Shown here one piece after another: positions 1 to 64,000 of a DNA stretch of 64,000 nucleotides. Both the position numbers and the translations under genes were made by a program. The notes beneath the pieces were generated by a model. That model saw only the letters and a program-made list of their open reading frames with translations, had not been told where the DNA came from and ran no database searches. The DNA lies in the NCBI GenBank assembly GCA_963281255.1, contig OY725492.1, positions 992,001 to 1,056,000 of the forward strand, in the 5' to 3' direction. Origin of the DNA: Aphrocallistes beatrix. Lineage: Eukaryota; Porifera; Hexactinellida; Sceptrulophora; Aphrocallistidae. How positions within the stretch are numbered: the stretch's first letter is position 1; each line of letters starts with the position of its first letter.

Positions 1-504
1 AGCCCAAATTACCACGTCCGATAGTATTCGCCGGAATTGTCCCCTATCAATAACTTCTTTTAATCACACCAGATCATATTTTGATTGTACGAATATGCTA
101 ATTAGAACGCTCTGATATATCATATGTGGAATATGTGAAAGTTTTGTGGTATGCCATAGTGGGAGGTATAGTTGAATGTGGTAAAACCTTCATATATTCT
201 ACATATGATATGTTAGAGTGTTCTAATTAGCATATTCGTACTCGCTGAACCTAGCCGAGAAGAACAAGAGGTCACTCGATATGGTTCCTCCAAAATTTGG
301 AGATCGGAATTTTTCAACCATTCCTGGCCGTTGCTAGGAACAGGCAACCGAAAGAATTCTCCAAATATGGTCAATATACATATCAAATTGCTGGAAATTT
401 CGTGCTGGACACGAATTCAACAATCAAAATATGATCTGGTGTGATTAAAAGAAGTTATTGATAGGGGAATCCGGCGAATACTATCGGACGTGGTAATTTG
501 GGCC
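1..504. repeat. Nested foldback (inverted-repeat) element
   Basis: Bases 1-87 are the near-perfect reverse complement of 418-504, and an inner pair (about 88-148 with 179-240) is inverted inside it. The left end coincides with the window edge, so the element may begin further left. There is no coding potential. It looks like a MITE or foldback element; the class is not assigned. Confidence 0.75.
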
Positions 505-660
505 AGTTGTCATGACTGACATAGGCAATGTTTCAGGTGGCCCAATATCCAAAAATGTTCATAGTATATCAATGTACCTGTGTACCAATTTTGGTGCTTT
601 TATCACATAATGCACAATTGTTTTGCTATGCCGCACCACTATATGGAACCGAGTTTCAGG

Positions 661-1160
661 GAACTGTTGCGTAGATTCGTGAGATCGTAGATCCGTGAGA
701 TTCTTATACTATATAACCATGGATGGTTTTCAAGCGTAGAATTCTGAGATTATCCGTAGAATCGTGAGATTTTGTTCCGTTTACTCAAATCACCTTATGG
801 TTCAATCAGTTTCATCGTAACTTGATAACTATCGCCACTAAATAGTGTCACGCGACACAATTTAATGGCACACGACACAATTTACTTGGTAAAACGCCAT
901 ATGGACCATGGATGAATTTTATTTTGCATTTATGGTCCATATGGGGTTTTGCCATAGTAAATTGTGTCGCGTGCCACAATTTGGTGGCGGTGGTTATCAA
1001 GTTACGATGAAACTGATTGAACCATAAGGTGATTTGAGTAAACGGAACAAAATCTCACGATTCTACGGGTAATCTCAGAATTCTACGCTAGAAAACCATC
1101 CATGGTTATATAGTATAAGAATCTCACGGATCTACGATCTCACGAATCTACGCAACAGAA
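661..1160. repeat. 500-bp near-perfect palindromic MITE
   Basis: Arms of about 240 bp (661-900 and 935-1160) are reverse complements around a short centre near 901-950. The ends read GAACTGTTGCGTAGATTCG and its complement. The repeated words GTAGAATCGTGAGAT and GTAGATCCGTGAGATTC lie inside each arm. A transcript would fold into one long hairpin. No ORF is present. Confidence 0.85.
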
Positions 1161-1835
1161 CCCTAAAATCACTTTGGCGGAACCCCGGTTGAGAAGCACT
1201 TTGTTAGTATACAGATTCTATTAAAATTTCAGACTTCTATCTCCTATAATGGCTGAGTTATGCTCGAATAACTGTATTGCTTAACTTTAAAAATGTGACA
1301 ATGACGTCATAATTCCATGATGAGTCGACATTTTGCTCTGAGCTCAGAACTTAGTGGAGCCATAGCCAAAAGACCCCTACATGCCAAAAATCAGCTTTCT
1401 GTGCCTGGCAGTTTCTTCAATCAATTCGTTACATATACAGTCGACTCTCGTTAATACGAACACGGATAAGGAGCACAATCGGATAAGAAGTACAAGTTTT
1501 GATTCCCCAACCTAATCTATGGCAAAATATATACAAACGAACTCCGGTTAGCACGAACACGGATAAGACGAAATATCGGATAATAAGTACGATTTGTGGG
1601 TCCCCTTCAGTGCGTTTTCAATACTAAATACATCGGTTAATACGAACACGGATAATACGAACAGGTGTGTACCTACGAGCACTTTGAATATGGTACGTAG
1701 TATGTACGTAGATAGATACTAGACAGATATTTCTCAATGAAAATACAGTCGAATCTCGTTAATACAACATGGATAATGAGTTCTCTATTTGACAAGTACA
1801 ATTTCATACTCTCACGTAGTTATCACTATGTATAT

Positions 1836-3959
1836 CAGTGGTTCCCAACCTTTTTCTTGCTGCGACCCCATTCCATGAACCAACATTTGAGCGCGACCCC
1901 CAAAGAACAAAATCAAAAGTAAGACGATGCATCATTTTCATTTATCGCTACAAATATTGATAATGTCATCCTAAGATTAGTCATTAGTGTCATATAATAA
2001 TCAATGTGATGGTTGAGCCTGTTTTCCAGTAACCAGTTTTTTAATGCGAGGCTCTGTAGATGATAATGCGACAATCATGTCGCTCTCTAGTTCAAGGCGA
2101 TTCCTGTATTTAGTTTTCATCACTACCATTGTAGAGAACGACTGTTCACATAGGTATGACGATGGGTACGGCATTAGGAGCCAAATTGCCTTCTTTGATA
2201 AACGTGGATAGGATAGAAGCATTTGCACCAGAAACTGTGCAAAGAAGAGGACTGAAATAATGCTTTAGCTCCTGAATCTTGCTTCAGTCTCACGAACTCC
2301 TCTTCGGTGATATCATCGTCGATGATGGCGTCTAATGATGCACTGAAAGGGTCTCGAGCAACAGCGAATGACTGGGTGTCGAGCTCGGGAAAATAGTTTT
2401 CGAATTGACCGATCAGTGACTGAATATGTTCAGTAATTGCGTGTGAAATATGCTCGAGATCGATGTCTTCCGATTCTTCCATGTGTGCAGATAGACGCGG
2501 AAATAAAACGAAGCGGTTGTGACTCACTTTATCTTTCAACAAAGCCAGTGTTGCGAGAAACCCTTTAATTTTGTCATGGAACAGCATCATGTTCGTATCT
2601 TTCCCTTGAAGCGTACGATTTAGTACATTGATACGTTCAAAAATGTCACTCAAATAGCACAAGTTAGCAACCCAGTTACTGGACTCAAGCATTGTTACCC
2701 ATTCATTCTTATTTTGTGTACGTAGGAACTCTTTTAACTCTTCACGTAGCTCGTAAACACGTAAAATAACATTTCCTCGTGAGAGCCAACGTACCTTAGT
2801 GTAGAACAGTAAGTTTAAGTGGTCAGCGTCCATTTCATGACAGAATAATCTGAATAACCTCGTGTTTAGGGCACTCGATTTGATGTGATTTATTATTTTG
2901 ATCACCTGCGAAAAGACGTTCATCAAGCTTTCTGGCATTGTACGGGCAGCCAGCGCTTCCCGATGGATCATGCAATGTATCATCAGTGCATGAGGAGCCA
3001 CTGCTGTAATTTCGTTTTGAAGCCAGAATGCTTCCCAAGCATTGCAGGAGCTCCATCTGTTGTAGATCCAATTAATTTATTGAAGTCTAGACCTTCTTTA
3101 TTGTAAAAAGAATTGATTTTGTTGAAAATGTCCTCTCCTTTAGTTGTCATCTCCAATGACTTGCACATTAAAGGCTCGTCGACAAAATCGCAATCTTTGA
3201 TAAACCTGATCCAAATCATTAATTGTGCGCATGATGCAATGTCAGTTGATTCATCCAGCTGTATTGCATGCCAAGGTGACTCCTTGATAGCAGCTATATT
3301 CTGGGCGGTAATGTCCTCACACATGTCACAAATTCTGCGATGAACAGTGTTATTTGAGAGAGGAATGATTCCGAGTTTACTAACCATTTCTTCTCCGATC
3401 ATGAGAGAAACCATTTCCTTGGCACATGGCATTATCAGCTCCTCTCCGATGGTGTGTGGATGTTTAGCTTTTGCAATGCGCAATGAAACCCGATAAGAAG
3501 CTTCCAGAGCATGCTCGTTGTTCTGACTATATTTACCTTGTTTATCCAAGCGAGTGTCTCTAAGGGAGGTCAACTTCCGTTCGAAAAAGGAGCGATCTCT
3601 ATCTTTGTACGCTGGATGTTTTGAAGACAGATGTCGTTGTAATTTGTTCTGTTTCATGGATTCACTCGAAAGTACTTCGTAGCAAATAACGCACTGAGGT
3701 TTCTGGAGCCCACAATCTGTCACATAATAGAAACCAAGTTCAATGAATTTGTCTTGGTAATGTCGTTCGCGTGATGCTCCCGCCATCTCCCTGCACGAAA
3801 CGTAACTCTAGAGTCTAAACTTAGTATTAGCAATATAAAATGATGGATATAGGAACGAATACGTGCAATGACGAAAAAGATTAGAGATTAATCCGCGACC
3901 CCATAAAAAGTGCTTCGCGACCCCAATTGGGGTCGCGACCCATAGTTTGGGAACCACTG
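1836..3959 (-). mobile_element. hAT transposon, ZBED/Charlie type
   Basis: The 2124-bp element has terminal inverted repeats CAGTGGTTCCCAACC and GGGAACCACTG, flanked by a perfect 8-bp target duplication ATGTATAT (1828-1835 and 3960-3967). This is diagnostic of hAT. It carries a near-full-length minus-strand transposase and lies inside the pogo-like element, so it inserted later. Confidence 0.92.
2001..3786 (-). pseudogene. hAT transposase (ZBED5/SCAND3-like), broken by frameshifts
   Basis: Three overlapping frames give one protein. The first, 3786-2983, starts MAGASRERHYQ and has a BED-type zinc finger (CVIC...LQRHLSSKH, residues about 35-60). It continues into the transposase catalytic region, with acidic residues in HAIQLDESTD and GSTTDGAPAM. 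The second frame (to 2174) carries the middle domain, and the third (to 2001) the C-terminal dimerisation region (YLCEQSFSTMVVMKTKYRN). Two single-base-type shifts, near 2990 and 2200, break it; otherwise it has few lesions, suggesting a fairly young copy. The family cuts and pastes hAT elements in the nucleus; ZBED5-like host genes derive from it. Family assignment is by motif recognition. Confidence 0.88.
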
Positions 3960-4102
3960 ATGTATATTAATTAATAATAAGTATTTTGGACAAATGTGGC
4001 TATGTACGTAGTACTTCGGTTAATACGTACTCCGGATAAGGAGTACAAATCTCCACGGTCCCTTGGTGTACGTGTTAACGAGAGTCGACTGTATATATAT
4101 TA

Positions 4103-4777
4103 GGGTGCTCCAAAAATTCCAAAGTTTGAATCTTATAATGCACACTCTTCAAATGGTTTACCTTGATCACCAAGTATTCACCATAAAATTTTCATGCAAT
4201 TTGGAGATGGTTTAGTGGTTGCGCAAGGTAGCCTCCCCCTCGTGGTAATTTATAATGAGATATGTCCGGGTTGAGGCCAGAAGTTGTAAAAAGCCTACTT
4301 CTGATATTTGAATATATTAGTAGCTTGATTTTTGTGATATTTGAGGGTGGTTTTATATCAGCTAATAATACATTTTAATAACCTAAAATCTACCGGTTCC
4401 GAGATATTGGTGAAAACAGTTGGGATCAGCATTCATACTCGAAATTATTAATGGTCCCAGCTGTTTTCACCAATATCTCGGAACGGTAGATTTTAGGTTA
4501 TTAAAATGTATTATTAGCTGATATAAAACCACCCTCAAATATTACAAAAATCAAGCTACTAGTTTATTTAAATTTCAGAAGTACGCTTTTTACAACTTCT
4601 GGCCTCAACCCAGACATATCCCATTATAAATTAGCACGAGGGGGAGGCTACCTTGCGCGACCACTAAACCATCTCAAAATTGCATGAAAATTTTATGATG
4701 AATACTTGGTGATCAAGGTAAACTATTTGAAGAGTGTGCATCATAAGATTGAAACTTTGGAATTTCTTGGAGCACCC
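4103..4777. mobile_element. 675-bp palindromic MITE with TA target duplication
   Basis: Ends are GGGTGCTCCAAAAATTCC and its complement, flanked by TA. Arms of about 320 bp pair almost completely around a short centre near 4425-4455. No ORF is present. The transcript would be a near-perfect hairpin. Confidence 0.85.
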
Positions 4778-4828
4778 TAATATATATATATACACAAACA
4801 AACATTAATCGAGTTTTAATTGTAAGGA

Positions 4829-6050
4829 TATATGTGGTCAATTGACGATGACTTATCAGAAAATCAAAAATGTTGAATTTGCGTAATTATCCCTCAAAAA
4901 ATTTAGAATTTTTCACACATCAAAATGGTTTAAATGTGGCAGAACTTGAAAACGAGAAGAGATAGAAATTGATATACTTTTGCGAAAGTTTATCATGCAT
5001 CATAACACTTTTCCAAATTAACTTTTCCTCCACCCTTTATCGAGTAGTATCCATCCAAACATGCTACAAATGCTCCTTGATACCAAATGAGTCTAGTCTG
5101 ACTCAGTTATTGTTCAAATAATCCCATTGTGCTAGACGATGCTCACGTGGTATCGCGGCGCATTGTTCAATGTTTGGCTGGCGACTGCTTGATAAAGTTG
5201 GAGGCAAACAGCGATGTATTCATGTTATTTTTTCCTCCATAACGTTTTTTCAAGAATCCCATAAGTGTGAGAAAACGAAATTTTTACAGAAGGGGTTAAA
5301 AGCATATCGGCAAACGCATTTATTATACGATTTTCAATGCGATACCAAATATTAAAAAGAGACACCTTTTAAAGTCCGGACTACCCATAACCCGAAATCC
5401 AGATTCCAAAAAATTTTTGAGCATTTAAGGTGCATAAGAAAATTTAACCAACTTCTGCAGTTGTTATGTCATACCATTTTAAAAATCTTTATTTAAAAAT
5501 CAATTTTTTTTCACACAATGCAATGACTCGTCAATAATTCTATCATGTACAAAAAATATAATAAAGATACATAGTTTGCCTTCACCTTTATCAAGCAGTC
5601 GCCACACAGATATCCCACAAAAGCGCTTGATACCAAGTGAGTATAGTCTGGCTCAGTTATTGTTTAATTAAATAAGTCCCACTGTGACAGACTATACTCA
5701 CTTTGTATCCGGCGCTTTTGTGGGATATCTGGGCAGCGACTGCTTGATAAAAGTGGAGGTAAACTAGGGTATCTTTATTATTTTTACGAGCACACGCAGA
5801 TAGGAACGTATTTAAACTCGCGACTGTAAAATTACAAAAAAATTACATCTGAATAATATTACATTATAATTAATGAGCAACATTAATATTAATAACTTGA
5901 TAGTGAAATGTGATAGAATACAATTTTCGACGAATAAATGGTTAATATACTTGTTGAACCTTTTTATTGATATATATTTAATGTCAAGTGAAAATGACTC
6001 ATCGAAAGAATAAAAAAGGTTGAATTTGGGGAATTATGCTAAAGTATTCT
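4829..6050. repeat. Dispersed repeat block with two internal palindromic MITEs
   Basis: Much of this stretch recurs at 42283-42840 and 45415-46200. Two related foldback units lie inside: about 5023-5236 and 5553-5788. Each has inverted arms built on CTTTATCAAGCAGTCGCC and GCGACTGCTTGATAAAG around a centre with GACTCAGTTATTGTT. No protein-coding gene is supported. Confidence 0.65.
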
Positions 6051-6220
6051 AATATACTTGCAAAGAACAATGAATAGATAGATCAATCCCAAATTTGTAG
6101 AAGAGATATTTCAGCGATGTAGTATTACGTACTTTCGATTAATAACACATAGCATTCCAGGTTAGTTTATAATGAGTCAGCAAACTTGGTTAATTTCTCT
6201 TATATTTCTACTTGTTTGAT
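6050..6220. repeat. Fragment related to the 184-bp tandem unit
   Basis: Sequence around CAATCCCAAATTTGTAGAAG through GTCAGCAAACTTGGTTAATT is the inverse of the unit tandemly repeated at 10617-11131. Its first 30 bases (TAATATACTTGCAAAGAAC...) also occur at 23370-23405, next to the gypsy gag start. It may be an LTR remnant; this is inference. Confidence 0.45.
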
Positions 6221-7001
6221 TAAAAAAGATTCTATTTATTTATTTCATTAACATTTTTAACTACCAAAAGTTTTTAACTACCAACAATAACAAAGTAATT
6301 ATTTTTGATTTACTTGTATAATATTCCTTTGGATGTCTCTATCTGCCGCAATATTTGGTAATTTCCAGACTTTATTCACTTTTTATTAATTATTTACTTT
6401 TGTTTTAATTAGTCGAAACAGGTGATTGTTGAATCACATGAAATTTAAATGAATTCCGGTTTTTATCTTCGGACTTGAGGTGACATTTTATTCAGATAAT
6501 GACGTCGATCATCGCATAGTATGTGTATCATCATTAACTACGTCGTAAGATGAAATAACCTAAATTGTCCCATGGCTTCGCTGTTGTCACTACAGAATTA
6601 TGTTAACAAATATCTTGTTTTGGTATCAAATGACAATAACATACAAGTTCTTAAGGAGAATTTATATTATATAAGGAGAGTGTATGTTAATTATTTGAGA
6701 CTAATATTTTTCATATCTTCATCTTATAAAATTGCATTTCCTTATTACTATTTGTATTGATTTTGTGCCATGGCGTTTCACTATTGGTATTTTTAACTTC
6801 AACTGTTCTGAAAAATCAAAAATTGGTCGAGTGGTCTTTGCAAATTCTGGATTGTTTACAGCAAGGCTGGATTCGGTTAACCGGTTAACCGCCGTTAATC
6901 ACGTTTAATGGTTAAGAAAATTTTGGATCGGTTAGCCGATTTGCTTTATTTTCTAAATATTTAGACTAATTTCATTGTTTTTCGATGAAGATTCATGAAT
7001 A

Positions 7002-8192
7002 CAAGCGCGCTTCGCTTGCTTGCGCTGCGCGGCTTGCGGACACTGCGTGTCCGCAGAGTCGCCCTGCGAGTGTCTGGAGTTACTCAATCTAAACTATTTT
7101 TGGAATTTTTTCCCTTTATATATATATTGGAAACAAAGGTCAACGAATAATTTTTCATATGGTTCCGATATTCGATATCTACACCCCTGAAAACCCCATG
7201 TCAACCGTTGAAATCAAATTTCTAGCATATTTTTGAGATTTGTTTACTTTATGTATCTATTGTAAGCAAAAGTAAACAAATTAATTATCAAACTTACTCG
7301 AAAATATTATATTCGAAATCTACACCTCTGAAAACCCCATGTCAACCGTTGGAAGCAAGTCTCTAACCTATTTTTGTAATTTGTTTACTTTATGCATATA
7401 TTGTAAACAAATAATTTATCATATCGATCTGAAAATATGATATTCGAAATCTACACCCCTAAAAACCCCATGTCAACCGTTGGAAGCTAGTTTCTCGCTT
7501 ATTTTTGTCATTTGTTTACTTTATGTATCTATTGTAAACAGAAGTAAACAAATAATTTATCACATCGATCTGAAAATATGATATTCGAAATCTACACCCC
7601 TAAAAACCCCATGTCAACCGTTGGAAGCTTGTTTCTAGCCTATTTTTGTAATTTGTTTACTTTATGTATCTATTGTGAATAAAAGTAAACAAATAATTTA
7701 TCATATCGATCTGAAAATATGATTTTCGAAATCTACACCCCTAAAAACCCCATGTCAACCGTTGGAAGCTAGTTTCTAGCATAATTTTCAAAATTCGTCA
7801 AATCGTGTGAAAATATGTATATAAAGGTGTGAAAATATACAAATAACCTTTTTAACTGCCATACACGATAATATATAATTGAGACATTTATATAAGTTAT
7901 TGCTTTGAAGTATTAATTGCAATTACAGCCTACAATATTGTCGTATAATTTTTCTATTGTGAGATTGAAGCCGTACATAGTATTGTATAGAAAAGGTGTG
8001 AAAAATTGTTTTCCATTTTTTTTGCAGAGGTGTGAAAATTTCGTTTAGCTTTTCGAACTTAATCCTAGATTCATCATTTGACACCTACATGGCAATTTTC
8101 GTATTTCTACGACTTGCCAATTCTTCAATCAATTCGACAAACAATCAGACAAACAAATAACAAAAAGAATCCTAGCATTTTAATATATAAGA
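7002..8192 (-). mobile_element. Helitron-like non-autonomous element (family H2), complete
   Basis: On the minus strand it begins A|TCTTATATATTAAAATGC (8192) and ends CGAAGCGCGCTTG|T (7002). Near the 3' end is a perfect hairpin, GCGGACAC and GTGTCCGC (about 7035-7055). The middle is a tandem array of ~140-bp units. TC start, A|T insertion and a 3' hairpin fit Helitron/Helentron-type non-autonomous elements; central tandem repeats recall DINE-1-like elements. The CTTG terminus departs from the usual CTRR. Confidence 0.6.
7100..7800. repeat. Tandem array, about 140-bp period, five units
   Basis: The word ATCTACACCCCTAAAAACCCC recurs at about 7177, 7318, 7449, 7589 and 7731 (spacing 131-142 bp). 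Each unit also contains TGTTTACTTTATGTATCTAT and CATGTCAACCGTTGGAAGC. Single or double inverted copies occur at 33305-33430 and 53925-54190, always beside the GC-rich H2 terminus. Confidence 0.85.
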
Positions 8193-10616
8193 TTACTTCA
8201 AATTTTTGACATTACAATATTATTACAATTTTTCTAACCAAATAGTATATCTAGAGAACACTGAAGATTGTAAATTTTTCAATTTCAGGTTAAATATTAG
8301 TCGACAAATCCATATTTATACTAATTAATATTGACATCGGTTAACCGGTTAACCGCCCTGGAGGAAACCAAAATAACCGACCCCGAATATCGGTTAACCA
8401 ACCCCAGCCCTGTTTACAGTATTCAATACTTCATTGTCTATACTGGTCGTTCTTTATAACTTGATAGTTATATGTAGTGATATTGAGGCGAATTCAGGAC
8501 CAAAGAATTACGGTAAGACACGTATGTTTTATAAGTTGAAAAAAATTAAAATTAAAATTATAATTATAATTATATGATAATATGTAGTATGTAAACTTTT
8601 TTTATATTCTTTAATTTTAGAAAATGATAAAATAATATCCCTTCAAAACCATTCCCTATCGTCCAAGATTATTGATGCATTAGACAAGTTATCATCTAAT
8701 GGATTTCAGGTCGTAGACAATCCCGGCTTAATTCGAAATTGGCGTGATCCTTTTTGCTTTTGGGGAAAGCTATGTAAAATCGTATTTGGACGAAATCGCT
8801 TAGAACTGAGGGCAAAGTTAATGAATTTCTTGCGAAAAGACAATAGCGGGATTCAATTGAAGGTGAAAAACTTATATTCTAGTACACAGGTATGGACCAT
8901 ACCAATTAGCATAAATATTTCTCGTCTCCCAGAAATCATTTGTTCTGCAAAAGCAAGTATATCTTCGGAAAATTGCTATTTGTCGGGGGATAGTGTATTG
9001 AAGAACAAATTGAACCAGAGAGAAAGGAATTCGCTGATCATACTGAATATTTCGAATCACAATATTTAGTTTTATTGAGGAATGCACCTGAGATTAAACG
9101 AGGCGAATTTGAATTGTCGAGGCACGAATGGGACCTTATCTCTCCACACCTATCAGAAATTAAATTAAAACCAGAATGGACCAGTGTATTTACTCAAAAA
9201 CTTGCGAACAATTATGAATTTTGTGTCATAAAGTTCTTATACAATAGAATTAACAGAAAATATTTCATACATCATGTGTATTTCTTGTTGCAGCAGCGAA
9301 TCGCAAGTTTTGTAATTGTTTCAAATTCAAATTTATTATGGATAAACCTGTAACACTTAAAAACAACAACTTCTTGATGAAATATACTGCCACTGAATCA
9401 CTCTCAAATGAACATTTTTCGAATGCTGTCTCACACAGGCGCCACCTAGCAGGTAAAAATAGAGAAGCAATTGCTCAACGTCTTGAAATCTCTAGTCCTT
9501 CTAATTACCATTACTCACTCTTTACCGATTCGGAGAAAGTTTTCGTAGCGAAACATGGAAATTTCAATTATTTGCACTCGACTGAGGTGCTTAGAAAAGT
9601 CAAATCGCAACACTTGGGCAAGTCTAGGTTTGATTGTGAACCATGGCAAGACATAATTTGAACAAAAATATCATATGTAAGTGCTATCTAGATAATGATA
9701 TCAATGGATATGTACAGATGCTCTGTCATACTCCATTTATTATTCATTTATATAGCGAACAACAAATTCTTTTATTGAAAGATTCAGAAAAAATATTTAA
9801 TTTTCCATTTTGATGCAACTGGATCAGTAATCAGAAAGCTAAACAAATTTCAGAAAAATATCCTATATTACGTCTTATCAGTTAAACATCCTGAAGCCAA
9901 GATATGCCCAGACCACTTGCTGAAATGATATCTAATAAACAAACCAATGTAGAGGTTTCACATTTTCTTAATCAGTGGCCATATGATGTGAGGAAAGTAA
10001 TTAACAACAGATAGTGCAGAATCAGATCGAAGTTGACTTTAGATGGGCAATGATACACAGCGTTTGCAACAGTTTCTGCAAATTTAACTTGGAAAACTAT
10101 CTCAAAGTTTGTTGGGATTACTCTCATAATACATCTTTCAAAATATTGCAGTACTTGGAATGACATACTTCCTGGCAGTTATTGCAACTCCATTGGAGAT
10201 TATCTAAAAGTAAGCAAAATGAATCATACTGGAACTTGGGGAACAGATCAAGAGATATTCTTGGCCGCTCTAATTCTAAAAACGGACGTCTTTGTTTTCA
10301 AAGATAGTAATCGCTGGATGAAATTTTCGGGATTTGGCTTTAATGATCGGAATACAGTACATGATTGAACAGAAAACAGAGTGTATTTGAGGCTATACAT
10401 GGATCATTTTCAACCAATAGTTAAGGTTAACCATTTAGTAATGGATAATATTAGTTGAATGTTGGCATTTGCATGAGTTTACATTATAATTTTAGCATTA
10501 TAATTGAATATACGCAACCAGCAACCTATTTTAGCAATATTTCTGATGTTTGCCTAAGTGAAAGCAGTGATTATTAAAGTTAGACATACGTGTACGTATA
10601 TCGTAGTCGTTTATGC

Positions 10617-11131
10617 CATGCTTACTTTCTCAATAGTAGAAATATAAGAAAAATTAACCAAGTTTGCTGACTCACTATCAGCTAACCTGGAATGCTATGT
10701 CTTATTAATTAAAATACTGTAATACTACATCACTGAAATATCTCTCTTACAAATTTGGGATTGATATCTCCTCACATAGGAAACTTATAGCTGCTAATAC
10801 CATGCTCACTTTCTCATTAGTAGATTTATAAGAGAAATTAACCAAGTTTGCTGACTCACTATCAACTAACCTGGAATGTCATGTGTTATTAATCGAAATA
10901 GCGTAATACTACATCGCTGAAATATCTCTCCTACAAATTTGGGATTGATATCTCTCCACATAGGAAACCTATAGCTGCTAATGCCATGCTCACTTTCTCA
11001 ATAGTAGAAATATAAGAAAAGTTAACCAAGTTTGCTGACTCACTATCAGCTAACCTGAAATGCTATGTCTTATTAATTGAAATAGCGTAATATACTACAT
11101 CACTGAAATATCTCTCCTACAAATTTGGGAG
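10617..11131. repeat. Tandem array of 184-bp units (2.8 copies)
   Basis: Units begin at 10617, 10801 and 10985 (CATGCTCACTTTCTCA...). The third stops at 11131, where gypsy integrase sequence begins. Whether this is a satellite, or duplicated LTR sequence of the adjacent gypsy, is unresolved; an inverted relative is at 6080-6220. Confidence 0.8.
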
Positions 11132-11215
11132 GTAAAATCGCGTGCTAGAACTCTGTCCCCAATGTTCAAACTCCTATCCCTAACGCTCTTGTCATATCCC
11201 CATTTTTTGAGCTTC

Positions 11216-13790
11216 TTACTTGGTAACCATTCGGCCCGCAATATCCGGGAGGAGGAGGCTTAAGTGTGACTTGAGTTGCCTGCCCATCATGAGTTCGGCG
11301 GGCGACATCCCTGTCGCACTGTGAGGCGTGATTCTGTACTGAAAAAGAAACCTGGAAACCATCGTCTCTATAGAATCCATATTTGCCTTCTTCATAGCAT
11401 CTTTAAATGTTTGAACAGCCTTTTCAACTAGCCCGTTTGAGGAGGGGTGATAGGGCACAGTCCGGATGTGCCGAATGCCGTTTCGTTTGGTAAAATTCAT
11501 GAATTCTGTACTAGTAAATGCAGTCCCATTATCCGATACTAAGATATCCGGAAGCCCATGAGTGGCGAACATACCCCATAACTTCTCAATTGTCGATTGT
11601 GTGGTTGCTGAGGGCACTACTGCAACTTCCATCCATTTCGAATGTGCGTCTACAATTAGTAAAAACATTTTCCCCATAAATGGACCTACATAATCAATGT
11701 GTATCCGTGCCCAGGGAGGGGTGCTGGGGCCATTCCCAAGGGTGTAATGGAACCTTTGGCGGTAGATGCCTAGAGAGTTGGCATTTTTGACATGTATTCA
11801 CTTTATCCTCTAACTACTTATCCATACCAGGCCATCAGACAAAACTTCTAGCTAAACCTTTCATCTTAGTGATATCTGGATGTCCTTCGGAGCATGTCCA
11901 TTACGACCTCGCGTTCTTTGGGAGGCACCACTATCCTACTACCCCAATGGATACAACCATAATGTACTGTTAATTCCCCACTTCTACGTGCGAGCGAAGC
12001 ATAGCATTCTTCGGGTCCAATAGTCCGCCTCTGTAATAACAATCGTAGTATGTGTGATAATACTGGATCACGAGCAGTCCATATCTTAATTTTCTGAGAG
12101 TCTAATGGTGACAATCTAATATTCTTCATCAGCAAAATAGTCTCATCTGGTAATGGGGCATCCTTTGGTGCCTCTGATAGGGGAAGACGGCTTAAAAGTC
12201 TGCCATCCGTGGCACAGGTTGACCACAACCAAATATGTGTTGAAGGGGCTTGTGGTCAGAGCATATTGAAGAAAGCCGGCCGTATAGAAAATGATGAAAC
12301 TTTTTAACTCCAAAAATAATGGCCAGAGCCTCTTTGTCAAGTTGTGAATATCCTTTTCCTGCCTCAGCTAATGGTTGTGATGAATAGTATATTGGCCTTC
12401 CGCTTCCATCGTCCATTAAATGAGACAAAACTTCCCCAATTCCGTATTGTGACGCATCCGAACTAACGATCAACTCTTTATCAGGGACCAACACTCGAGA
12501 AGAAACTAGTAATTCTTTTACTTTCTCGAAAGAAGAGGCCTGATTTGTTCTCCAAAACCATTCCGTCTGATTTCTTAGTAGCAAATATAGAGGAGCCAAG
12601 ATCACTGAAATACTCTGAATGAACCTACCATAGTAATTTACTAACCCGAGGAAAGATCGAAGTTGAGATATGTTCTTTGGCGCCGGGGCGTGTAATATAG
12701 CGCGTACCTTCTTTTCACTTGGTTTGAATCCTTCTGAATTTATCACATGGCCGAGGTATTCTACTGAGGGCAAAAGGAATTTACACTTACCCCGTTTGAG
12801 ACAAAACCCAACATCGTTCAATCGTGTAAACACTTCTTTAAAGTTAAATGTTCCTCAATGCTCCTCCCAGTGACAATAATGTCTTCCAAGTAAACACAGA
12901 CATGGGATAGATTACGTAACACTCCTTCCATTATCCTCTGAAAAATGGCAAGTGCTGCAGATATTCCGAATGGTAGACGTGTGCATTGGAATAGACCCTT
13001 TTGGGTGTTGATTGTTGTTAAGACCTTGGAATGTTCTTCCAAAGGTATCTGCAAATATGCATGAGCTAAGTCCAGTTTTGAAAAAAACTTCCCTCCCGAC
13101 AAGGTCCTGAACAAATCGTTAATAAGAGGCAAAGGGTAAGTATCGACTTGTGCATACCGGTTGACCGTTACTTTGTAGTCTCCGCAAATTCGTATGGACC
13201 CGTCTCCCTTCACTATTGGGACAATTGGAGCTGCCCATTCAGAATAACGGACCGGTTCTATAACACCTTGAGGTACTAATCGATCAAGCTCGCCTTCCAC
13301 CCTTTCCCGAAGCGCATATCGTACTGTTCTTGCCTTGCAATATCTTGGAGAGGCTGTAGGGTCAATGTTAATTTTCGCTTTGGTTTCTGTTACACAACCT
13401 AATTCTTGCTTGAACAAGTTTGAATAGTGTCCCAAGAATTCCTGTAGTGCATCCGTTGAGCTGACTTGATTGAGTTGTGTCCAATCCAATTTGATGCTTT
13501 TAAACCAATCCCGTCCCAGTAGATTTGGCCCATTTCCCTTTACTACTAACGATAGATCAAACTTTTGGTTTATGAGGGATACTTCCACTTTGTTCGGAGC
13601 TTAACCAATGAATGTTTGATTGGAGGTGGACTTCCATGGATCCATAACGGTAGTAGGTTTCGTAGCTGATTAGGGAGAGAGTCCCGCCTGTATCTACTTC
13701 AAGGGAGAGATCCTGACCATTTACTTGAACTGTTACTCGAAATGGTTGAGTTTTAGAATCCTTAACATTGAATAGTGTATATTCTGCCAC
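11216..13790 (-). pseudogene. gypsy pol: protease, RT, RNase H, integrase (fragmented)
   Basis: Frames in order: 13790-13557 aspartic protease (LEVDTGGTLSLIS); 13588-12818 reverse transcriptase, with RYCKARTVRYALRE, SKLDLAHAYLQIP and, at the active site, VYLEDIIV, where the first Asp of YxDD is Glu; 12833-12192 RT thumb and RNase H (SDASQYGIGEVL, QLDKEALAI); 12228-11866 integrase N-terminal region; 11677-11216 integrase core with D10, D49 and E85 (DD35E spacing). Several frameshifts separate the frames, and the HHCC region around 11680-11870 is damaged. The protein would copy and integrate the element; this copy is dead. Confidence 0.9.
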
Positions 13791-14339
13791 GGTGTCAGTC
13801 TCGTTGTCAAATTCATCGACTTGTAATTGGAGTTTCCTTCGGATGGTACTCAGATAGGTTTCGTTCTTGCGACCTGGGCTTTGTGGATTGATTCAACTCC
13901 ACGCCCCAGTAAATTAAGCCCTTTTGTATGTTAAATCTGGCTCCGACAATAGTCTTCGGTACAATTGCACTAGCTTACACCCCCAACTATTTTAGAATTA
14001 CCATAATACCTGTTTTCGTGTTGATAGAGCTTCCTTTAGGAAGCGGAAAGAGCGAAAGAGAACCCAAATCGGTTGAGATTCAAAGTTACACCGATTTTAA
14101 TGTTATAAGCCAAAGTCTATGGGAAAATGTTGCTATACTGATTGATGCTGTATAATGTATTACTAATGATTGTGCAATGATATCGCGATCTGCATAGTAC
14201 TTCCTTTTGAATCTTTACTATCTTACACAGTCAATATTAGACGTTACTATTTTAAGATCGAAATTTTGGTAGTTATGATGCAAAACCCCAAAACAAAAAT
14301 CCAATCTTATTGATTCTAGTTATTGCTTAGTAAAATTTG

Positions 14340-15081
14340 ATTACTGAACCACAATTAGAGTTTTAGCACAAAAATCACCAAATTTGTCTATTTTTCTATT
14401 TTTGCTGCGCAATGATGACGTCATAACGGAATGATGAGAAATCAGTTTTGATGATAGTTGCATCTAGTGAACGACCGAAATTGATTTTGGCCCAAAGTTT
14501 CGGTTTCGGTAAAATCCTGGTTTCGGTCGTTCACTAGTTGTATTGTTATATTTTAGTACAGCCACCCGAGCAGCCACCCAAGAGTCAAGACCACCCAAGC
14601 AGACGAAAGTCATGTAGTCACTTAGGATGATTATATATTCATCAAAGCCAATCTTTATGTTATTTACTTCGTTTGTTCTTCACTCAAATTCTATAATTAA
14701 ACTATACTTCGTTTGGTCAAATTGTTCGTTCAGATTGCCACAATTAGTCATAACAGTATTATATGTGAAGAATATTAATATACACATTCTAAAAAATTTC
14801 AGCCTTCTATCACCTAAAATGGCTGAGTTATAGTCTAAAAACTTAAAAATCAAAAATTTCTAATTGTAAAAAAAGGTGACAACCTCAGACGAAAATGTCG
14901 ACTGATCATGGAAATATGACGTTCCATCATGAGTCCACATTTTCGTCTGAGGTCAGAACTTATTGGAGCCATAGCCAAAAGACTCCCACATGCCAAAAAT
15001 CAGCTTTCTGCGCCTGACAGTTTCTTCAATCAATTTGATACAGATATACTAGATACATTAATCGAGTTTTAATAGCAAGGA
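14340..15081 (-). mobile_element. Helitron-like H1 copy with internal insertions
   Basis: 14340-14462 and 14755-15060 match the H1 family (GATGACGTCATAA, CTCCCACATGCCAAAAATC). The 5' end at 15081 reads A|TCCTTGCTATTAAAACTCG on the minus strand. A 75-bp palindrome (14463-14537, CTAGTGAACGACCGAAA and inverse) and about 210 bp of unrelated sequence interrupt it. The GC-rich 3' end is missing. Confidence 0.55.
14463..14537. repeat. Short palindromic MITE
   Basis: Inverted ends CTAGTGAACGACCGAAA and TTTCGGTCGTTCACTAG, with two further TTTCGG words between. It sits inside the H1 copy at its GATAGTTGCAT site. The class is not clear. Confidence 0.65.
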
Positions 15082-15333
15082 TAATATCGTATGCACCGAT
15101 GAACGGTAATTCCGATAGTCGCTGTATAATTATTCTGTTAATTAAAATGATATTTGCTCTTTAATTCTTGTACTTTACCACGCTGCTGCTGCTGCTCCTC
15201 TCTCTAGCTAACGCACACCGACGGCTATATCTCCACTTATGTAGACTAGTTTGATGGCTACTGTATTCAAATCCAGAGTCTACAATATTCATCTAATTAC
15301 TATTAGCAGTAGTGAACTTGAATAACCAATATA

Positions 15334-16697
15334 CACTGGCGGTCATAAATAATTACTCACTTGAATATTTCATCTTTTTCGTAAGATAATTAGCATGTAC
15401 GGTTTATTTATAACTACTAACTAACTATTATTATATCAAATACGATGCTAATACCTAGTAGGGCCCCCCATAGCTTTAATAACTGCTGCACACTTTCGAG
15501 GCATGCTGTCATACAGCTTGGAGAGTCTTTCTATGGTTATGCCATTCCAAGCTTCATGAATTGCTGAGAGAAGTTCCTTATGATTTGTAGGGTTGTATTC
15601 GTGTATAGTCGTTCCAATGTGATCCCAGAGATTCTCGATAGGATTCAGATCGGGAGATTGTGCTGGCCAATCCATCACATCGATCCCATTGGACTCAAAC
15701 CATTCTTTGACAAGGGAAGACCTGTGACAAGGGGCATTATCCTGCTGGAACTGGCAGTTGTTGGTTAAAGCATGTAAATGAATTGATGGAATAAGGTTAT
15801 TATCCAAAATATCGATGTAGGATCTGCCATTCAAACTCCCCTTAACATCACAGAGTAATCCTATTCCATTTGCAGTCATACATCCCCATACCATGATGCC
15901 ACCGCCCCCATGTTTCACTGTAGTTTGAACGCAGGTCTCATGAAATTCTTCCCCAGGCATTCGTCGCACATATACCCGACCATCACTTCTATACAACAAG
16001 AATCTTGACTCGTCGCTAAAAATAACCCGTGCCCATTGTGCAGGAGTCCAATCTCGATGAGCTCTAGCATAGGCTATACGAGCCTTCTTGTGTTTGACGG
16101 TCAATCTCGGTTTTCTCCTAGGCTTGCGTCCGATAAGTCCAACCTCGCGCAACCTCCTCTGGGTGGTAGAAATGGAAATATCTATTCCATGTTCACGCCT
16201 TATTTCATTTCTTATCTGAGGAGCAGTCTTAAATCGATCTGCTTTGTTCTTCCGCACTAGTAGACTGTCTTCTCGTCGGGTCGTTTTTCTAGCCCTTCCT
16301 GGAATTGGCCGATCCGCTAGGCTACCATTCGTTTTTTCCTTCTTGAGGATAAGAGACACGCTTTTTTGGCAACACTCAACTCGATCAGCTATTTGTCTCT
16401 GAGAATAACCTTCCTGATCTAGTGCAACAATCTTTCCTCGGTTTTCTAAGGCGATTCTTCGCTTATAAATAGACATTTTTGGCTAATAATAGAAATTTGT
16501 TCAATCCGAGATCAGAATTAAAGTTGGTTATATAAATCTGAGTTTCTAATTTCTACTTGATTATTACGGTTATTAGTTGATACTGTATCAATATAATGGT
16601 TGAATAATAAGATCATACTTGATTTTGGAAGTTAAAGCTTAGATCTATGCTAAATTCTATATATGACAAAGTGAGTAATTATTTATGACCGCCAGTG
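15334..16697 (-). mobile_element. Tc1-like transposon, apparently intact
   Basis: 1364 bp, flanked by TA. Inverted termini CACTGGCGGTCATAAATAA and inverse, identical over about 27 bp. One uninterrupted transposase gene fills most of it. It lies inside E1. Confidence 0.93.
15448..16476 (-). CDS. Tc1-family DD34E transposase, full length
   Basis: A 342-residue open frame, the usual Tc1 length. The N-terminal helix-turn-helix pair is about residues 10-110 (GYSQRQIADRV; STTQRRLREVGL), with a GRPR-like PGRARKT between. The catalytic triad is D155 (FSDESRF), D246 (QQDNAPCH) and E281 (SPDLNPIENLW), exactly 34 residues between the last two. The glycine-rich HGGGGIMVWG is present. The protein cuts the element out and reinserts it at TA. 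The start ATG precedes the conserved N-terminal region, and the TIR begins about 220 bp upstream. No stop or shift is seen, unlike every other transposase here, so recent mobility is plausible. Confidence 0.95.
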   Translation of the reverse strand: MSIYKRRIALENRGKIVALDQEGYSQRQIADRVECCQKSVSLILKKEKTNGSLADRPIPGRARKTTRREDSLLVRKNKADRFKTAPQIRNEIRREHGIDISISTTQRRLREVGLIGRKPRRKPRLTVKHKKARIAYARAHRDWTPAQWARVIFSDESRFLLYRSDGRVYVRRMPGEEFHETCVQTTVKHGGGGIMVWGCMTANGIGLLCDVKGSLNGRSYIDILDNNLIPSIHLHALTNNCQFQQDNAPCHRSSLVKEWFESNGIDVMDWPAQSPDLNPIENLWDHIGTTIHEYNPTNHKELLSAIHEAWNGITIERLSKLYDSMPRKCAAVIKAMGGPTRY

Positions 16698-17137
16698 TAT
16701 GATTGGATTTTGCATCATAACTACCAAAATCTCGATCTTAAAATAGTAACGTCTAATATTGACTGTGTAAGATAGTAAGGATTCAAAAGGAAGTATGCAG
16801 ATCGCGATATCATTGCACAATCATTAGTAATACCATAGCATTCTATACATAAGGCAATGGCAGTCACTATTTTTTTTTGACCAGGGATTGCTTAGTATAT
16901 TCAAATTTACATTAATCCTTTATACGTTATATATGATTAATTAAGCATTTTAAGTGACCCCACTCACAACTATGACCATTAATTGTCAAGACATGTTTGA
17001 TCTTTGTAATTATTTTTATTCCGGAGAAAACAAATATAACATAATATAAATATTAAGCTCATAAATACAAAATAGACATTGGATTTCGAGAAGTACTAAT
17101 GAGACGGACTTCTACTTCTTGATGGCAGACTATGGCC

Positions 17138-17371
17138 TGGCTTAGCTTGAGATAGGCTCGATTTAGCTTGAGAGACAGACTTGATTTAACTTGAGAGACA
17201 GACTTGACTTAGCTTGAGAGACAGACTTGACTTAGCTTGAGGATAGACTTGACTTAGCTTGAGACAGACTTGATTTAGCTTGAGACAGGCTTGACTTAGC
17301 TTGAGAGACAGACTTGACTTAGCTTGAGATTGACTTGGCTTCGTTTGAGAGACAGACTTGACCTGAGACGT
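17138..17371. repeat. Minisatellite, ~22-bp unit
   Basis: Degenerate repeats of TTGACTTAGCTTGAGAGACAG, about ten units. The minus-strand open frame across it (17186-17443, repeats of SLKLSQVCLKL) is a by-product of the array rather than a credible gene. Confidence 0.85.
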
Positions 17372-18527
17372 CATAAGGAAACAATATACTTCTACGAGTA
17401 AGGAACAATCACACACCCTGACCTTCCAATAGGATATAGTCACACATTTCGGACCGCTACAGCATGATGAAGTTGACTAAATAAACAAATAATATTATTA
17501 AATCAGTTCTTGAATTTAGCAAGTTTAGTTTACTACGCGTATTATCATGTTTCAATACTACGGTAGTGCATTATATAGAGGTCTTAACTTTATTAGATAA
17601 TGAACAGTTGAAAAAGTGAAAAATGCTTTGGTAGAATGTCAAACCGTGACGTACTGTATGTGCAAAATTCCTCAAAGTATACAATGTTCTAATTCCAGAG
17701 TAGCACATGCCAAATGAATAAGATGAGTATGGGAAGAGCCAGAATAAAGTTTTAAAATTTCTGCTAAGGGTGCAGATACATCGTCGTTAAAATGACTATT
17801 CTTCTCTACCCAATTCACATTGACAAACATCATTGATGAATTTCAAGAACTTAACAGTTGTTTTTTCCATGTTATAAGCTAATTGTTCGCCTGAAGTTGA
17901 CTCATGGGAAACCTTAAGGGCCAAATTTATATTTTGCCTTTCCAAGATGATAGCCAGTAGGCTTTCGATGTTAATTTGGGGCACTTCTAAATAAATTGCA
18001 TTTATCCAAATTAAATAAGGTTCTTATGAACATGTTTTTGTAGAACGAGCATTGCATTCACTAAATTGGGGGAAAGTAAACACTTCTTCGTAGTCTTTTA
18101 AATTCAGTCAATTGTTTCTTACAAACTTGAGTATATGCATGATTTAGAATAATTACATTACTTATGTCTTAAGAAACCACTCACCCTTGGAATCTTGCAG
18201 TTTTAGTAGTCATCACAGCTCTTGGAATGACTCGATACCATTTTCACGAAGAGCACCATCTTTTGGTAAATTAAAAAACTTCATGGAGTGTTCTACTCCT
18301 CTGTAATTGGAAGTAAAGCCAGGCACGACACAAGACATCTCGTCCAAATATTAATTCATGCAACTAGTGTTGTCAAATGAGGCATTATAAATGAGTAATA
18401 GAAATGATATACAATAAAACAATACGTAATTGTAATACACTAGTGTTGTATGTGGAGTAAATATAAATATTGTGGTCACATAATATTTTCAAAATGAATA
18501 TTTAATCAACCCATGAACACAAAATAT
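17372..18527. other. Interior of element E2, no recognised gene
   Basis: AT-rich sequence. A 62-codon minus-strand frame at 17796-17984 (MPQINIESLLAIILE...) has no family I recognise and may be a fragment. I see nothing else supportable. Confidence 0.4.
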
Positions 18528-18534
18528 GTAATAA

Positions 18535-21500
18535 CGTGACCTACGTTATAATAAGGCCTGTTCACTAGTGCGATTTTTTGGATCATGGATGTCGTTTAAG
18601 TCCATAAATTTTTATTTCAAATAATCATGTATTTGATGGTATTCATCCAAATCGCAAACTTAAAAATTGGTCTTGTGCGATTTAAGGACCATGGATGCAT
18701 TTAAGGCCTTATTTTTACAATAAATGTTATAGTTGGAGAAAATTAACTAAATTGTGAATCCATGAGAGAAAATATTATTGGGTTTAATACTAAGCATATT
18801 TCAAATAGTTAGTGCCTGATAATACTACAAAATAATAAAAGATACGTATATGAAAGGGGTATGTGATAAGCTAATTGGGCTTCAATTTCTTTAATTTTCG
18901 AGTATTTTCGACACACGGTTTCAAGGGTAGCTGGGAATTCATGTTCTTAATCTTATTTGATATAAGACAGTTTGAAGTAGCGGTCAATAGTTTAGCTAAT
19001 ACATCCCACATGAGTGTACCACATTCGTCACAAATCACTCTCCATACTTCAGCTTGTTCATCTTCTATAAGACTAGTTGTTAACTGTATCAGGATACTTC
19101 TAGAAGGACCGGTTATAAAGTTATTGAATATGCTTGGTTGACTCTCGATAGAAGAGAATACTTTCCATAGCGTAATAATTGCATCTATGACATCACTACT
19201 TGGCCATTTTAGTGAGCCTCGGTCGATTATCTGAATTAATCGATATTCAGAATCTGAAGGTTCTTCAATTTCCATTTCTTTGTTTTCAGTGAGGAATAAG
19301 AGGCATGATTGACATTTAGTAGAATGTTTGTAATAGGCATGCACTGAGTAACCTGCTATAAAGGAGAGTGATTGGAGTATTTGCTTGTTTAATTCTATCT
19401 CTGAATATCCCTGAATCGCCGAGAGATACGTCTCCAAGCTGAAAGACGCATGGAGTCTTGGTCACAAGAGGATGAGCACGATTCTAAGAAGTTCTTAAGT
19501 GATATGTTATCTTCTACAGGCTTTTTCGAAAATAATTTGAGCATGCTGGACAACTTTATTCTCCGTTCTGTTTCAAGGACCTGGCAATAGCTAATGTGGT
19601 ATTGTGCTCCTGACATCATCCTATACAAGCCAAAATGATGCTCAAGGGGATCATTTTGCAAGAACGAAGAAAGGACGTACGAATAGCCACAATTTCCAGT
19701 CAGATGGTTTACAATGCACGGGAGTGCAATACAAGAGTGACGGAAACTTGTAAAGGTTTGAGGACTTAATTTACCTCTTTTGTCAGACATGACTTGCCAA
19801 CATTCAGCCCAATCAACTACACGTTGAAGGAACATAAATCTGGTATCATTGTAGGTAAGTGGAACTGAAAATTCATCTTTGTGAAGGATACCCTTGTTCG
19901 GAGTATTGATGTTGAATATCTTCCAAACATTACAAATAATGGTAATAAAATCTGCAGTCTGTGAATTTGTAGAAATGTGGTATCGCGATTGGTAGCTAAC
20001 GTTTAATGCAGCGGCTGTAGATTCATCAAATATCCTTAAGGCTAAAGAAACATTTAGTCGTTCAAAAGTGGAAGGCCAACAAGCTTTAGAGGTTAATCTT
20101 GGAGCTAATTTAGCAACAGAGTGTTGGTCACTTTTGTATAATTGGCGAATTTCTTCGAAAACTGCAGTGCTCGCAACTTGGATGTTCTCAAAATCTGGAT
20201 AAGTGAATGTTTTATTATAATCTATTTGATTTAGCCAGTTGTTACGTATCGATTTGATTATATGAACGAAGTCAAAAAGCAAAAACAATGGCCGGTTTGA
20301 GTCCATAGGGTGTAGAACAATATGCTCTAGGAGTCGGCTTGGAGAAAATAACTTGAAAATGTTAACGTTCATCGGGTAATTATTAGTACATAAAACGTGT
20401 ACAGAAAGTCCACATGCTTCAACATCACGAATAACCTCGTTGATGATAGGAAAGAGTACCTCAGCAGATGAGCTGGAACAGGGCAGTAAACGGACAATAC
20501 TGGACCATCGTTTGGACAAACTTGATACCATGAAGGCAAAAACGGTTTTTGCAGGATCAGTAGGATTCAAAGAAGATCCAATTATCTTACCTCCTTTGTA
20601 TGTAAATGTGGATTTTACATGAATTTCATCCATCTGAATCACTACATTTCGTTCCCATTTGTTAAACTGAGTGACTGATTGTTTGAGATAATTGGTAAAC
20701 TCAGAATCCAAACCAAAATTGGAATATAAGCGCTTTAGAGTAGAAAGGTGCGGCAATGATAGACAGTCCAGGGATGAAGATATCTATAGCAAACTGGCGA
20801 GATAAGCTGGCATTTGAGGGACAAGATAAGAGTTTCGATGTTGTATCGCCTCATAGTTTTCGCGATCAAAGCGTTTTGCAATTGGCATAGAATAAACTGA
20901 AGACTTGATAATACAGGCTGTTGGTTTCCAAATTCTTCTCCAGTTGAAAGGGAGTCAATAGCATTACGAATGCTTCCGGTTGCTTCTCTGACATGGTGTT
21001 GGAATGTTTCAGGAGAATTAGTAGGGGCAGAATGGTTTTCAATTTCTTTAAGCAAATCGTTAAGTTGACGAATATCATTTATCTGAGTGAGAGAAAGAGG
21101 AATGCGTATACCTTCGTAGAAACCAATAGTATGTAATGTTTCGGTAATAGTTAACGAGCATCGAATTGTAATCAAACTGTTATTCGTTATAGAAGGTTTG
21201 AGTAAATTAAAGGAATTATCATCAGAAGACCAAACTAACCAATGATTAGGCAAACCCGAGTGCTTCGTTTTGGATACCAAGTCTTCCAGTGTGGTAATCT
21301 GAAAAAGTTCTTTGTCTTGGTTATACTGTAATAGACTCTTATTTATAGCAGTATCAATCAAATGCTGTTCTCTCAAAGATCTATCAAATCTCGGAGGTAT
21401 GGTGTCAGATGACGAGGGGAGATGAAGTGGACATCCAGGTAGAAATCTTGGCACTGCATCCTTCTGCAATTTAGGCTTAGCTGGTACTTCTAAGTATGTT

Positions 21501-22133
21501 CCATCTGGTTGATGGATTGAAAAACTGGTCTGAATTTCTTCGTCGAGGAAATGTTTTGAGCACACAAACACATTCTTTAAGTCTCTGATACTTTCTCTAC
21601 AGAGCGCTCGGAGCCAACGATTGACAAGATCGGGTGGACCATTTGGCAACTTAAATACTGGAGTATAAGGTTCTCCTGCGTAATTACTCCGACATCCAGG
21701 GGCAGAACACCTGTTGGGCATGACAAGCTAATTGAAAGTATAAAAAAGGATAAATTGAGAGGTAGATTAAAGAAATGCACATAAGTATGATACAAATGAT
21801 AGAACAGGATGGGGAAGCGGCATTACAGAGATAAAAGTACAAGAGGACAAGGTACAACGGGTGGTGAGTACGTAAATGTATTGTTTCAATAAATTTAATG
21901 TAACAAACAGGTCGATTCATAAACGAATATAAATATTATGGGCTATTAAGAAATACTTTTTTACAAGCCTTCAACGACATCCATGGTCATTAAAATCGCA
22001 ATTTTTAAGTTTACGATTTGGATGAATACCATCAAATACATGATTATTTGAAATAAAAATTAATGGACTTAAACAACATCCATGGTCCAAAAAATCGCAC
22101 TAGTGAACAGGCCTTATTATAACGTAGGTCACG
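18535..22133 (-). mobile_element. P-type DNA transposon (THAP transposase)
   Basis: 3599 bp with inverted termini CGTGACCTACGTTATAATAA and inverse. A perfect 7-bp duplication GTAATAA lies at 18528-18534 and 22134-22140. The terminal repeats extend about 170 bp (18535-18720 with 21975-22133). It carries a full-span transposase on the minus strand. Confidence 0.85.
18871..21721 (-). pseudogene. P-element transposase (THAP9-like), two frameshifts
   Basis: Frame 1 (21721-20735) starts MPNRCSAPGC with a THAP zinc finger: C5, C10, C54, H57 and the AVP box at residues 89-91. Frame 2 (20756-19395) is the RNase-H-like core with GTP-binding insertion: QMDEIHVKSTFTYKGGKIIG, CTNNYPMNVNIFKLF, FLLFDFVHIIKSIRNNW. 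Frame 3 (19437-18871) is the C-terminal part (QSLSFIAGYSVHAYYK, CQSCL). Shifts near 20770 and 19430 break it. About 930 residues in total, the usual length. The family moves P elements; THAP9 is its vertebrate host copy. Only two lesions were seen. Confidence 0.9.
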
Positions 22134-22207
22134 GTAATAATTATATAGTTGATAATAACAGTTAATTTAGCGATTGTAGGATTGAATATACTAAGCAATC
22201 CATGGTA

Positions 22208-22510
22208 CTGTTGCATGAAAAAATGCCCCCACCATGGATATTCTTGCGTTTAACACTAAATATTGCTGATACTATTTATATACGATACATTTATTAAAGT
22301 CATTGTTATTACTTCACACGACTAGTTTGTTGATTTGCAATGCTTTAGTAAACGAATAGAACCCAAATAGCATTCAAAATGTTTTGTATAAGCATTGGCA
22401 TACTTTAGAATATCCATGGTGGGGGGCATTTTTTCACGCTAACTCCATGAAATTTTGCCCCCCCCATATTACATGAATATCCATGGTGGGGGCATTTTTT
22501 CATGCAACAG
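22208..22510. mobile_element. MITE inserted in the E2 right repeat
   Basis: 303 bp, termini CTGTTGCATGAAAAAATGC and inverse, flanked by TA. It contains several inverted copies of CCATGGTGGGGGCATTTTTTC. No ORF. Confidence 0.8.
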
Positions 22511-22863
22511 TACTATTTTTTTGGTGACTGTCATTGCCTTATGTATAGAATGCTATGGTAATTATACAGCATCAATCAGTATAGCAACATTTCCCATAGA
22601 CTTTGGCTTATAACATTAAAATCGGTGTAACTTTGAATCTCAACCGATTTGGGTTCTCTTTCGCTCTTTCCGCTTCCTGAAGGAAGTTCTATCAACACGA
22701 AAACAGGTATTATAGTAATTCTAAAAAAAGTCGGGGGTGTAAAATAGTGCAATTGTATCCCCAAAGTGACAATGCTCGGATATTTTCTTCAGTACGTTTA
22801 CGTAAACCGCAACTGACTCCTCTTGCTTGCGTGACCGCGAGTGGTAAGTGAAACGTTGGACAA

Positions 22864-23375
22864 TCACCGGTGGCTTAGGTCGATGTGATCCTTTACTAAC
22901 TGTACAATCTCATCAAAGGATTTATCTGTTGGTTTCTCAGGGACACAGAGATTCTTAACTAATTGGTAAATCTGTGGTCCACAGACAGTGAGGAGAATTG
23001 CTTTCCGTTTGTCTCCTGCATTGTTCGCAACAAAGTATTGTTGGAGCCGCTCTATACGTATATGAGGTCCAATCCTCTCGATCGCTATCGAATTCACTTG
23101 TGATCAGGGTTTCATCTAGCTTTCAAAGGTCATACGCCTAAATGGGATGTCACCATTTTTCTACGCACCTAGACACATTTTTATATATGTTTTATGCCAC
23201 GCGGCTAAGTAGGCATATGCCGCGCGCCTAGCCCCCAAAAATCATACGTCTAATTATGATCCATGGGATCAAATACGCGCCTCTAGGCGCACCCAGTACG
23301 CCTGGATGAAAGCCTGCTTGTGATACCATATGGTGTTGCCATTAATTAATTAAATCCCCAACTTTGTCGCCAGTG
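22864..23375 (-). pseudogene. gypsy gag N-terminal part, interrupted by a MITE
   Basis: From ATG near 23365 the frame gives MATPYGITSEFDSDREDW, is interrupted by the 212-bp MITE, then shifts to RIERLQQYFVANNAGDKRKA and ILLTVCGPQIYQLVKNL. This matches the N-terminal capsid region of Ty3/gypsy gag. It ends where the frame stops at 22864, about 110 bp before E1. It belongs with the pol at 11216-13790. Confidence 0.78.
23105..23316. mobile_element. hAT-type MITE with perfect 8-bp target duplication
   Basis: 212 bp, termini CAGGGTTTCATCTAG and inverse of CAGGCTTTCATCCAGG, flanked by CTTGTGAT at 23097-23104 and 23317-23324. It is inserted in the gypsy gag coding region. Confidence 0.88.
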
Positions 23376-23451
23376 TAATATACTTGCAAAGAACAATGAA
23401 TAGTCAGTTGAATAACTTAAGGCCAGTGGTAGCTGACGCTAATTTTTTTTA

Positions 23452-23908
23452 TCTATAACGAATTGATTGAAGAAACTGCCAGGCGCAGAAAGCTGATTTT
23501 TAGCATGTGGGAGTATTTTAGCTATGGCTCCAGTAAGTGCTGAGCTCAGAGCAAAATGTCGACTCATCATGGAATTATGACGTCATTGTCACATTTTTAA
23601 AAGTTAAGCAATACAGTTACTCGAGGATAACTCAGCCATTATAGGAGATAGAAGTCTGAAATTTTAAGCGAATCTGTATACTAATATACATCACTTTGTT
23701 ATGACGTCATTATTACTCATCAAAATTATACAAATTGATAAAATGTGATTTTTCAAGTAATATCGATTATAACAGTAGGACAGACATATTTAGTGATGTT
23801 ATCTCCCTTACTATAATAAACCAATGTGACCCTAGGCGACCGAAGGGAGCCTCCGGCGGGCACAAAGTGTCCGCCAGTCGCGCAGCGCAAGCAAGCGAAG
23901 CGCGGTTG
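23452..23908 (+). mobile_element. Helitron-like H1 copy
   Basis: Runs from AACGAATTGATTGAAGAAAC to the GC-rich end GAAGCGCGGTTG|T. Includes the hairpin region (about 23858-23875) and GACCCTAGGCGACCGAAGG. The 5' TC end is lost. Confidence 0.6.
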
Positions 23909-24893
23909 TTTTAAATAAATACGAAAATCGCCAAATTTAATGTTAATTACTTCTTGTTACCAATGTGTACGTTGATGACTATTTTCATAATAGATTAGGA
24001 TATTCTTATAGTGGCGTATCCAGTATTATGCAATGGGGGCCAATGAATCATGAATTGTTTGTAATACAGTCCTAAGGTCTGTTATATCCAGTGGCATACC
24101 CAAAACTAAGACTAAACAATAGTGCGCCGATAATGGTTATTGAATGTGACAGTCGTTATATACAAGCATACTTTTATACCATTAATATTTAGTTATACAA
24201 ACCACCTTAACTAGTATACATACCTGGTTTATTCCAATGACTTACTTGAGAGTTTATTATATACACACGTACTTATGTTTAGTTCCTTCAACACCTCCAA
24301 TCAACATCATGGTATCCTCTTCAAGCAGCACTGCGATACAGGCAACATGGAATGCTCCTGATTTGATAAATCAAAATGGAGTTTTAACAAGCTACCAAGT
24401 TAAATATTATGGATCGGTGTTGGATACAGCTGAAAGAACTTCGGATATAAATATTAACACATTATCTAAAACTCTCACTGGACTTCTACCATATGTTTAT
24501 TACTGTGTGATGATTCGGGTTGCAAACGGAGCAGGATTCAGTCAATTTAGTTCTGCAAATTGTGCACGCACTCACGAAGCAAGTAAGATCTATGCATAAT
24601 CTTATATATTATGAAATATATCAGGAGTTTAAAATGTAATGACTTTGCATTTTTCATAAAGATGCAGCTGTATATAGGGATTTTCCATCCATCTCCCATT
24701 GATATACAATAGCATAAACGGATATTTCGCCGGATGCTTCGTAGCTGATATCTTTTCAAATGAAATTATTGACTACAAACTGTTTAGAAACCTGATTGAT
24801 TGGGAGAGTGAAAGTGAGCATTTTGGAGAGTAATATTTATAAGAGCAATATGTGAGATAAAATGAACATTAGAAAATCTAAATCTAAGCATGG
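23909..24893 (+). repeat. Segmental duplicate (partner 43946-44933)
   Basis: About 985 bp containing one FN3 exon and both flanking intron pieces. It is nearly colinear with 43946-44933, for example TATACATACCTGGTTTATTC upstream and AAGAGCAATATGTGAGATAA downstream. The left limit is exactly the end of the H1 copy. Confidence 0.85.
24283..24582 (+). CDS. FN3 exon 1
   Basis: Acceptor TTTAG before 24283, donor GTAAG at 24583, 300 bp, entering and leaving in phase 1. Encodes one fibronectin type III domain: PSTPPINIMVSSSS, IQATWNAP (core Trp), LTSYQVKYYG (core Tyr), TLTGLLPYVYYCVMIRVANG and GFSQFSS. FN3 domains are extracellular adhesion or receptor modules. It is 13.9 kb from the next FN3 exon, and may belong to the same gene or be an orphan duplicate. 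No stop codon in frame. Confidence 0.82.
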
Positions 24894-25515
24894 CCTACTT
24901 AACTCAGGCCTCACAGTAGAATGTGAAATTTCGACCAGGGATGCGATCGAAGCCGAACAATGAAATACCAACTTTTCAATATTTCGTGGTAATTTTAGTA
25001 AATAATGATTTGAGTGATAGCCTTGAGCGTTCACATTTGATCTAACCCTCATTGATTTCTATTTTAAATGTCTCCATCATACTATACTATATTGAGTATT
25101 GAAGTGATATCATATCATATATTTCATTTAAATAATTGAAATAAACAAGACAACACTATTACAATCACAATTAATAATGTATTAAAACAGTTTTACAATA
25201 CATAAACTTTCTTTCGATCATTTTAGCGCTGTTGTTGTCTCTCATTAACAAATTGAGGGTTGAGTTACTGGCATGTGAGAAAGGTTGGCCGCGCTTACAG
25301 CTGAAGTAAATAAAGAAAAATAAAGTTAAACACATACTATATTAAAATATAAGGATATTAAGAATTAATTTTTTTCAATTTACGTTTTTCAATTCCTCTA
25401 CATACTACCATGGAATTATAATTTTATTACTTTATTAGCTATCATACAATTTCCTGAAACAAATAACAACCTACGTAGAATCGAAAAATGAGGAATATTG
25501 CAGGAGCGACATGTA
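24894..25515. other. Intronic sequence, nothing recognised
   Basis: AT-rich, no supportable ORF, repeat boundary or RNA gene seen after the duplicated block ends. Confidence 0.4.
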
Positions 25516-26409
25516 CAGGGTGGCTTATAAGTTCTGTCCCAAGCTTCATTAGGTATAAAATTTCTTATACTCAAACAATCTCAATTATTATGGTCTTTAG
25601 AGGTTGTAATTCGAATATTCTCAATGATTTTAAAAGATTTTTCGAGTCTAAGACCTGGAACTGTGTTTTGTATGGTGAGTTTTGTGGAGAAAATATGTGT
25701 CCTGACTCGCAACGAAAATTGAGAATCAGGGCCACTGCTTCTGTTAAAAATATCTCTATAATCGATGTTCCATGACGATTTAGCACCAGATACCTTTCAT
25801 TGACTATGGAAATGTTTCACGAATCCATTGAATTCATTATCAGAAACGAGATAAGATTATTATTTCACGAGATCAAATTAGGTACATTTTGCAAAATCAC
25901 CCAATATGGCACTTTTTTTCACATCACCAAAAAATCTGATCCAAATGGTTCTCAATATATCCTGATCTAAACATCCTATATTTCTACAAATTTAGAGTGT
26001 TCGAGGAAAATGTGAGAGCTAATTTGTCCTAGAATTTGAAGACTCTAGAAAGATAATTTGAAAAGCAGTGATCCCTGATTCTCGAATTTCTCTGCGAGTC
26101 AGGACACATTTTTTCTCCACAAAACTCACCATACAAGATACAGTTCCAGGTTTTAGACTCGAAAAATCTTTCAAAATCATTGAGAATATTCGAATTACAA
26201 TCTCTAAAGACCATAATAACTAAGATTGTTTGAGTATAAGAAATTTAATACTTAACCCGAGCACGTCCAGGAATGTTGAATTGAAAGTGAAAGTTAATTG
26301 AAAGTGAACTGAAAATGAAAGTGAAAGCTGGGTCATTTCTATTTATACCTTTGACCCCAAGTAATCCTCGGGTTAATGAAACTTGGGACAGAACTTATAA
26401 GCCACCTTG
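25516..26409. mobile_element. Large inverted-repeat Tc/mariner-like MITE
   Basis: 894 bp, termini CAGGGTGGCTTATAAGTTCT and inverse, flanked by TA. Arms of more than 200 bp mirror each other; their mirrored open frames (25571 plus, 26029 minus, both MVFR[GD]CNSNILNDF) are palindrome artefacts. A fragment with GGTATAAATAG-type sequence is inserted near 26272-26376. Confidence 0.8.
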
Positions 26410-26540
26410 TATTTCCTCAGACATCTACCACTTGAGTTTAAAGCAAGCTCGACTAGAATTTTGCTCGCTGGCCCTTCATGGTAACAGACGAACAATGCAG
26501 GACCATTTTTTCTGAAGGCTAGAGACCATTATAGCAATTA

Positions 26541-26637
26541 CAGTTTTCGTAGGATTATCTTGTCATATATTGGATCCTATAATTTTGCTTCCCTTATATG
26601 ATATATCGGGTTTTACGTGAATTTCATCTATTTGAGG
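26541..26637 (-). pseudogene. P transposase fragment
   Basis: The minus strand reads QIDEIHVKPDISYKGSKIIG, matching QMDEIHVKSTFTYKGGKIIG of the P transposase at 18871-21721. Only about 32 codons remain, with stops after. Confidence 0.7.
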
Positions 26638-26710
26638 ATGGCATGCTTTTGTTCATTCGAAAAAGAACACGTTGCTTGCCTCAGGAATGGAAAGAATATG
26701 TCACGAGCGT

Positions 26711-26889
26711 TAGAGGACGACAGTAGTTTTACTTATTAGTCAACCATTGTGAACTTATTTCGCTAGCACACTTCATCATAGTCAAGCCAGATTACTAGTA
26801 CGTATATAGTGTTGTGTCAACTTTATTTGTATTTCGTATTTCATTATAGACTTGCTTACAATATATTCATTGTCATTAAGTTCGTAACA
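26711..26889 (+). repeat. 5' LTR
   Basis: About 178 bp, matches 31934-32098 apart from small indels (ACGTAT, TATTTCG) and scattered substitutions, so the copy is not recent. Confidence 0.8.
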
Positions 26890-26939
26890 TTAAATACAAT
26901 AAACTATTAAACCAATTACTATCCTCTCAATATTAAGGA

Positions 26940-28045
26940 ATGGCTGGGCCACTATCGATCCCCCTCCTCCATGAAGGAGACCGCATAGGAGACTGGAGAC
27001 ACCTTTTCAGAGCAGCGGTAACTAACTTACTCGCGGAGGAAAACGGACAAACTAGGGCAATCCAACTTCTTCCAGCATACATTAACCGGAGACCCGCAGA
27101 AAAGGAATTAATTAAAGATCTAGGGAGCTCATCCAAGCCGCAAAGCGTGAGCTCATTGAACACGGGCACGCACTTAACAAAGGTAATCGAGACTTCGAAG
27201 CGATTGCAAATGTCGCTGTGATCTCAAAATCTGAAATCCCGGCGAGCCTTATAGGAACCGATGAAGCTGACGACGAAGAGACGCTAGCACGAAATATGCG
27301 CAACACGATCTCTTACTCTCGAGGTTTTAGGAGAATTCAAAGTAAAGCAACTACGAAACGTCGCGAGGGTTGCTACATTTGCGGAGGCAATCACCTCTGG
27401 AAATATTGTCCTCTAAAGAGATGCCCGGCATGCGGCTAGAAAGGGCATAAACTACAAGACTGCAATTCTGGCAAGCCCGGTGGTGGTGGTGGACGTAGGG
27501 TTTTCAGTGCAGAAATCGAACATAACTTACCTGAGCTGTCAGTTATCGTGCCAGTAAAGATTAACGGAAATCCGATCACAGCGATATTAGATTCAGGAGC
27601 ATGACCATCTGTTTTAGACTGCGAAACTTTGAGAGATTTGGGGCTTACTGAACATCTGCTGGAAAATCAAGGTAGGATATATGGTTTATCTCAATCACCG
27701 ATTGCCTTAATCGGGAGTGCCGAGTTAACCGTGGATCTTGGCGACGACCAGATTGTTCTACAAAGATTTCAGATAACTAGCACCGGCACCACGCGCATTT
27801 TGGGCAGGGATCTATTGAGAAAATTCGGGCCTACAGAGTTCGATTGGGAAACACGACGAGTAAGGCAACGGAACGTGTGGAAAGAATCTGGAGCCACCAT
27901 CAAAGGAGGAGAACCGTTGTCCCGTGCGGAAGTAGCTCTCATAGAGGAGGATTCCTCAGACATTTCCAGCAGCCCACCTAACATCTACCCCTCCTTGTCC
28001 CCGACTCATAGAGAGAGACTTGCTCGATTATTAAACGGAGTGTAA
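26940..28045 (+). pseudogene. gypsy gag-protease (stops and frameshift)
   Basis: Starts MAGPLSIPLLHEGDRIGDW at 26940. After a shift near 27215 the frame continues with two zinc knuckles, CYICGGNHLWKYC and CPACG*KGHKLQDC (TAG inside the second). A retropepsin active site follows, ILDSGA, itself followed by a TGA (27603). Then ITAILDSG-type sequence leads to GTTRILGRDLLRKFG, ending at 28045. Gag coats RNA and protease processes the polyprotein; here two stops and one shift kill it. Confidence 0.85.
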
Positions 28046-28059
28046 ATCCCTGAGAGTCG

Positions 28060-29858
28060 CACCAGCTGTGGAGCGAGAGAATTTTTTTGGAGATCCTGTC
28101 CTCATATGCAATACATGATCCTATTATTCTTGCTACAAGGACCTAAGAACGCTCAATATGTTCACGACATTCAAGATACCATTCTCGCCCTGCTTGCCAA
28201 GTCTGTTCGTGATGATATTCTACTATAGTTAAAGAACGCTAAATTTTTTTCTTCAATGTGTAATGAATGTAAGGATTGCGGAAAGGATGAACAAATATCG
28301 GTCTCTCTGCGATATACTGACGAAGGACTTTTGCATGAAGATTTCTACAATTTCGTTCGTGCAGAAGGTCTAGACGCAGAATCGGTAAAAAAAACAAATT
28401 AAAGGCGATACTGAATAGTTTGGAAGTAGACAGCAAGTCTCATTTAGTTGCACAGTGTTACGACGGGGCGGCTGTGATGAGCGGGAGAAAGAGGGACTTC
28501 AGGCCCTCATGCGTGCAGAAGTGTGCCCCAAGGCGATATATGTACACTGTTACGCTCATAGACTCAACCTAGTAGTTATTAGCAGTGTATTCTCAATTCC
28601 CAAAGCTGGTGCCTTTTTCGATAAGTTGGCTGCGTTGCATAAGTTTTTCTCAGCGACGGTACCGCATGATCGATTTGTTCAAACACAACATCAACTCAGG
28701 GAAAATGTAAAAGAAGCTGATGCTCTGCGTATGAAAGAGTTGAAATCCTTGTCAAAAACGCGCTGGTATTCCCAAGCAGAGGTCTGTGACGCAGTTATTG
28801 CAACTTTAAGTAGCATTATTGATTGTGCTGGATTTTTTGCTGAAGACAACAACCACGACAGAAGAGCAGCTGCAGTAGTCATTTTGGGATTCATCGACAC
28901 GAATTTTATTGTAAACCTGGACCTATTCCAAGATATACTCCGTAAGTCTAGTATGACCGCGAACTACCTCCAAAGCAAGGAAATGGACACGGCCAAAGCT
29001 GTGGAACTCATTGCAGCTCTGAAGGCCAATTTGTGAGAGAAGACTTGTTCGAAGAAGTATGGATTCGTGTTGTGCAAGTAATTACAAAACACGACATTGC
29101 ACCACCAATTGAGCGCCGCCGTAGAAGATGCAGGGAAGATTCAAATCAGCGTATATGGACTAAAGACGATTAAAAGGTCAAGCTTTTTGACACAGTGATT
29201 GGGGAGTTTGTGAAAGAGCTGGATCTTCGTTTTGATGACGAAGTTTCATGCATCCTCAAAGCCATGTCACCCATGAATCCGTTGTCAAAGTTTTTCAAAA
29301 CTTTGAAATAATGATGCCTTTCGTAGAGCACTACGAAATTCGTAAGGATTTGTTAAGAAGCGAACTTGAGGTCTTAAAAGAGCAATACAACAATAGCAAA
29401 CAAGAATGTAAGTCTATTCTCGATATTTTACAATTTGTGTACCCTCATCGTGTTTGTTATTCCCAGTTGTACACAACTTTCCTTATTGCTGTCGTAATAC
29501 CTGTAACGACAGCGGAAAACGAAGGATCATTTTCTTGTATGAAACGTGTCAAGACATATTCACGCAGTGTCGGCGATGACAGGCTGGGAGACCTTGGAAC
29601 TTTATCAATAAACAGAGAAAGGTCGTCCCGAATCAACATGGAGGACATCGTGGATGACTTCGCAAAACTAGGAAATCGTAGAATCGCACTTATATAAGTA
29701 CGTATTTATAATTTCATACAAATATAAATAAATCAATTGTTGCTACAAATGTCTTTAATGATTAGTTCTCATTGGCGGGTAATCTGTACCCAAAAAATGT
29801 TGGTGCCCCACTGGAAACGATTTGTGCCCCCCAGTGGCGGCGTCCTGGCGCCGCCTCT
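28060..29858 (+). mobile_element. hAT transposon (ZMYM6-like) inside gypsy
   Basis: The right boundary is a hAT-like terminus CAGTGGCGG...GCGCCGCCTCTG at about 29830-29858, immediately followed by gypsy RT-thumb sequence. The left boundary is unclear, and the N-terminal part of the transposase is missing. Confidence 0.6.
28130..29697 (+). pseudogene. hAT transposase, TTF/ZMYM6-like
   Basis: Degraded N-terminal part (CKDCGKDEQISVSLRYTDEG, about 28262-28340). Then 28455-29036 with AIYVHCYAHRLNLVV, KFFSATVPHDRF, SKTRWYSQAEVC, and 29248-29697 with PVTTAENEGSFSCMKRVKTY and LGTLSINRERS, the hAT C-terminal dimerisation signature. Frames are joined only through shifts and stops. Related to the transposase at 47180-49420. 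Confidence 0.85.
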
Positions 29859-31733
29859 GGTCTCCGCACAGGGGCATCGCCCAGTCCCTTCCACCATCGC
29901 GAGGATTTCAGAGGCTCGGCAACCTAAAGGTCGGAAGGAGCTACAACGTTTTTTAGGCATCGTGAATTATTACCGAAGTTACATATCCCAGATGGCCAGG
30001 ATAGCCGAACCACTATACAAATTGACCAGCAAGGATTCAGAGTGGAAATGGGACGATGAATCTCAGGAAGCATTCCAAGAGTTAAAGCGTTTTCTGGCTG
30101 ATTTCCCGATTACTTTGGCCTTTCCCAACTGGGACAGTGATTTTTACCTTCAGACGGACGCCTCTTCAGTAGCTGTGGGTGCCGTACTACTACAAAAGGA
30201 TGAGGAATCAAAGTTGAGGCCAATAGCATTTTTCTCATCAGGGTTGACAGAGAGCCAGAAGAGATATTGTGCTGGTGAATTAGAGTGCTGGGCGTTAATT
30301 GCAGCGAGTCGAAAATTCAGAAAGTATCTCCAGGCCGCAAGCAAAATATATTTTATCTCCGACCACAACCCTCTGTGTTGGCTTCGGAAGCAGAGAGACC
30401 CTCGCCATAAATTTGCCCAGTGGATCCAGGAACTGGAATCCTTTAACTATGAGGTGCGATATATTCGGGGCGAATCTAATGATGTAGCAGATTACCTCTC
30501 GCGCCTGAAAGTCAGACGTAGATCCGGACATAAACGATGAAGTAGAATACTTCGAGAGGCATATTTTCTCGGTTTCCGATGGAGATCTCTTACAGAGGAT
30601 ACACGAGAGTCAAAACTCTGACATTGTGCTAACATACGCCTCGAGAAACGAGGTCCTTACAATAATTCATAACGCTGCTCACCCTGGTGTAGCCAAGACT
30701 CTCGAACTAGTTTAGCAACATTTTTATTGGAAAGGGATGTGCAACAACATAGAGGAATATTGTAGAGAATGTCTAGTTTGCCACCGCAACAAACGGAAGT
30801 GTACACCTAAGGAGGAGCTAGTACCTATTGAAGAACCTTGCGAACCGAACCACATGTTTGCTTTTGACATAGCTACTACGCCCCGGTCTAGCTCGATACA
30901 TAGACATTTCATGATAATCACTGATTTATTCTCTAAATTTATCGAGCTGGTACCATTGAGAGACCAAATAGCGAGTAGTATTTGTCAGGGTCTCTTAGAT
31001 GGATGGATCTTCAAGCATGGGCCCCACGCATCATGCTAAGCGACCAAGGACCCAATGTTGATGGTTCCGAGGTCAGGAGATTGTTAAACGATTTTGGCCC
31101 TATCATCCCGAAGGTGACGGACAGGCGGAGAGGGGAGTGCAGACAGTCAAGCAAGTAATGAGATGCATGTTGGAGGATCGGAACTTGGAAAAGGATACAT
31201 GGCCGTCTATCCTCCTGGAAACCTCATACGAGATCAACTCGATGCCGAATGCGAGCATCGGATACTCACCTTCCAGGATTATGTACGGTGTAGAACCGCG
31301 TCAGTTGGCCACGTCGAAACTGCGTCTCCGAAATAAACTAACACACGCCTCCATCGATGACTGGTGTGAAGAAAGTGGAAAATTGCGAGGAGATACCCTT
31401 CGGGAAACGAATGAAAACTTGAAGGACGCTAGGGGGAAAATGAAGAAGTTTTACGACAGAGGGAAATCTATTTCCGATGTAGAAACAGGCGACCATGTGT
31501 GGTTGAGGAATCAACCAAGGTTGAGTGGTCTCGATCCGTGCTACATGGGTCCTTACCAGGTGACTGGGCATAAAGGAGTAGACATTGAGCTACAAGTCGA
31601 AGGCGGACGTAAGTTAATACACCTCAATCGATGCAAAACCTTCAAACCCTCTGATCGATGTAGAATTAACAACGAATTCAGCCCGGACGGAAATCATAGC
31701 CCTAAAGGGAAGGCACACGACCACACTACCTAA
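29859..31733 (+). pseudogene. gypsy RNase H and integrase
   Basis: 29859-30540: RT thumb LQRFLGIVNYYRSYISQ and RNase H (LQTDASSVAVGAVLLQ, GELECWALI, SDHNPLCWLRK). 30650-31039: integrase zinc region (CLVCHRNKRKC) and catalytic FAFDIATTP. A shift near 31035 leads to LSDQGPNVDG and YHPEGDGQAERGVQ, then LETSYEINSMPNASIGYSP and a C-terminal KLIHLNRCKTF, ending at 31733. The RT palm and catalytic YxDD are not present anywhere in the element. Confidence 0.88.
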
Positions 31734-31933
31734 ATGCACCAAGAGAAACTGAGAAACCGACGAACTCAACTCGTCATATCGATTACAGCGAAGATAGTTC
31801 GGAAGAACAGATACTACCAGTACCTAGATTGACTGTAAGACGTACCCAAAGGATCAGACGGAAGCCTTGGAGGTATAGGGACGATGAACAAACTGATTCC
31901 AACGGGGAAGTGATAAGTATCACGAGTGCTAAT

Positions 31934-32098
31934 TAGAGGACGACAGTAGTTTTACTTATTAGTCAACCATTGCGAACTTATTTCGCTAGCACACTTCATC
32001 ATAGTCAAAGCCAAATTACTAGTATAGTGTTGTCAACTTTATTTGTATTTCATTATAGACTTGTTTACAATATATTCATTGTCACTAAGTTCGTGACA
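31934..32098 (+). repeat. 3' LTR
   Basis: 165 bp partner of the 26711-26889 repeat. Confidence 0.8.
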
Positions 32099-32275
32099 AA
32101 TACATGCCCAAATGAAGAGTAAAATTTTTCTAAAGTATTGAAGTTGTGAGGAAGTGATAGGCAAGGCATGTGCTGGAGATGCTTATAACAAGCTGGCGAG
32201 ATCAGATGTGTTTTAAGAGATAATATTTGTGTGAGTATGTTGTGTCTACGTCTATCTTTGGGAACAATACTGTTT

Positions 32276-33295
32276 TTTTTTGCCAGACAGGGGTGAACTC
32301 AGAATCCATGAATTTAACCCTATCTCTTTTCTTGAGGTACAGAACACAATTTTATTACCTTCTGCAGTTGCGGATTCTTTCTATGATGTATCATTTTTTC
32401 ACAATCTTTATTTAAAAATTAATTATTTAGTTCACACTTTTCAAGTAACACTATTTACCAGAAGCTAGCGTGAGATTACTAAAATTTTATTATTGAAATG
32501 TATATTTCCATTGATGCTAGTACATAGCAAATAACTAGGAGTAACTATTTAATTGGAACAAAATTATATTACTCAATGATTACTGAGAAATTAATATGAT
32601 TATTCATATCCATATAAGGATGAAACTATACATGTGTTTAAAACTTAATAACTCCACACATTAAAAAGTGATATAAGAAAACTTCTAAGACATAAATGTT
32701 CATCATATATCTTGACATATTTTGATGAATATACAGGTATCCCTCTTTTTACGCGGTAGATGCGTTCCTTTAAAAGTGCGCTATAAAACGAAATCGCGTA
32801 AAAAACGGCTATTCTCATAGTAACACATATTAAACCTATAGATGCGTTCCCAAATAATTATCGAAATCAAACATATTTTGAATTCCCAATGGATATACGT
32901 GTGAAAAAATGTTTAAATTCTAAATCTGAAATAATTATCGTATTATTCTAACTAGCAAAATCGTTACTAGGTGTTCTCATTATGTATTTATTTTAAATCA
33001 AACAATTCGAATTCATCCTCTTTTGTGTCAGAAAAGACTTAACCGAGTAGGACGTAAGTCTTTGTGCTGTGCAGAAGAATAAGTATGAATGCCCGTAAAG
33101 TTCTCGACAAAGTAATATGGGGATATATTGAGTTAAAAAATATTAAAACCCGAGGAATACTTGAGGTCAAAGGTATAAATAGAAATGACCCAGCTTTCAT
33201 TTTCATTTTCAGTTTAATTTCAATTAACTTTCACTTTCACAACATTCCTGGACCACGAAATCGTGCTATAATTTATACTCCTACCCTGTGTCATC
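32276..33295. repeat. Repeated intron block, copy 1
   Basis: Colinear with 51890-52860 and partly with 40640-41230. Includes a pogo/Tigger-like piece from 32737 (ACAGGTATCCCTCTTTTTACG). At 33150-33245 is a TATA-like segment (GGTCAAAGGTATAAATAG) also present at 26329-26376 (inverted) and 50935-51010. Confidence 0.75.
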
Positions 33296-33528
33296 CCTTC
33301 ACCCCTGGCTTCCAACGGTTGACATGGGTTTTGAGGGGTGTAGATTTCGAATATCATATTTTCGAAGATATATGGGAAATTATTTGTTAACCTTTGTTTA
33401 CAATATTTATATAAAGTAAACAAATTCCCAAAATAGGCTAGATTGAGTAACTTCAGGCGCCCGCAGGGAGACTCTGCGGACACAAAGTATCCGCAAGCCG
33501 CGCAGCGCAAGCAAGCGAAGCGCGCTTG
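33296..33528 (+). mobile_element. Helitron-like H2 remnant
   Basis: One 140-type unit (CTTCCAACGGTTGACATGGG), then the hairpin CTGCGGACACAAAGTATCCGC and terminus GAAGCGCGCTTG|T. The 5' end is lost. The equivalent copy at 53685-54259 lies in the partner duplicated block. Confidence 0.6.
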
Positions 33529-33863
33529 TGGTTAATATATTTGTTGAACCTTTTTATTGATATGTTTTTAATGTAAGGTAAAGATGACCCTGAATTTTGG
33601 GAATTATGCTGAAGTATGTTGCCCAAATACATTACCTCAAAAATTTCTGAATTTTTCACACCTAGAGTATGTGTTATAAAAATGACATATCTTAAATTGA
33701 CTAAAGAAAAGCTTTGGTTACTTGGGACAAAATGTTTATTAAGTATTACAAATATTTCGGTTTATATATATTTCTGATCAAGTGATGATGAATTATCGAA
33801 AGAAATTGTCTTAAAGAAGTTTGCCAAAATAACTATTTTAGATTCTTTGTTAAGGTGAGGTTG

Positions 33864-33864
<1 letters not shown>
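33529..33864. repeat. Repeated intron block, distal part
   Basis: Matches 54260-54605 and, more weakly, 45900-46200 and 5935-6050 (GTTGAACCTTTTTATTGATA; CACACCTAGAGTATGTGTTA). Confidence 0.75.
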
Positions 33865-33913
<49 letters not shown>

Positions 33914-33949
33914 TAATAATAATAATAATAATAATAATATACATTTATA
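33865..33949. repeat. (ATA)n microsatellite
   Basis: About 28 near-perfect ATA units with one TGA interruption. Confidence 0.98.
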
Positions 33950-33996
33950 TAGCGCAGATTCCATATTAATATGTTCAAGTGCGTGTAGGGTTTCAG

Positions 33997-34200
33997 TTGG
34001 GGGGGCTCCCCCATATTTGGGGGGGACCCCCCCATTTCTATCAAATTTTGGATCCCATTTTGGGGGGCCCCTTCAAATTGGGGGGGGACCCCCCCAATTT
34101 TTATTATTATTATCCTCGATTTGGGGGGTACCCCCCAATTGTTTCTATTTTAGCAGTCTATATGGGGGGTCCCCTCCAGAATTGGGGGGGACCCCCCCAT
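33997..34200. repeat. G/C-palindrome array, left arm
   Basis: Blocks of the form TTGGGGGGGACCCCCCCAA alternate with AT-rich spacers (seven or more blocks). Inverted partner of 36120-36324. Each block can form its own hairpin, and the G runs could form quadruplexes. Confidence 0.9.
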
Positions 34201-36000
34201 TTGTATTAATGTAGCGATTTCAAGCTCTAATTATTTCTGGAAACAAGCATTAAACATCGTTAATCTTTAAGATTCTGTATTATTTCGTTGTTTCTTTTAA
34301 TTTATCTTTGAGTGTGTCTGGGCGTGTCTGTGTCTTCTATTATAATAATAAAGCATTGAAACCCTATTGATTACGTGTTATTTTTCAAGAATGTAAGCAG
34401 TGTGATTCAACTTTGATTAATATTTAAATATTCTGAATTCGAATTCCGCAGTTTAGATTACATCCTAGGTTGTTTTCACTGGGCCGATATTTATTGTTTA
34501 GACGAAGTATTGTGTAATACCAAAATAATCGAAGAGGCTTGCTCTCAACGGCTAGTTAGGGTAATCGAGTACGCTCAAAAATCAAATTTAATAAAATAAT
34601 CCCTTTGGATTATTTACAAGTTACAACAATTAGTGTGCTTTTGTTAACTAATAAAATACTAACACACACTGCTACGAGTGCTACAGATGATACATAGCAG
34701 GGGTGCTCAAACTTTCAAATCTACAGGCCACTTTAAAAATTAGGCTCCGCCTTACGGGCCACAAATCATAGATCGCCTGTGGCTTTAGTTTAATCAATTT
34801 TCAAGCTATAATATTTGACCTCATATTGCATTAACAATGGATTATACTTGTAAATTCAGGTTATTGACTTAAATTATAATCTTTTGAATGGATTCGAATC
34901 ATTTGATGTCTCTTTTGAACTCAGCTTGTTTTCTAGCAAATGGACAATAGTACTAAACTTAGATTTGAGGTATGCTATGTACTGTTCATAGTAGAATAAC
35001 ATTGCAGAAAAATATACCTAAACTACGAAATTTAGCTAATGAGAGTGATAATGTTGCTTGGATTTAACTAAGCTAGAACTCGCCATTTCAATTTAGGTTC
35101 TGCCTCCTACGTTATAGTTGTGAAGCTCTAACAATTGATAGAATTCGTAAATGCAAACTATCGTTATAGCAAATACTGTATTCATACTAGGAACATTGAT
35201 GCATTTGTAGAGTATCTATAATTATTTCTATATGGTGTTTAGAAAAAATTATTATTATCTGACGATTGAAGCACGTCAATCTACTGTATACAAGCACGCT
35301 TCGCTTGCTTGCGCTACGCGGCTTGCGGACACTGCGTGTCCGCAGATTTACCCAGTGGGTGCTTGGGAATATACGTCGCTTTCTTGTTTTATACTAAGTA
35401 CGCTGGATTATCATTTGTCTACGGTTACATTAATGAAATCAGAACTGTAGCATAAATTTTATTTCTTGATAAATATAATTTACTTCGTATTAAGTCAACT
35501 AATCCCGAATGTAAGCCCAATTTGAATACACGAAGTTCACATTACTAAATATTATTATACTTAAATAATCAATTCCAGTCCATGAGTCCAAAAAAGTGCA
35601 CAATCTCAGTATTTTGGTATTCTCAATGTTTTCTCGTTATAACACCACCTTGATCGATCTGTCACGCCTTAACTAGTACGAGGGGAGCAATTGTGGATGC
35701 CATAACTGGCCGCCCCTTTCCACAACAGGTCGGGGCCTGACCAGTCATGGCGTAGAAGCCGTCAGGCATTGCACTTTTCAGAATAGTGACCTTTATAAAT
35801 CGTCTAAAACTATTCGCAGCGGACGGGGAGAGCAGGGGCGGTTTTCTATGGGCTGACCTCGGTCGAACATCTCTTATGGCTCTGAAATACAATTCAATTA
35901 TAAATTGTCAGGTTATATCAACATTAACTAGTAAACATTAATTGCCAAAACATTAGTAGTAGTAGAAACAAATGGGTAATACTTTTCATAAAATTATAAA
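34201..36000. other. Interior between the G/C-palindrome arms
   Basis: Contains a hAT/Charlie-like terminus at about 34701-34790 (CAGGGGTGCTCAAACTTT). An H2 head remnant is at 35291-35375 (CAAGCACGCTTCGCTTGC... GCGGACACTGCGTGTCCGC). A GC-rich 230-bp stretch at 35662-35892 is open on the minus strand (MYFRAIRDVRPRS..., no known family). The rest is AT-rich without recognisable genes. Confidence 0.45.
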
Positions 36001-36324
36001 TGGGGGGACCCCCCCCAAATAAAAATATGACTAATGATAAAATCGGGGGGACCCCCCCAAATTTGGGGGGGTACCCCTAGGCAGAAATCTAAATGTTAAT
36101 TTGGGGGGGGTTCCCCCCAATTCTGGAGGGGACCCCCCATATAGACTGCTAAAATAGAAATAATTGGGGGGTACCCCCCAAATTTGGGGGGGCTCCCCCA
36201 AATCGAGGATAATAATAATAAAAATTGGGGGGGTACCCCCCAATTTGAAGGGGCCTCCCCAAAATGGGATCCAAAATTTGATAGAAATGGGGGGGTCCCC
36301 CCCAAATATGGGGGAGCCCCCCCA
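36001..36324. repeat. G/C-palindrome array, right arm
   Basis: At least ten G6-7/C6-7 palindromic blocks. 36120-36324 is the inverse of 33997-34200, including spacers such as TATAGACTGCTAAAATAGAA. 36001-36119 adds further blocks. Confidence 0.9.
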
Positions 36325-36382
36325 ACTGAAATCCTACAGTGCGCTGTACAATTCAATAAAAGTACGTAGGTGTGTGTTATGC

Positions 36383-36455
36383 ATGTACGTATGTATGTGT
36401 ATGTATGCGTATGTATGCGTATGTATGTGTATGTATGCTTGTAAGGTATGTATAT
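36383..36455. repeat. (GTAT)n-type microsatellite
   Basis: Imperfect GTATGTAT/GTATGCGT units at the 3' side of the LINE coding region. Confidence 0.9.
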
Positions 36456-36469
36456 GCATTGAAATTAAT

Positions 36470-38098
36470 TTAAGTGGTTGTGTCGTGTGCGATACGGAAA
36501 AGATGAGTTTTCAAGAGTTTTTTGAAGAGAAGAAGTGAGGGGGCATTTCGAATGTTCGGAGGGAGAAGATTCCACTCAACAGGCGCAGCTAAAGTGAACG
36601 CACGATCACCCAGAGTTTTGGAAGATTTGATAGTAGGATGCTCAAGGAAGATGGCGTTGGATGATCGTAGAGTACGATTGAATGACTTAACCTGTATGAG
36701 CTGGATGATATAGTCCGGGGCAAGAGAATGGATGGCTTTGTAAGTTATGAGGAGGATTTTGAAGAGGATACGGTGTTTAACAGGCAGCCAGTGGAGGTTA
36801 ATAAGAAGAGATGACGAAAAGGTACGAGAGACATTGTAGATAAGCCTGGCTGCACTGTTCTGGACTCGCTGGAGTCGAGCTAAGAGGGATGAAGGGCAAT
36901 CATACAAGAGACTGTTACAATAATCAAGACGAGATGTGATAAGAGAATTAACAAGAGTTCCACAGACTTCCCTAGAGAGATACTTTCTAATACGCCGGAT
37001 GTTATAGATGTAGTAGAAGCAGGAGGAGGCAACTTTGCTGACCTGATAGACATTGAGAGGGTATTGTCAAGCCAAGTTCCAAGATTCCGTACTTCTTTGG
37101 AAGAAGAGATTCTCGACTCACCAACAGAGATGCTATCAGTTTGAACCTTAGATAGTTGTTGACGAGTCCCTATTATATGGAACTCAGTCTTGGTGTCATT
37201 GATAAGCAACTTGTTGGTGAGGAGCCAGGAACGGATCGCGGAGATGCAAGATTGGATGGCGGAGAAAGCAGACTCTTCAGAAGAGATGGAACCGGGTTTA
37301 AAAGAAAGATAGACCTGAGTATCGTCGGCATAGCAGTGCGTGTCGGAGAGGTGGGACCTAATGAGGTCGAATAGAGGACTAGTATAGAGGCTAAAGAGAA
37401 GCGGACCAAGACAAGAACCCTGAGGAACTCCGTGTTGGACCGGGATATTGGAAGAATTAGAACCCTTAGTCGAGACGAATTGAGTCCTAGCAGAGAGGTA
37501 GGATTCAAACCAAGACAGAGAAGAGCCGCAAATGCCGAAATGAGACTGGAGACGGTTGAATAAGATGGTATAGGTAGAGATGGTTTGACCAAGGATGCTG
37601 GGATAGGATCGAGGATGCAAGATTTATTAGGAGCAGAGGAAACAAGGGAAACAATTTCTTCCTCAGATAATTCTTTGAATTGGTGGAAAGTATGTTGGAA
37701 TTCGATGTTTGAATTATCTGAGGGGGTAACGGAAGACGACGATGCACTTGAATCAATGGTGGAACGGATGTTATCTACCTTAAGAACAAAGAAGTTGGCG
37801 AGTTCCTGAGAAAGAGCAGCCTTATCAGCATGAGGTGGTAGGATCTGTTGCTGGCGTAAGCCGAGAAGTGTGTTAGCCTTACGGAAGAGTGAGCGCTGGT
37901 CATGACAGGACTGACTGATCCAATCAGAATAGAAACTGCGACGTTCCCTGTTCATCAGGTCAGTCACAAGATTCCTCTGATGCTTGAATTCAGCCAAATG
38001 GTCAGAGTCATTAGACTGGCGCCACTTCCGTTCAGCTTTCCTTCTCGCTCGCTTGGTCTGCTTGATGCTACTGGTGAACCAAGGGACTTGCCAGATCC
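36470..38098 (-). pseudogene. Non-LTR retrotransposon ORF2 (CR1/L2-like), internally deleted
   Basis: The minus strand begins within the endonuclease-RT linker (WQVPWFTSSIKQTKRARRKA, about 38095) and runs through NRERRSFYSDW and ALSQELANFFVLKVDNIRST to PNKSCILDPIPASLV (about 37590). It then jumps to YTILFNRLQSHFGICGSSLSW, so RT motifs around the first catalytic Asp are missing. The rest is present: PVQHGVPQGSCLGPLLF, CYADDTQVY, and the C-terminal LQRVQNSAARLIYNVSR and LHWLPVKHRILFKILL, in frames 37620-36880 and 36907-36470. The endonuclease is absent (5' truncation). The element copies itself by target-primed reverse transcription; this copy cannot. Confidence 0.88.
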
Positions 38099-38334
38099 AA
38101 ATATATTGTATTCTAGTTTTTATTTCATTCTAGGTCCTAGTCAATATTGTAGTTATGCCGAACGGCCCAACCACGAATATTGTATAGGATTTGAACTTTG
38201 AGTGACTATAACTTCATATTTATTCCTAGTTCGAAACTGATATTATGCATTAATTCTTATACTACTAGTACTATCGATAAACAGTATAACAATGGTTGAA
38301 TTACTTTAATTTTTTGGGGCCTTGTCACCTTAAT

Positions 38335-38875
38335 TAAGCGAACTCGGTTCAATAAAAATCCTATATAAAAAATGAAATTGGGACCAGGAGGTTAGTTCAT
38401 AATAAACGAATGTTCATATTAAATGGGTTCATTATAATCGACCCTGACTGTATGTATAATTTCACGATAACAGTACTTTTTTATAATACAATATAGCTCA
38501 GGAGCATATTTTGGATACGTAAATGAACCATATTTACATACATCTATCAATTTAGTTCCTTCAACTCCTCCAGTTAACTTGATAGTATACTCTTTAAACA
38601 GCACTGCGATACAGGCAACATGGAATGCTCCTGAACTGAGAGACCAAAATGGCGTTTTAACAAGTTATCAAGTTAAATATCATGGATCGGTGTTGGATAC
38701 AGCTGAAAGAACTTTGAATATAAATATTAACACATTGTCTGTAATTCTGACTGGACTTCTACCAAATGTTTATTACTGTGTAATGATTCGAGTTGAAAAC
38801 GGAGCAGGATTTAGTGAATTTAGTCCTCCAAATTGTGCACGCACTCAAGAAGCAGGTAAGATTTATGCATGTGAA
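38335..38875 (+). repeat. Segmental duplicate (partner 54727-55260)
   Basis: Shared upstream intron (AATGAAATTGGGACCAGGAG; AATATAGCTCAGGAGCATAT) plus the FN3 exon, matching 54727-55260. Confidence 0.85.
38556..38855 (+). CDS. FN3 exon 2
   Basis: 300 bp between a TTTAG acceptor and a GTAAG donor, phase 1-1. One FN3 domain: IQATWNAPELRDQNGV, LTSYQVKYHGSVLD, ILTGLLPNVYYCVMIRVENG, GFSEFSPPNCARTQEA. Closest relative in the window is exon 7 (54944-55243), with which it also shares the upstream intron. Presumed extracellular module of the host gene. Confidence 0.88.
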
Positions 38876-39297
38876 ATATATACGCATATAAAAAGTTTAA
38901 AACATGACGGATTTAATGTTTCTGAAGATATCGCTTTTTAGTGCAGCTCATGTGTATGCATGTGTGTATGTCCGTGCGCAAACGACTGCGCAATCTAAAA
39001 GATTTTTATCAAATCATGTAGGATCTCTCTTTGGGGTAGATGTGCACCGTCAACATTTTTTTGCAAAATCTTATCACTTCCTGTTTTTATAAGTATTTAT
39101 TCATATTTCAACACTACCACTGCAAAGCTTCTTTTTCGAGATATAAGTATATTTGAAAGACTAATTAGGGTGTTTCACCATGCATGCTCCGATTTTGCAC
39201 TTTGAATGTTGTAAGATTAATACTTTATGATTTATTTACAATTTTACATATACAAAAGCGAATTCTCAACGGCTATTATAAGTCATTTTAATATATA

Positions 39298-39375
39298 CAG
39301 TCGACTCCGCTTAATAGGGCCACTGTTTAATCGGGTCAACCGCTTAATCGGGTCACTTTTGGCAGGATCTTTATG
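39298..39375. repeat. pogo/Tigger-like terminus
   Basis: TACAGTCGACTCCGCTTAAT followed by repeated GCTTAATCGGGTCA words. The other end was not located. Confidence 0.5.
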
Positions 39376-39616
39376 CTAACTCAATCCGACATTGCCCCAT
39401 TTGCCTCATTCGTGGTTAGAATTTGACTAAGTTAGTTTCATTTCAAGATTTCATATTTAATCAATTAAAATACCATTATACCACAGATCAAGGGAGCCCA
39501 GCCCGTATTAGTATATTCATGATTGATGAAATATTCTATGTTAATGGTTCTGTACTATTAATATTAATCTCTAGAAAAAGTTAGTGTTGTATTCACCTAC
39601 ATACATCTCTTTCTAG

Positions 39617-39916
39617 TTCCTTCAACTCCTCCGGTTAATTTGACAGTATACTCTTTAAACAGCACTGCGATACAGGCAGAATGGAATGCTCCTGAATTGA
39701 TTGATCAAAATGGAGTTTTAACAAGTTACCAAGTTAGATATAATGGTTCAGAGTTGGATACAGCTGAAAGATCTTTGAATCTAAGTATTAACACGATGTC
39801 TGTAATTCTTACTGGACTTCTACCAAATGTTTATTATTGTGTAATGATTCGTGTTGAAAACGGAGCAGGATTGAGTGAATTTAGTTCTCCAAATTGTGCA
39901 CGTACTCAAGAAGCAA
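39617..39916 (+). CDS. FN3 exon 3
   Basis: 300 bp, TCTAG acceptor, GTAAG donor, phase 1-1. FN3 signature IQAEWNAPELIDQNGV, SYQVRYNGSELDTAE, LTGLLPNVYYCVMIRVENG. Only 160 bp of intron separates it from exon 4, the tightest spacing in the array. Confidence 0.9.
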
Positions 39917-40076
39917 GTAAGATTTAGCCATAATTATATATATATATATGTATATACATATCTCAAGAGTTCAAAATATAATGAGTAAATTTTGTTTTTA
40001 TGCAAATGCTGTTGTATATAAAAATACATGCATTGATGTAATATATTCACCTACACACATCTATTTATATTTCTAG

Positions 40077-40376
40077 TTCCGTCAACTCCTCCAGTTAACA
40101 TCACAGTTTTCCCCTTAAACAGCACTGCAATACAAGCAGAGTGGAATGCTCCTGAATTAATAAATCAAAACGGAGTTTTAACACGATACCAAGTTAAATA
40201 TCATGGTTCGGTGTTGGATACAGCTGAAAGATCTTTGGATATAAATATTAACAAATTGTCTGAATCTCTCATTGGACTTCGACCAAATGTTTATTACTGT
40301 GTGATGATTCGGGTTGAAAACGGAGCAGGATTCAGTGAATTTAGTTCTCCAAATTGTACACGCACTCAAGAAGCAA
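40077..40376 (+). CDS. FN3 exon 4
   Basis: 300 bp, TCTAG acceptor, GTAAG donor, phase 1-1. FN3 domain with ITVFPLNSTAIQAEWNAP, LTRYQVKYHGSVLD, GLRPNVYYCVMIRVENG. The intron that follows (from 40377) recurs at 51610 without any exon before it. Confidence 0.9.
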
Positions 40377-41620
40377 GTAAGATTTATGTTTTAATGAAAT
40401 ACTCATAGATATATTACATATGTCAAAAGTAAACATAATGATTTGAACTTTTCAGTTTACCGACTATATTATGTATAGTAGTCAACTTCTGAAATGAGTG
40501 GTTATAATGATATTTTTTCTCGGTGATTTTCTGTATGTCAAACCATAAGAGATTAGGATCTGAAATTCGGGGAATAAGTGCTTTGAGAGCATGAGATGTG
40601 CAACAATGTGTTCAATTTTCGATCCGATACCCAGAGGACAGAAAAAGACACTTTTAAATGGCCAGACAGGGTGTGAACTCAGAATCCATGAATATAACCC
40701 TATCTTTTTTTTGACGCTTGAAAGCAAGTAACTACGAATTTAGGCTTGTAACTATTACATTGGAACAAAATTATATTATTCTATAATTACTGAGAAATTA
40801 AAATAATTATTCATATCCATATAAGGATAAAACTATACATGTGTTTAAAACTTAATAATTCCACATTAAAAAGTGATATAAGAAAACTTCTAACAAATAA
40901 ATGTTCCCTCATCATATATCTTGACATATTTTGATGAATATACAGGTATCCCTCTTTTACGCGGTAGATGCGTTCCTTTAAAAGTGAACACACATATTAA
41001 ACCTATAGATGCGTTCCCAAATAATTATCGAAATCAAATATATTTTGAATTCCCAATGACTATACGTGGGAAAAATGTTTAAATTCTAAATCTAAAATAT
41101 TTATCGTATTATTCTAACTAGCAAAATCGTTATTAGGTCTTCTCATTATGTATTTATTTTAAATCAAACATCTAATAATTCGAATTCATCCACTTTTGTG
41201 TCAGAAAATTGTTGAGTGGTATTTTAGTCTCTATCCTAATTTTGGAAATTGTTTACTTTATGTAGCTATTGTAGACAAAGAAAATTTATCATATACGTAG
41301 ATTCGAAACTATGATATTCAAATATCTACACTTCTAAAACAAATCTCAAAAATGTGATCGAAACTGGCTTCCTACTATTAGCCTGTTGTTAATAAGGGGT
41401 AGATTCCAAATATCGTATTTTCGATCTTATATTTCTTTTTCTTTTTTTGTTTATAGTAATAAATTCATTAAACCAAGCATATTTGAAATAGATTAATGAT
41501 AGTAACTAATATTTAGCACCCTTAGGCACTTCTGAGTTAGTTGATATTTCCAGGCGCCCGCAAGGCGACTCTGCGAACACAAAGTGTTATGCTACGCAAG
41601 TACCCTACGCTTGTATATAT
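40377..41620. repeat. Repeated intron block, copy 2
   Basis: GTAAGATTTATG... through ATACAGGTATCCCTCTTTTACG (40937, Tigger-like) matches 51610-52650. From 41230 degraded H2 sequence follows (TGTTTACTTTATGTAGCTATTG; CAGGCGCCCGCAAGGCGACTC). Confidence 0.75.
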
Positions 41621-41965
41621 TGAATTCAATTTGTTCATATACTTGAGATTTATAAATGAAAGAAGAGCCAGGTGATTGATTAGTTAACTCGAGCCAATCA
41701 TTTTTCAGCCTCGAATAAAATTATAAGTATGCATTGGAGTGTCTCTTATTTATACCTCCTAGGAATGGATTGTATCATATGCTAAAAATACTCGATGGTG
41801 TTTGGTCAAATTTAGATAAAGTGATATTTTTTCGAAAAAATGTTAAAAATGCATCATAAATATAATTTTTCTATAAATATGAATGATAGAAAAGATGATC
41901 CCGAAAAGCGACTTAGGTAGACTCAAATTGCCCGCATGCTACGCAGTGCAATCAAGTGAAGCTTG

Positions 41966-42167
41966 GCATGCCTAATTTACGGGACAGGACAGGACCGTCC
42001 CGGAAAATCTAGTTGCCTAATTTGCGGGACGGGACGGCATCCCGTCCCGTAAATTAGGCATCTTGACTCGTCCCGTCCTGTAAATTAGGCATCTTAACCA
42101 GTCCCGTCCTGTAAATTAGGCATCTAGATTTTTCGGGACGGTCCCGTCCCGGAAATTAGGTATGCCC
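41966..42167. mobile_element. hAT-like palindromic MITE with tandem core
   Basis: Ends GCATGCCTAATTTACGGGAC and the inverse (GGAAATTAGGTATGCC), with AGCTTG on both sides. Inside, CCCGTCCTGTAAATTAGGCA repeats three times. It lies in the intron just before truncated exon 5; the uninterrupted site is seen at about 55475. Confidence 0.75.
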
Positions 42168-42211
42168 AGCTTGCTTGTATGTTACATTTACCTACCTACA
42201 TCTGTTTTTAG

Positions 42212-42281
42212 TCCCTTCAACAACTCCTCCAGTTAACTTCACAGTATATTCTTTAAACAGCACTGCGATACAGGCAGAATA
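42212..42281 (+). pseudogene. FN3 exon 5, truncated
   Basis: An acceptor TTTTTAG and the first 70 bp of an FN3 exon (PSTTPPVNFTVYSLNSTAI..., with one extra ACA codon) run into unrelated repeat sequence at 42282. No donor, so it cannot be a normal exon. Its upstream intron matches that of exon 8. Confidence 0.85.
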
Positions 42282-42840
42282 ATAACTCATGTACAAAAAA
42301 TATCATGAAGTTTCCCAAATTTGCCTCCACCTTTATCAAGCAGTCGCCATCCAAACATTCCACAAATGCACTTTGATACCAAGTGAGTCTAGTCTGACTC
42401 AGTTATTGTTCAAATAATTCCACTGTGCTAGACGATACTCACGTGGTATCGCGGCGCATTGTGGAATGTTTGGCTGGCGACTGCTTGTAAAGTTGGAGGC
42501 AAACAGCGGTGTATTTATGTTATTTTTTCCTTCATAACGTTTTTTCAAGAATACCATTAGTGTGAGAAAAAGAAATTTTTACAGAACTGATTAAATGCTT
42601 AAGTCCGGACGACCCATAACCCGACATTCAGATTCCAAAATTTTTTGAGCTTTTAAAGTGCATGAGAAAATTTGAACAATTTCTGCAGTTGCAGATTTTT
42701 GTTATGTCATACCATTTTTTTCAATCTATATTTAAAAATCAATTTTTATTTCACACAATGCAATGACTCGTCAATAATTCTATATTGTACAAAAAATATA
42801 ATAAAGATACATAGTTTACCTCCACCTTCTGTCAATACAT
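42282..42840. repeat. Dispersed repeat block with palindromic MITE
   Basis: Related to 4970-5575. The palindromic unit 42330-42505 has the CTTTATCAAGCAGTCGCC arm and its inverse. Its insertion cut FN3 exon 5. Confidence 0.75.
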
Positions 42841-43251
42841 CGATTATGAATAGCAATAGTTATTGATTTAATATTTAGGCCCCTTTCTGTTGTCGTAGGG
42901 TATGTAATAGACTTTTGCATAACTCATGGATAAATTTTGGGAGGTATCTGGAATTTTTAATATAGTGGAAAATGCTTCAAAACAACATACTTAATCACGA
43001 AAATTTAGGTCCCCAAAATGTACCCGAATGCTATCTCATAGTTCCGGTTTGACTTCAAGTGTTAGTTTCAGTTTTAATTTTGAGACCGAAAATGCACTCA
43101 AATCAAATTAGAACCGCGATTTTAACAGTACAAGTGGTGAGTGATTAATTTTTCTAGCATAAAGCTGACACTCGAACACTTTTAATCAAAATGTATTGTT
43201 GTTTCTTTATTTTACGAAATATTATTATAAATACATGCAATGATGTAACTA

Positions 43252-43424
43252 CAGTGGAATTCGCTTATTAGCAACTCGAGTTTTGCTCATAAAATGGTTG
43301 CTAATACGCGAAGTTGCTAATAAGGGAACAGATTTGACACAAAATCTTCACCTGGGACCTGAAGATTGGTTGCTAATAGAGCAATATTACTAATAAGGGA
43401 GTTGCTAATAAGCGAATTCCACTG
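43252..43424. mobile_element. pogo/Tigger-like MITE
   Basis: 173 bp, termini CAGTGGAATTCGCTTATTAG and inverse, flanked by TA. Repeated GTTGCTAATA words inside. Confidence 0.9.
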
Positions 43425-43470
43425 TATTTGGAAACAACATTGCTTGTAATATCTGCTCGTTTCATATAAA

Positions 43471-43620
43471 CAAGCCCGCCTCGCTTGCTTGCGCTACTTG
43501 AGTTGCCCTCCAGATCCTGTGTTTGCACAATCTTCTACATTGAAACGCTAGGATTTTTGTTTGTTTGTTCAAATTGATTGAAGAATTTGGCATATGGTAA
43601 AAAATGCTGAAAATATTTAA
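43471..43620. repeat. Helitron-like remnant, rearranged
   Basis: A GC-rich terminus (CAAGCCCGCCTCGCTTGCTTG) lies next to an opposite-orientation 5'-type segment (CAAATTGATTGAAGAATTTG), suggesting a rearranged H2 copy. Confidence 0.4.
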
Positions 43621-43945
43621 TCTTGATGTGGAGTCATTAAGTTGAAAGCTTATAAAGTGCGTAATTAGGATGTGAAGAAAACGAATGAAAGCCAGATTTA
43701 CCGTATATGTTACTGATTCGAAGTTAATAGCGTTCTTCTTCATTGGAGTTATGTAAAATAAATTTAATTAAAATTTGAAGTAATAATATTTTAAAAACAT
43801 GATTAAATTGATAGAAGTTGTATGTCAACTTATTGCGATTGTGTAAAATTGAGTAAATAGTCCCATGGTGATCAGAGAGAATTGTAAATTAAGGGAGTGC
43901 CCCCCCTCCCAAAACACCACTGATTGTCACTCAGCAGATATTTTA

Positions 43946-44933
43946 AATAAATACGAAAATCACCAAATTTGATGTTGATCACTGCTTGTTACCAATGTGT
44001 AGTTTGATGACTATTTTCATAATAAATTATGATATTCTTATACAGTGGCATATCTAGTATTATGCAATGGGGGCAATGACTCATAAACTGTTTGTAGTAC
44101 AGTCCTAAGGTCTGTTTTATCCAGTGGCACAGCCATAACTAAATTTAGACTAAACAATGGCGCGCTGATGATGGTAATTGAATGTGACAGTCGTTATATA
44201 CAAACATACTTTTATACCATTAATATTTAGTGATACAAACCACCTTAACTAGTATACATACCTGGTTTATTCCAATGACTTACTTGAGAGTTTATTATAT
44301 ACACACGTACTTATGTTTAGTTCCTTCAACTCCTCCAATCAACATCATGGTATCCTCTTCAAGCAGCACTGCGATGCAGGCAACATGGAATGCTCCTGAT
44401 TTGATAAATCAAAATGGAGTTTTAACACGATACCAAGTTAAATATTATGGATCGGTGTTGGATACAGCTGAAAGAACTATGGATATAAATATTAACACAT
44501 TATCTAAAACTCTCACTGGACTTCTACCATATGTTTATTACTGTGTGATGATTCGGGTTGCAAACGGAGCAGGATTCAGTCAATTTAGTTCTCCAAATTG
44601 TGCACGCACTCACGAAGCAAGTAAGATCTATGCATAATCTTATATATTATAAAATATATCAGGAGTTTAAAATGCAATGACTTACATTTTTCGTAAAGAT
44701 GCGGCTGTATATAGGGATTTTCGATCCGTTTTCCATCAATATACAATAGCCTAAACGGATGTATCGTCGCTGATATCTTTTCAAATGAAATCATCGACTA
44801 CAAACTGTTGTGAAATCTGATTTTTCTAACACTGATTGATTGGGAAAGTGAAAGTGAGCATTTTGGCGAGTAATATTTATAAGAGCAATATGTGAGATAA
44901 AATGAACATTAGAAAATCTAAATCTAAATATCC
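43946..44933 (+). repeat. Segmental duplicate (partner 23909-24893)
   Basis: Colinear copy of the block around FN3 exon 1, including introns on both sides. Confidence 0.85.
44321..44620 (+). CDS. FN3 exon 6
   Basis: 300 bp, TTTAG acceptor, GTAAG donor, phase 1-1. Nearly identical to exon 1 (SSSSTAMQATWNAP, LTRYQVKYYGSVLD, TLTGLLPYVYYCVMIRVANG). The differing TRYQV is shared with exon 4, hinting at exchange between copies. Confidence 0.88.
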
Positions 44934-46250
44934 AGGCGATGAAACATCCACCTTTCTTATAATATAACATATTGTACATAAGACAATTTTAACACTTTTT
45001 ACAGTTGTAGATCTTTCTATTGCGCACCATTTAATAACAATCTGTAATTTAAAATTAATTATTCATTTCACACTACAAAGCCGTGGTCCGGTTGAGGCTA
45101 AAAAGTGGTCAGATTGAAACCTTGCACTATGTATGTAATAAAATTCTATCGATTCAATTTTAACACTAATGACCAAAAGCTAGTGTGATATTATGAGAGA
45201 GCTAAAAGTTCATTATTGAGGTGCTCATTTCTATTAATACGAGTGTACAGCTGATAAGAACGGATTTAAATTTGTAATTGTTCATATACGTATACAGCTT
45301 AATTATATTACGCTATAATTATTGAGCAAGATTAATATAGATATTCGTGTGTACAAGTATATATAAGAATAAAACTTTCAATGGATAAATTTCATCATAT
45401 ATCTTGACACCTTTTAATGAACTTATCTATGTGGTCAATTGACGATGACTTATCGGAAAATAATCCCACTGTGCTAGATGATACTCACGTGGTATCGCGG
45501 CGCATTGTGGTTGGCGACTGCTTGATAAAGTTAGAGACAAACAGCGGTGTATTTGTGTTATTCTTTCAACATAATGTTTATTCAAGAATGAGAAAACGAA
45601 ATTTTTACAGAAGGGGTTAAATGCTTATCGGCAAACGAATTTACCATACGATTTTCAATGCGATACCAAATGTTGAAAAGAGATTTTGTGGGATATTGTG
45701 GGATATCTGGGTGGCGACTGCTTGATAAAAGTGGAGGCAAACTAGAGTATCTTTGTTATATTTACGAGCATACGCAGATATGAACGGATTTAAACTTGAG
45801 ACTGTAAAATTGTATCTGAATAACATTACATTATAATTAATGAGCAACATCAATATTAATTTCTTGATAGTGAAAAGTGATAGAAGAAAATTTTCTACGA
45901 ATAAATGGTTAATATATTTGTTGAACCTTTTTATTGATATATATTTAATGTCAAGTGAAGATAACTCATCGGAAAAATACAAAAAGGTTGAATTTGGAAA
46001 ATTATGCTAAAGTATGTTACCCAAATACGTTTCCTCAAAAATTTCAGAATTTTCACACCTAGAGTATGTGTTATAAAAATGACATAACTTAAAATGAGTA
46101 GAGGAAAAGCTTAGGTTATTTGAGACAAAATATTTCGGTTTAAATTTAGTTGTAATCAAGTGATGATGACTCATCGAAAAGAATTGTCTTAAAATACCCA
46201 AGTTTGCATATATTGAAAATTGCTATTCGCATGCGAATAAGCTACTATTC
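44934..46250. repeat. Intron with dispersed repeat block
   Basis: 45415-46200 matches parts of 4829-6050 and 33529-33864 (GTGGTCAATTGACGATGACT; GTTGAACCTTTTTATTGATA). Palindromic half-units lie at 45463-45545 and 45685-45745. No gene seen. Confidence 0.6.
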
Positions 46251-47179
46251 GCATGTGAATAAGCAACAATTGTGAATCATATTCAAGGAACTGTTACACG
46301 AAAAATAGACACCCCCAGAATTGTTCCCACTGGTCCATATATTTCGTAATATTTTGAGCCCCCTCGAAACTAATATTTTAGTGTTATCCTCTAAAATATA
46401 TGGGCCAATAACGGAATAGGTGGCGTGTATAGAAGGCTTTTTAGTTGTCATTAGTACGGTAAACAAATGCTCTCTGTGACTAATAGTGACTCTAGTCATG
46501 ATATACGTCAGGGCCGTAGACTCGAGTTGAGGATTGGTAGGGTCTTTGGGAAAGGACTAAAAAAATATAATTCGAATGATACTAGAATGTTTCGATCTAA
46601 ACGTTCAATGGAAGACAAAGAACAGACGAACTCGGTATGCTCGACTAGTAGAGTCTCCGAACATTCAGATGGTTGCACTCTCTACTGCAACAGCTCTGGA
46701 TCTAAGCATCTAGCAGGGCCTTCTGACATCTGTAAAAACCATAGGCGCCAAGTGTGGGTATCTGGAAGGGGGATGGCGCCCCCCAGGTCTGGACCCTGGC
46801 GGGGCCGTGGTGCTAGGCAGTGGAACAATGGAGAAAGCTGTGGTATGGCAGGAATCCACACAAACTTATATGTTACAACTAAACCCCAAAATGATGTTAA
46901 TTGAGTCTAAATATATATCCCAATTACATTTTTGCTTCCACTATAGTCCGAGATTTTCTTTTCCCTAGGTAACAACAATAGCTGTATATCAATATTTGAG
47001 CATCTAAGATTTAAAAAATTTCCTGGGGGCTTTCCCTCCAGACCCCCTTACCGTCGCTCGCTCTTGGCCCTCCCAGGTTTTATTCTATTTTCTAAAACTT
47101 GGTGCCTATGGTCAAAATGCGAATGCAGAACCCACACTGCCAAAACTAATTAACTATCCCAAAAATACCCATGCCGTTC

Positions 47180-49420
47180 GTTTGTGCTCAACTGGTTTTC
47201 GAAACATAAGTGAACAGAATAGTCACAAAAGGAAATGCCGTGTACTGTTGTCCTTGCCGGTTTTTCTCTCGCCGCTCAGACATTCGAATCACTCCATTTG
47301 CAGCTGCATCAGGGTTCAAAAACTTGAAGGATACTTCCATCCGAATGCCAGAGCACAGTGCGTCTGAAAGACACAAACAATCAGTTACTGCTTGGGGGGA
47401 GTTCTTGAGGATGCATGACAATAATGCCAGTATCGCTCAAATGCTAAATGTCGACCATGCTAAACATATTCAAGAGAATCGGCACTATCTAACAGCTATT
47501 CTGAAATCTGTACTTCTTTGTTGCCGCCGGCATGGCATCGCCTTTCGTGGACACCGTGAGGATCTAACTAAGATAAACGCAAACCCTGGCAATATCCTTG
47601 CTGTTTTTGAGAATTGTGTCAGAATATGATAATATTGTGTCTTCTCGACTGCTGGGCGTGGATGGTATGGGTAGCAAGAATCCATCCAATGCAAAGTACA
47701 CATCGAAATCAATTCAGAATGAGCTGATCTCATAGCGGCAGATATCGTTCTAGAAACAATCTCTGCGGAGGTGCGGACAACTAAGTACTTCTCTCTCCTG
47801 TGCGATGAGTGCAAATGCAGCTCTAAGACAGAACAAATGAGTGTAGTGCTTCGCTATGTCACTGTAGACTGCAGTATTACCGAGTCCTGCATTGGGTTCT
47901 TTGCCTGTGAAGGACTGGATGCAGTATCTCTCTCGAAAACCATTCTAGACTGCCTCAGGGATGTCAAAATCGACTACACAAGTGGTATGGTTGAACAGTG
48001 CTATGACGACGCTTCCGTTATGCGTAGGATCCACTGGGTCTTCAGGGGCGGCATACCCGGTACGGCAGGTGCGGCGAGCGCCGTACCACTTTTGAGTGGT
48101 CCGGCGTCGACTTTTCTGAAAGGCTCAGCTTTGCTGTACCATTACTATGATCTGATTAAAACAATTCATTGCAACTTAATAAATAATGTTATGCTAAATA
48201 GACGACAGCTGAATTGTCGTTAATTATGGTTGTAGATCAATGAGTTAGGGAGTATAAAAAGTAATGGACAGTTTTGAATACCTGGTACGGCGCAGCCACA
48301 ACAGTTTTGAATCTCTACTGGAAGATATGTGCCAAATATTCCGCCGTACCACTTTTTGAGAGGGTGTGCCGCCCCTGGGCTTCCAAAGACTCATCAAAGA
48401 AGTTGCTCCACTGAGTTTTTATGTTCACTGCCATGCTCATAGACTCAATCTGGTGGTTGTCGCAGTATGTACTAACGTTCGATGCGTAATGGAAATGTTG
48501 CATACTCTACGATCTTTGCATAGGTTCTTCTCTGCCGCTGTTCCTGCCAGGCCAAAATTGGTCCGGGGACCAGTTTTAGTTGCGAAATCTAGTCCGGGTG
48601 ACATTTTAGTGCAGTTTCTGAAGAGAGCTGCCCCTATAACAAGGACAGAGTACCACGTCCGTCCATATGTATGTATGTTGTATCTCCGTATGCGCGCTAC
48701 TGTAAAAGAGTTTTCATAAATTTAGTCGTCCCGATGTATTACGATATCATATCTTAAGTGCCAAGTGAGATATGAATACCGAAGCTGGGGAAAGCAATCG
48801 GTCCCAATTGCTCGTGTCCGGATCTTACTCTAGATAGAGCACAACATATAGTGTGCTCACTAAGCCAAGAGATGGATCCTCAAACATTTCCAAACGCAGA
48901 TGGGCAATAGGACCAGATAGCTAACAAAAGCTAACGTTATTATTGGCTACTGTGGACTACCAGCGTCACCTGTTCGTCGTATCAGAAGGGCTAGATCAGA
49001 CATGGTAGAGTATCGTAAAAATATCTAGGGATCTGATGAGTTTCATCAGTTGGTGTATATCCCTATATGCGCTGCTGTCCATGAAGGACTAACCCGGCGT
49101 TTCTTCGAACAAGAGCACAATGACATCTACCATGGCATATCTGCTCTGACTTCAGGATCTGAAAGGTTCCTTGAGGCAGCTATCATCGTGTCCTTCGCTA
49201 ACTGTTTCGGATTGCTTAGAACTGAAGTTGAGGCCGAAATGTTAAGAACAGAAGTCACTGTTTTGCGTAACCTTTTTTTGGGAAGCCGAAGATCTAATCT
49301 GATTAGATTTTTGCAGTTTGTGCATCCTTTCATGCGATGTATCCCTATAATTACGCAACTGTCCAACCATTGCATGTACTCTGCCTTGCACTACGGCTGC
49401 AAATGAACGTTTGTTCTCTT
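47180..49420 (+). pseudogene. hAT transposase, TTF/DUF4371 type
   Basis: 47210-47629: TTF-type N-terminus (YCCPCRFFSRRS, GFKNLKDTSIRMPEHSAS, ENRHYLTAILKSVLLCCRR). After a shift, 47640-48040: SEYDNIVSSRLLGVDG, VRTTKYFSLLCDECKCSSK, IGFFACEGLDAVSL, MVEQCYDDASVMR. The frame is cut by a MITE (48043-48377) and resumes LIKEVAPLSFYVHCHAHRLN to 48570. About 500 bp are missing or replaced, then 49130-49420 gives the C-terminal part (FLEAAIIVSFANCFG, LIRFLQFVHPFMRC). It is a cut-and-paste transposase relic related to 28130-29697 and to the fragment at 63251. Confidence 0.82.
48043..48377. mobile_element. hAT-type MITE inside the transposase relic
   Basis: 335 bp, termini CAGGGGCGGCATACC and inverse (GGTGTGCCGCCCCTG); sub-terminal GCCGTACCACTTTTGAG is repeated near the right end. 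Flanks GGGTCTTC and GGGCTTCC look like an imperfect target duplication. Confidence 0.7.
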
Positions 49421-49960
49421 TGATGGGTCTGTCACAAAAAATTTGGTCCGGGTGACCAATCTTTTCATGGAAAATTGTTCGGGAGACTAAATTTTCAGGA
49501 AAATTGATCCGGGAGATTAATTCTTTCATGGAAAATTAGATTCTATCAATCATTTGACATCCTCGATTTTTTGATACTTTTCAATTGTCGAACAACCAAG
49601 CTGTTTGACCCCGGACTGACAGTTCATATTCTAGTATTCAATACATATTTAGCTAATCTCTAATCTAAGAAGTGTATTTTATTTCTTCTGCTCTCTCTAA
49701 AATCTGGAATCTCTTCCTATTGAGTGCTTACCTATTGCAACTATAATAACTAGACCTAATAACAGCTACCGCAGTGCCACTGGGACTTGATATCATTTCC
49801 AAATTGTTCTGGAACCGTAATGCATTTTTCATTGAAAAATTGGTTCGGGCAAACCAAAATTCCTTATGGAAAATTGTTCCCCCCGGACCAAAATTCCATG
49901 GAAAATAGATCTCCCTGACCAAAGCTTTCGCGGATCAATTTTCCAGTGACAGGTCAAGTA
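49421..49960. repeat. Degenerate repeated motif region
   Basis: Multiple copies of CATGGAAAATTGNTCCGGG-type words in both orientations (for example 49465, 49500, 49845, 49890), also at 48555-48620. Probably MITE debris. No ORF. Confidence 0.55.
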
Positions 49961-50109
49961 AAGAATCATCTCCGCTCTACCTTGAGTAACGATAGACTTA
50001 GTGGGTTAGGAGTTCTTAGCGTAAACTGAGAAAGGTCAGGATTTATCAATCTAAACCGCGTAATTGATTGCTTTGCATCTCCTCCACGACGCATTGAAAT
50101 TAGGTACAC

Positions 50110-50496
50110 CATGGCTTACTATATTATACGGCTATCTAAGAGGCCGAGAAGGCCCATAAAATAGAAGGCCGATGTGTTTTACATAGGTTATTGTTTGCTA
50201 TACTAGATATTAGAAGTAACAAATTAATACATTTGGTTGTCTATTAATTATAAAAATTTCCACTTCCCATAAATAGTCGAGTACTAGTTCAACTTTATTA
50301 TGTATTTTTTCAATTGATGCTGATGAAAAATGAGAATAAAGCAATTATTTGAATGTAAATGAAGTAATATTATATATCCATTAGTTTAAACTATGAAAAA
50401 AATCATAAAAGGAGTTATTTGAGACATTTTCAATCGGCCTTCTATTTTATGGGCCTTCTCGGCCTCTTAGATAGCCGTATAATATAGTAAGCCATG
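50110..50496. mobile_element. MITE with GGTACAC target duplication
   Basis: 387 bp, termini CATGGCTTACTATATTATAC and inverse. The 7-bp direct repeat GGTACAC flanks it (50103-50109, 50497-50503). Arms of about 80 bp. Inserted in the hAT relic. Confidence 0.88.
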
Positions 50497-50696
50497 GGTA
50501 CACTTAGGAATTAGTACTCATTATTTTTAGAAAAAAGTAAATAACAATTTGTTTCTACTTTTTATATCAGGCACCAGTAAGAAAATCTAGGGTAGGTTGA
50601 TCGATGGTGCGCAGCTGGCACCCTCGCTCACCTCTAAATCCGCCACTTATCATGGCCCTACCAACCCTACCGGAGCCTACGCCTTTGCACGAATAT

Positions 50697-51607
50697 GAAC
50701 ACTAAAATAGTAAACGTACCAAGTTGCACTCTTAGCAAGGTACTACTCGTGTTGAGCTTGTCAGGACCTATAAATTGTGTTTTGGCTCCTAGATATATAA
50801 TTGAATCTACTGAAACGTGGGTCTATTGGGACATGTCCCGTATTTTAGTTTAAACCGGGGATATCCTGCAGCTGTCCCATCATGTCCCGGATCTTAGTAA
50901 CAACCATTGTTTAACCCTACTTGGACTTGGGGTCAAAGGTATAAATAGAAAATTCCCACTTTCATTTTCACTTCAACATTCCAAGTTCAATTAGGGTTAA
51001 GTGTTGGTATGACTAGAATGAGTTACTTCTTAGTATCATACTGTGATATAACAAATCCATAACAATACAGTATTAGTATGTAATTGGGGACAAGTATATT
51101 CAGGAATTTTGAACACCTGAGTATTGTCCATCTAATGTATATACGCTTCGGTGACTTTCACTTGGACATTCTGACACACAACAGTATTTAAATTGTAATT
51201 GTATTCATACCCTCAAATTGTATTAATAATATTGTCAAACACAACGAAGGTATTGAGCAAAGATACAATATAAATAATCAACAATAATTATCTACGTACT
51301 TTAGACGATCATGATCTTTGTACTTAAGGATCATGATCTCCATACTCGCACTTAAGGGAGACCGATCATTTAAGAGTGGCACATATATTTCAGTATAACT
51401 TTTAAATATTGGTCCCCGGGGATCCAAATATTTCGAATTGTAAGGACCGGGGCCGATACCATTCCAGGGGCAGTAGACTCGGAATGAGGATTGGGTGGGG
51501 CCTTTAGGTTTGCATGATTGGTAGGGCCATTTTGGACAAATCGTATCATAGCTAATAGAAGGTAATAGCCTTTGGCTAATTCATGTAAGGCAAAGGCCCT
51601 ACCAACG
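50697..51607. other. Intron, no gene seen
   Basis: Holds the TATA-like shared fragment at 50935-51010 and a hAT-like terminus at 51464 (CAGGGGCAGTAGACTCGG). Otherwise AT-rich without features I can support. Confidence 0.4.
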
Positions 51608-52860
51608 TAAGATTTATGTTTAATGAAATACTCATAGATATGTTACATATGTCAAAAGTAAACATAATGTTTTGAACTTTTTAGTTTGCCGACTATATTA
51701 TGTATAGTAGTCAACTTCTGAAATGAGTGGTTATAATGATATTTTTTCTCGGTGATTTTCTGTATGGCCAAACCATAAGAGATTAGGATCTGAAATTCTG
51801 GGAATAAGTGCTTTGAGAGCATGAGATGTGCAACAATGTGTTCAATTTTCGATCCGATACCCAGAGGACAGAAAAAGACACTTTTAAATGGCCAGACAGG
51901 GTGTGAACTCAGAATCCATGAATGTAACCCTATCTCTTTTCTTGAGGTACAGAAGACAATTTTATCACCTTCTGCAGTAGCGGATTCTTTCTATGATGTA
52001 TCATTTTTTCACAATCTTTATTTAAAAATTAATTATTTAGTTCACACTTTTCAAGTAACACTATTTACCAGAAGCTAGCGTGAGATTACTAAAATTTTAT
52101 TCTTGAAATGTATATTTCCATTGATGCTAGTACATAGCAAATAACTAGGAGTTTAGACTTATAACTATTACGTTGGAACAAAATTATATTATTCTATAAT
52201 TACTGAGAAATTAGTATAATTATTCATATCCATATAAAGATAAAACTATGCATGTGTTTAAAACTTAATATCTCCACACATTAAAAAGTGATATAAGAAA
52301 ACTTCTAACAAATAAATATTCCCTCATCATATATCCTGACATCCTTTGATGGATATACAGGTATCCCTCTTTTACGCGGTAGATGCGTTCCTTTAAAAGT
52401 GCGCTAAAACGAAATTGCGTGAAAACGGCTATTCTCATAATAACACATATTAAACCTATAGATGCGTTCCCAAATTATTACCGAAATTAAATACATATAT
52501 TTTGAATTCCCAATAGAAAAAATTGTTTAAATTCTAAATCTGAAATAATTATCGCATTGTTCTAACTAGCAAAATCGTTTCTCGGTGTTCTCATTATATA
52601 TTTCTTTTAAATCAGACATCTAATAATTCGGATTCATCCTCTTTTGTGTCAGAGAATTCTTGAGTGGCATTTCAAATTTCTGCTTTGTTGCCATTCTTGA
52701 AAATCCCGAGTTAACCGAGTAGGACGTAAGTCTTTGTGCTATCCAGAAGAATATGTATGAATACCCGTAAAGTTCTCGACAAAGTAATATGGGGATATAT
52801 TGAGTTAAAATATTAAGCAACCACGAAATCGTGCTTTCATTTATACTCCTACCCTGTGTC
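51608..52860. repeat. Repeated intron block, copy 3
   Basis: Begins exactly with the GTAAGATTTATG that follows exon 4 at 40377, but no exon precedes it. Continues colinear with 40377-41230 and 32276-33160, including the Tigger-like piece at 52357. Confidence 0.85.
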
Positions 52861-53266
52861 ATCCCTTGTTCTGTCTTTGCCTATCAAGTATCAACTAATA
52901 ACATCAAACAAACTATTTGAACTCATATTAGCAGAAACAAAATATTAAAAAGTCTGTCGACAGACCGATAGTGCAGCTCCAGGAAGTGACTCGAAGGAAC
53001 ACGAAATGTGAATATAGGATTAGATCGGGAAATACTCATTTTAGAGTATTCTAGTAATGTACATTTTAAAATATCCTACATTAGCCGTTGCGAGCTATTT
53101 TTTAACTTAAAATAAGAGTTTTTTCAATAGGTGTGAAAATATGTATGCATACATGCTAGTAACTCACAAAATATTCACATTGTTACTTTTAAAATGTGAA
53201 AATCGGATTCCACATATTAAAATACCCTACATTAGCTGTTGAGAACTCACTTTTAGCTTAAAATAA

Positions 53267-53268
<2 letters not shown>

Positions 53269-53297
<29 letters not shown>

Positions 53298-53322
53298 CAT
53301 ACATACATACATACATACATAC
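53269..53322. repeat. (ACAT)n microsatellite
   Basis: Thirteen or so perfect ACAT units. Confidence 0.98.
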
Positions 53323-53684
53323 AGCACTAAAAAAATGAAGCAAACCTAGTGATTGGTGAGCAAATACGAATAAGGAAAAAATGATTTTCACTTAATATGC
53401 CAAACAACAATTTGCTTGCATTTACTTTCCAAAAGTCGACGATAGCTGTATTTGGCACATCTATCAATTATTCCAGATGATACTATTCCCATGTGACGAC
53501 AAGGCAAACCCCATGAAGATGGAAATAAGCAGGAACACGAGTTTACTTATACAAAATCTTCGAAAATGACCCTATAGATAGTCATCTTTCTTCATCGCTA
53601 TCTTCAGGTTTCTTCCTTCTCCACCACAATTAATAGATTATAATTAGCTTGCTTATATTACATATTCTTTGAAATCTTATACAT
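53323..53684. other. Intron, nothing recognised
   Basis: AT-rich, no supportable coding or repeat structure. A 22-bp perfect palindrome centred on GAATTC lies just downstream at 53734-53755. Confidence 0.4.
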
Positions 53685-54259
53685 TATAAAGCCTAAAACC
53701 TATGTAATGAGACCTCTAAGCGTCGAGGGCATGCAATCCCGGAATTCCGGGATTGATAAAATATTCTAATAAATTTAATTTCTTTTAGATTACAAATGCT
53801 TGTTTGATATCTCAAATGCATTATAGTGTATAGCAATAAGGAAGATTATGTGCATAGTTTCACACCTTTATATACATATTTTCACACAATTTGACGAATT
53901 TTGAAGAATATACTAGATACTAGCTTCCAACGGGTGACATGGGATTTTTAGGGGTGTAGATTTCGATATCATATTTTCGAGTAAATTTGATAATTAATTT
54001 GTTTACTTTTGTTTACAATAGATGCATAAAGTAAACAAATTATAGAAGTAGGCTAAAGACTAGCTTCCAGCAGTTGACATGGAGTTTTTAGGGGTGTAGA
54101 TTTCAACTATTATATTTTCTGATCAATATGATAAATTATTTATATACCTTTGTTTACATTAGATACATAAAGTAAACAAATCCCAAAATAGTCGCCGCAG
54201 GGAGACTGCGACCCAAAGTGTCCGCAAGCCGCGAAGCGCAAGCAACCGAAGCGCGCTTG
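53685..54259 (+). mobile_element. Helitron-like H2 copy, nearly complete
   Basis: Starts A|TCTTATACATTATAAAGCC and ends GAAGCGCGCTTG|T. Two ~120-140 bp units lie inside (each with TGACATGG...TTTTTAGGGGTGTAGATTTC). 575 bp. The terminal hairpin is degraded. Confidence 0.6.
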
Positions 54260-54605
54260 TGGTTAATATATTTGTTGAACCTTTTTATTGACATGTTTTT
54301 AATGTAAGGTAAAGATGACTCTGAACTTTGGGAATTATGCTAAAGTATGTTGCCCAAATACATTACCTCAAATATTCCTGAATTCTTCACACCTAGAGTA
54401 TGTGTTATATAATGACATACTAGCTTAAATTGACTAAAGAAAAGCTTTGGTTACTTGGGACAAAATGTTTATTAAGTATTACAAAATATTTCGGTTTATA
54501 TATATTTGTGATCAAGTGATGATGAATTATCGAAAAAGATTGTCTTAAAGGTATCCAAGTTTGCCAAAACAACTATTTTAAATTCTTTAGTAAGGTGGGG
54601 TTGTA
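54260..54605. repeat. Repeated intron block, distal part (partner 33529-33864)
   Basis: Colinear with 33529-33864. The left partner ends in the (ATA)n tract, the right one runs on towards exon 7. Confidence 0.8.
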
Positions 54606-54656
54606 TACCAGTTGTATACCATTAATTAAATTAATCAACACTTTCTAACATGACCG

Positions 54657-54840
54657 CAGTCAGGGTCGCTTATTGTGAAGCACCATAAGACCAAAAATCT
54701 GTTCATAATAAAGATACTTTATATTAACCGAACTCGGTTCAATAAAAATCCTATCTAAAAAATGAAATTGAGACCAGGAGGTTAGTTCATAATAAACGAA
54801 TATTCATATTAAGTGGGTTTATTATAAGCGACCCTAACTG
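54657..54840. mobile_element. Tigger-like MITE
   Basis: Termini CAGTCAGGGTCGCTTAT and inverse (ATAAGCGACCCTAACTG). The right end is also present before exon 2 (about 38438-38455) as part of the duplicated block. Confidence 0.65.
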
Positions 54841-54943
54841 TACGTATAATTTCACAATAACAGTACTTTTATAATACAATATAGCTCAGGAGCATATTTT
54901 GGACACGTAAATGAACTATATTCACATGCATCTATCAATTTAG

Positions 54944-55243
54944 TTCCTTCAACTCCTCCAGTCAACTTCACAGTATACTCTTTAAGCAGCACTGTGATAC
55001 AGGCAACATGGAATGCTCCTCATTTGATAAATCAAAATGGAGTTTTAACAAGTTATCAAGTTAACTATTATGGATCGGTGTTGGATACAACTGAAAGAAC
55101 TTTAGATATAAATATTAACACGTTATCTGAAACTCTCACTGGACTTCTACCATATGTTTATTACTGTGTGATGATTCGGGTTGCAAACGGAGCAGGATTC
55201 AGTCTGTTGAGTTCTCCAAATTGTACACGCACTCACGAAGCAA
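54944..55243 (+). CDS. FN3 exon 7
   Basis: 300 bp, TTTAG acceptor, GTAAG donor, phase 1-1. FN3 domain: VIQATWNAPHLINQNGV, LTSYQVNYYGSVLD, TLTGLLPYVYYCVMIRVANG, GFSLLSSPNCTRTHEA. Shares its upstream intron with exon 2. Confidence 0.9.
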
Positions 55244-55522
55244 GTAAGATATATATAATGAGGTAGTGAAGGTTAAATTTCGCAAAGACCTCAAAATTTT
55301 AAAATTGCCGAAAAGTGAATTCTAGCTTCCATTTAACAAGTTCAAAATAATCGAGCCTATTATATATTAAATTTATGAATTTTTCTATAAAATATGGAAG
55401 ATACATGGAAGAGATGATCCCGAAGAGCGACTTAGGTAGACACAAAGTGTCCGCATGCCGCGCAGTGCAATCAAATGAAGCTTGCTTGTATGTTATATTT
55501 ACCTACTTACGTCTATTTTTAG

Positions 55523-55822
55523 TTCCTTCAACTCCTCCAGTTAACTTCACAGTCTATTCTTTAAACAGCACCGCGATTCAGGCAAATTGGAATGCTCCTG
55601 AACTGAGAAACCAAAATGGCGTTTTAAAAAGTTACCAAGTTAGATATAACGGCTCAGATTTCGATACAACTGAAAGAGTTTTGAATCTAGGCATTGGCAG
55701 AATCTCTGTTAATCTCACTGGACTTCTACCAGATATTAATTACTGTGTATTGATTCGGGTTAAAAACGGGGCAGGATTCAGCAAATTTAGTTTTTCAAGT
55801 TGTACAAGAACTTACGAAGCAA
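55523..55822 (+). CDS. FN3 exon 8
   Basis: 300 bp, TTTTTAG acceptor, GTAAG donor, phase 1-1. The most diverged FN3 copy: AIQANWNAPELRNQNGV, LKSYQVRYNGSDFD, RISVNLTGLLPDINYCVLIR, GFSKFSFSSCTRTYEA. The in-frame codons end cleanly. It is followed by exon 9, so it is probably the last FN3 of this array. Confidence 0.9.
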
Positions 55823-55863
55823 GTAAGATTTGTTGCATACTGGAACGTATTCACACATACTTA

Positions 55864-56413
55864 CAGGGCGGGATTAAGGTTGCGCAAGGCCCATAGTACT
55901 GGTCTGGGCAAGCCATGCTATTACTAAAAGCTTGTATTGTGCTTAGCAGATGGCCGGACCAGGCGAACCGGGTGCTACGTCTATGATATAAAATAAGGTA
56001 GTAACATTTACAGTGAAAGTTACTAATCTCAATCTTTAGAGTCATTTGTAAGTCATGCTTACGGGATTTCAGAAGGGAAAAATCACGAATAAGTGACGAC
56101 AAATCAATGTCACGAAGAAGTTCATATTCTACGCTAATTTTCTAAATTCTAACAAACTAAACTAATTATTGGGAGACTCCACTGTATATAATATTTTAGT
56201 CTTAAGGTAATGTGGTCGGTTAATATTATACCCTACTCCTAATAACGATCACGATATTATAAATTGGAATGGAGGGTAAATATTGGGACGGACGGTCATG
56301 ATAAACAGGTAATTTCGCGTAATCTGGGACTTGTCTGCAAAGAAAGCGCGGGTGCCTAAAAGCGCGCGGCCCGTGGCATATGCTACTTCTGCCACGTGCT
56401 TAATCCGGCACTG
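55864..56413. mobile_element. hAT-type element with 8-bp target duplication
   Basis: 550 bp, termini CAGGGCGGGATTAAGG and inverse of CAGTGCCGGATTAAGC. Flanks CATACTTA (55856-55863) and CATACATA (56414-56421) differ at one base. It lies in the intron between exons 8 and 9. Confidence 0.82.
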
Positions 56414-56464
56414 CATACATAGTGTTATGCATATCGTATGTATGTTTCAATTAATCTATTTTAG

Positions 56465-56755
56465 ATCCCGGTAAAGCTACCAACTGTTCTGTAATACAGT
56501 TTCAACTGAGTCCTAGTACCTGTAAGCTTAACATTACGTTCTCATTGGAGACTCCACAAGCTGGAACAGGAATGTGTGAGTATAACTTACTATTCAATGG
56601 AACAGTCATACACACGATAGATAGTACACCAACGCGCACTAACTTTTCCTACTTCAGCTCGCTCTCACCAAAAGAGAACTTCACTTTCTCTCTCTCACCT
56701 AGTGAAGGCTGTCTTAATCAATCTTTATACGTTTGTTATCAAGATACTTTACCAT
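56465..56755 (+). CDS. Exon 9: Cys-rich ectodomain, family not recognised
   Basis: TTTTAG acceptor, GTAAG donor, 291 bp, phase 1-1, fully open. Sequence such as PGKATNCSVIQFQLSPSTCK, LNITFSLETPQAGTG, MCEYNLLFNGTVIH, FTFSLSPSEGCLNQSLYVCY. It has six cysteines and several N-x-S/T sites and a beta-strand-like hydrophobic alternation, as expected of a secreted or extracellular module. It lacks the FN3 WNAP and YYC signature. It may be a diverged FN3/Ig-like domain. Same strand, phase and spacing as the FN3 array, so I infer the same gene. Confidence 0.7.
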
Positions 56756-57092
56756 GTAAGTTAAGCTCATCTAGCACTAATTAGTTGCAATTATGTATAT
56801 AATTGTACTAACTTAGCCTACCCGTAGAACACGTGGATCCCATGGATCTTTCGTGGAGGCTAGGTACGTAGAATTGGGGTTTAGAATCACAGCTCTTAAA
56901 GTTACCAAAACTTAAGGCTTAATTTTAATAGAACTAATTTTTAGTATACAAGCGTATTTTGAAGTAACTCAAACAAATCTATGCTTCTGAGAAAAAGTCG
57001 GCAAATCGTTATAGAATTCTGAATTTATTGTCACCTGTTTGTAATTAGAAATTCTAGCTTCCCTCAGCACAATATTGTCGAGATTATAATCA

Positions 57093-57395
57093 CAAGCGCG
57101 CTTCGCTTGCTTGCGCTGCGCGGCTGGCGGACACTTTGTGTCCGCCAGAGGCTCCCTTCGGTCGCCTGGGGTCACATTGGTTAAATATAAGGTAGCTAGC
57201 ATCTCTAAATATTCCATGATGAGTCGACATGCTCTCAGAACTTAGTGGAGCCATAGCCAAAAGACTCCCACATGCCAAAAATCAGCTTTCTATGACCAGC
57301 AGTTTATTCAATCAATTCGTTACATATACATATATATACATATATATATATATATATACAAACAAACAAACATAATCGAGTTTTAATAGTAAGGA
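57093..57395 (-). mobile_element. Helitron-like H1 copy, internally deleted
   Basis: On the minus strand A|TCCTTACTATT (57395) to GCGCGCTTG|T (57093). About 165 bp of the centre is missing compared with 58972-59439. The hairpin GGCGGACAC...GTGTCCGCC is intact. Confidence 0.65.
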
Positions 57396-57412
57396 TTGGC
57401 ATTTATTAACCA

Positions 57413-57907
57413 CAATCGCGCTTCGCATCTTGTGGACACTTTGTATCCGCCAGAGACGTATTTTGGCGTCTAGGCCCATATTGATTAATTATAAAGTAGA
57501 AAACATCTCTAATAATGTCTGCCCCGCTGTTATAATCGATCACTTGAAAAGTCACAAAAATTGTCGATTTTTCATTTTTGGTGCATAATGATGACGTCAT
57601 AATAGAGTGATGAGCATCATTTTTTATGATAGTTGTATCATATATGAAGAATATTAATATGCACAGTCTATTAAAATTTCAACCTTCTATCACCTAAAAT
57701 GGTTGAGTTATAGTTGAAAAACTGAAATGTATAGTTATAAAAAAAGTGACAATGAAGTCATAGTTCCATGATAAGTCGATATTTTTGTCTGAGGTCAGAA
57801 TTTAGTGGAGCTATCGCCAAAAGACTCCCACATGCCAAAAATCAGCTTTCTGCGCCTGGTAGTTTCTTCAATTCGGTATATACTATATATATTAATATTT
57901 ACAAGGA
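57413..57907 (-). mobile_element. Helitron-like H1 copy, diverged
   Basis: Full-span but diverged copy. The GC-rich end reads CAATCGCGCTTCGC instead of CAAGCGCGCTTCGC, and the opposite end reads A|TCCTTGTAAATATTAA on the minus strand. Confidence 0.6.
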
Positions 57908-58724
57908 TTACCGTATTAGCTTTAAGCCATGGAAGCATGTGTTCCGGTCGAAAAGAGAATATGAACTCAATTATGAAATTCTAGTATATACTGATTTGGT
58001 TGACAAACTAGAGAGGCTGTTGTCTTGTTCTCAATGCTCCATGTGCAAACATTACGTTGATGCTTTGATAGTAACATTCTAGTAACATTCCTAACATGAA
58101 GGTGTCTCATTGATTATATCACCAAAATGAATTAATATTACTCGAAAGGTATTTGACTAGCCACCATTTCCTCCTAGGATTTTGTTTAGCACTTAATGTC
58201 ATCTGTATATTAGTGAAATGGGCGAGTTAGATCACAAAAAAAAGAAGATGGGGATGGTGGAATTGCTACCATAGAATTCATTGCAATGTAGGAACTCATC
58301 ACTCAGAAAAGTCGTACAGAACTTTGGCTTATGCTTAAATCACGTTATAGCAAAAAAGGATCCCATATTGAGCACATATTGAAATAAATTAATATTTAAT
58401 CCAAATGCTTATTCCATTATTTTTCACAAATGACGAGCTTTTCCTTTTCAATGTACAAAAATAATCATTTTATCCCAATCACAAGTGAAATGTGAGCAAT
58501 TTAATTTCGTCCATGATTTATGAAAAACCCTGTAATTTTGCATTTTCGAGTTAACTAGATATGATCAAGGGCATAGCCAAGGGTCCACCAGAGCCTACCG
58601 GCAGGCCACAAAGACCTGTAGATTTGTCACTTTAGGCTGCTTCAGGCATTCAGCAAGTCGAAGGGCGGAGTGACAGGCTACGTCCTTGGATAGTTCTATG
58701 ATATTTTATACCTTTATTCTATAG
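57908..58724. other. Intron, nothing recognised
   Basis: AT-rich. A plus-strand frame at 57768-58082 overlaps the H1 copy and has no family I recognise. A degraded GC-richer stretch at 58560-58690 could be hAT debris. Confidence 0.35.
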
Positions 58725-58795
58725 CTTACGACTTTGTCAATGGATCATTCAACGTCACATTTTCACCTGAATCAAACATTTTCAATTCTTCCTGG
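58725..58795 (+). CDS. Possible short exon 10
   Basis: CTATAG acceptor, then 71 bp open in the phase expected after exon 9 (YDFVNGSFNVTFSPESNIF...NSSW), then GTGAGT donor. The N-x-S/T-rich, alternating pattern resembles exon 9. Short, and supported only by splice sites and composition. Confidence 0.4.
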
Positions 58796-58971
58796 GTGAG
58801 TAAATTTTGTTTGCTTTGTTAGCTCCTAATTAGATGAAATTTAGTATTAAACAACTTCCAATTATATACTAGGAATGCTTACTCATTTCATGTTATATTA
58901 ATCATTTTGGGCGGGAATACATCTATATGTGGGATATATAAATTGAATTGATCCCAAGATAAATTCAAACA

Positions 58972-59439
58972 AGCGCGCTTCGCTTGCTTGCGCTGCGCGG
59001 GTGACGGACACTTTGTGTCCCCCAGAGGCTCCCTTCGGTCGCCTGGGGTCACATTGGGTAATTAAGGGAGAAAACATTCCAAAATACGCCTGTCCTACTG
59101 TTATAATCGATATCGCACGAAAAATTTTTTTTGATGATAGTTGCATCATATGTGAGGAATGTTAGTATACGTATTCTATTACAATTTTAGTCTTCTATCT
59201 CCTATAATGGCTGAGTTATGCTCGAATAACAGTATTGCTTAACTTTTTAAAATGTGACAATGACGTCATAATTCCATGATGAGTCGACATTTTACTCTGA
59301 GCTCAGGACTTACTGGAGCCATATCAAAAGACTCCCACATGCTAAAAATCAGCTTTCTGCGCCTGGCAGTTTCTTCAATCAATTCGTTACAGATATATAT
59401 ATATATAAATAAATATTAATCGAGTTTTAATAGTAAGGA
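58972..59439 (-). mobile_element. Helitron-like H1 copy, complete
   Basis: 468 bp. Minus strand: A|TCCTTACTATTAAAACTC...; then a TA-rich microsatellite, AACGAATTGATTGAAGAAAC, TGACGTCAT, a hairpin with GACACAAAGTGTC, and GCGCGCTTG|T. Best reference copy of the family. Confidence 0.65.
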
Positions 59440-59450
59440 TATATATAGTA

Positions 59451-60806
59451 TCCTTACTATTAAAACTCGATTAATCTATATGTATATATATGTTACAGGG
59501 TATCTGTAAAATCAGGGTAATTGTAATTACTTTGTTTTTTAGGTTAATTATAGTGACCACTCATTGTATAGTGGATCATTTGTATAGGCGCAACTTGGGC
59601 CATTTTCACAGTACGGGAAACACAATTTAGTTCACCTAAGAGCAATTGTCCTATTAATAGGATTCCTCTTCTTCATATTTTCACTTTCAAAACTTTTCGT
59701 GACTAGTATTGCAAGATTCATTGATTAACAAAAATATATTATCAAAACATACCTTGTTTATGGAGTGCGTTTATTACAAGGTATCGCAAATTATGTCGAA
59801 ATGCTTTATGTTTGTTTTTACAAAGTCAGAAAGTTATTTAAGTAGAGTGTATTTTGGCCTAAAAGCAAGTCGCATATCTACTGAAATCGCTTTTAAATAG
59901 GCGAACTAATTATGAGAGAAATACCTTACAATGTTACCTGTTACAATGCAACTGTCAATTGAGGAATCCTATTAATAGGACAATTGCTCTTAGGTGAACT
60001 AAATTGTGTTTCCCGTACTGTGAAAATGGCCCAAGTTGCGCCTATACAAATGATCCACTATACAATGAGTGGTCACTATAATTAACCTAAAAAAAAAATT
60101 AATTACAATTACCCTGAAAAAAGTCAGGGTAATTACAATTACCCTGAAAAAAGTCAGGGTAATCACAATTACCCTAAAAAAATCAGGGAAATTACAATTA
60201 CCCTGATTGAACCAGGGTAATTACAATTACCCTAAAAAAATCAGGGTAATTACAATTACCCTGATTTTACAGATACCCTGTAACATATGTATATATATAT
60301 ATATATATATATATCTGTAACGAATTGATTGAAGAAACTGTCAGGCGCAGAAAGATGATTTTTGGCGTGTGGGAGTATTTTAGTTATGGATCCAGTAAGT
60401 TCTGAGCTCAGAGCAAAATGTCGACTCATCATGGAATTATGACGTCATTGTCACATTTTTAAAAGTCAAGCAACACAGTTATTCGAGCATAACTCAGCCA
60501 TTATAGGAGATAGATGTTTGAAATTTTAATAGAATGTGTATACGAACATGCGTCACATATGATACAACTATCACCAAAAAATGATTACTCATCACTTTGT
60601 TATGACGTCATCATTACTCATCAAAATTTTAAAAATTGATAATTTTGGTGATTTTTCATGCGATATCGATTATAACAGTAGTACAGGTGTATTTAAGGAT
60701 GTTATCTCCCTTATAATTAACCATTGTGACCCCAGGCGACCGAAGGGAGCCTCCGGCGGACACAAAGTGTCTGTCAGCCGCGCAGCCCAAGCAAGCGAAG
60801 CGCGCT

Positions 60807-60808
<2 letters not shown>
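59451..60808 (+). mobile_element. Helitron-like H1 copy, complete, carrying a MITE
   Basis: Starts A|TCCTTACTATTAAAACTCG and ends AGCGCGCTTG|T. Head-to-head with the preceding copy, 11 bp apart. The MITE at 59496-60280 sits in its TA-rich tract. Confidence 0.65.
59496..60280. mobile_element. MITE with 165-bp inverted repeats and internal tandem repeats
   Basis: Termini CAGGGTATCTGTAAAATCAG and inverse, flanked by TA. The right arm contains about six tandem units of AATTACAATTACCCTGA-type sequence (60090-60265), while the left arm has one. A 63-codon frame between the arms (59709-59900) is not recognised. Confidence 0.85.
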
Positions 60809-60809
<1 letters not shown>

Positions 60810-60839
<30 letters not shown>

Positions 60840-61340
60840 AGATCAAAATAGGAAGCAAATAATCCTAACCACAAAAAAATTGCAAGAATTGTTTTATTGC
60901 ATTTTCCGTAGTATCATGTCCTAAGAGTAACATACTAAAAGTTTGCCGAAATAGGGGTATCAGAAAGTGATTTGCCACGATCCCGTCGTTGACCCCGGAC
61001 TATAAAAATCGCCGGTTTTGAAAATTGTGTTTAACCTTTCAAATGATTGCAAATCAGTTTTTTGTCATATTCGTGCTCAGAATCAAATTTCCGACAATTT
61101 GATATATATATTGACTATATTTAGAGCAAAATATTTTGGGCCCCCCTAGCAACAACCTGGAATGTAAAAACCCCGACCCCCAAATTTGGTGTAAACCATA
61201 TTGAGTGACCCCTTGTTTTTCTCGGCTATGCTTGCTGAGTACGAATTTCTTAATATATTTAGTCTAAACGTCAGTTTTAAAATATTATGGTTTGCTACTG
61301 GTGGTATTCATGTATTTTTAGCATAGATGAATTGATATGT
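60810..61340. other. Non-coding, nothing recognised
   Basis: A (TA)n tract, then AT-rich sequence with a short GC-richer portion near 60980-61020. No ORF or repeat partner seen in the window. Confidence 0.4.
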
Positions 61341-62310
61341 TCACATTTCAATACCATCAGTTTCATCATCCGATGCAATTCCTTCTTTCATATTGCCAAT
61401 GTTGTCATCTTGGCATCGTCCGCATGCTTGAGAACAGTCGAGTCCTTGTTTTCTGCAGCTACATCTGAGACTACTACTATAGCCTGTGGAACAGTTCCAG
61501 TGGATTATTTTCAGGAGTGCTTCGGGTGCAGGGTTACTGTCTAACATGACTGGGATTAGGCTGTTATCTTGGCAGTTCCATCCCCATTCGGTGACCTCCA
61601 TACCATCAGCCGTGCCCATCCACAACATCACCTGGAAATAGCACCTCAGAGAGTGAAATTCGTGATGGAGGCTGTAGGTGACAGTCTTTCGGGTGTAGCG
61701 AAGCTTTTGGCTGCACTCACTTTCTTGCAGAGGATAGTGTATCTCAAGTCGCGAAGACTGTCCCCAGGGTTTGCATTGAACAACGCGATCATGACTTTAT
61801 AACCAGTGCTTTCTATCACAACTGGGTTTTGGTTTGGTGCTGAAAGCATCAGGTTTTTAAGATGGAATCCTCTTTGACATGTACAGAGCAGACTTCTTTC
61901 CGAGCCCGAAAATGCTGGAAGTGGTGTCACACCCGGTGAATGCTGCAGAAAAACCAGGCTGTGGCAGATTTCGCCCCAAGCACCTGCTTTATCACCTTGA
62001 TATCATACACTACGGTTGGTTTCCCTTATATCCGAGCGGAAGTATATCTTCTTTGCATTGTTGTTAGGCGTGTATTGCAGCAGCAGAACCATAGATCCGT
62101 ATACTCGCCTATGAGTTGTTGTCTTGGAGGAGGCCATTGATACTGCTGCCTTCACAATGTCAACATCGGCATCCTCCTCAGCGTGTATTACATGGCACCC
62201 TCGTTCTCTCATACGTTCAGAAATGAGACGAATGAGGGGCTGTTTGTTGGCTTGATTGTAAAGGGAATCCTCCTTATTACTACAGTCTCCGCCACGAAAT
62301 TTCAAAATAG
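61341..62310 (-). pseudogene. Relic of an uncharacterised PIN/XPG-nuclease-like, Cys-rich-tailed protein
   Basis: Minus-strand fragments in order: QPLIRLISERMRERGCHVIH and DADVDIVKAAVSMAS (62300-62130), VLLLQYTPNNNAKKIYFRSD, IKVIKQVLGAK, AAFTGCDTTSSIFGLGKKSA (about 61960-61890), DLRYTILCKKVSAAKSF, LSPTASITNF, EVTEWGWNCQDN, PAPEALLKIIHWNCS and RCSCRKQGLDCSQACGRC (61400). I recognise this order from uncharacterised, often multicopy animal proteins with a nuclease-like N-terminus (FTGCDT motif) and a Cys-rich tail. Several shifts show decay. Function unknown; the nuclease assignment is weak. Confidence 0.6.
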
Positions 62311-62501
62311 TAGAAAGTTGATACTTTGAAGTAACTAAATAGCAAGTAACAAAACTGAATAATACGAAGTAAACTAGCATAAATACTAGGTCTGGGAGTC
62401 GAGACTAATTCAGCGACCCCCCACGAAGCCAATATTCGAACTAACTACATCACAATTCACCTTGTCCTTCAAAATTCCCTCTTTTCATCCCTTCCGTTCC
62501 T

Positions 62502-63232
62502 TCATTTCCTTTCGGCCTCACCATCACCCTCAGGATGGTAAGCACTTGAATGTAACTTAGTAATGCCATACTTTGCACACAGTTCTTTTACTAATACCCC
62601 ATCTACGTTACGGCCTTGATCGGAAAGTAGGGCTGACGGATACCCATATCTGTTGAACCAACCATATTCCAGCGCTTTCGCAACCGTAACAGCTTCCTGA
62701 TCCTTCACCGGAATGGCTTACATATACTTCGAGAAGAGATCCATAATTACTAATACATAGCGATATCCACAAAAGTCCATGGCAAATGTGCAATATCCAT
62801 CGCAATTAGCGCACGCGGAAAATTGTAGGGCAACTTAAAAGATTTAAGGGGCTGTCTCCTCTCATAAGAACGTTTACTTCTTAAGCAGATCTCACAACCT
62901 TTGCAAAAACTTTGAGTATCCAAGAACATACCTCTCCCAAAAAATCTCCCGCGTAGATCTTCATATGTTCTTTGGACGCCAGCATGAGTTGAATTGTGGA
63001 CATGATTCAAAACTTCTATCCGACAACGTTTAGATACGACAATTTTATGTCCCTTATAGAGTAACCCGAAACGAACCTTCATCTGAGTATACTTCTTGAA
63101 TTGACCAGTCTGAATAGTACCATCACTTTCGATTTCATAGAGCGCTTTCGAAATGACCGGGTCATCATTCTGTTCCTTACGTAAGTAATGAGTAAATGAT
63201 GCAACTATCGTCAAAAAATGATTACTCATCAC
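62502..63232 (-). pseudogene. Ty3/gypsy integrase fragment
   Basis: 63232-62750 carries an HHCC zinc region (HNSTHAGVQRTYEDLRGRFF, FCKGCEICLRSK) and the first catalytic Asp (ALIAMDIAHLP). A frame change, then GYRYVLVIMDLFSKYM and a TAA, then 62708-62502 with LLSDQGRNVDG and SSAYHPEGDGEAERK. No RT, gag or LTR nearby; a truncated copy. Confidence 0.85.
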
Positions 63233-63265
63233 TTTGTTATGACGTCATCATTAAGCATCAAAATT
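63190..63265 (+). repeat. Helitron-like H1 fragment
   Basis: GATTACTCATCACTTTGTTA and TGACGTCATCATTA match the H1 copy at 60580-60620. It separates the gypsy fragment from the TTF fragment. Confidence 0.5.
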
Positions 63266-63574
63266 TTTAGAAAATTTTGCTGTGGCATCTTTCCAGTTAG
63301 AAAAGCCAGTCGATATAAAAGTCGGTTCCAAGCAATGAGCAGATTGCAGGAGATTATTTTGGTAAGCAGTGACACACGTAAAACGGAAGGCAAGGTCTAG
63401 GTTTTCCTTGTAGTGCAGCCATGACCACCTGTCGAACCACTTCCGTTGAAACGAACGTTTCATCACTAAGGTATTTACAAACTCACGTTTGGGAAAGCGA
63501 AAAGAGGAAGGTTGGTGCAGCTTGTCACCGATCACCGGTGTTTGTAGTCGGCTATTGCCATCAAATGAAGCCAT
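63251..63574 (-). pseudogene. hAT transposase N-terminus (TTF zinc-finger domain)
   Basis: From MASFDGNSRLQ: SFRFPKREFVNTLVMKRSFQ, KWFDRWSWLHYKENLDLAF, FTCVTAYQNN, EPTFISTGFSNWKDATAKF, the TTF domain that opens ZMYM6-like hAT transposases. The frame stops where H1-like sequence begins, so the rest of the gene is lost. A hAT-type terminus CAGGGCCGGCGG lies upstream at about 63916 on the same strand, consistent with the 5' end of this element. Confidence 0.8.
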
Positions 63575-63633
63575 CGCTAACTCAAATATTATAACTGATA
63601 TTTCATCTTATTTTTCTTTTCATTTTATACTTT

Positions 63634-63757
63634 TAGATCTAGATTGTTATTTATTTGTCAATTTAGTATTGTATTGTTTCCTATTGCCCAAGATTTGGAA
63701 ATATAGATCAATAGAAAACAATACTAATTTGACAAATACATAACAATCTAGATCTGG
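63634..63757. repeat. Palindromic element
   Basis: AGATCTAGATTGTTATTTAT and its inverse about 120 bp later, pairing over about 50 bp per arm around AAGATTTGGAAATATAG. Inserted between the hAT terminus and the TTF coding region. Confidence 0.75.
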
Positions 63758-64000
63758 AAGAACGAATTGTAACTTGTATTTGGTCGTATTTCTGGGGTTG
63801 AAAATTATTCTGAGGTGGTCGCTAAGAGGGGTTCCGTTGTACGGCCTGTACCAAAAATTCACACAAAAAGTGGGGCGGCCCAGGCCGCCCCAGCCGCCCC
63901 GCTTCCGCCGGCCCTGGTCCCGGATATTATAGTACGCCATTAAAATAATGAACTTCATTTTGTCCATGGTCCAGTTTTTGATTGTTATTTTCAGTCCTTA

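Follow-up and report, generated by a model that had tools for sequence, protein, structure and literature searches.

The FN3 exons of the window, by which we mean the whole 64,000-nucleotide stretch analysed (C6:992,001-1,056,000, C6 being the contig label), very probably code for part of the ectodomain of an adhesion GPCR. The gene, called gene B here, extends at least from about C6:963,306 to 1,081,460 and presents, in coding order, C-type lectin and Ig-like exons, ten FN3 exons, a 291-bp exon, a small exon and a large exon for GAIN and 7TM regions. For the mechanism as a whole we favor, as reasonably probable, an adhesion GPCR composed of a lectin-Ig head, an FN3 stalk of changing length and a GAIN-7TM part. 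Each FN3 exon would supply one whole domain and the row a stalk of variable length that holds the head off the membrane; duplication and loss of exons would alter stalk length over evolution, and signalling would pass through the GAIN-7TM part. Order, strand and the phases that were read agree with one another for adhesion-type domains and a 7TM region. From the sequence we infer that these parts would be joined in one transcript and that most FN3 exons would be used together, with the stalk and signalling roles just described.

FN3 exons of the window

The features relevant to this assignment are the following (positions in the window).

23909..24887, + strand: duplicated segment with an FN3 exon; second copy at 43941-44927, 91% identity
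24283..24582, + strand: FN3 exon, 300 bp, phase 1-1; AG/GTAAGA, open frame; Pfam fn3 E 1e-10
26937..31730, + strand: transposon sequence within the row; RT RNase H-like domains at 29728-30537
36473..38129, - strand: reverse transcriptase pieces within the row; 36883-37623 matches RVT_1; LINE-like by eye
38556..38855, + strand: FN3 exon, 300 bp, phase 1-1; AG/GTAAGA, open frame; Pfam fn3 E 1.4e-13
39617..39916, + strand: FN3 exon, 300 bp, phase 1-1; Pfam fn3 E 8.6e-14
40077..40376, + strand: FN3 exon, 300 bp, phase 1-1; Pfam fn3 E 4.1e-10
~42212..42276, + strand: truncated FN3 exon, limited to the 5' part; stops follow 21 matching residues; donor absent at the expected place
44321..44620, + strand: FN3 exon, 300 bp, phase 1-1; Pfam fn3 E 5.8e-11
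46455..49403, + strand: transposon-like pieces within the row; hAT-like by eye, from translations only
54944..55243, + strand: FN3 exon, 300 bp, phase 1-1; Pfam fn3 E 7.5e-10
55523..55822, + strand: FN3 exon, final one of the row; Pfam fn3 E 4e-11
56465..56755, + strand: post-row exon of 291 bp in phase 1-1, without a Pfam match at E 0.1
58725..58795, + strand: small exon of 71 bp, from phase 1 to phase 0; genes A and D have similar sequence at the corresponding place

The seven strictly 300-bp FN3 exons that the initial annotation could give by coordinate (starts 24283, 38556, 39617, 40077, 44321, 54944 and 55523) are all borne out: each has an open frame, AG before and GTAAG after, and begins and ends in phase 1. 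Pfam fn3 scores above its cut-off in 7/7 (E 7.5e-10 to 8.6e-14), which excludes chance for their FN3 identity, and the translations of the other six are 72-88% identical to that of exon 38556. The larger total of eight full FN3 exons also given there does not hold, the eighth being the different exon at 56465-56755. This "diverged exon 9" is a relative in phase, as claimed, but it is 291 bp long and gives no fn3 hit. The single truncated FN3 exon was correctly reported.

Immediately upstream of the window the row has three further FN3 exons (C6:980811, 987193 and 989131), and no FN3 copies were found in the window's first 24 kb. Among the exons compared, 44321 is the nearest relative of 24283 (dN 0.023, dS 0.028), with flanks 90% (5') and 83% (3') identical. 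Exon 54944 has a 5' flank that pairs with that of 38556, yet the exon itself groups with 24283/44321 in the tree. The final exon, 55523, pairs in the tree of 63 exons with the exon that closes the FN3 row of gene C (C6:1113983; support 100/100). Inside the transposon sequence 26937..31730, the open frames 28419-29033 and 31062-31730 gave no match in the Pfam scan. Gene B may be decaying, since it is full of transposons and carries one broken exon.

The genome contains four close copies of the post-row exon, counting that of the window, one apiece at loci A, B, C and D, and each lies directly after the last FN3 exon of its row; none was found at loci E and A2. A relative with 34% identity occurs on C20 (one case). 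In gene A, roughly 5.7 kb separate the post-row exon from the 7TM exon. Phases fit across the FN3 ends, the 291-bp exon and the small exon that follows.

Lectin-Ig head and GAIN-7TM tail

The contig of the window carries at least 125 FN3 copies at six loci (61, 46, 10, 4, 2 and 2), of which gene B has 10, locus C 4 and locus E 2. The six neighbouring loci share the same order of parts and the same strand. Every FN3 row is flanked, in a single orientation, by C-type-lectin and Ig-like exons on one side and by a GAIN-7TM exon on the other, one of the 7TM matches being partial.

A search of the full gene for a transmembrane segment, proposed with the initial annotation, led to a 7TM exon that lies 23.8 kb past the window end, on the same strand. 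This gene B tail (C6:1080618-1081385) matches 7tm_2 with E 2.7e-33, and the tails of D and C do so with E 2.9e-33 and 1.9e-33. GAIN precedes the 7TM region with 27.6 bits in D and 31.6 bits in C, for a cut-off of 26.5; the GAIN scans are those of the D and C tails, and a GAIN part in gene B is suggested by 94% identity to the D tail over 564 aa. Identities to the gene D tail are 91% for A, 94% for B, 95% for C and 89% for E. The GPS motif usually reads H-L-S/T. Autoproteolysis is uncertain because GPS reaches only 14.0 bits in D (cut-off 22.5) and is not listed in C, and both carry CNSGHST, with H-S-T in place of the usual form.

In gene D the Lectin_C model scores above its cut-off in 4/4 lectin exons, and of the four Ig-like exons one passes a Pfam Ig cut-off, the remaining three matching Ig models with scores short of it. 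Ahead of this head lies a broken fifth lectin piece at C6:1361.1-1361.4 kb, recognized by eye, and locus E has a stop inside its lectin copy. The head of gene B was assigned from search matches alone. Neither a start codon nor a signal-peptide exon could be located. The idea of variable first exons, each with a leader, gained no support in the stretch examined for it: the masked end of the D row, C6:1444724-1469700, contains seven signal-like frames, none relatable to exons.

Variation and maintenance of the FN3 rows

Across the loci, 63 of the 64 fully read FN3 copies are 300 bp long with AG/GT ends and an open frame. The FN3 exons are thus interchangeable in phase, as the initial annotation had proposed, and a spliced subset would keep the frame. 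Since each FN3 exon is a whole domain with phase 1-1 ends, gain or loss in the germ line would preserve the frame just as skipping in RNA would. Tails so similar (89-95% identical to that of D) in genes whose FN3 number varies 30-fold argue for a change of stalk length in the germ line.

The median pairwise dN/dS across FN3 exons is 0.55, and FN3 sites are under net constraint. The localized differences noted earlier, S/R at site 36 and H/Y/N at site 42, are both real; site 42 belongs to the most variable of the 99 sites (63 copies) and site 36 does not. The more variable sites are concentrated between residues 40 and 63 (13/24 vs 10/75; scan permutation p 0.004). By fold part, with strand limits of our own assignment, they amount to 13/24 in C-C'-E, 0/11 in the BC loop and 2/8 in the FG loop. 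This clustering would suit a pool of exons from which different cells or individuals splice different subsets, yielding diverse recognition ectodomains. The phases allow alternative splicing of the FN3 row, the same 63 of 64 FN3 exons beginning and ending in phase 1 together with the four lectin and four Ig-like exons of gene D, and about 30 bases before the acceptor are common to the FN3 exons. However, the splice sites are uniform, with donor CAA/GTAAGA in 45 of 63, like those of constitutive exons, and the dN/dS value also speaks against such a pool, to which we grant a minor plausibility.

Between genes A and D, both flanks are shared by the last FN3 exons (87 and 91%) and also by the second-last ones (90 and 83%), so that the membrane end of the row keeps its order, while the more distal exons of the two genes are intermixed in the weakly resolved tree of 63 exons. 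The order kept at that end, the interruption of the window row by transposons with one exon truncated, and the presence of just 4 and 2 FN3 exons at loci C and E could also mean that the rows are mostly decaying duplicates in which a few FN3 exons adjoining the tail are in use. This is improbable given that all but one of the fully read copies are intact; moreover, no second lectin/Ig-like head, post-row exon or 7TM exon occurs at 778-894 or 1374-1469 kb among the matches listed.

Exchange inside exons is possible. It was first suggested by shared flanks: a collinear flank is common to 99 of 1,953 exon pairs, 12 of which share both flanks. The PHI test (p 0.41) and a half-exon test gave it no support. 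The latter predicts that the exon half adjoining the shared flank is the more similar. The 45 pairs with only the 5' flank in common went opposite to the prediction (-0.017; p 0.003 vs random pairs, 0.03 with labels shuffled). Forty 3'-only pairs, two additional ones being left out for want of a 5' flank, followed the predicted direction (-0.011; p 0.05 and 0.19, respectively); this does not support exchange because pairs sharing both flanks show the same sign (-0.027). Exon identity is 0.81-0.96 in all bins, whereas the flanks fall almost to background at distances over about 45 bp on the upstream side and 30 bp on the downstream side in an ungapped comparison, which overstates the drop. This profile, and pairs such as C6:822033/1030556 with a 3' flank 95% identical and an exon dS of 0.22, would fit exons kept alike mainly by gene conversion and serving for spacing alone. 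The overstated drop, the outcome of both exchange tests and the constraint on FN3 sites make this highly improbable. An FN3 stalk whose length changes by duplication and loss of exons is the reading that we prefer.

Known receptors and possible roles

FN3-bearing adhesion GPCRs are already known. The repeats of ADGRV1 are Calx-beta domains, whereas here FN3 domains lie in separate 300-bp exons whose number differs among paralogues; Calx-beta found no match in the exons scanned (7 FN3, 4 lectin and 4 Ig-like), the models matched being fn3, Lectin_C and Ig. ADGRV1 (VLGR1) is described as the largest adhesion GPCR, with a very long ectodomain (PMC9146371, PMC12716839), and it resembles the present genes in being an adhesion GPCR with so long an ectodomain. 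Among adhesion GPCRs of the sponge Amphimedon, the text of Krishnan et al. 2014 (PMC4302439) reports 7tm_2 with GPS in many members, and the Figure 4 legend places fn3 and Ig among the N-terminal domains. The likeness lies in these 7tm_2, fn3 and Ig domains; in contrast, that text mentions repeated SRCR, names no lectin or long FN3 row and deals with proteins rather than exon rows. In arthropod Dscam-hv one exon is picked per cluster, from 12, 48, 33 and 2 alternatives (text of PMC3364881). Tandem rows of similar extracellular-domain exons between constant exons are common to both, but the units repeated here are whole FN3 domains, and a 7TM receptor forms the tail. An FN3 exon row in an adhesion GPCR was not found in the open-licence literature text, including PMC4302439, PMC12716839, PMC3364881, PMC6208332 and PMC8242945, whose figure drawings could show one.

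Elsewhere in the genome, clusters on C15 and C12 seem to be arrays of different domains (Ig-like and other FN3 types, respectively), so that the array principle may be general in this genome. A wider proposal, speculative and rather unlikely, is that of an adhesion-GPCR recognition system with lectin-Ig heads and up to 61 interchangeable FN3 exons, whose number would be diversified between loci or individuals, possibly with combinatorial splicing cell by cell, Dscam-like but wired to G proteins. One sponge study describes, in its text, an adhesion GPCR that responded to microbial molecules (PMC6208332); it is silent on the present gene and makes the recognition question worth asking. With similar signalling ends and FN3 exons differing about 30-fold in number, the reach and surface of the receptor could change by whole-domain steps, the frame staying intact. 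Should exon number or spliced subsets turn out to differ between individuals, the gene would be a concrete candidate for self or microbe recognition in the host animal.

FN3 exons in the window and along contig C6

The initial annotation had described eight full phase 1-1 FN3 exons and one truncated copy. The seven exons that it named by coordinate are all 300 bp long, preceded by AG and followed by GTAAG, phase 1-1 and open in frame, and a Pfam scan places fn3 above cut-off in each of them. The supposed eighth is actually a different exon, of 291 bp, while the truncated copy is present. Other features of the window are (window positions):

19398-21727, minus strand, P-element-like transposase with THAP, TNP-like RNase H and GTP-binding domains
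near 42212-42276, truncated FN3 copy
56465-56755, 291-bp phase 1-1 exon, without Pfam match at E 0.1
58725-58795, small exon

Eight of ten transposon-like open frames scanned match a Pfam family (Tc1/mariner-type transposase, P-element-like THAP and RNase H-like, reverse transcriptases, integrase core), one of the eight weakly and below its cut-off, and two have no match; the remaining transposon-like pieces were assigned by eye from translations. Two tandem arrays with units of G-runs and C-runs (33997-34178 and 36104-36329) flank a 2-kb stretch. A dispersed repeat at 57-61 kb has several copies, there and elsewhere in the genome, and one of its frames resembles QARFACLRCAAGGHFVSAGGSLRSPG.

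The window occupies C6:992001-1056000. A search of the genome (100.5 Mb, 28 contigs) with one FN3 exon gave at least 125 matches on that contig, between 761 and 1469 kb. All score at least 148 bits except a partial one, which covers 79 residues at 114 bits. Outside C6, the best-scoring matches listed are relatives on contigs C12 and C4 that reach no more than 56% identity and 113 bits. The C6 copies form rows at six neighbouring loci which hold, by position, at least 61 (A, including the partial one), 46 (D), 10 (B, the window's gene), 4 (C), 2 (E) and 2 (A2) copies, lower bounds because 150 of 514 candidates were scored. Base-by-base reading covered about half of the 125 copies: it reached 67, three of them only in part, and the other 64 are 63 intact exons and the truncated copy of the window. 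At C12:4332001-4362000, more than 30 FN3-like open frames of several types were seen by eye in 30 kb, in repeating order; those nearest the window type have 50-56% identity among the matches listed.

Exons on both sides of the rows

Counting the window exon, close copies of the 291-bp exon number four and follow rows A, B, C and D, one per row; contig C20 carries a 34% relative. A transmembrane search, recommended by the initial annotation, led to a GAIN-7TM tail exon beyond the rows:

C6:1487223-1489364, downstream of row D, 714-codon open frame with 7tm_2 and GAIN matches
C6:1079769, after row B (window gene), tail copy 94% identical to that of D
C6:1137190, after row C, tail copy, 95%
C6:935533, after row E, tail copy, 89%
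C6:770065, minus strand, after row A, tail copy, 91%
C6:758603, minus strand, after row A2, partial tail copy

Rescanning the tail sequences placed GAIN above cut-off in a second copy too, which strengthens this assignment. Outside C6, tail copies are found on C15 (91% identical) and C20 (56%). C4:4.94-5.89 Mb carries more than 40 7tm_2 matches, whole or partial and some with stops, near FN3 matches, and appears to be a second cluster, partly decayed.

Upstream of row D, four lectin and four Ig-like exons alternate, preceded by a broken fifth lectin piece. All four lectin exons pass the Lectin_C cut-off; on rescan one of the four Ig-like exons is above a Pfam cut-off and the other three score below, which weakens the Ig label. 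The head exons were read in D; at the other loci they are search positions, with lectin/Ig-like matches preceding the rows numbering 4/4 (A), 3/2 (B), 1/1 (C), 1/1 (E, whose lectin copy has one stop) and 1/1 (A2). No signal-peptide exon was found among the open frames examined at the end of row D. C15:3.87-3.99 Mb has Ig-like matches in rows, together with lectin and several 7TM matches, including the 91% identical one; none of the FN3 matches listed lies on C15, and the region may be an array of a domain other than FN3.

Row history and selection

A tree of the 63 intact FN3 exons joins the final exon of row B to the final exon of row C (support 100/100). The final exon of A groups with both the final and the third-last exon of D (95/81), and the second-last exons of those two rows form a pair with lower support (93/76). 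The distal exons of A and D intermingle in this tree, but 29 of its 60 inner branches are weak. The flanks agree with the tree: A and D share both of them at their final exons and again at their second-last exons. Exon identity is 0.81-0.96, and ungapped flanks are near background past about 45 bp on the upstream side and 30 bp on the downstream side; in certain pairs the flank is more alike than the exon itself. Exon conversion is possible; the tests run on the FN3 exons gave no support for exchange inside them. The upstream 30 bases or so common to the 63 exons, in the window and at other C6 loci, resemble TATTCACCTACATACATCTATTTCTAG; over the 12 bases compared, the sequence ahead of the D lectin and Ig-like exons looks unlike this stretch.

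Median pairwise dN/dS of the FN3 exons is 0.55 (1,951 of 1,953 pairs, which are not independent). Between D and C it is 0.09 for the 7TM, 0.31 for the GAIN part and 0.36 for the cytoplasmic tail (113 aligned codons); within D it is 0.40-0.77 for lectin and 0.32-0.39 for Ig-like exons (six pairs each). FN3 sites with above-average change concentrate at residues 40-63 (13 of 24, versus 10 of 75 elsewhere; Fisher p 1e-4, scan permutation p 0.004, in a test that assumes independent sites and ignores the tree).

A putative adhesion receptor with a stalk of variable length

The simplest reading of these sequences is that each locus is one gene, coding for an adhesion GPCR in which an FN3 stalk links a lectin-Ig head to a GAIN-7TM end. 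Against it count the GPS motif match, which is below threshold, the search for a signal-peptide exon, which found none in the frames examined, and the heavy transposon invasion of gene B. Relevant passages of earlier work list FN3 and Ig domains in adhesion GPCRs of one sponge (PMC4302439). For adhesion GPCRs of animals and animal relatives, FN3 is one of the domains named (PMC12716839). Two sponge immune studies include GPS-bearing GPCRs, C-type lectin genes and FN3 combinations in their sets of recognition genes (PMC6208332, PMC8242945). Searches of open-licence papers brought up no adhesion GPCR described as having rows of FN3 exons.

In the proposed receptor the FN3 row would be the stalk between head and GAIN-7TM end. 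An FN3 domain is about 3.5 nm long; if every exon were used, the FN3 part is computed to have between 200 and 6,100 residues and a length of roughly 7 to 214 nm. Between loci, the FN3 count runs from 2 to 61 although the tails at A, B, C and E keep 89-95% identity to the D tail; this points to a stalk length variable in the germ line. Such length would change by whole-domain steps, of which one is visible in the window, where the segment round exon 24283 is repeated round exon 44321 with 91% identity over 1 kb.
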